From Ectocarpus siliculosus (Eukaryota; Sar; Phaeophyceae; Ectocarpales; Ectocarpaceae): a stretch of DNA of 43,721 nt. The notes under the pieces are model-generated. The model did no database searches, was not told the origin of the DNA, and saw only the letters and a program-made list of their open reading frames with translations. Each line of letters begins with the position of its first letter. Position 1 is the first letter of the stretch. Shown in pieces: positions 1 to 43,721 of this stretch. The stretch is from positions 3,243,968 through 3,287,688 of the forward strand of contig FN649758.1 in assembly GCA_000310025.1 (NCBI GenBank), given 5' to 3'. A program made the translations under genes and the position numbers.

Positions 1-2
1 GA

Positions 3-814
3 GCCAGCGGCGGAACCGACGCCGGTTGGCATCCTGTAGATGCTACTGGCAGGACTGCGGGAGGTAAGGGCAGCAGTGCCCAAGTCCTTGGCATGTCCAG
101 CGTGAGAGTTGGGAGTAGTAGTCTTCTAGACTCAGACTTGAACCCTCATGCATCTGCTGTAAATCGTCCCTCTGCTGGTGCTGCAAGCTTTGGTTCGATT
201 GGAACTGTTAGTGGGGCTTCGGGTAGTAGCCAGTCTTTCGGTTCGGGAATGGTTAGTGGGACTTTAGGTAGTCAGTCTTCCATTCCGGGAATGGTTAGTG
301 GGGCTTTAGGTAGCCAGTCTTCCATTCCGCCCCCATCTACTCCATCGAGTGAGTGGTGGGGATGTGTCGCCAGTGGAAACACATATATTCCTGGGGTCGG
401 CATTAATAACACAGGAGAAAACTTGGGTAGGAGTCCTTTTCAAAGTTCCCAAAGCTTCTGTTTTTGACGGGACGGACGTGTCATATCCGTCGTGGTCACA
501 ATTGTTTCTACTGAGTGCCCACAACAATAATCTGTATGAGGCTTTTGTTTCTGTGCTACATGTAGAGATTTCGATTGCAAGCATTGAATTCGATCTGACC
601 CCCTGGGTAGAGAAAGGATACAACATACATGGGTGTGCTGTGCCAGACTGAGATATCAAGGTGGATTTTGTTCGACTGTTTGAAGAACTCTCTCAAAACC
701 ATGGCTAGGCATGCAGGTTTCCCCAGCAAGGCATTTCGAGTGTTGAAAGATCACTTTCTACCCTTGAGCCAGAGCACTGTCTGGAACCTTGGAGTTGGTG
801 TTTGTGACTGCTGA
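3..814 (+). pseudogene. Copia gag remnant, fragmented
   Basis: A frame open from base 3 to 467 encodes a Ser/Gly-rich segment with a short internal repeat (GMVSGxLGSQSSIP, twice). The reading then jumps to another frame at about 349-651, which contains VPKASVFDGTDVSYPSW. That resembles the start of a Copia gag (UBN2-like) core, where a DGT-Y-W pattern is common. A third frame at 629-814 continues weakly. No CCHC knuckle or DSG protease motif is seen before the integrase frame begins. Assignment rests on position upstream of the integrase and on the short DGT/W pattern, so it is less certain than the pol domains. Confidence 0.55.
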
Positions 815-2663
815 TTTGAGTTTCTGTAGAGTTGGAGCATGTATTGTAATCTCCCAACTTGGGATATCACCTCTTTTCTCCCAGCGCAGATTGGTGGTGA
901 GTCATGGAATTACCTTGCTTGGTGGTCCTGATGGTGTGATGACTGTTTTCGACGGACATACTATTTTTCAGAGCTTCGATGGCATGCTAATTAAGACTGC
1001 GTATCGTCTTGAAGATAAATCTGTTGGTTCGGTGTTAACTGCCCTCACTCCTTCGAACCCCAAGCATGAATCTAAGATGGATGTGAACGAGTTTCATAAC
1101 ATTTATGCTCATTCGCATGAGGGATTGCTTCGTACAACTGCAAAGCGACTAGGTATCGAGTTGACCGGTAAAATGCATGCTTGTACGGGATGTTCGATGT
1201 CGAAGGCATTCAAGAAAGGGATTGCTCATGAAACAAAATGCAGATCAGACAAAAAGTTGGGCAGAGTTTTTGTTGACCTGGGAGGGCGGAAGGACGTTGC
1301 GTCCGTAGGGGGTAAACATTACCCCATGATAGTGAAGGATGATTTCACAAGACGGACATGGATGTATTTCCTGAAAAGTGAATCAGACGCTGCGAGTGCT
1401 TTCCGGAGTTTCCTTGCAAGTGTGCGTGCTGATGGTATCCCATCATTGGTTGAGATTGTTAGATCTGACAATGGGGGGGAGTTTGTCGGAGGAGAATTTG
1501 CGTCCGTGTGCAACGAGCTCTTGATTAAGCAAGAGTTCACCCCGGCTTACAGTCCCCAATACAACGGTGTTGCAGAGCGTGGTTTGGGATTGATTGAGGC
1601 GGCGGCAATGGCTGTTCGTAATCAGGCAAAAGTTTTGTTTGGGCATGTGCAATTACCTAAGACTGATAGACTATGGGCTGAGGCGATGCATTGGGCTTGC
1701 GAAGCAATTAACCACACAGCTTGTTCCGCTAATCCCGACAGTAAGTCACCGTATGAGATGTGGCATGGTGAAGCTAGTCATGCTAGACCGTATCCGTTTT
1801 TGAAACCGGCGTACTGTAGGTGGCAGCGTCCGTCTAAGCTGCTACCGAAGGGTGAGGCTTGCTTTTATGTCGGTCCTTCGAGAGACCACCCGCGTGACTG
1901 TCATAGAGTACTTACGAGGGCTGGAACTATTCAGGAAACGAGGAATGTGACATGGGAAGCGTTGCCGTCACAGCTCCCTCCACCGCAACCGTCTCTCTTG
2001 CCGATAGAGGTTGCAGAGCAGGGAGGGGAGGAACGTGACGACGATATAGAAGCTGAGGTATGGCCGCTTTTAGGGAGAGGAGTTCCCCACATTCTTTTGC
2101 GACGTGATATCTCTGGTGGAACAATCGATGAGGTTGGCAGTGTTGATGCAGGCAGTGTAGGTCAACCCCCCTCTATGCCATCTTCGCCCGCGATTAATTC
2201 CCCTAGTAGCGCAGCTCCCCCTGTGTCTTCTCCAGCAGACGAGTTCTCCGATGAGGGAGGGCAGGGAGGGCCGGAGACAGGGCAGACAGAATCGGCGGGT
2301 CCGGGAGGGCAGGAGGTAGAGTCGGAGAGTCAGGAAGGTTTGGATGAAGAGTTGGTTGAGCCGGGAGGGCAGGAGGTACAATCGGAGGCATTTCCCCCTG
2401 CTACGCACGTACCATCCAATCGTCGTGCGCGGCATGAGCTTGCTAGTTACAACACTGCTATGAATGAGAATGTTGAGGTCAGAGAAGGCAGAACCCGTGC
2501 GGAAACTCGGGCAGTAAATCAGCAGAGCGTACCCGGCCTCATGGCCACTCTAGGACCCATCTCCGCATCAGAAATAATATTGGCACTCTTAGTCGAACAG
2601 AGAGCATCTGATGCAATGGAATTGCCGAAAGTACTAATTAGATGTAGAGTCAGAACCGGGTAG
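789..2663 (+). pseudogene. Copia pol: pre-integrase and integrase region
   Basis: This long frame encodes the GAG-pre-integrase segment followed by the integrase. The HHCC zinc-binding site is visible as HNIYAHSHEG followed by CTGCSM. The catalytic triad is present: Asp in GRVFVDLGG, Asp in RSDNGGEF and Glu in GVAERG. After the core comes a chromodomain-like or linker stretch, then an acidic Pro/Gly/Ser-rich tail with a repeated GGQEVxSE motif (about 2260-2400). The frame ends at a TAG at 2661-2663. The expected continuation into RT (SYQEARQSKYSTIWDEA) is found in another frame from about 2640, so the stop comes from a frameshift. Integrase residues look intact while the downstream RT does not. 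Confidence 0.9.
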
Positions 2664-3479
2664 CTATCAAGAAGCCCGCCAATCAAAGTATTCCACGATT
2701 TGGGACGAAGCCATGTCTGTAGAATTTGAAGGCTTGTTAAGAGCAGGAACGTTTGCGTTAGCAGTAAAGGCTCCGATAGGCTGTAACGTGATAGATGCTA
2801 GATGGGTCTACAAATGGAAAGCAGATGAAACAGGCAAGATAGTGAAGGCCAAGGCTAGGCTTGTAGCGAAGGGCTTCAAGCAGAAGCATGGTGTGGATTA
2901 TCTTGAGACTTTCTCGCCTACTGCAAATGCTGCATCGATTCGTTTGTTGGTAGCATTGGCGTGCAAGTATGATTTGGAATTTCTTCACTTTAACATTGAG
3001 CAAGCGTTTGTTCAGTCGGAATTGGATCACGAGGTGTTCATGAAGTTGCCTCCTGGCTGTGAGTCGATGACAGGAAAGGTAGTCCGTTTAGACAAGAGTT
3101 TGGACTGAGACAGGCATCTAGAACATTTCACAAGAGACTTGTGTCGGACCTGAAGAGGATTGGTTTCGAACAGTCTCTGTCTGACCCCTGCGTTCTTCGT
3201 TTCATGATGGGAGACGAGGTGTTGGGTATGATTGCGATTCATGTGGATGGCATTCTGTATGCAGGAATTGAGAGGCTTGCCAAGATGGTTGTGGAACCGC
3301 TAGGTGACTCTCCCCCCACGAAGAATTTGGGCGAGGTCAAGTTCTTTCTTGGTTGCGCATTCGTTCGCGACCGCAAGGCTGGTACGATTGAGATGTCTCA
3401 AGAGAGTTACATCAGGAGTGAGTGTTCTCGAGAGATTCAATGTTTGTCGCACCAGCTCGATCCCTGCTTCCCCTGTTAA
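2640..3479 (+). pseudogene. Copia pol: reverse transcriptase, inactivated
   Basis: Two frame segments cover the RT (RVT_2) domain: about 2640-3108 (DARWVYKWKADETGKIVKAK, KARLVAKGFKQ) and about 3105-3479 (FGLRQASRTFHK, then the HVDGIL box). The joint at about 3105 is a frameshift inside the KSL-FGLRQA motif. Two catalytic positions are altered. The first conserved Asp, normally in a 'xD(V/I)xxAF' motif, reads FNIEQAF, so D is replaced by N. The YVDD box reads HVDG, so the second Asp is Gly. These changes alone should abolish polymerase activity. The frame then fails again near 3430 before RNase H. Confidence 0.9.
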
Positions 3480-4204
3480 GTGATTACAGGTCCGTGATGG
3501 AGGATGAGGCGGCAGGGGATGTGCCGTTCCGAGAGGTGGTGGGGAGCCTGATGTGGATCGCCAACCAGACAAGGCCCGACATCTCAAATGCTGTGCGGGC
3601 GGTGGCGAGGCACTCTCACGAGCCAAAGAAGAGCCACTGGAAGGCGGCCCAGAAGATTCTGAATTATCTTCTGGAGACGGCACATCTAACTTTGAAGTAC
3701 AAGCAGGACACTATGGTAGACGTAGGCACGTTGGTGTACGTAGACGCAGACTTCGCCAGTAAGGCCACTGACCGTAGATCAGTTTCGGGAGCACTAGTTC
3801 TTGTAGCTGACTGTCTTGTTGCTTGGATTTCTAGGACGCAGAAATGTGTCACACTTTCAACAACTGAAGCAGAGTATGTTGCGATGGGTGACGGTGTGAA
3901 AGAGGCTCTGTTTGTCAATGGAATGCTCGAGTTCTTGAGGCCTAGTGAGAAGCTTGGTAAGATCCAGGTACGCGAGGATAACGAGGGTGCGATTGCACTT
4001 GCTGAGAATCCACTTAGTTCGTGTAACAGTAAGCACATTGACGTGAGGCACCATTTCCTTAGGAATTTGACAGAAGAGGGAGTGTTGGAAATCAGTCATG
4101 TCGCTAGCGAAAGACAGCATGCGGACATCCTGACGAAGGCGCTGCCGAGAGATCTTTTTGAAGTTCATCGTAATTTTGCTCTAGGCTCGAGATCTGAGAA
4201 GTAG
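3422..4204 (+). pseudogene. Copia pol: RT connection and RNase H
   Basis: This frame begins with the conserved connection (VVGSLMWIANQTRPDIS, a Copia RT C-terminal signature) and continues through RNase H. Acidic residues typical of the RNase H active site can be seen: Asp in YVDADFA, Glu in STTEAEY and Asp in REDNEGA. The C-terminal SKHIDVRHHFLR motif is characteristic of Copia elements. It ends at TAG 4202-4204. This domain looks well preserved compared with the upstream RT, but it is no longer joined to it in frame. Confidence 0.9.
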
Positions 4205-4278
4205 AGGTCTGAGTCGTGTTTTATTTTGGTTTGTTGTTTTTCTGTTATATATTTGATCTGGCCGAAGACAACAGCCCC

Positions 4279-4287
4279 AAGGGAGGG
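4279..4287 (+). promoter_or_regulatory. Probable polypurine tract of the Copia element
   Basis: A purine run (aagggaggg) lies directly before the TG that I take as the start of the right LTR and about 75 bases after the end of RNase H. This is the expected site and composition for plus-strand priming. Confidence 0.6.
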
Positions 4288-4674
4288 TGTTCGTGATAGT
4301 TGCTGCTGTGTGTGTCGACAGAGTAACGTAGCACAATATGATTGGGACAGTTTGAATTGAGGGACTGTCGATGTTGCAGATCGCTGAGTAGCCACATATT
4401 ATCAGAACAGCAAGGAACGTTCTGTAGGAATGCTCCTCGTGGATGGTGCATTTCCCCGAGTGTATTCTTTATGGATAGTGCATCAACCAGAGGATTCATG
4501 GTACGTTGTGAAGTACGTTGGCCCCCTGTTGAGTCGTTGTGTTCCGATATTGTGTTCTGCTTTCGTCCGTTGGTCGAGCGACGGGTGGTGCTGCGGCGCT
4601 GCGGTGCTCGCCCCACCCTTGCTCACTCCACCTTTTGACCTGTTCTCCTGGTCCAAGGTCTCATCAATACAACA
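4288..4674 (+). repeat. Right LTR of the Copia element (boundaries inferred)
   Basis: The LTR is placed from TGTTCGTGAT after the polypurine tract to ...AATACAACA, giving TG...CA ends with a short imperfect inverted repeat (TGTT/AACA) and a length of 387 bases. The left LTR is not in the window, so the right boundary is a prediction from the terminal motif and from the start of a different repeat soon after it. Confidence 0.6.
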
Positions 4675-4696
4675 TCTTTTCCCCAGAAGCCACGAG

Positions 4697-5215
4697 TTTA
4701 CCAACAGACCTCGCATCCCCACAAAGCCGGGACGGAGCACGCCGGGTTCTCGCCGGACCAGGCTCTCACATCACCAAGCGCGAAGCGCCGTGAGGTATTC
4801 GGCGAGTCGCATGAAGGGTGCGCTGCACCCTGCTAAGGGTGTTCGGCATCTTGTGCTTACTTCCTTGCGTACGGATGACAGCTCCGTATGACTTAATTTG
4901 TTTTCTGGTGCTTTCACTTCCAGAGACAGTTGTAAGCACTGTGTAACTGCCTCGAGGGTGTTTGACCAATTTAACACAACGTGGTGCGATCATCCCCCTT
5001 GCGCGCAGTGAGGGTTCTCGACCCCGCACAACATGATCTACTCAACCACCATTATGGTTACCGCAAAAAAAAAACAAAGGAAAAAAAAACGGTATTCTGG
5101 TAGCCAAACACACGATGTGACCGGCTTGTTTTACAACATCGCTGCCAAGCGACGAAATCCCCAACCTCGATGGCAAACACCGGGGGGGAGGGAGGGGGGG
5201 AGGGGGGCAAACATG
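4697..5215 (+). repeat. SINE-like repeat, copy A
   Basis: About 500 bases closely match the reverse complement of 42045-42575. Shared landmarks in order are: cctcgcatccc, gccgggacggagcacgccgg, a run ending cgtacggatgacagc, gcgatcatcccccttgcgcg, ggttctcgaccccgcacaac, an A-rich tract, and gatggcaaacaccg followed by a G-rich tail. Near the head, gggttctcgccgg resembles an RNA polymerase III B box. Copy A has an extra segment of about 45 bases after it that is absent from copy B. No ORF is credible. A tRNA-derived SINE fits, but this is inference from two short box-like motifs and the dispersed, inverted copies. Confidence 0.65.
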
Positions 5216-5584
5216 TTGCGCGTGCTCGACGCAGCGGTGGCGCCTTAACGAAAAGTGCGCAGCTAGTGCTGCAAGGACCGTACCAGCCGGAGGAAAAGCA
5301 GAACGAAGACAGACACCGGTAAAAGACCACGGCATTGCACCGCACGTTTTCCATCGAAGAAAGAGGCCCCAAGTGTAAGTATCATGTACTCACACGCGCG
5401 CTTCTTGTCACACGCAAAACGTTTCTTGTAACGCTGCAAGACTTAGACTAGACGGACGCTTTTTTCACTGCTCAATCGGTTCAGTGTGGTGCGGTGCTTC
5501 CAAGAATGTGCCCATACAAACCTGCGACTCCCCCGCCGGGGAAGTCCGTCAAAGCAATCCAGCAGTGTTGGTATTTGCTTCCAG

Positions 5585-6229
5585 TTATACGACTGGCGTC
5601 CGTCGAAATACGCTCTTGCGTTTCAGGGTTAACCTCATGTATTGTATTCCGGAGCTGAGCGTCGGACGAAACTTGTGGTGGAAGTGTCGGCGTCGGCGCG
5701 TGCTCTCGTCTCGAACAACCTGCAGGCTTTTGCCAAGCAGAGTGGAGCCCCGCCATAAAGAGGGTTGGATTGCAGTAGGATCATCCGCGCGATGTCCAAT
5801 GCCCCATATGGCATCGAATGGGCTTCGACGAGCATTTTGTCGCCGGTGCCCAAAAGATGTTGTCGCATAGCGGGATTTTGCGAAAATTTGTAGTAGGAAG
5901 CGACACGCACCACGTTTTCACGCTCGCGCTCCCAAACAGCTTCGTCAAACCCTTTAACTTGGCGTCCGTAACGCTTATGTTTCATCGGGTCAGAAACACG
6001 CATAATCCGCCGGAACGCATCATGGTCGCCAAAGAGACGAGCCTTGGCACCCGCGAAGAATTATTCTCCACAAGAGTATTCCAAACCATCTACAGTAAAG
6101 ATGGAGGGCGTCCATTGCGAGAAAACCGACGGGGCTTGCCAGAACAACACCATGTCAGGTGCGCGGTACTCCTTGTTCGGATCAAACGCTGGTGGTGACC
6201 ACCTGGCGTCGGTCGGAGGAGGAGGGTAG
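5585..6229 (-). pseudogene. NADAR-domain (DUF1768/YbiA-like) pseudogene
   Basis: Read on the minus strand, the sequence gives almost the whole NADAR domain in order: FWQAPSVFSQWTPSIFTVDG, LEYSCGE, FFAGAKARLFGDHDAF, GRQVKGFDEAVWERERE, YYKFSQNPAMRQHLLGTGDK, LVEA, DAIWGIG, and PSLWRGSTLLGKSLQVVR. These match the hallmark blocks of the family (Y.C.E..., KA.LFGD, F....W...R, KFSQNP....LL.TGD..LVEA, IWGIG, G.N.LG..LM.VR). Known NADAR proteins act on ADP-ribose compounds, including N-glycosidic removal of ADP-ribose from guanine. Two lesions break it: a TAA at 6061-6063 at a position usually Gln in the E-Q/YM block, and a net -1 frameshift near 5816-5822 between LVEA and DAIWGIG. After the shift the frame stays open to TAA 5585-5587. 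No start codon exists close upstream; it may have been the C-terminal part of a longer protein. Confidence 0.85.
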
Positions 6230-6235
6230 ATACGA

Positions 6236-7036
6236 CTACCAGCTTAGCGGAGGAGGGGAATGTCTGTTTCCCCGAGTCCTCACTCTACCAACAGCACAAC
6301 CCGGTGGTGTATAGTCTGTAGTGCTTTCGCTAGAATCCCTCACGTTGGAAACATGACGGACCTCCCTTGACGAGGGTCGCGAGTTTTTCGCTGTTTGTTC
6401 AGCGAGGGGCGCAATCGGAGCGTCCTCCGAATACGGTGTTGTCAGCACCTCCGTGGTCGCGGTTGGGGACCGCTCAGTTTTGGTACTCCGCGAATCGCAA
6501 ACCACGGAAAATCGACGCATATTTCTTTCAACGCAATCTGTCATACTCGCTTCACCGTGCGGCGAGTGACTTTTATCACCGTCTCGAGTTCCATCGGCTT
6601 TATCGCCGCAGGCTGTCGATGACCCGTACGCAGTGGACATGTCCAAAGCATCGCTCGAGGTGGCTAAACCCGGCGACACTTCATGTATGGTCGACAACGT
6701 AGGTGTCCTAACGGTCTTCCACGAGGACGTCTGAGCGGACCCCTTGGGCATGCTCGACAATCCCGACCTTCCGTACCCGCACCTCAAACCGACCCTTGCA
6801 TTCGTGTAGCCAACACGTAATGGTTCAGGCTGGTTTGCGGGCGGCAACGTGGTGTAATCGTGCGTTGTGCAAGCTGCTCGAGCTGTGTTTAAACTCGGGG
6901 AGCCGCCTTCAAGACAGGTCACTCCTTGAGTTCGTAACCTTGGGGGTATGTTACTGACGACAGCGCTGAAGCTGCCGTGTGTGCAAGCTGCTCGAGCTGT
7001 GTTTAAACTCGGGGAGCCGCCTTCAAGACAGGTCAC
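6236..7036 (-). pseudogene. Ser/Thr-rich ORF upstream of the NADAR remnant
   Basis: This frame of 266 codons is low in complexity, rich in Ser, Thr, Pro and Arg, and has no recognisable domain. Its first 60 residues contain an in-frame duplicated 38-residue unit (TCLEGGSPSLNTARAACT twice), produced by a 114-base tandem repeat. It ends (PPPLSW) a few bases before the NADAR frame starts (YPPPPTDARW), one frame apart. It is therefore plausibly the linker of a single ancestral protein running from the zinc-knuckle segment to NADAR. It could also be chance open frame over a degenerate locus. Confidence 0.4.
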
Positions 7037-7093
7037 TTCTTGAGTTCCTAACCTTGGGGTATATGCGTTGATGACAGCGCTGAAGCTGCCGTG
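6867..7093. repeat. Two tandem copies of a 114-base unit
   Basis: The sequence gtgcaagctgctcgagctg recurs at an offset of 114 bases, as does tgaagctgccgtg at the other end. The copies differ at a few positions. 114 is a multiple of 3, so the minus-strand reading frame stays open through both. Confidence 0.9.
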
Positions 7094-7287
7094 ATCGGGA
7101 GTGTGGGCTACACCATCTGCACCCGATGAAGCCGAGGCACTACCGCTTGTAGGGGAAGTCGGTTGTAGGAACGGGGGGAGTGGTACACTCGACCGTACCT
7201 ACTATACGCGTCCTGCGACACATATCTAGCTGCTCCCTGTTTTGCCATCGGCAGGTCGGGGAGTAACGACAAGCCGCCGTTGGGCTC

Positions 7288-8217
7288 TCAGCTACCAGCA
7301 TTATACGTTCCAGGAGTGCGGGCATTTGGGTTTGAGTCCACGGGGAGTCGGCTGTTGATTCGTAACGCCGGTTGCGCGTGTGTGGCAGACGCGGGAGCAG
7401 TACCTGCATTAGGCTGGTATGCTACCAATGTGTGCTGTTGGGCTGGTGGACTAGATTGCAGCTCGCCCGGTGGTGGCGGTTGATGCCACGTCTGAGTGTA
7501 TTGTTGCGGGTGTGGAGCGTTACCTGCGTATTGAACTCTATGAGCTGGTCTGTGGGAACGGCGCCGGTTTTGTTGGCCATTCGAGTTGCGTGAGCCGTGT
7601 GTTGTGGCAGTCGCAGACTTGGTCCTCCAGGACCGCAAGCGCTCTTGCCACAGGCGAAACGTGTCATCACCATCAGTCAGTGCACCTAAATCTGGGTTCA
7701 GTACACCACTAGCATTGGTGAAAGGTTGTTCATAGTGTTTGATAGAGTGACCAGACCCGCGACAATTTAAACAACGGCCAGCATTCGCGCTGAACGCTTG
7801 TGCTCGGTCGGCTCTAGTCCTAAGGAGTGGTGTCCAAAGGGGGGGCAGTTGACGTTTGAAACCATTGGAAACAACAGATGCACTGTCTCCCAATGATCAT
7901 CGGTGGCCAGCGGCCAAGCATCGTAGCTAACACAAAACACATCATGAATTGGCTCTGACCGATTTGCTACGTGCTCCCTGAGAGCTCCAAGGCTGCTGCG
8001 ATTGCGTCGTCGAACGTCCTTGAGAACGACTACCGCCTTGCGAATGCAACGATAATCCACAAAGCGAGAGCGTAGCATATTGCTCGCCATTCTCAGCCTT
8101 AACCTTAGAGGTCGTGAATTCATTCAGCACTCGCCACATCTCATCCAGACTACTGTACGGTCCTGCAGACGACGCTTGTGTAATGAATGGTATTTGACCC
8201 CCTTCCTTCAGAATCAA
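7288..8217 (-). pseudogene. Gag-like zinc-knuckle protein fragments
   Basis: Three overlapping minus-strand frames form one apparent protein: 8217-7942 (LKEGGQIPFITQ, then a Ser/Gln-rich stretch), 8123-7767 (HDVFCVSYDAWPLATDDHWE, LLFPMVS) and 7893-7288. The last carries LPPLWTPLLRTRADRAQAF, then GRCLNCRGSGHSIKHYEQPF and TNASGVLNP. The Cys block is a CCHC knuckle (CX2CX4HX4C) whose last Cys is Tyr. The joints near 8000 and 7870 are frameshifts. After the knuckle comes a Pro/Gln/Thr-rich tail, then a stop at 7288. The knuckle and its placement recall retroelement gag proteins. The direct run-on to the Ser/Thr-rich ORF and NADAR suggests one long degenerate gene, which is inference. Confidence 0.55.
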
Positions 8218-9617
8218 TCACCTTTGAGCTGTGTGGAACTCTCTTGTCCGACCACAGTAGCAGGTTGTCGTTGCTTTCCGTTGTTCTCTTCTCTTGGTTA
8301 TCGCTTTCCAAGCCAACTCACAATATCCCACGCACACACGATCATAGATCGCCTGCACGCACACACGGGAACAGCAGGGCACATGTCTCGGCATAAAGCC
8401 CTGATCTAGCATGACGTCACGTCTTATCATCCGACGGCGCCAAAGAACCATGATCAACCACGATCACATGTCTACCTCCAAATACCATAACAGCATTCCT
8501 TAACATGTGGCCCTTGGGTCCAGAGGACATGCGTCTATCAACCTCTTGCTGAAGGGTCAGCGAGGCAGCGAATAAGAACTCCGTGAGACCTTTCTCTTTT
8601 TGGGACCAATCACGTTCCTTCCCGTTTATTGCCGATCCGCGCTCTACGCAACGGCGCTACAATATGCAACGGGCCCTTCCGCCCCCGCCATGTTCTTGAG
8701 CGCGATCCATGCATCTATGCCCCACATGCCGGGTTCTCCCTCGACCCGCAAGGCTTGACGAACGGGCAACAGTCACGTTTCTTTTGAGGAGGCGTTCTCG
8801 TGGTCGAGACCTGTCTACCAAGTACCTGGTTTTCAGGGAAAACCACCCCTGTGAAGGAATTAATGGAGATGGGGGAGGGGGGGGATCGATCGTGTTCTAG
8901 CGGGTAGGTTTGAGTTTTGTCCGCGAAGCAAGATATTTAGTCATCGTCTCTCCTCAACTAACCGAACGGACGCACATCTCGGCCCCCAAGGAATCTATAG
9001 ACTACTTTCCGTGCAAATATTGTGCGCGAAATTCCCGCTTATAGCTTCGCTAGTGAAAGCTGGGGTCCCCGGAAGGCACCCAGATCACCAAAAAAATGGC
9101 TTTTTTCCAGTCATTTGAAGGAGATACCCAATCGTCTCTGTTCGTATCGATCATGCGTACGGGTTTCATCGTGTATGTGTTTCTTGTAGACATCGATCGC
9201 GTTAAAATAGGTTGATCATTGACAAAACGTCCTTTTCAAATGAAAATAGCAGATGGGGAAAGAACGAAGTTTGCCAACGCTTTCCTTGACATCGGAGACT
9301 CTCCTCTAGCGTGCCGAATGAGCGCTTGACCAATCCCCTCCTTGCTGTTCTTCCTACTTGCTACAACGTAGATAGTAAAACACTAACCTTCCCCGCAAAT
9401 CTTTCCTGCAACACCGGCAACAAGTTGGACGAGTTTAGACTATATTATGCATGTACGGTCTAAGACGCCGTTATCTTGCAATGGCCCCCGAGCCAAATAC
9501 TGCCACCTCCAGCTTCGACAAATGGAACATCGAAGAAAAAAATTCCGCATGAGCTCGAGGGTCAGCAGGGGGGAGGCAACCACACCAAACCGACAGGCCA
9601 GGACGATCGACGAAAAA
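8218..9617. other. No supported gene
   Basis: I see only short frames, a few homopolymers (for example the G-run near 8871-8883) and no domain, RNA gene or repeat that I can match elsewhere in the window. Confidence 0.5.
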
Positions 9618-10060
9618 GCACAAATCATATGCCAAGAATCGTGGTTTCCACGGATGATGGAAGTCGAGGCACGTTGGCCAACATGCGTTGCGCCTAACGC
9701 CGTGCACCCCTACCTCGCAACAGTCCCGCTTATGTCCACAGCTAGATTACTACGCAGCGTACTATATTACTGGCTACCCTGTGGCCCACCGCCGCCACTG
9801 CCCGCCGACAGTGCCGCATGGACATCGGTACCAATCCCGGCCTTCATGGTCGGGATCACGGATGTCATTCGTTGGCGATGACGCTATAGGGCGGGGTGAA
9901 TGCTGGCGTACCGGGTTGCCGCGGCGGCCGCCAAGTCACCATTGGCCAAGCGGAGACTTGGCATGCGGGGTTCGATCAGGAGGAACCTTGTTGTCGTGCA
10001 AGCACGATGACCGTAGGCAAACGAAACACGGGGGGCCAAGTTGTCACTCGACGAGAGGGC
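9618..10060. repeat. 3' flank of PARP copy 1, duplicated at the 3' flank of copy 2
   Basis: The segment matches 25018-25440 in the same orientation. Shared blocks include acaaatcatatgcc, gatgacgctatagggc, cgccaagtcaccattggcc and ttgttgtcgtgcaagcacg. It lies just past the stop codon of PARP copy 1 and at the equivalent place past copy 2. The duplication unit therefore included 3' untranslated or flanking DNA. I see no protein-coding frame conserved between the two copies. Confidence 0.85.
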
Positions 10061-10067
10061 TGCGAGG

Positions 10068-11924
10068 TTATTGTGTTCGGGACATCTCTGCGTGCACGAC
10101 CTCCTGACGGTACATGATTGGGTACTCGTCGGACTCTAAGAAGCACGTGTTAGATTCAACAGCAGTTCCCGACGCCATCAAGATTCGTTCGGGAGTAAGA
10201 GTGACATTCCACCAAGATCTCGAAGGTGGGCGGCGGGGTAGCGTAAGACGAGTTGATGGAGCGTACCTCGTTGCTACGCAGCTCTCGTCCGGGATGACCA
10301 AGCACCTGTTTCCCTTGTTGTATCCCGGTCTGCATTTGGTAATGAAACAACCGGCGAGACGAAGAGCCAGATACTAATTTCACGAATGACTTCGGGGAAT
10401 CTACAGCATACACACGAGGTTGGTTGACTAAAACGGCCACGGGGACCGGAAGCACGCGGGAGGTATGCTGCTGTCCGAACCTCAAGCATGGAGTTCAGCG
10501 TTTCAAGGAGCGTTGTTCGTAACGCGTTCGTGAATGGACCGAGGGGAAGTGCTCATCAAGACGTGCGAAATAACGTTGGTTCTGGGGGGGAGGAGAGGGC
10601 AAGCAAGCGCCACATACGCTTCTTTCCATGCCTACACTATGGTTGTGTCGCTAGGGGACCAAATTGATCAGCGGTCAACCAATCAGAGCAGTCCGCTCGC
10701 CCATTTGGCATGGTTCTCGAGCCTACCATTAGAAGCCCTTTGCACGATCAACCAATGCCATACCTGTCAATGACTTCGCAGACAGCAACGATGGCAGGTG
10801 CTTGCGGCGCGTTGACGGCGGGTGGGTCCACCGTGTTCCTGTTCCCGCTGACACCACGAAATGCAACGCCTTGCGTCGAAAGGCTTCCAACAAAGGAAGT
10901 GGCAGAAGGAGCAATACCGGTAGGATTGACAGCCGTAATAGAACCACGGGCACTGGCAGTCTGTGTTGGTCTGTTGACGGCGGGTGGGTCCACCCTATTC
11001 CCGTGCCCACCGGCACCACGAAATGCAAAGCCCTGAGTCGAAAGGCTTCCAACAAAGGCAGTGGCAGCAGGAGCAACACCGGTAGAATTGACAGCCGTAT
11101 TTGAACCACGGGCACTGGCAGTCTGTGTCGGTCTGTTGACGGCGGGTGGGTCCACCCTGTTCCCGTGCCCGCCACCACCACGAAATTCGGCGCCTTGCGT
11201 CGAAAGGCTTCCAACTAAGGCAGTGGTGGGAACACTTGTAGCATTGGAAACCGTACTGGAACCACTGACATTTGCTGCTTGAGTCGGTCTGTTGACGGCG
11301 GCTTGGTTCATCCAGGCCGTGGTAGCAGGAGGAGCACCACTGGGGGCAATGGTAGCTGTGTTGGAGACACTGGCACTGGCGGTTGGTCTGTTGACCCTGG
11401 AGTGGTTCACCTCGTTCCCGTGCCCGCCGCCACGGAGAAGTGCAACGCCTTGCGTCGAAAGGCTTCCACCAAAGGCAGTGGCAGCAGGAGCAACACCGGC
11501 AGCATTGACAGCCGTATTGGTACCACTGGCACTGGCTGCCTGGGTCGGTCTGTTGGCGGCGGATTGGTCCATCCAGTTTCCGTACCTGCTACGACCGCGA
11601 AATGCAATGGCTTGCGTCGGAAGGCTTCCAACAGAGGCCGTGGCAGCAGGAGCAACACTCGTACCATTGACAGCCGTACTGGAACTACTACCGGCACTTG
11701 CTGCCTGGGTCGGTCTGTTGACGGCAGCTTGGTTCATCCGGTTTCCGTACCCGCCGCTACCGCAGAATGCAACGCCTTGCGTCGAAAGGCTTCCACCAAA
11801 GGCAGTGGCAGCAGGAGTAGTACTGGTAGCATGAGCAGCTGTACTGGAACCACCGGCACCAGTATCATCACGAGCGCAAGCATGAAGACGAGCAGCGGCA
11901 GCAGCGGCAGCAGCGGCAGCAGCG

Positions 11925-11955
<31 letters not shown>

Positions 11956-14900
11956 TAGCAGCAGCGGTAGGAGTAAATGCGGGGTCTGCACGGCCAGCAG
12001 AAGTTGCGGCGGCAGCAGCAGCCACGACCGCTGGCGTCGGCACGATCGCCGCCGACGCTGGAAAGGGAGTCGCCCTCAGCCCGGTCGCCCTCTGCTCGAC
12101 CGCGCTCAGCCAGTTTCTCATCGCAGCTCGAGCCGAAGTGATATCCCTCGTGTACGAAAGCGACACAGAAAGGGTTCCACCCATGTAGATGCCGTGGCCG
12201 CCAGTTGCCCCGTTCGACATGTACTCCGAGCCTGTCGTTGACGATGGGGTAGAAACGTGGGAAATCGTGCGTCCGGGGGGCACGTCCTCTCGGCACGTAT
12301 GAGGGGATGTCTTCTGCCCGCAGGTCCAAAATCATGATTCATGAATGCACGTAGCGCTTGCGAAATTCTAATGCTGATACAAAGTAGCGAATACACGATC
12401 AACGCAGCGGGTGATATGCATGCGCAACCGGGTGAGGGTGAGGGTGGCGGCAATAGCGTTCGTGCTCACGCTAATGGAGTAGTCAAGCAGAAACAAGGAG
12501 AGTGAAATTCTTGCCTGAGGACAACGGGAAATAAATAGGTGTAACATACCATGAACAAAAAGGTAGGTGAAACAAAGAGGCACACCCTATATAGCTGTTG
12601 CAGAAGGGTTTCCAACCGTGCTCAAAACAGTGCTTCGTACGAGCTGATTGGCACTGTAGAGGCGTGGAGGCAGCAACGAAAGAGGCGGAGCCCGTAGACA
12701 GAAAAAAAAAACTCAAGCCTCTTACCAAAACGTGCCTAGATAGGCCCTGTCCATCTCGCACAGCTGCACTCTCTGTAAAAAGGGCTTACGTTACGAAACT
12801 CCCGCGCCATGCACGACGATGCCACGTTTATTGATCCGTTGCGTGAGAAACCTCACACGACAAATGTTACCATTTCCCGATGTCTTCGAGACCATGTTCT
12901 CTGGGGAACTTCATGGACGGGGTTTCGACACCACCAACGTAAAGTTGGAGTGGTGGTGATGCCGTTGTTGCTGTGACCTCTTTGGTTCGTGCTATCTACC
13001 ATCGTTCTTATTGCGGTTACAGTTGTCAGGGATCGTTTTTCACGGGTCTACCCGAACAAGTTCTGTAGGCCAATGCCAGGATATCCGTAGCTCAGCATCG
13101 AAAAACGCATGCAGTCTCAATGCCGTACTCCTTCACGACAGAGAACATCGCTGCTCCAAGGAATAGGAGAAACGGATAACACCCTCGCATATCGGACCAG
13201 GATTAACCGCAATCGATAACATACGTCCGTGATCACAGTCTTCTGCAACACTGTGGCCGATGCAACACGTACCGGACATGTTCTTGATGCCCAAGCGAAG
13301 GATTCCGTGCCAGTTGCCCGGAGCGCTGCCGTGGAAGGCGAAAAATGATCCCGTTCCGTTCGACGAAGCCGCGGCCTCCCGCTTCATCGCCTGAAAACGC
13401 TCCTCTCGCTCTGAGGTGTCTTCAAAATTGTTTCACCGCAAACAGAACAAACCCGAAATGGCCGAAAACACACATGAAACACGCAGAAAAACAAGTTGAG
13501 AGCAGAAACACTATTAGAGCGTATCAATGCATAACAAGTCTCATGTCAGCCTCGTGTTGCTCAGTGTTCATTTTATGGGGTAACAGATGACAGGAAAATC
13601 AGAGTTCAATCACAGAAAAACGGGCAAAAAATTGTGAAGAAGTGTTCTATCCTTTCGGAATTCGATTGGCCAACGAACCAGCTAAACAAATCAGGCACAC
13701 AACACCAATTTTCCCGAACAAACCATTTCCTGATCAGCGAGAGACAGAAGGAGTCGGTCTTCGCGAGGGTGATCACAACAAACCGTGGGTGGAATTTCTC
13801 CCTACTGCGACTCGCTTTGGGATGGATCGTGAGGAAAGGTCTGGGAAAACGTCCAGAAAACGTGAAGGGCAGACAGATAGGTGGAGGCAGGGGAGATATT
13901 CTGGAAGACCTGGGTGGAAAGCTACAAGCAGAAATGTATGGAGAGTAGCACCACGTGCTGGACATGCGGTACACCGAACCTCTTGTGGTACTCAGCGAGG
14001 GGGTTCAATCTACAGTGCACAGCAAGAAAGCGTGGAGTTCCTATGCATAGGGGGGTTGAGCTGTGCACCTGTGAGCACGAACTGATTCTTGCATGAAATC
14101 CCCTCGATAGCTTCAGCTTCCTTCAACAGGTGCAGCTGCCCTCCATGAGCCCTGCGAAAAGGAAAAAGGCAACGTGCAAAGTGTTGAGGAGAGCAAAATA
14201 CTTCCATAACCACACGGGAAGCCCATGCACTCAAGCGAGAACAGATCATAGTGTAATTTTGCTGAAGAGACTGCAGCGCAGAACCAGAACTAAAAAAAAC
14301 TTACGAAAAACGGTAAAAAAAATGCGGCAGCGACGAAACCAGACACGGCGATTTGACAACCCTTTCGTTGCAAAAAACACCGCCGCAAGCACGCAAGGTC
14401 GCCCCTTTCCTCTAGAAACAACACCTCCAACTTCAATCACTCACGTCGACAGCAGCCACTCCAGCAGGGGGTACGACAGCGGGTTGATTTTCGACAACGC
14501 CTCCTTCAGGGGCGAAACCTCTCCGGTAGGGGATCTCCTTTCCCCCGCGTTGCTGCCCTCGCCACCTCCTTTGTCAATAACGACACCAGCGACAGCCTCC
14601 GTAGCTCCAGAACGAGCCCCATCATCACCACCATCAGCAGTAGCAGTAGCCGCAGAGGCAAAGGCAGCAGCCACTGGTTTGATCTTCGACAAAGCCTCGT
14701 TCAGCGGTGAAACCTCTCCGGTAGGGGGTTCCCTGGCCCCAGCGTCGCCGCCCTCGCCATCCCCCTCGCCATCACTGACACCAGCAACAGCCTCCGTAAC
14801 TCCAAACCGAGCCCCGACACCAGCAGCAGTAGCAGCAGCACCATCACCAGTAGTAGCAGCAGCAGCACCACCACCACCACCACAGGCATCAGCACCAGAG

Positions 14901-17900
14901 ACAGCGGCAGCAGAGCCCCCAACTCCACCACCACCACCACCACCACCACCCACTTGCGAACCAAGGGGTGACGGCGAAGAGAGACCTCCGACGCTGGCTT
15001 TTGGTTTCGCCTCGTTGCCAAGGCTTCCCTCCCCCCTGATGCACCGTTGCATGTCTGCCACAGACGGCAGTGCGTTCAGCACCAGGCGCACCTGGGTGTT
15101 TTGTGCATTTTCAGGCAGGTGTGATGACGATGGTTGTTTTGAAAATGGTGCGTGTTCTTTCCATCGCCGCGAGGAAGGTGCACGCAGAGGGGGAGGGATA
15201 GGAGTATTGTGCCATCGTGTTGAAGCTATTCAAACAAAACAAAAACGGGGACGAATGACGTCGTCTGTCGCCTCTGCAAGACTCCAAACACGCTGCTGTT
15301 GTCCGTGGACGTACGAAATGTATTGGTGTTCTGTGATCCATCGGTCAATCGTTGCGGGCCCTGGTTAGATCCTTCGACAGGTCTAAACTCACACGCATGA
15401 TCACCTACACCACTCGTGTGGGCCATCGAAACGTAGTGTCAGTGCTGACGAGTCAAGCTAGATACCCCCACGTGCTAACACCCTCACTCCGACGTTTCGG
15501 CATGCTCGAAAAATATCGACTGAATTATTTGGAGGTGCGTTTTCGAAGGCTTCTTTCATCGATCCAGTGTGAGTGACGAAATATTCCTCGAAACGTAAAT
15601 GCATACTGCCTCGTTTGGAGGACTTCTCCGCGGATGGATGATAAGTGAGATCCTCACTTTTTCGATGACACTCTCGTCCCTCTTGCGACCGGTCCCCTGA
15701 AGTCCAAACACCTACGCATGTACACATGACACGCGGCGGCGGGGCCATGTTGACGATCTCCATGACACGACACACGAACAACTACGGGGTTCAAAATTTG
15801 TTCAGGGTTGATGTTATCGACCACAGCACAACTCATGAACCACGAACCAGTCCCAAACTCCGGTCGTGGCAAACGACGGCACTCGTGTGAACCTGTCGCT
15901 GACTTTGATTGTCGACCTACTCCCTTCTGGAGTTTAGTTCTGCGAAATCTCCCCAAATGCCAATCAAAAATATTTCAAAAATATTTTGTTCCGCACCCAT
16001 GAGAATCCTGGCGTTCACCCCTTGCAAGACGAATCAACAATTTCCTTGCCACGTACAGTAGCTTGTACCTTCATGGCGCGGGTACGCCACGGTGACTGCC
16101 ATGCCTCTCTTCGCTGACCGCTTTGGCTGGTACCAGAAAATATCAGGCTTCCCACCGCTGGTTCTCTTGCTGCTAGAGCACAAGTCGGACACACGAACAT
16201 CAACACCGACAACACAGCGACGGCAACAAGAACCACCACAATACCAAAACAGCTCATATCAATCCTCACCGCGTCTGGAAAGCCTAGCTCGGGCCGTGTG
16301 CCCTCCAAGGCTCTACGGAAGAGGTCGATCAACAGTTCCACCACCTCTCCGTTGTTGAACACCTGTTAGTGCTCGGAAAGCGTGTGTGCCGCCGTCATTG
16401 TTGTTGGTGGTGGTGCTGTGTCATCAGTCTTCACTTTAGTCTTCGTCTCCTTACAGAAACACGGAAAATTGTCCTGGCCTATGCGCACAACGACAGTAGA
16501 CTTCCATCCAACCAGTGAGGCAGAACTGCCTTCCGTCACAAAAAGCGCAAAACAGGCCGAACATTTTCTTCATAGGAAACCCTTCACTGTGTACAGAGGT
16601 GTCCATCCAATGTTTTCACTCACCTGTCCTTCTACACCTCCCGCAGGACCAGGAAGGACGATGTCCGACTGCGTCTCGAAACGCGGTTGCTGTTTAGAGA
16701 ACTTGGAACGCAGGGACGCGCCACTGTATGAATGTGAGGGCAGCATCCAAGGCGAGAACTGCATCGAAACCACGAAAGCGATAGCAAGGAGTCAACGGGA
16801 CGGGATGGAAATGACATTACCAAGAGCACGCTCGAGTACCATCGCGGGTGTATTGCAGCAACACGCTGCACATGCCGGGGGTATCTTCGCCTCCACTTTG
16901 CTTCTCACCCCAGCGCATCTCGCCTTCAACCCCGAACGAGCAAAAACAAGAAAAACATTCCAGGGTTTCTGCAGTGCGGAAATTCCGTAGAACTCGGGAA
17001 CGCGGTGTCAACACCGAACCAAACGTGCGGATTGGTAGGAGCGACACTCCAAGAGGTCCCTCGACATATGCGGCGATCAAATCTGGATGACTCGGGACCA
17101 CTTCTAGACTAACAGACGATCGAAAGGACGGGTATTGGGCAGATAGCCGCGCGCACACCAGCAAGCGTTGATACCTTCTTCCCCACGCGCTGCCTCTCCG
17201 GGGGCATCGTGGGCAAGCGGGCAAACTCGAACTTCCAGCGCTTCCCGCGCTCCAAAACGCTCGAGGTCGATGTGCACAAGGGCTGCGTTAATAGTTGTTG
17301 GACGAAGGGCAGGGGAAGCGAGAGAGACACAGACAGGCAGGCAGACACACGGACAGACAGACAGACAGACGGGAAACTGGATGAGGAAAGCAGACCACCC
17401 CAGTTGTGTGCGCGTAGGGTTCAAGAGAACCTGGGCCTGCTTGGCACACTTTCCCCAGATCCTGGATTGCGATTCGATGCACGTTTCTGACCCTCTATTC
17501 GATGATGAGTTTCGTGCCCAACACGTCGGCCCCACCTGGTGGCACACGGTCGGCATCGACACGGTGTGCCCCTGTATTTGGTCGCCGCAAACTAGGCAGA
17601 TCTCGGTAACGTTCTTCAGCCTTTCGATCACGGTCAGCGCCACACGAACCTTGGCATCGAGCAGGCCGGGATGAGAGAGGGTGAATGGGCGCACAAAGCA
17701 ATACAGTGGCCTTCAAGGAACAGTAGCACGAACCTGGCGGTCCGGGCATGAACACATGCCTGCACGTTTCATTTCGTGCATGGTTGAGAAGAGCCCGCAA
17801 CACCCCCCCAAAGGGGGAGTCGGCGTCGAACTACTCGTTGCCGCCAACCGAAAAGCTGCAACGACAACGATGACGACAACAACAATAACAACAACTTACC

Positions 17901-20900
17901 AATGGGTTTGTTTCGGCGAGCTTCTTCAGCTCAGCCCTACGGTACTCGTCTAACAGACCGTGGCCATCACCGGTCTCCCCCTTCGACTGAGGCGGCGGGT
18001 CCAACAGAAGCCCTCCCAGTGCCACGCGCACCACGGAGTCATGTTGCAGCTGGATGGACCCGGGATGTTCCGCAACGGCGTCAAAACAACACGCCTATGA
18101 TGGGGGGACAGTTGGGGGTTACCGTTGGATAGAGCGAAACGGCGTTTCCGCAAGTGAGTTGTTTAGACCTGTCATGCCTTCGGTTGGTTGTTCACTCCCC
18201 CCTGAGAAGGGGAGCGCAACTAACTGGACCGCGATTCAAATGCCATTGCGGCCCGAACATATCCGTTGCCATTCAAACACTTGCCGTGCCGACCCCGAAT
18301 ACACCAGAGCACTTCGTACGGTTCGTCACACAGCACCGGCGAGATAAACCCTTAGCGCAATTACTGCCAAAGCAAGCTCCACGAATCCTACGAATCCTAC
18401 GGGCGGACACCTGAAAATATCGGAAAGCAAGCGTGATTTTGACGCTGGCATTCGGCGAGCCTTTTCTTGTGTCCTGTCCTCATGACCTCGCAAACCCTAT
18501 CGTCACACTTGATTGGCATCGTGGTCAACTGTGCACTGTTGGCACCGACTAAACCGCGTTTCTCCAAAGGCTTGTTCGGGATCAAATGCAGGTCAACAAG
18601 TGAGAAGTTCCAATCCGTCGCGGAAGTACTTCCATGTACGTCGTGTCAATGTTTTCGTTGAACGCATTCACAACCGAGACTCGCCTCGTCAACCTGTGGA
18701 AACCTCCTCTTCAGCTCAGTGAACTCCGCGAATGCTGCCTTCAGGGACGATCGCTGTTCCTCCTCGAGAAGGCAAAGCTGTGCCTTTTGCTCGTCGTACT
18801 GAAACAGGGGTGCGTATCGGGGGTGGGAGACCTCAGTAAGTCTTTGTTGCAAGGGGAAATTACCGCGCTCAATTAAAACCTTGTAGGAACAAATTTGTCC
18901 ACATCCTGGGTAGCAGTTAGGCGTCATGAGCTATGTAACGCAACCTCGTCCATACACCACTGATACTCCCATCATCTCGTAGCACTACCCCGAAGCACCC
19001 TTCTCAAGGTACCTTAGAGATCCGCAGAACGTAGGCAGCAAAACCGGCCGACACCACCATGGCCTCGCAAATCATCTTAACCGCCCGACGTGTTGCTGCG
19101 CTGTCAAGCTCCCCCCCGTCCGTCTTCTTCTTCGCCTTCCCCTTCCCCTCTCCGGCCGCCGTCGCCGCCGCTACCCTACCCTCTCGAACGGGAGATCCGC
19201 CGTCGCGGCAGACATCGCCGTCCATCCCTTGCTCGGATTGATGTCCTCCCTTGACGTGTTCGTCGGCCGTGCGTGATGGCCCCATGCCTTGGGACCAAGC
19301 TCGCGTCAACTCGGCCTGTATCTTTCCGCAGAGCATCCACTCGTGCGGGAATGTCTCCCCGATGCTGTCGGTGGGTCGTCGGTGTCAAAGATTGGGTTTG
19401 TGGTGGTTGTTGTGGTCATCGCCGTCGTTGCAGATGGTTGTTGGATGATACATACACGACCCGTTCCAGAATACATAGTACATCGAGAATTCAACTGTCC
19501 CCATTCATTGTCTTCGTTGGACTTGGTGTCGAAGTAACTCCAGTTTACTGGGCGAGCCCCGGGATTCAGGGTCCTGGAGTGTTTCTTTATACCCCATGTA
19601 AAGGGGAATGCATTCGGACTCGAGGGCGGGTGGGCTTCTGTATTTGCAGTCGTAGACGAAAAACGAACTCTGTGACTCATCTGGTACGGCCACGCACAAG
19701 GGTTCACACAAGGCCGACACCCCCGGCAGAGCTCACTTGCGGATATACAGATAGGCTGACTTCGAGCGTAGTTCGGGTTGTTTGAGACACAATTTTACAC
19801 CACAAACACCAACAGAAAGGTCAACTACCAGTCCTAATATAAGCCGTTTAGATGGTGTAGCCCCCACCTTCCGTAGGTGTCCATTTTCGGCTTGTTCATC
19901 GCCGCCCGTGCCACCTGCCTTGCCCACAATACTTTCGGGCACTTGCTTGATGACGTGTAGCCATAGTCGGTGGTGAGCATCACCTGCATGGTCGAGACGC
20001 GAACGGAGTGAACGATGTCTTCAGCTGGCACATCGGAATATGATGTCCTGCTTCTCCCTTGACGATTCTACGATAGCACATGTGAGGCCAAGCCACTACC
20101 CCGCGATGGCCCCTGTACCAAAATGAAACTGGCCGTTCCGGAGGCGAAAATTAGTTCAGCGTGGTCTTCGTAACTGAGACCAGAAACCGACGCCCTGTCC
20201 CTCGAAAAACGCAGCACTGGAGAAACAGATGCGGTGTGAAAGGGGTACGAATCATCGCTCGTATTGTCCTTACCACCACTCCTTTGCTGGGATCCAGGCC
20301 GACGGTCTCGACAGAAGTGCCAAGAGCACGGCCCTCGGAAAGCCTCCGAGGATCGATATATACCCAGAGATTTGTCAGGACCGAGGATAACTGGACCCTC
20401 GCGGTAATGCCGTCCACGCCGTCGATAAACTCGTCCGCATCAGCGTGCGCGTGATGCTGCGCGAAAGCATGCGGGGCGGTGCAGGCGCAGCATGGGTTCG
20501 AGGGGGTAGCGCGGTTTGGGTATCATACCGTTGTCGAGAAGCAACTTCGCAGCAGCGCAGAGGTGAAAAGAACGCCCTTGCGGCGTAGGGGGAGGATTTC
20601 ATGAAAGCTATACGACGTCAGATTGGGATGTGCATCTGGATGCACCCATCAACAGCGTTGTTGGGGCGTTCGATATTTGGTAGTAGATATTGAAAGGTTT
20701 GCCGACATGCTCCCCTTTCCCAACGTGATATCCCGCGTACCTCCTGCTTGCATGCCAGAGATCAACTATTTGGTAGCGTTGACACTTGACAGCTCCAGGG
20801 CTGGATACAACACAATCCGACCCTCTTCCTGCCTCCTTTGTACACATTTGTGCGAGGTACGGAGAGCTCTGGGAAAAGAGCTCTAGACTGCGTGGGTATT

Positions 20901-21256
20901 GATGGGGTCCGGAAGAGGACCGCTTCTGAGCCGTCACAACCGCCACACCACCAGCAGCAGTACGCCACCCTGACGTGGTTCCGACGAGCAGATGCAAGCG
21001 CTCAACCATTAGACTACAGCAGTAGCGCCAGAACAGAAGGGTCTGAGAAAACACGCGAACAAATCTTACAGCCCACAAAAGTAATCACCTTCGGCCATTC
21101 TCCACATTCGCATTCCGAATCCGAATCAGAGTTGTAGTCATACTCTAAATCGTTTCCCTGGTCGTCCGAACCGTCGTCGCCGACATCGTCAGAACGCGGG
21201 CTTCCCTCTTTGGCAGCCACCGGCGAGGCACCCGCTGGTTTGCGTTTCTTTCGCAT
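10068..21256 (-). CDS. PARP6/8-type ADP-ribosyltransferase, copy 1 (15-exon model)
   Basis: Exons (minus): 21256-21089, 20456-20274, 19983-19868, 19364-19013, 18879-18685, 18094-17900, 17649-17536, 17282-17175, 16362-16270, 15091-14445, 14151-14069, 13410-13273, 12231-10764, 10329-10267, 10218-10068. They sum to 4074 nt, one open frame of 1357 codons, and the phase matches at every junction. Exon 1 is acidic. Exons 2-3 resemble a UBC/RWD-like fold (LWVYIDPRRL...GLDPSKG). Exon 4 ends in a UBA-like helix (AAYVLRISK). Exons 7-8 join a Cys cluster (CLVCGD...PTVCHQ-PLC). The catalytic part has REERFQ and FAFHGS...NWHGILRLG (exon 12), GGHGIYMGG and AVCEVIDR (exon 13), and VIPDESCVATR (exon 14). This order is that of PARP6/8 mono-ARTs, which transfer ADP-ribose from NAD+ to proteins; substrate unknown. 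Intron 5 needs a GC donor. Starts of exons 5 and 15 are the weakest calls. Confidence 0.82.
10780..11870 (-). repeat. Intragenic tandem repeats, about seven units of about 54 codons, in exon 13 of PARP copy 1
   Basis: Between the GIYM strand and the AVCEVIDR strand the protein repeats a unit that starts VNRPTQxASA, has TAVN...VAPAATAF in the middle, and ends GGSLSTQGVAFRG..GHGN. I count about six units near full length plus one shortened to about 33 residues. The unit length is about 162 bases, so the frame is preserved. The equivalent exon in copies 2 and 3 has a single STQG-containing unit. Repeat divergence suggests this is not a very recent expansion. Confidence 0.9.
11880..11965 (-). repeat. 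GCA/GCT microsatellite encoding poly-Ala in exon 13 of PARP copy 1
   Basis: The run of gca, gcg and gct-type triplets encodes about 17 or more consecutive Ala on the minus strand, directly before the 54-codon repeat array. Confidence 0.9.
14500..14985 (-). repeat. Low-complexity Gly/Ala/Glu expansion in exon 10 of PARP copy 1
   Basis: The region holds triplet tracts (CCA/CAC on the plus strand near 14868-14950) and a duplicated GEVSPLxEALSKIxP unit on the minus strand. The matching exon of copy 3 is 167 bases, against 647 here, a difference of exactly 480 (160 codons). The expansion is thus in-frame, and both flanks (LNALPSV and WLLST) align to copy 3. Confidence 0.88.
17325..17372. repeat. 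Short (ACAG)n-type microsatellite in a PARP copy 1 intron
   Basis: A run of acagacagacagacag and related cagg/caga units lies in the intron between exons 7 and 8. Confidence 0.85.
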
Positions 21257-22208
21257 CGGCTCTCTTCTCTCAAATCGAATGAAACACACGAACCATCGCA
21301 TGATCGCATAGGGTATGGGGTGGTTGAAGATTGGTTTGCGTTTCTCCGCGTGGCGCAGGCTTGTGCGTACTGCGGTGCGTGTGCTGCGAGCTCTGCAGGC
21401 ATGCAACGGGGAGCTAAATGCGAGGATTCACGAGAGACAGTTGTGCTGTCTTCGCCTCGCTGCTGCGGAAAATCGGTGCAGGCTACAGGCCACAGCGGCA
21501 GGAGGCAGGTACAAGAGCATGCATGCAAGCAGCAGCGGCACTGAAAAAGATCACATGCACTACGCGTGCATACATGTCTGTGTACTGTTGCTGTGTACAA
21601 GAGGAGGTACGGATGAGCTTCCACACGAGAACTCACTCTCTTTCTTCAGATGTACCATCTGCCACCACGGCCATCCCTCCTGGGAAGGACCTCCCCACTT
21701 GGTCCGTCGAGGAGGCCATCCAGTCAATCGTCCCTGTGTCCCTATCGGCAAACCTGTTGTTTCGTGGAAGAGCCCACCACTGCTGTACTCTCCAGAGTTG
21801 GCTGGGGCGGGAGGCGGACAGAAGTGTACTCGATCGTGTGAAGGCGAATGTATGGGCCTCGCACTCGGGCGTGATCCCCCTCGGCTCCCCTCTTTATTTT
21901 ATTTCAATCACGGCCTCTCCTACTCTGCCCACAGCGGAGAGATGTACAGCAGTTGAGGGCAGCACTCGTCAAAACATTGGTTGAATTTGATTGAATGGAA
22001 AGGAATATTCTTTGAAATTTCGGCGGTTGCTGAGATGATTCGTTTATTGTACATAGAGTAGCGCTAAATCTCCCACGTTGGCTTCCTCCTCACGCGCACG
22101 CCTGACATAGTGTTGGAGCTAAGTGGTGCAAGTGATCATCCGGCCCTTGTCTAATCAAGAGAAGGTCAATGGAGGGCATAACAAATCATTGCGGAGATCA
22201 CTACAGGC
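21257..22208. other. Upstream region of PARP copy 1, no supported gene
   Basis: This is the 5' side of PARP copy 1 and would contain its promoter and leader. Frames on the plus strand here (up to 213 codons) are antisense or non-coding in character: no domain, no conservation with the upstream of copy 4. I could not identify a core promoter element with confidence. Confidence 0.4.
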
Positions 22209-22378
22209 AGTACTGGGCCCTGTTTAGTGCCGGTTGAATGGTGCCAGGTGCCCGGTTTAGTGCCGGTAAGGTCTCTGGACACAGGCACTATTGAGGGCAT
22301 GCCCGATTTAGTGCCGGTTCGGCGCCGCTGTCACCCCCAATAGTGCCGGTTATCCCGCGCGAACACACACACACACAC

Positions 22379-22416
22379 GGTTAGCGCGGTCGATGCCAAT
22401 AATAAAAACACACACC
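22379..22416. repeat. Internal direct repeat of the TIR element, first copy
   Basis: The stretch starting ggttagcgcggtcgatgcc and ending in aataaaaacacacacc recurs with few changes at 23495-23534 in the same orientation. The two copies bracket the central 1.1 kb of the element. Confidence 0.85.
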
Positions 22417-22548
22417 TTCCTCCATAACAGGATGGTTCGAGTAGTCCTCAAGGCACTGCGCGAGTGCCATATGCCCATCGCCGTTGAGGATTCCTCCCCT
22501 TTTAGCACAGACAGGCACTGGTAGGGGGAAAAGGGGCTATCTATACAG

Positions 22549-23439
22549 ATGGATTTATTTAGTAGTCCCCCCAGGATTACACGCAGGAGAGAAGGAAGAG
22601 GAACTCTGCACCAAGTCCATTCTCTTATAGACGTAACAACAATTGTCAACCCATCCGCAGGTCGAAGCATCGACAAGTCGATTCAAAAGCCAGGATCCGC
22701 CCTCGAAGATCGAGCTGCAAGTAAGGCAAATCACTATGCGGGAACTTTCAACCCGTCTAGATCTACCTTCCTTGCTGCTGCTTTTTCGACGAATGGTGGT
22801 CTTGGCAAAGGCACCAATCGACTCTCATCGTTGCTATCGCCCACCACTTGGCGCACGAAGCTTTTTGCCCGGGGAATTTCGACGACGAAAGAGCCTTTGA
22901 GTTCGCCTGAAAGCTTTTCATACTAACAGGATTCGGAGACGGTTTACCTTCGAGCTAGCTCGTTTTCTGTCGATACGAACTCGCGATGTGTTCAAACGTC
23001 ATGGGCTACTGATCGACCAACTTCCACCAGGGCCAATCGGTTGGGATCTCTGCGACAACGTTAGTAATGAGGGTAATTATTTTAGGAGTGACGGAGACGA
23101 AGAAAAGGGAAAGGGAAGAAAGGAGGACGAAGACGACGATGGAGGAGGAAAACATGGAGGAGAGGAAGAGAGCAAAGGGTTTGAGCCAGATGACCTTCCC
23201 CGAAACAAAAAACGTAGGGCTTGCCTAGAGATTCTTGTCAAAATGAGGATCATAATGATGGTAGCGAAAACAAGGAGGATAATGGTGAAAGTGCTCCTAA
23301 ACAAACTAGAGTTCAAGGAAATAGATTGGGTAGGCGCGTCCAGTTGTATTCTGTTGCTGTTGTTTCTGTCTTTGATCCGAAGGGTAGTCTAGCCTCCCCC
23401 ATGCTGCCCCCTCACGGGGTCCCAATTCATGGCAGATAA
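22549..23439 (+). other. Central part of the TIR element, weak coding signs only
   Basis: Several short plus-strand frames overlap here. One segment (about 23060-23220) encodes a strongly acidic and basic run with KNKKRRACLE, and its neighbours are open in different frames. No transposase, helicase or chromodomain signature is recognisable. It could be a decayed captured or transposase gene, but I cannot assign it. Confidence 0.25.
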
Positions 23440-23494
23440 AAGTGTTTTTGTGTTTTCAACCGCACTAAGACTGACGTCTTTTCATTGGACAGCC

Positions 23495-23534
23495 GGTTTG
23501 CGCGGTCGATGCTAAGAATAAAAACACACACACC
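23495..23534. repeat. Internal direct repeat of the TIR element, second copy
   Basis: This copy reads ggtttgcgcggtcgatgc, then aataaaaacacacacacc. Together with 22379-22416 it could be a trace of an insertion or segmental duplication inside the element. Confidence 0.85.
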
Positions 23535-24163
23535 AGGCAGAGAAGACAGACTCCACACAGAGAAATAGGGTACACGTGCTACTGCGGACCCGAACAGCTC
23601 TTCGCAGGGGCGTACCATGCCATGTGCGGAAGGTGAACTGTGCGCTCAACCAGACTCAACGCCGCAAGACCCTCATGGCCACCACTGCCAAGGAGGATGT
23701 GGCGGCGGCTGCACGGCATTTGCGGCAGCATGTTTTATGCAGTGATATTTTGTACGAACGAGAGCTTTACCAAGGCAGTTTGTGCCGTCACAGCTCACTC
23801 GAGTACATGACGTGTCTTCTTTCGCCGTCGACTAGTCCTGGTTAGGCTGTAGCCCGAAACTACTGTAGTATCTTATTTTACAACAAACACTTGTTGGCTC
23901 CACAGGTTGGAACCACACATGTCGCAGGAAAGAAAGTCTGCCCATGCCCACGCTGGAACTTCCTTCAACAGCAGTGTCGATCCATTTCGTGCTCTGTTGA
24001 CCCTGCAAACGTGGGCGCTACACCATATAAGTCGAACACAACCTCATTAGTGCCAGACCGGCAATAATGAGGGATTTGCCAGCCCTCAATATAGTGCCGG
24101 GTGCCCGGTTTAGTGCCGGTGAACGCTCTGTGCACGTACCGGCACTAAACAGGGCCCAGTACT

Positions 24164-25017
24164 TACAATGATTGTTGGGATAGACAAGGAGAGATCCAGA
24201 ACAAACAGTCTTCCCGTTTCCAGATTCCGCCGCTTTCAATCTTGTACATACCAAAATGCAGATTTGCAGTGCTGCTGCTCGCCTTCCACTAGCGACAGAG
24301 AAACGACCAACCAGCCCTGACGCCTTCCGACTTAAGACGGGGACAGCAACGACCCGAGATCACGCCGAATATTGGATCGAAGATGGAGAGAGCCCTCTCA
24401 ACGAGCGGACGTGTACATCATACACGATGGAACGTGAACCTTCCTGCGTCGACGATATCCCCTCGGGGTTACCCCCCTGTTCCAGGGACCAAACGTACTA
24501 CTGTACACGACGCCCTGCACCACTTAATTCGGAACTCCGGATTAATTGAGGAGTGTCTGTGATACTGACAACAAGATACCATGTGTCTTTATTTTTACTA
24601 AAGCTCTAAGTGCCTTCTTGACACAATTCACCCGTCCATTCTCGCCTCCGTCCTTGCTACACGCTACTACTACATACTGTAGACACGGAATGCCTGACCT
24701 TCTCCTTACAACACGCCTTTCCTGTAACACTGGCAGCCAGTTCGGAGGGCATGGACTTCAGGTACTGTACTTTGTCGATCATCCCTTTTCGCATGCCATG
24801 CACTCAGCAAAAAATCTTCCCGCTCCAGTCCCGATTTATTGAATTATGGAGAGAAATTACTTGGAGACTCGAGCACCAGCGGGGAGGGGGGGCACCGCAC
24901 CCGAACAACAGTACTTTACACGTCCACACGCGCGAAAACGCTACGCACTCGCACGTCCCTATGCCAATGACGGTTCAGTAACCGTTCTATTGCAGGCCGG
25001 TCTACAGTACCCAGAAA
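24164..25017. other. No supported gene
   Basis: Between the TIR element and the duplicated PARP 3' flank I find only short unmatched frames and no recognisable feature. Confidence 0.45.
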
Positions 25018-25440
25018 CACAAATCATATGCCGAACAAGGGTGGTTTCCACAGATGATGCAAAGGCGAAGAATGCTCGCGCCCATGCGTTCCACCGAGTG
25101 TCGTTTGGACGGTATACACATCCCTACCACATTACCGCCAATCTCTACGGCTGGATTACTACGCAGTGCAGGCTATTGGTAGCCCTGTGGTCCACCACCG
25201 CCGACATCGTCGATGGTGCGGGACGAAAATCGGTACCAACGCCGGTCCTCAGAGCCGGCATCACTACAATAGTGCCATTCGTTGACGATGACGCTATAGG
25301 GCCTGGTGAATGCTGGCGTGCCGTGCTGCCGCTTCGGCCGCCAAGTCACCATTGGCCAAGCGGAAACTTGACGTGTGGCCGATCAGCAGGAACCTTGTTG
25401 TCGTGCAAGCACGGGGTCGTAGGCAAGCAAAACACGGGGG
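25018..25440. repeat. 3' flank of PARP copy 2, duplicate of 9618-10060
   Basis: This is the second copy of the flanking duplication described at 9618-10060, in the same orientation and at the same place relative to the last PARP exons. Confidence 0.85.
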
Positions 25441-25539
25441 TGTTATCCGACGTCATGTGTACTTGTCTACTAACGTCGCGTGTGCTGGTCTGGTACCTTG
25501 CGATTGAAGAAATCTTAATGAACTCGTCTGTGCACGACT

Positions 25540-26560
25540 TCCGAGCCTGCAAGCTTGGATACTCACCAGACTCTAGAAACACCTCTAAGGGTTTCTCAAC
25601 CGACGTTTTCGACCTACGGGAGTGAGAGTAGTAGATCATCGCAACCCCAAAGGTGAGCGGCGGGGTAGCGTGAAACGGGCGGATAGGGTGCACCTCGTGG
25701 CCACGGAGTCCTCGTCCGGAGTGACGAAGTACCCTTGCCGATGATACTCCGGTCTAACGTTTGTGGTTCGTGGTGAAGGAACCGAAGGAACCGGCGAGAA
25801 TGAGAGCCAGGGCAAATTTGACGAAAGAGGGGTGGGGGATGAAAATTAGATGCGACCAACGGTATGATTATGACACACAAATTGCCTATAACGTGCCCTT
25901 GGACCGGAAGCTCGCTGCTTTTCTCCAAGCCTTAGGCCTGATAGTTTCCCATTCACAACGCATGTTGGAATACTTTCGCCAATGGGCCGAAGTAAGGGCA
26001 CATCAACAACAGCACCGCGGTTGGTTGTATGCGACTACCATAGTTCTAACGTGCAAGGGGAGGGTAGGGTAAACGCCAGATAGTTCGCCCTGTTCACAAT
26101 TTGGGTCACATGGGGACCAAGTTAGCCAATTCCCAACCAATCTGAACCAAATCACCCTGAAGAAAACTGGGTACGACCAAGCAATTCCTTACCTGTCGAT
26201 GACTTCGCAGACAGCATGTATGGTGGGCGCTTTCGCTACGTTGATGTAGGATTGTTTTACCCTGTTGCCGTGCCCGCCGTGACCGCGAAGTGAAACGCCT
26301 TGGGTCGAAAGACTTCCTCCAAAGGCAGTGACCGCAGGAACAGCACTGGTAGCATTGGCAGCCGTATTGGAAGCACTGGCACTGGCAGCATTGGTAGCGA
26401 TCGCCCGCGCCGGCACGAGCGCCGCCCTCGGCTGTCGTTTCATCGCAACTCGAACCCAGCTATGAACCATAGTATAGGCAAGCGTCTTCCAAGGTGAAGC
26501 AGTCATGTAGATTCCTTTGCCGTCATGAACTGCGACATGAAAACCAAGTTCCTTCTCGGC
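25540..26560 (-). pseudogene. PARP6/8-type gene copy 2, 3' fragment only
   Basis: Two exons match exons 13 and 14 of copy 1. The first (about 26560-26193) has HVAVHDGKGIYMTASPWKTLAYT, the single repeat unit ending GGSLSTQGVSLRGHGGHGN, and HAVCEVIDR, with a GT donor at 26192. The second (25753-25694) encodes YFVTPDEDSVATR with AG and GT borders. The last exon region (to about 25540) keeps FLESGEYP, but its acceptor dinucleotide is changed relative to copy 1. No exon with FHGS, nor anything upstream, follows on the minus strand; the sequence runs into copy 3 instead. The piece lacks the NAD-binding His block and cannot make a working transferase by itself. Confidence 0.8.
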
Positions 26561-26675
26561 CGAGAACTTTTTCAAAGCTTCATGCACATGTGCTACATGT
26601 AGCCTGTGGCTTGTGCCGTTCACTTGAATCAGCCGCCTGGAACCACCACTGCACCATTTCGCACGACTTGCCCAG

Positions 26676-29600
26676 CACACCGCACAAGTTTATGCCGGCG
26701 AGTACGTCGATGACGTAGACGGCATCTCCATATGGCTCCAGTTTTATGCATACTCGACCTACTTCCGAGTATACGTCCACCCTTGGAGGTTTTCCGAGGG
26801 TCGCGCTCCCGGTACGACCGCCATTGCTGCCGGTCTGGATCCCAACAAAGGAGTCCTGGTGAGAAGAACGCGGGCTATAGTGCACAGCCTCTTTCGAGAG
26901 TTAGTCGCTGATGCGGCGTGCGCGGGGGTTGTCTAAAGATGGGCAATGACCCTCGCCGTTCAAATACAGCGTTTTTCTTTTTGAGACTACCGAAAAAAAA
27001 GGGCGCGCGCCTGTTAAATGGAGATGTCTTTCTGATTCTTTCCAACGCACCAGTGGCTTCGGCGAGACGTTTCTGTGCGAACGTATGCTCTGCAAGGCGG
27101 TGGAGAACGTGTTGAATCTAGGCTGGTCCCGCCGCGACATGAAGTCATCAAGCACGACCGGTCACGTTGAGGAAGACGGCCAGCCTGAGCAAGGGGTGGG
27201 CGACGATGGTGGTCGTGGCTACAGACCTTCCTGCCAACGAGATGGTCTGGAGGCGGTAGCAGCATCCTTGGGCGGAGACAGGGGGGTGGAGATGATTGCG
27301 GGTGGAGTGAAACGTGCAGCAATGCTTCGAGCGATTAAGGGGATCTGCAAAACCACGCAGGTATCGGCTGGTCTTGCTGCGTACGTCTTGCGGGTCTCCA
27401 AGGTACTTGCATGATACACTTGTTTACTGTCGGTGGTGATGCGGGGTGAACGGGGTACGTAAGGTTATATTATGACACAGATCGGTTTCATGCTTGGCGA
27501 TATTCAGCGGCGTGGAAGGGAGGACAACACGTAGCTGCATTTTGCACGAGGTTGGCACGAACAACGGTGAAACACCTTCAATTTTGGCTCCATCTTCCCG
27601 CCCGCCCGCGCCCGCGCCGCCAATGCCTCACTTTAATACGATCAGGACCAAGCCTACCTGAGGCTCAGTGACGGCAACTGTCGTCCAACGTTGGAGACAG
27701 GATTCAGAGAATTCACTGAGGTGGTTTCCTCAAGTAGATAAAGTGAGTCGCGAGGTGAAAGCTGTCGACAGCACGAGTGCATCAATGTGAGTATCCAATA
27801 TAAGTACCTTCCGTGCACCCATCATATGCGTTTCTCCACACAGCCGAAAATGTTGGCTGTCAGGGAAGCTTTCATTCGACGTGAAGAAAAGCGGTTGCGT
27901 TGAGGCCTTTCCCGCGTGATAGCAGTGTGTACCAGGTCAAGGGGACGCGAAACGGCAGGAAATTTCGTACAGTACTTGTACCACACGTAAACTTACATGT
28001 AAACAGACGCCCGCATGAACCCACCAATGAAAACAACACTGGATATTGCGTACTCGTGCTGGTTTGGTATCGCTCACGTGCGTTGTCTCTACGGGTGTAG
28101 CCTCCATGGAACCAGGCATTAGTCGCAAGACGGCAAAATATTTGACTGCAGCTATCCTTGACGGAGCGACTGTCGAATGCATGTTCCTGGTGCGTTTCTC
28201 ACAGGGGCTAGGATAAGGAAACGAGAGCAACACTGTCCCCTTCCCAAACCTCCCTTGTCAGATACATTTCATTGACGCATTGCGGCCCATCCTGGGTCGA
28301 GGCAGCGACAAATTGACTACGTTACGAGCTTGGCATTTGTACAGCCTCTTTCGTCGCCGCTGCCTCAGCCGAATGGGGTGGCTGGAGATAGAGACGGTTC
28401 GGTGGAACCGTAGGAGTGATTTTAAGAAGATCGCCGAAACAAACATATTGGTGAGTTGGTGGTTCTTGTGACGTTGTGACCATTTGATGCTGCAGGTCTA
28501 TTCTGAACCACGCTTTTCTGATGAGGTGAACACGATTAGCAGCGAACGAGTGTCAACGCCGCACCCGAGCTTCATACACAAAGTAGGTGTGCATTCTACT
28601 GGATACACTGATGTTTGTGCTCTCGCCACCACTCCGTCGTTCTGGCATCTCGATGCCAAGGTGCGAGTAGCGCTGACCGTGATCGACACGCTGCAGAATG
28701 TCAACCAGACGTGTCAGGTATGCTGCAACGGCGCACCTCATCGGTGCCGACCGTGTGCCGACAGGTGAGGCCGAGGTACGTTAGGAGACACGACATAGAT
28801 ACTGAAGTTCGAGCCACCGGGCCTCGAAAACCCTTTACTGGGGACGTAGCTGAATTCATTGCCGTCGGGGCAGATTCAAGATCTCTCCGCTTCTCGAACA
28901 CGGGTGCTGTATTTCTCATTCGGTTTGCTCTCATTTCTCAGCCATTCTGTGTTGGATGGGTTCGTTCATGTGTACTTCCGACCTGTGTTGTCCCCGCATT
29001 CGGCACATGCGATCGTTGAATAGGGAGGAGGCATAACGGCGCCAGCGGCCCGGTCGAGATGTCGCGATTCCACGGGGGGAGAGTGGGGTGTGTCACGTGT
29101 TTAGGAGGCTACAATACGTCGGGACGTTGACCAACCTCTTTATTCTGCTGAATTCTGCTGAGTCGCACGCATATTTATCCCCGTTCTTTTCTTTGGAAGG
29201 TTCTGAAATTCATGCGTGCCGTTTTCGTCCCGCCGACCCCCCTCGCTCCACCTCAAAGTGTGCTGGTAGAACACGATTGCCCTCCCGGGGTTACACACGT
29301 CTTCCGCCCTCGGGGTTTCCAACCCGATACTGACCCGGGCGCGAAGGGGCCGGCCACCCATCTTCCCGAGGATACACGTAAGCCTCGGGGTGGATGGTTA
29401 CTGTGTTGCCGGGTGTACCCGTATTATTGTGCCTGTGCGGGCTCACTTTCACCGTACTTTTCGCGCGCACGCCCAGCCGTCTACACGCCACGGGCACTGT
29501 CACTCGTACCCGCTTGGTCATGAGAACGGTCACAGGAGTTCTGCCGGTGGAGATCCGAGCAAATGGGATGTGGAACGGACGTCGAGTCGCAGGTAAGGAA

Positions 29601-32600
29601 GCCTTAACATATTGGTGGAACAACCTGCTTCGCGCACAAGTGGTTACCTAGCGTGAATCGCCGTTCGGTTGGAGTTAGCTAGAAGTTCGGCTTTTTCAGA
29701 TAACCATTTTCCGCGCTTTTCATGCTGAGAGAAATGCTTGTCCTATATTGCTTGGAGAGCCACTCTTGAAAACGTGATCAGTCCTAGAGGGTCCTGGGGG
29801 TGCAATGTGATTTTCGCTGGCGCGATGTTAAAGGGAGCGGACAGCACAGGCGTTGTTGTTACTATCACTTGTAACGTGGGCGTCGAGGAGAACTTTTTCT
29901 GCGCGATGGCAGGGTACGGGGGAAAACAAACTTCGTACATTGCACCTTGATATGCTCTCTCTAGCGGCCATATCCAACTACGGATGCGCGTTAGGCTCAT
30001 TCCCGTCATACCCGACACATCCCTTGCTCGTGTTTGGTGTCGTTCTCGCCTTCCACCACTTCTTCGCCCGTCTCTTCACGTAAATTTCAAAAGAATCTCC
30101 ATACGCAGTCGGGCGTTGAGAAACAGGTGAGTGTAAATTGGGTGTCGTGGTACACTGCGGAGATATTTGGCACACGTCGATGATGGTATTCAATGTCCGT
30201 TGGGTTGGAGTACAGTAGTGTAGAAGAGCACACCAACAACAACAACAGCAACGTGATTTCTGGTTCTTACCTAAATCAAAGGTGCAAAGCAACAAACAGG
30301 GCGTGGAACTGCTGATCAAACTGTTCCGTAAGGCCTTAGAGGGCGCGCGGCCCGAGCTAGGCTTCCCGAAGAAGGTGAATCACGTCCGAGGTGTGGTGGT
30401 GGTCTTGGTTATTGCTGTCGTCGTCATTGTTGTTTTGGTGGTGCTTCCGGTGGCCAATAGTGATTGATCTCTGTACCGTTTTCCACATGCAGGAGGCTGT
30501 GATGACGTTTATCCAGGGCACATCACTGAACAATCATGGTCAGTGAACTTCATGGTTAGGGTTCGATAGAAGTGTGATAAGGCAAGCAGTTCGGGGTGTC
30601 GCGTCCCACCCCTCCAGCGACAATCGTTCTCGCATACCATGCATTGTTGGTATGGATTCGTTCCATCTATTCTGGTGCCTGTCTCCAGATGATTGACAAA
30701 TCAGCAGGTCACAGAAGGTGTAAACGGACCTCCGTTTGCCAACTTACTCGAACGACAACAGAGGTTCACAAAATGTCATCGAAGTGTTTCCGCATCGACA
30801 TTGATATAGTAAGGTTGTCGACATCATGATCTGGACAGGGAGTAATTCATACCTCGGAAGGCGACTCTCACCGCCGTTCTCTCTTCTGCTGAAACAATGA
30901 GCTCGATCCCGGATTGAAACCTCGGTGGCATTCGTGCTGTTTAATATCGAAGGTCTTCAAATTGCGGGAGGATGGTCGCGGGCGGAGCAACCAGGACGTC
31001 GATAATGCGAGGGAGCCTCCAACGTGCTTTTCACTCGATCAACATCAGCCGTAGATTAGATGACGTCCTTGTTGAGGTGCCGTTGTGTGTCGCTACGTAC
31101 CACCGTACCGCATAGTTAGTTCAACCTCGCGTTTTCCAGGTGGTGGTTGTTGGTTCTCCTTCTCACTGTCTGCCGCATTAACAAGCGCGTACAGTGCGTG
31201 TGAATTTCGTACTCATCCCCGCCTCCACCACACGAAATAAAAAGAGTTTGTAGTTCTCTAAATAGCCGTGCGCGGTCGGTCGTGCGCCCACCAATTGTGC
31301 TGCTGTGAAACGGTGGTATATTTCAGGGGTTATTGTGGCTGCTGCATAAAGGGCATGGCAACCGGATCGGGTGCCCAAGCTGTCAGTATCAAAGAGAAAC
31401 CTGCTGTGGGGGGGGGAAGCTAAAGTCAGTCCGTTTCCGAAACTCCATTGTCCCTCCTCCGCACGCACGCCAACCCGCAACAACCGCTTGGTCTAAAAAC
31501 GACCATCACACCTGAATGCATGGCACACACGATGGTAAAACGCTGTAGGCACTCCAGGTGCTCAACGCTTTATCGCCTGTGGCGATCATGGACCAGTGCA
31601 GGAGGGGTGAGGGGAGCCTTCGCACACGCCTGAGTAACACCCACCGAGGGACCTCAACGCTGAGAGGCGCGTTGTCATATATCAGCCCGCTGGCGTACCC
31701 GCGATTGGAGTGGATACTATCGACGTGAGTGGCAGCCACTCGAACGTGGTGGCTGGAGGAAAAACTCAGCGTCTGCCTGATAACGGCGGTGATGACTGTT
31801 TTGGGGTTGCTGGTGTTTCCTATAGCCACCCTATGTAGCAACGTGGCTCTCTTGATGATTACTACCGCGTTGCTGCTACCAAGAGACATACCACGTGCCG
31901 AGATAACGGCGGCGCAAAGATGGTGGTTTCTTTGGTTCCATCCGTCTAGCCCCTGATCGCTCTCACGTGAATATATTGTTGCTTTCAGGGGAGAGCTGAG
32001 ACTGTTGATGAAACAAGAAGCTATCCAGCAAATTCCATGCGAGAAGCAGTTTCTACTAACAGGTACGCGCTGCACCCCGTAGCGACAGCTACAAGTCTCC
32101 TGTCGTGTATCAAGCGTTTTTGCTGGCGCTGCTGTTCATAGTTCGGACCAGTGACGTTTCATCCGGAGGGTTTCCGATAGCTTCTCAAACCACTTCTCGA
32201 AGATTTCTCCATTGGTCACGAGGCTCAACACTCTACGGCGATGGTGCGGTTTCGGAGCACCTGTGGCACCTGCGGTGAGAAAGGCGACACTTCAACATTC
32301 TGCGCGATCACGTTTGCCTCACAGCACGCGCGCCTTCATGCGAGCGTGATGACTTCTGCCGGAGCTTTCCCTGGCGGCTGTGTACAGAATGTTGAGGAGA
32401 CGCTGGGAGCTCCGGAAACACGCGGTGCCCAAGAAGTGCAATGCTTTGTACGTGCAGCTACACGCTTTGTGGAACCTCCGGTTGGGTAAAAGTGGCAATA
32501 AGTGTTGGCTATCTTGATTTCTTGCTGTGCTGTGCTTTTTTCTACAGATAATCCAGCGCGGGAGGAAAGGTTTCAGAATAATAAAAGGAGGTCCGGACCA

Positions 32601-34277
32601 TTTTTTGCATTTCACGGTAGCGTTGCGGATAACTTGCACGGAATACTTAACCAGGGCATCATGAGCATGTCCGGTAAGTGCTCTACTGCTTCGATGAGCT
32701 TGAGCGTAAACATATGGTTTCGGTCGCGTGGATTGTTCCTCAGACGATCGCTTGGTGCATGTCACAACCTACCTGTTGCTTCCTTGACGCTTTGGCGTTC
32801 TCCAGTCGTCGCAAGGGCAAGACGTTAGCGTGGTTCTGTCGCGTGAACCAAACCGTTTTGGGACCACAAGGTCGCCTACCACGATGACTAGTTGAAAAAC
32901 TGTAGATCTCTACTGTAGTTGCCGTTTCCTTCAGCCTGGATAACATGTTCGGCATGAACTTTCGTAGGAAACTTAATAACTCTATTGTCAGCACTGACTG
33001 GTCAATCTATTGGTTTGATTTCGACTTTAATAGACAGCAAAATCACCGAAAGTGACAGCTACGACAACCAACCATCAACAGCCATCAACACAAACATTTG
33101 TGCTTCATGTCGAAACCACTGTCTGTGTCGGAACTCCTCTACACATACTCCTAAACCTCAAAAGTTCCTTGTCATCCTTTGTTTGTTCGTGAGGTTTGTC
33201 CAAAAAGGTGGGCGTTTCTACAGGGCAATAGCAATGCCAAGAAGGGCCGGGTGCGATATTTAGTTTAGGACAGCCACCCGTGTTTTCCGATTCCTCCTTT
33301 CATTGGTGTTCGCGCTCGGGCCGTGCCCGCTCTCGTGATTTCTCATTCTCTAACCAAACCTGTGCTAGTTTCTATACTCTCACCTCCTTGAGGACAATGC
33401 CTCCCATGCCCATCCCTCTTCTTCCTGTCAATTGCAGGCTCGAAGTACATGTCAAATGGGGGCTGTCGGTGGCGATGGCATCTACATGGCTGAGAACCCT
33501 TTCCAAGCGCTTACGTACGCGCGCCCAGGTACGAGGGGAAATGGGGTACAGCTGCTGCGAGTGCTTCCAGCGTTGCGAAGGCCGCGAACGCTGCTAAATA
33601 GTATGGCCGCAGATGCCAACAATTCTTCCTCTCCTGGTTCTACCTTCCCTTCCGCTGATCCTGCGGCTGTCGGCGCCAAAGGTGGAAGTTTTTCGACGCA
33701 AGGCTGTGCTGCCGGTGGCGGCGTTGGGAACGGGACAAATTTTTCCACGATAGTTGCTGTCTGCGAAGTAATCAACAGGTACCCGGCCTTCTCATTGGGC
33801 TTGGCAGCCGACACAGTTGGCTAGCCGGGTTGATTGGCGATTGGCCGGCTGGGAGCATGAGGACACGACAGATTGAATAGCATGGGGTGGGACGCTTCGA
33901 TTCGACCCCCTTCTCCGTGATAATCATCGTCAGCGCAACCCAGTTCAGCTCCCAAGAAAGAACCTAGCGTGCCGATGGCCCATGTTGCAATCGCTCGCTC
34001 AATTCAATAACTCTCCGACTGCTGAGCACGGTGAACGCGAAGGCGTACGGCCATGTAAGCAAGCAGTACCAGACTCGCCCGAAAACCACCCCCCTGCACC
34101 GCAATGCCAACCAGCCTCCTGCTTGTTTTCGGCACTCCTGACTCCTCGTCCTGAAGTGCTGTTGCACTTGAAATTGTGCTTATGTCCTCTTTCCTTCCCC
34201 GCAAAACGTAGACCGGGACACCAGCATAACAGCAAGGCGCATTACGTCATATCGGACGAGAGTTGCGTGGCCATCAG
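26676..34277 (+). pseudogene. PARP6/8-type gene copy 3, 5'-truncated and frameshifted
   Basis: Located exons, numbered as in copy 1: E2 26676-26858, E4 27054-27402, E6 28262-28450, E7 28661-28764, E9 30282-30374, E10 31558-31724, E11 31989-32062, E12 32548-32673, E13 33438-33778, E14 34212-34277. E8 may be near 28945 (PFC after a good acceptor). E12 keeps FFAFHGS and E13 keeps GGDGIYMAENP and AVCEVINR. Lesions: E1 absent at the junction with copy 2; E3 not found, although E4 still has the phase that requires it; E5 not found; E6 with two frameshifts; E7 shorter by 10 nt (frameshift in the Cys cluster); E13 with one extra base in a G5 run near 33459. E9-E12 and E14 are in phase and E2 and E9 have exactly the same lengths as in copy 1. 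The E13 base could be a sequencing slip; the others argue for a real pseudogene. Confidence 0.82.
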
Positions 34278-36183
34278 GTGCGTTCTCTGCCCTGTATATT
34301 TTCTACCCCTCTGCCTGCATTCAGGGTTGTCGTGAAAGGCTACAGTACTCACTTTGAACAGCGCTGTTGAAAAGATCGGGTGAAGAAGCGCACGAACGAA
34401 ACGTTTCCAGCGTCAAACTAGTGCCCGGTCGAAACGGGTAGTTTTCGAGGCCGTACAAAGAGACGACGTCCACAAGATCCTTCAATAGCCGGTCTCCTGG
34501 CAAGCATATGCACGATCTTGACGCTTGCGTCTCAGGTGAGATGTGCGATGTCTCCCGTGATTGTTTTTTTGCCGCCCCCTTACTTTGGTCACCGTGTTTG
34601 CACAACGTTCAAGGTTCCTGCTGATCAACGTCACAAAGCCGAAAACGCAGCGCTACTTTGCCGGAGATGGCGGAGGCTTCGACCTGGCGGCCGCAGCAGC
34701 AAGGCAGCACTCTACCATCAAGTACGGATTGAAATAAACCGCACGAGGTATACTGGTATAAGTTTGGTGCGCCAGTGGCTTCGATGGAGACCACAGGGAC
34801 AGCACAAACTCGAAAAACCTTGGTCACCCTAAGGGTGAAAAGCGTGGCAGAGAAAAACGTTAGAGGGTAGAACGGGTATGTCGTTCACGAGCCGGAAGAC
34901 ATATGGAAGTCTGTTGGATACGTTCGGGTGCTTCTTGATCGAAGTAATGCTGATGCCCCCCCCCTTGAAGGTCAAATTCAGGACCGGGCCATTGGCCTTC
35001 GAGAACGTAGACGAAGATTTAGGAAGGAACACTGTAGATGATCAAGACGACAAGTTCAAACGTGATTGTGGCTCCGAGTGCAAAGACCGCGGTCATGTAC
35101 AGTAGTTGCGGAATATCGGTTGTACAAGAAGGAGAGGCAAGTGTACATGACTGAGCTGGGAAAAGTAGAAGGAAGGTGCAGGGAGATGTATGACGAGTGG
35201 GATAGCCAAGAGAGTAGCTGTACTGGGGCATAGGAAGTGGGTTGAAAAGGCGGGAAGGGATATCGAAAGGATAGATAGACTAGGGAAGACCTTTTTGAGC
35301 CACCTGTGGCAAAGTAGGAGTAGGAAGGAACGATTGGCCATCGGTTATCGGTCCTGTGGCAACAATGCTCCGTCCTCTCGAGGACGCGTGGTCCATGGTC
35401 TAACCGCTAAGGCATGCAAAACATAAGAGTACGCCCCCCCGCCTGCAGCTTCGCTGCCAGAAATTGCTCCGGGGGAGGGGTTCGTAGCACGAAGTGGGCT
35501 AACCAGGAGCGGGGGGCTAACACACTACTGGGACGACTTTGGCAGCACCATGAGCACAAAGAACAGTCTACATGAAGAACATCGGGACTACTCCCTCTCT
35601 CCCGACAGATGTGCACTCTCAACCCGTGAGACCAACCAATATCCGATCGCCACCGAACGCACAAATTCGGCAACACCAGCACACCCTGCCTACCACCCAG
35701 ACCTGTCCACGTCATCTCCTATACTACCCGTGCATGACGTCCACCACTTCTACCTCCTACGACGCCTTACAAACTCATTCGCTACGCATCGCCAACAACA
35801 ACGAAAATTTTGGGATTGCAGCTATGTAACACATCACGCCCACCCCGCATATCTTGGAAGTACATGTAGTGTACAGAGTGCTTCAGCGAACCTGTTGATT
35901 ACTTCATGCTGGATGATTTCGTAGGTTTGTTGGACTCGCGTCACTTACTGTGTGGTCGTCCGAAACAGCGCAACAACCCCCACCAATAATAACGTTCATT
36001 GTAGCGACGATAGTTCAAGCGAAAAGATGACGACGACCCCGTCATCTCGCTGTTGATGTTCCATATTCAAACTTGTCGTTAACCAGGGGCCTTCGACTTT
36101 ACTGCTTGTGGCTTGGCTACAGATTTCTATTTGGTGTAACCCTAACCTGCCCGAAGGCCATGCAAATTTTATTTTCGAATGAC
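34278..36183. other. No supported gene; one charged coding-like fragment
   Basis: A last exon for PARP copy 3 may exist after the acceptor at 34321-34324, but it does not match copy 1. At about 35099-35420 two adjoining plus-strand frames encode charged, helix-prone peptides (AEYRLYKKERQVYMTELGK, then RKWVEKAGRDIERIDRLGK), which look like remains of a gene. I do not recognise it. Nothing else is supported. Confidence 0.35.
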
Positions 36184-36860
36184 TCAATCAACCGTCCTTC
36201 GTTGAGCACTCCAACCGAACCCCCACAGCTGCAAACAACACCGCACGCTCAAGGCTCCCCTCCGGTCATCGCCAATCAAGGCCGAGGTGGGGCACATTGT
36301 TCCGTTCTTCCGGTGCTGCTCCTGTCTCCGTGGCTGCTTCGGCATCGGGAACGGTGCTTCCGTCCTCCTCCACTCGTCCCTCTCCTCCTCCCGCCGCCGC
36401 CTCCAGTTCTTCCGGCGAAGACCCCGAACCAAGCCCCAAGCCCGCCGCCAGCGGACCATCGAACCAGTTGAAACGGGCGGGCCCGGGGTGAGGAGGGCCA
36501 GGTACCGCTTCTTGACCCGCCTGGCACGGAACAGCTCGTTCAGCTGCTTCGTGGCATCCTTGTGCCTCGCGAAGACGACGACCCCTGACGTGCAGACGTC
36601 CAGCCGCGACACCGCGTGTAGAGGCGGGGGTAGAGACCGCGACCCGGGGGAAATGCCCGCGACCGCCAGGCTTGCCTGCTGGAAACACGCAGTTCTGCAC
36701 GCCGTTGTCGATGGTCGGGACCGTCGACACCCCCGCGGGCTTGTCGACGACCACGAAGTCTTCGTTCTTGTGCACGATCCGCTTGCTCCAGTCTGTGACC
36801 TGTGACGCTGGGAAAGTCCGGGGGTCGCAGTGCACCCGGACTACCTACATAGCACATCAT
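36184..36860 (-). pseudogene. RluA-family RNA pseudouridine synthase, frameshifted or with an unrecognised intron
   Basis: The minus strand encodes DWSKRIVHKNEDFVVVDKPA then GVSTVPTIDNGVQNCVF, a strong RluA-type N-terminal core. In another frame it continues LPPPLHAVSRLDVCTSGVVV, then RHKDATKQLNELFRARRVKK and RYLALLTP. The catalytic Asp of the HRLD motif is kept, but His is Ser (SRLD). RluA enzymes isomerise uridine to pseudouridine in rRNA or tRNA. The two frames differ by one base, and dropping one C from a CCCCC run near 36650 would join them, so a homopolymer error is possible. Both ends are incomplete: upstream sequence is lacking and the tail after the KKRYLALL block degenerates. Confidence 0.72.
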
Positions 36861-36879
36861 GTCTTTTGGTAGGGCGGTT

Positions 36880-39545
36880 CGCGGGCCCCCCCGCTCCCCC
36901 GCTACCCGCGACGCCGCGGGCTGCGCTACCCACTTCTGCTGCTGTCACAAATAAATCACGGGAGTCAGGAAGTTCAGGAGGGCGACGACCCAAACCAATG
37001 TTCGCCACCACCTACTGTAGCTGTCGATATATTTTAAATGCTGCATGAAAAGGCTTGGTGTTTTGTTGGTGTTTTCTTCGCCAGAAATTAAGAAATACGT
37101 AATATGAGGAATTAAGGAAATAAGAGCAGCAGGATGATGATGCGACAGCCTAAAGGAATTAAGAAATCCGTTTATAAGAGATGGCCGACTTCGGGTGGTC
37201 CTTGAGCGAAAATAAGAAACTGAGGCTCGACCCGAATGACGTTGTCTCCGGGCCAGTTGGTACCGGGCCAGTGGTACGCTACATCCGCAATAAGCAGCTT
37301 TACAGTTCCCGTATCTTACAGAGATGGTCTCACCGGTACCACTATGCCATTTCACCCAGTTGGGCTGTGCCTTCCACGCGCTCCCATCCCCCAGGAGTCA
37401 CTACTTGCCCACACATGCACATCCGAAGCAGCAGGGCAATATGATGTGTCCACAACCACACCAACACATCACACATGTCATGTTATCCGTGGATGCATAC
37501 CCTAGACCCACTCTGTGTACTCCACGGAGACCCTTGCGCCGGGACCGTTCCGACGACCAATCCTCGAAGTTTCTCCGAACAGGAGTACGGTGCGAGAGGA
37601 GAGCAGCATACACACTTTACCACCTCCGCAAAATTCGTCCGTCTCGAGGCTGTGTGCCTATCCGTAGGAGGAAGGGCTGCTGGGGCCACCAACTGCACAA
37701 GCGGACAGCGAGGAGGATATCTGCCCTCGGCGCTGTCTCTCTGCTGCGAGATAGGGCAGCAGCAGTTATCGAGACAGTCCTGGTGGGAAAAGCGGAAAAG
37801 CCGGCCAGCCGGCCGGGACTCGGATCGGTCCTGGGTGAGTGTCCTCCTTACCGGGGCAGGCAGCAAACGAGGAGGACCGCCCATGATTTCCGTCCACCGC
37901 CCTCTTTTGTGTATCCCGCGCGATAACGCAAGCTGTAGAGTCCTGATTGAACCATCACGTCCTAAACATCATGTGTGAAAACACTGATGTAGCACTCTGT
38001 GCGGAGGAACCTCGCATGCAGCAGCCCGAACCGATCATGTCACACTGCTGGTACGCTGGTACTCCAGTAAAGTTGCATAGAAGGTAGCAACCAATGATGT
38101 AGGAGGCTTCCTATGCATACGACTACGGAAATAAAAGTTACTGTCATCACTGTGTGCATGCATGCTTATTTCCAAGGACAGGGACAACCTGTCCCGCTTC
38201 CTTGTTCTGAACTATGTCGAACACATTTCAGCTGTAGAATCCTTCTGCGTACCCCCCGATCGGACTTCTCCACGCGTGAAAAAGATAATATACTGCTGTA
38301 CAATGAAGGCAATCGCGTATAATATGTTGTGTGTGGGTCCGACATCCGATTGATCCCGCAAGGGCTTGTCTTAATCCTCGCGGTATTCTTGCCGGTCCCC
38401 ATCAGTTGGAGTCGCACCAATGAGAAACGCCACGCTGAGCGTTGATGGTTTGATAAAAGGAGGTACAGAGTACAGTCTACAGTTTGCGTAACGGCAGTTT
38501 GCGTAATGTCTACCACTGCAGAGTAGATGTTGATGGTTTAGACAACATCAATACGGAAGGCAGTGAGATGAACACACCGCAATGTTCTCAGCAGTGCCCA
38601 CCGGCTTCCTCCGCAACCCATCAGACAGACACCTAGACACACCGGAGACACAGTCAGCCGGTAAGGCCACAGAACCACGAAGAAAAAATGGGTGTGTCGG
38701 CACACACGCGACAAGCGCCCGCGAAAACCCGTGAACATTTTTACCCCCCGGTTGTACATGACCTACAGCAGTAGGCTACACCTGTGTAAACACCAGCGGC
38801 ACAGTTTCCCTTGTCGTTTTGAGCCGAGGTGGAGCGGGCGGGTCGGCGCTGGGGAAGGCACCTGTAATCACCAGCGTGGGGGGCACAGCTTAGCTTGGTC
38901 GTTTTGCCTGGTATCTTGTGTGAGGTGGAAGTGACATGTTCTACAAAAAGTCCATGGGTTTTTCTCATAGCAAACCTTATGTTTTTCTCAACACACACCA
39001 CTGATCGGTGAGCAGGGTGCGAAATATATATATCTACGTGTACGCACTTCCCCACGGACGGCGTCTCGGAGACTGACTGAAGGCAGGACAGGTGTATGTT
39101 GGCATGATTGTATGTTCTCTCGAGATCGACCCCAATCACAACATTCAAACCTTAGCGAAAGGCCGGTGGTGCCTTGCTGTGTTCCTGCTGCACCCGGTGT
39201 GGTTATTAGTGGGCTTGGTCCGACCTGCATCGTCCAATCCCTGGGACTTTCGGAGATGGCCACATGACCGCAGTGGCGTTTTCAACAAGTGGAGCACAAT
39301 GAACTTCAGACTTCCAACTCACTATTATCTACCGTCCACGGCAACAGGTACCAGGTACAACCGCGCGGCGAGGATCACGACAAAGGATCAGATAAACTTT
39401 TCCAGGACATCCAACGTCAGCGTTGGCATCAGCGTTAGCACCGACTACCAAGAGGCGCCAGGTGACGCGCCACCAGTCTCGAGAGTGGTTCACAATTTTC
39501 GGCACGGAGACCACCACCACCACTACCGCTACTTTTTTGGTCGTC
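36880..39545. other. No supported gene
   Basis: Only short frames. A locally AT-rich stretch (about 37050-37185) with repeated gaattaagaaat-like words stands out from its GC-richer surroundings. The part next to 39545 should hold the promoter and leader of PARP copy 4, but I see no clear element. Confidence 0.4.
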
Positions 39546-42500
39546 ATGTCCGACGATGAGCCCTACAACGACGACATGCCAGACGACGACATGGACCAGC
39601 AGGAGGAGGAGGCTTCGGACTACGACTCCGAGTACGCCTGGGAGGAGGGACAGTCCGATGGCGAGGTCGAGAGCTCGACGAAGGGAATGGTACGCCTGCG
39701 TGCGGAATTTTCTGCGCTTGTTTCCTTCGTTTGTCGTCCAGCGGGTTCTATGCCGCTCTTCTAAACGTGCACTTGTCGGGACATTTTTGATGGTGGGCGG
39801 TAGGGGGCGTTCTCCTTTCAAAGCAGTCTGGCGGATAACATTATTCCGTTATGTATTGGAACAAGAATAGCTTGCGGTGCCAACCCCCGGATCCCGCCGG
39901 CTCGTGGAGCAAGCATCATTGTAGTGACCCTGTTCTACCCTTGTGCACCACTATCTGCAGGACAGCATGTCATCTCGCACATCATTGCCGCCCCGCCCTT
40001 TCCCTAGTGCGGCTTGTGGGAAGTCTGCGTGGTCGGCAATAGTAGACGGTTGCCCGTCCCGGCTCAATTTGGAAAGCCAAGACGGATGGAATGGGTGACT
40101 ATCCTATACGGTTGTCCAGTCAAGCATGCATATTGTTCATATTTCCGGTGGTGCAGCGGTTTTCTCTGCGGGAATGCTGCAACGTTGCGAACGCAAAGAT
40201 TAAACTATTCGCCGAGGCACAACCTCAAGGAGCACACGGCGTCCCACAGCCGAGCGAAGCACTCAGTCTACCCCGTCCCCCGACGACCCGCCCACCCACC
40301 CCCGGGCGAAAAACACGCCTGCCAGGACCTCGCCAAGGCAGACGCCGACGCCCTGAACGTGGACGTGGAAGGCATGTTCGCCAAGGTGGAGGCCCACACG
40401 TCCACCCTCATCCGCCTCTGGGTGTGCGTGGAGCACTCGAGGCTGTTCGAGGGCCTCGCCACGAGCGCCGTGGAGGCCCTAGGACTGGACCCCGCCAAGG
40501 ACGTGATGGTGCGAGCGTGTGCTGCGCTCGTGTGTCTTCTCTAATGTCGTATGCATAGAACTCCCGATGCTGCTGCGCTCCACTTGTTTTGTCTGTCGAG
40601 TCTAATGGCGTAGAGCTTCCTATGATGCTGCTGTTGCCTTGTTTTGTCGATTATTTCGTCGTCCGTTGAGTGATCAGCGCCGCTGTTGCCCGCGTAAAAG
40701 CAGGGGGTGTCGCGCGATTGTGTCTCCCGGGAATTTCTGTTTCTGCGTTTTTTGCTCTCTTCGTGTTGTCTGGGTAGGCCGACGATGCCAAAACAACGCA
40801 TCAAAGGCGCTTGTGTAGCGCGCACTTGACGAGAGAGCAGCGAGCGTCCGTTCAATCATGCACCTATTTTGACAAAAACAATTGAGAAAGACTTTTGCCT
40901 CAACCTACTACATCGTGCGGAAAACACACACGAAGGCGTTTTCCAAAGCCTTGGCAAACGTGGGAAAGGGTTGTTTGGCAGTCCACCAGGTCTCGAGCCC
41001 ATGCAATAGCGCCGCCGAACTCTTTCGTCGTGGTGCCTGCGCTTGGCGCCGTTTTTGCTGTTTGTGGACTTGATGTGATGGTGTTTGTGCAGGTTATGTT
41101 CACGACAGACCAAGATTACCCCGGGTGCGTGCGACCGAAGGTGCAGTGGGCGAGGCAGGTGGACCCCGTCAAGAGCAAAGCGGACGACCTTTGCCCTGAA
41201 GGGAGGTAAGCTAACTGCTATTAGGGGATGGTGATATGAGTTATCGAGGATCCCCTCCCCCCCCTCCCCCCCCCCCCCCGATGGTGTGGCAACTTTTAAA
41301 GCGAAAACAGCAATGCGCATAGCTGAGACTCAGATTCAAGATCGACGAGCAAACAATGAAACTGTGTCTACCCTTGTGTGACGGTGCCCATTCATCAATA
41401 TACGTCGTGTATCGGCCGCGCGTTGATACGGTGAAACGTAACCTATTATTGGGTTTTTCTTTCGGAGAAAGATCTGCGGAGTTCGTACGTATCCAGCCGA
41501 GTGGAGGAGATGAGAATTTTCGGTATGTGCTCTGGCAAAGAACAACAGTCGGCTGTGACTGTAGCTTCACCAGAAACTAACGGCACGCGCTCTATTTATT
41601 TGGTATCACATTTTTCCATCTCTACTACTGTCGCCGTCATCCTCATGTTTCACCGTCCGTCACAGAGTTGGTGCCCTCCGCTCGTGCTTGCCTCTCTAGA
41701 CGAAGACCTCCCATACGGGGCTGCTGTACCGAGGTCACAACCGCTCACATCACCACCACCACCACCACCACCAAACCCCACAGCAGTCACTTGACGGCAA
41801 CCAGAAACATTCAATCACTCGAAGAAACGGCCGCAATCCGCCCCCCGGGGTTTCCAAAGAAGCGTTTCGTATGCACCCCTCCCTCTACCCTCACGCCCAG
41901 TTTGGCACGGCTAAACGCACGGATGATGACCAGCTTCTGGTCGGTCCTTGCGAAACGTGGCCTGGGTCGGCGAAAACCCGGCACATCGCTCAGTCCCGGG
42001 ATGCGAGGTCAATGTTTGTAACGACTGCGGCATTCTACATGAGTATACCCCCCCCCTACCCTCACGCCCCCCCGTGTTTGCCATCGGGGTTGGGTTTTCG
42101 TAGCTTGGCAACGACGTTGTAAAACAAGCCCCCCCTCGGTGTTTGCCATCGCTATTGAGTTTTCGTCGCTTGGCAACGACATTGTAACACAAGCCATTTC
42201 ACTTCGTGAACTCGCATCCAGGTTACCGGGGTTTTTTTGCCCCGTTTTTTTTTGTTGCCCCGGTAACCATAATTGTGGTCGGGCAGATCATGTTGTGCGG
42301 GGTCGAGAACCCTCACGCCGCGCAAGGGGGATGATCGCACCACGTTGTGTTAAAATGGTAAAGCATCCCCGAGGCAGTCACACAGTGCTTATAACTGTCT
42401 CTAGAAGTGAAAGCACCAGAAAATAAATGAAGTCATACGCAGCTGTCATCCGTACGCAAGGAAGTAAGCACAAGATGCCGGACACCCTTAGCAGGATGCA

Positions 42501-43533
42501 GCGCACCCTTCAGGTCCGGTGCGAACCCGGCGTGCTCCGTCCCGGCTTTGTAGGGATGCGAGGTCAATGGTCTAACGACTACGACATGCACGACTATGAG
42601 TACACCCCCCCCCCCCCCCCCCCCTACCCTCACTGCCCGCCGGCTGTGGAAAAACGAAACAGGATCGGCGAGATCTTCCCCCTCCAGGGAACCCTCTGCC
42701 AGAAACTGGACGAAGACCTGAAGGGCATGTGGCCCCGCGCGGCGGACAGGACCAGGGTTAGACGCGAAATTTCCGCCCAACTTAGGGGCGGAGGTGGCGG
42801 TGGCGGCGGCGGCGGCGGTGGGGGCAGCGGCAGCGGCGGCGGCGGCGGCGGCAACGGTAACGGATCCAGCGGTCGAGCCGGGGTCACCGAAGATGGTGGT
42901 GGTGGCTCAGCCGGCGGCGGAGGAGATGGTGCGGCGGCGGCGGCAGTGGCGGCAGCGGCAGTGGCGGCGGCGGGGGCAGCAGGGGCCGACGTGCACGGAG
43001 CAGCGCCGCCGTCGGTGGGAGGCGCAGTGTGGACCGGGGGGGGGGCGGCGGCTGAGCCTGACAGCGCGGCAGTCCAGTGGGCGATCGAATCGATCTGCGA
43101 GACCACCGGCGCGTCGAGAGAGCTTGTTGCCTACACTCTCATGGTCTCCAAGGTTTGTCGTCTGGAGAGGATTGCCGTCGTGTTGGCGTTGAGGTGGTGG
43201 TACATACGGTGTCGACTGGTGTTCGCGGTAGCTCATCGTGGATGGTAACCCACAGGATTGCTGCCAAAGCAATAGCGCAAGGAAATGGAGAACCTGTCAG
43301 ACAATGTTAACCAGGCATACGACTACATGTCATCACTGTCGATCAACACTTCTCCTCCGCTACCCTGCAATTCCCACCCACCTTCCTACGCACGACTTGG
43401 CAACCTCCCGTTGTTGCAGTACGACGAGCACCGGGCACACCTGACCCTTCTGGACGATGGGCTGCGATCCTCGCTGGAGGAAGCCTTCGGAAAAATTCAG
43501 CGTCTGAAGGACATGTACCCGTTCGCGGATGAG
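39546..43533 (+). CDS. PARP6/8-type gene copy 4, 5' part (continues past the window)
   Basis: Exons: 39546-39689, 40326-40508, 41093-41205, 42663-43152, 43315-43533. They total 1149 nt (383 codons), open and with the same phases as exons 1-5 of copy 1. Exon 1 starts MSDDEPYNDD and is very acidic. Exon 2 (DLAKADADAL...LIRLWVCVEHSRLFEG...GLDPAKD) is 183 bases, the same as in copies 1 and 3. Exon 3 has VMFTTDQDYPG and PKVQWARQ. Exon 4 has IGEIFPLQGTLCQKL, a long Gly/Ala tract, and AIESICETTGASRELVAYTL. Exon 5 has LPLLQYDEHRAHLTLLDDGL, RSSLEEAF. The catalytic exons would lie beyond 43721, so activity cannot be judged. No lesion is seen. The start ATG at 39546 is chosen by its fit with copy 1 exon 1. 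Confidence 0.82.
42045..42575 (-). repeat. SINE-like repeat, copy B, inverted relative to copy A
   Basis: The reverse complement matches 4697-5215 over most of its length. It lies in intron 3 of PARP copy 4. Near its head (at about 42515-42530 on the minus strand) is gggttcgcaccgg, a good fit to a Pol III B box (GGTTCGANNCC). Its tail unit of about 65 bases (gatggcaaacac... with cgttgccaagc) is present twice in tandem (about 42075-42130 and 42131-42195). Confidence 0.75.
42221..42268. repeat. Inverted repeat with T-rich loop inside SINE-like copy B
   Basis: ggttaccgggg at 42221-42231 pairs perfectly with ccccggtaacc at 42258-42268; the loop is rich in T. In copy A the corresponding site is A-rich, and its right arm (ggttaccg) is partly kept. 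Confidence 0.8.
42787..42990 (+). repeat. GGC/GCG simple-sequence expansion in exon 4 of PARP copy 4
   Basis: Long ggc/ggt and gcg/gca triplet runs encode poly-Gly followed by Ala-rich stretches. Exon 4 is 490 bases here against 352 in copy 1 and 349 in copy 3, all differing by multiples of three. Confidence 0.9.
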
Positions 43534-43602
43534 GTGGGCTTGCTCTTTGTTCGACTCTATTTCGTCGTTTTAGTTTCCTTATCTGGGGGGTGTACCTGTG
43601 TA

Positions 43603-43721
43603 AACGCATGGCGTAGTCGTTAGACCTCGCATCCCAACAATGCCGGCGGGGGGGGGGGGGGGGGCCGGAACCCTTCCGGCCCGAATCGACAAACCCAACG
43701 GGGTACCCCCCCTGAACGCCC
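43603..43721 (+). repeat. Head of a third SINE-like copy, with tRNA-like motif and long G-run
   Basis: The segment tggcgtagtcgttagacctc followed by gcatccc matches the head of copy B (gtcgtagtcgttagacc...cctcgcatccc) and resembles an RNA polymerase III A box (TGGCNNAGTGG). It is followed by an unbroken run of about 18-20 G near 43649-43666 and then cggcccgaatcgac. It is cut by the window end. It is too short and imperfect for a tRNA gene. Confidence 0.5.

Follow-up and report, generated by a model that had tools for sequence, protein, structure and literature searches.

A cluster of PARP6/8-type ADP-ribosyltransferase genes, very probably at different stages of birth and death, in the brown alga Ectocarpus siliculosus

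The window we analysed, a stretch of 43,721 nucleotides of Ectocarpus siliculosus DNA (C33:3243968–3287688; the genome searched was the 189-Mb assembly of 492 contigs), holds four homologous copies of a PARP6/8-type (clade 6) ADP-ribosyltransferase, referred to here as A, B, C and D, which were recognised by translated self-comparison and exon-by-exon reading. We regard these as very probably a cluster of such genes at different stages of birth and death in a brown alga, with A complete, C half-visible, and B and D broken; in this reading copy A is a gene, and C most likely is one too. Copies A and D lie on the minus strand (approximately 21.3–9.9 and 26.5–25.3 kb) and copies B and C on the plus strand (26.68–34.74 kb, and 39.55 kb to the window end). 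That one stretch contains four copies of this type had been claimed in an earlier note on this DNA, and is confirmed by the self-comparison, the exon reading and a PARP domain in the joined exons. The homology is beyond chance, with exons of A matching paralogues elsewhere in the genome at E values down to 1.7e-24. A type III polyketide synthase fragment encoded by this genome agrees at 90/90 residues with PDB chain 4b0n_A, the E. siliculosus enzyme, as expected of Ectocarpus or a very close relative; Rubisco, sought as a further marker of the organism, gave no match.

Clade 6 PARPs count as some of the less well understood ADP-ribosyltransferases. The presence here of two subfamilies, of intact and decayed copies, and of unequal constraint on the two halves of the protein amounts to a natural experiment for telling which parts of PARP6/8 are important. 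The family also makes it testable whether the PARP6/8 branch serves conflict outside animals. PARP homologues have been reported for E. siliculosus (PMC4245714, where the text covered gives no cluster, count or subfamily), whose brown-algal and diatom relatives had yielded no PARPs in an earlier survey of a selection of them (PMC2964712, text covered). Among the matches listed in our search of largely open-access literature on PARPs and ADP-ribosylation in stramenopiles, brown algae and Ectocarpus, none deals with the cluster.

The four copies and the gene model of copy A

The spliced model of A is 3900 bases long and encodes 1299 residues with one stop, at the end, and its terminal exon contributes only 33 of these residues (Table 1). 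We named the exons E1–E9 and E11–E16 and kept E10 for an exon which was never located: an exon between E9 and E11 was sought by A–F comparison (F being a paralogue on contig C75), which gave likeness in many frames and singled out none, and in A the E9–E11 junction is in phase without an intervening exon. Splice signals of the expected phase were found at 28/28 sites in A and at 28/28 in F. The splice model is a predicted one, supported by comparison between copies, and the start codon of A is uncertain because the corresponding position in F has no in-frame ATG. The number of exons agrees with the 15-exon model proposed earlier; the set is not necessarily identical, and the final exon (9986–9884) had been missed. 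In that model A ended at 10068, which is the stop of a frame running through the donor after VATR, and the true end lies 184 bases farther at 9884. A GT or GC donor follows E15 in A, B, C, D, F, G and H, and a terminal exon starting FLL is present in A, B, D, F and H. We note as counterpoints to A being a gene that its Pfam score falls below the curated cut-off, and that the dN/dS of E1–E8 (0.89–1.03) also fits the weak constraint on a dying gene.

Recognisable exons in copy B are E2, E4, E7, E9 and E11–E16, and E1, E3 and E8 were sought by exon comparison and not found. E5 of this copy has decayed, with neither acceptor nor donor at the matching place, and so has E6, which matches piecemeal in two frames; E7 is 104 bases long against 114 in A, a frame shift, and E14 is out of frame. 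In copy D, exon comparison did not find E1–E13, and there is no acceptor at the homologous place of its E14. D and B adjoin head to head at 26.5–26.7 kb, and the two relics were probably joined by inversion or inverted duplication. The 518-base segment across this junction has one other match, 92% identical, at C33:4074599–4075111, and the junction therefore predates that later copying. Only the 5' part of copy C is visible, since the sequence turns into a run of N just past the window; the copy resumes approximately 3 kb beyond the window end, with its middle inside the gap, and 16/18 of the boundaries checked carry splice signals (a count of best-fitting rows).

Table 1. Features of the PARP6/8-type copies in the window and of the related places elsewhere in the genome. 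Positions are those of the window unless a contig is given.
Feature	Position	Strand	Evidence
Copy A, whole gene of PARP6/8 type with 15 coding exons (1299 aa)	9884..21256	-	All 14 introns with AG/GT signals, one stop at the end; exon order and phases as in paralogue F
A exon 1, acidic N-terminus, start codon uncertain	21089..21256	-	Exon reading; F without in-frame ATG here
A exon 2, 183 bases	20274..20456	-	80% amino acid identity to F
A exon 3	19868..19983	-	Spliced model of A
A exon 4	19013..19364	-	Spliced model of A
A exon 5	18694..18798	-	Spliced model of A
A exon 6	17900..18049	-	Spliced model of A
A exon 7, first three Cys of C4 motif	17536..17649	-	Motif reading and spliced model
A exon 8, fourth Cys of C4 motif	17175..17282	-	Motif reading and spliced model
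A exon 9, 93 bases	16270..16362	-	Exon reading and spliced model
A exon 11, carries low-complexity insert	14445..15091	-	Exon reading and spliced model
A exon 12	14069..14151	-	Spliced model of A
A exon 13, catalytic His (FAFHGS)	13273..13419	-	96% amino acid identity to F; 2/96 first- and second-position differences
A exon 14, catalytic Tyr (HGIYM) to AVCEVID, 467-residue loop with in-frame 162–165-base repeats	10764..12231	-	Repeat and frame reading
A exon 15 (CLVIPDESCVATR)	10267..10329	-	Comparison with paralogues
A exon 16, terminal coding exon with stop	9884..9986	-	Equivalents in B, D, F and H
Copy D, 3' relic holding an incomplete E14 plus E15 and E16	25294..26521	-	Self-comparison and exon comparison
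Segment across D–B head-to-head junction	26530..27047	.	One further genome match, 92% identical, 0.8 Mb off on same contig
Copy B, pseudogene	26676..34737	+	Exon comparison, frame shifts
Copy C, exons 1–5, enters assembly gap just past window	39546..43533	+	Exon reading
Copy F	C75:199.4–208.9 kb		Open over all 15 exons; no ATG at the start of A
Copy G	C75:160.7–175.3 kb		E1, E5, E6 and E16 not found at score used
Copy H	C18:234.5–242.1 kb	-	E1 and E6 not found at score used
Relic I	C33:4074.7 kb		Exon 2 only
J	C472:345.1 kb		Single exon of a more divergent PARP

Domain, cysteine motif and catalytic residues

A plain six-frame search with the Pfam PARP profile (PF00644) gave four matches in the genome, of which C12 has two and C15 one; the window had no match because single exons are short. 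Such a search was the check proposed in the earlier note, and the domain it was meant to reveal was seen after exon joining in both A (25.2 bits, E = 1.4e-5, just below the 26.7-bit cut-off, for a model without E8, E16 and most inserts) and C (35.9 bits). The scores for C, G (40.9 bits) and H (47.5 bits) are all above the cut-off. When a profile of five copies was compared with solved structures, 45 sequences were returned at E values up to 1, with PARP16 as the best (E = 9.9e-11) and PARP1 at 1.6e-4; no PARP6 or PARP8 chain was among the 45 listed. The best structural match to a profile including E9–E11 also falls in the PARP domain.

A cysteine motif, CX2CX14CX4C, spans E7 and E8 in all four copies in which both exons were read (A, F, G and H; E8 of G and H was picked for a Cys at the third codon, so that the acceptor side alone is fixed), and any motif of the form CX2CX9-19CX4C occurred in 3/5000 shuffled versions of protein A. 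The motif is described for PARP6/8 homologues of all eukaryotic supergroups in the text covered of PMC4245714. The catalytic His (FHGS) and Tyr (G(V/I)YM) are invariant in 5/5 aligned copies. The third triad position, placed by eye with human sequences as a guide, is Tyr in C, G, H and D, Cys in A, Leu in F and His in B, and is Glu in none of the seven copies with a readable E15. Clade 6 proteins are described as having no Glu at this position (PMC2964712, text covered). Because this residue varies among the copies, A and F may have a different activity or none. Given the PARP domain, the cysteine motif, the retained His and Tyr and the replaced Glu, we filed the family under PARP6/8, and the type assigned in the earlier note is upheld by this domain, by PARP16 as the top solved match, by CX2CX14CX4C and by the lack of a catalytic Glu.

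Human PARP6/8 carry a split RWD (PMC10450202, text covered). Profiles of E2–E4 and of the end of E4 had no RWD or UBA match, and Pfam searches with E5 and the adjoining end of E4 in A and C gave neither domain. The N-terminal Pfam matches that did appear were weak, below cut-off and to unrelated families (Noda_Vmethyltr at 0.021 in A; Cep57_CLD_2 at 0.046 and Cas9_REC at 0.11 in C), and an NCBIfam scan of copy G gave no match.

The stretch from GIYM to CEV is short in C, G and H (33–38 residues) and longer in D (98), F (115) and A (467); in A, in-frame repeats have extended this loop behind the catalytic Tyr from approximately 35 residues to its 467. The added length of A includes six matches to a unit of approximately 54 residues, one partial match and a poly-alanine stretch, with one unit each in F and D; the DNA units are 162 and 165 bases long, and the reading frame is therefore preserved. 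It may be a tolerated surface loop which lengthens by repeat slippage. The E11 product also varies, from 215 residues in A to 184 in H, 165 in G, 115 in F and approximately 55 in B (167 bases). The intact proteins would bind NAD+ in the C-terminal domain and put single ADP-ribose units on intracellular proteins, presumably without forming ADP-ribose chains because the Glu required for elongation is replaced, and targets might be chosen by the C4 zinc finger together with the fast-changing N-terminal half.

Relationships across the genome and unequal constraint

Matches to the family were found in at least nine places (A, B, C with its continuation past the gap, D, F, G, H, I and J), a lower bound drawn from the best candidates scored; the rows obtained with A as query (62) and with G (38) fell in identical places. 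A genome-wide count had been called for earlier, and it reveals a family that is real and small. No lesion was seen in A, C, F, G and H, of which A and F only have whole open frames; B, D and I are relics, and J is a divergent exon. Splice signals were present at 18/20 of the boundaries checked in G and 19/22 in H, two of the latter being GC donors (best-fitting rows in both cases). Birth-and-death evolution calls for intact and decayed members in one genome, and both are found here (A and F open; B, D and I relics). The turnover proposed earlier, with intact, 5'-only, truncated and frameshifted members, is borne out by the lesions of B and D and by A and F, which are open over 15 exons. The accompanying expectation that such genes are usually few per genome is a relative one, with five lesion-free copies here and seven clade-6 proteins in Trichomonas vaginalis (PMC2964712, text covered).

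Exon 2 is 183 bases long in all six copies with checked boundaries (A, B, C, F, G and H), three of which are on other contigs; for exon 9, A, B, F and H share a length of 93 bases and G has 96. The lengths quoted in the earlier note were correct (183 bases for exon 2 in A, B and C; 93 for exon 9 in A and B), and had been taken there as a mark of local duplication; as copies on other contigs have the same exon lengths, equal length is a sign of the family and not of location. That all four copies stem from local duplication is not supported in that form, since A is nearest to F on C75 and C groups with G and H. Over aligned exon products A shares 83% identity with F (484 columns), 54% with B and 49% with C, and the C–G, C–H and G–H identities are 57, 54 and 62%, respectively. 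A tree of six copies groups C, G and H with a support of 100, excluding the others, and a second tree adding D (at most 65 columns) and I (61 columns) places I with B (support 100) and leaves D unsupported (32). We assigned D beside A because of 65% identity, the common repeat unit, and downstream DNA that is 73% identical across 440 columns. As judged from these sequences, the window mixes two old subfamilies, and C75 likewise holds one of each, with F and G approximately 24 kb apart. This suggests that an old pair may have been copied to two places and then decayed locally, an order of events which we infer. The DNA of A and F can be aligned across most of the gene, introns included (approximately 74–86% of positions in the longer pieces, gaps counted), and since the introns are alignable the copying took place at the DNA level and not by retroposition. 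New copies would generally arise in this way, by DNA duplication with introns retained, with some then decaying.

Between A and F, purifying selection is strong on the catalytic exons and almost absent from the N-terminal half. For the former (E9 and E12–E16 without the loop, 200 codons) dS is 0.33–0.37, dN 0.10 and dN/dS 0.27–0.32 (Fisher p printed as 0.000), and for E1–E8 (428 codons) dS is 0.15–0.17, dN 0.15 and dN/dS 0.89–1.03; the dN/dS ranges represent two transition-bias settings for this one paralogue pair. In E13 there are 2/96 first- and second-position differences (p = 1.3e-6) against an assumed neutral level of 0.18, which is that of the cleaner introns between E7 and E11 (17–19% differences) and was chosen after seeing the data. 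The pooled introns differ by 27%, a rate against which the E13 result would strengthen, and global intron alignments gave distances of 0.16–0.85, inflated where indels are abundant. E15 is the exception among the catalytic exons and is not conserved (11/40 first- and second-position differences). A comparison of A with F for positive selection on the N-terminal half gave no significant result, as dN significantly exceeded dS in no pool; five indel-free N-terminal exons, picked post hoc, had dN/dS of 1.22–1.42 (bootstrap P(dN<=dS) 0.22 and 0.09; Fisher 0.58 and 0.23). Synonymous divergence also differs between the pools (45/304 sites in E1–E8 and 43/147 in the catalytic exons, p = 0.0006), a possible trace of a mosaic history, for instance through conversion of the 5' half.

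Alternative readings and known systems

Among the alternatives to birth and death of working transferase genes, we give a low but appreciable probability to the intact-looking proteins being pseudo-enzymes which keep the fold as a scaffold and have no transfer activity. Members of clade 6, in which the catalytic Glu is missing, are regarded as mono-transferases or as inactive (PMC2964712, text covered), the third position is Cys in A and Leu in F (by eye), and the domain of A accommodates a loop of 467 residues; against this, His and Tyr are kept in 5/5 aligned copies, and the exon with the His is the most conserved between A and F. An origin of all four window copies by tandem duplication in place would fit four copies in 33 kb with a common exon order and phases, but we hold it to be quite improbable given that A is 83% identical to F on C75 and 49% to C, that C is 54–57% identical to H (C18) and G (C75), and that the F and G pair on C75 suggests the copying of an old pair (C75 is another contig and not necessarily another chromosome). 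That some copies are alleles, haplotigs or products of misassembly is hardly credible: the assembly is gapped, with one gap within copy C, and C75 is short at 213 kb, but the A–F DNA agreement of approximately 74–86% is too low for alleles, and the D–B junction was assembled twice with the two versions 8% apart.

The remaining reading is of a rapidly diversifying defence family, in which pathogen pressure drives change in the N-terminal half and in the repeat loop, with the catalytic core conserved and copies gained and lost. It would draw on the dN/dS contrast between the halves (and on the 1.22–1.42 of the five indel-free exons), on relics lying beside intact copies, on loops of 98–467 residues in A, F and D against 33–38 in C, G and H, and on the example of another brown-alga family, of proposed immune receptors, which diversifies by exon shuffling (PMC11378527, text covered). 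We nevertheless consider it unlikely, as dN is not significantly above dS and a single paralogue pair is involved, and as, of ten other window ORFs scanned, four matched Pfam (two copia-type domains, a NADAR fragment and a pseudouridine synthase), none being defence-related. There is a slightly smaller chance still that the A/F subfamily in particular is an arms-race mono-ADP-ribosyltransferase with a conserved core and a diversifying, target-choosing N-terminal half and loop, acting in brown-alga immunity or genome conflict. The link of the cluster to stress or defence that had been put forward earlier is not supported.

The NADAR domain of the window (5638–6060, minus strand, E = 1.7e-22) was considered as part of a writer–eraser neighbourhood with the PARP copies, and this was rejected as NADAR matches number at least 150 in the genome (230 candidates, of which 150 were scored). 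One Gypsy lineage of Ectocarpus contains a NADAR domain (PMC12477816, text covered), and from the many matches and this occurrence the window NADAR is most likely a retroelement fragment. We also note that the stress-induced Ectocarpus protein of PMC7922944 is of the NADAR type and not a PARP, and that PMC6742357 refers at the relevant place to ARF-like proteins only (text covered in both cases).

The preferred reading, a family of PARP6/8-type genes undergoing birth and death, can be set against three known systems. Like PARP6 and PARP8, the family has CX2CX9-19CX4C ahead of the ART domain, the PARP domain near the C-terminus, no catalytic Glu, and low-complexity inserts; unlike them, its N-terminal part has no RWD or UBA match, its loop reaches 467 residues, and at least five lesion-free copies occur in one genome. 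PARP16 is the top solved structure for the family profile and is comparable to C, G and H in having His-Tyr-Tyr, a likeness based on what we take to be the third residue of its own triad. The N-terminal zinc-finger extension seen here is missing from PARP16, which instead has a C-terminal membrane helix (PMC10450202, text covered). The clade 6E PARPs of T. vaginalis, a different lineage likened here by description, also comprise several clade-6 copies per genome, with seven proteins in that case (PMC2964712, text covered).

Divergence along the paralogues and the duplicated junction

Between copy A, the complete PARP6/8-type gene, and its paralogue F (on sequence L002), the catalytic exons show roughly double the synonymous divergence of E1–E8, a pattern resembling that of a more recent exchange in the 5' half. 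The segment joining the relic copies D and B occurs twice, at 26530-27047 in the window and, 0.8 Mb away, at G000:C33:4074599-4075111 on the same contig (FN649758.1), and the two are 92% identical. Immediately past the second lies a stretch resembling window 4656-4706.

Repeats and other features around the copies

Table. Features in and beside the window.
Feature	Location	Strand	Remarks
Copia-type element	768-4204	+	integrase PF00665, reverse transcriptase PF07727
Interspersed repeat	42031-42640; ~4690-5224 (inverted)		in copy C intron; near opposite window end
NADAR-domain fragment	5638-6060	-	domain match
Zinc-knuckle-like frame	7291-7896	-	accompanies NADAR fragment; knuckle spotted by eye
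RNA pseudouridylate synthase domain	36187-36840	-	PF00849, E = 3.9e-14; between copies B and C
Run of N	L001:90-3052		right past window end, within copy C

The interspersed repeat in copy C has at least 77 matches among those listed (40 of 2388 candidates scored). Window 23329-23533 is 73–77% similar to L001 5781-5910, on the sequence continuing past the window end, and to L007 305-523; it is a dispersed repeat lying near two further PARP loci. The two Copia domains are in different frames.

The NADAR fragment

NADAR matches number at least 150 in the genome; a Pfam scan of the accompanying zinc-knuckle-like frame returned no match. The fragment is most likely a piece of an Ectocarpus NADAR-bearing Gypsy element, such elements having been reported previously (PMC12477816).
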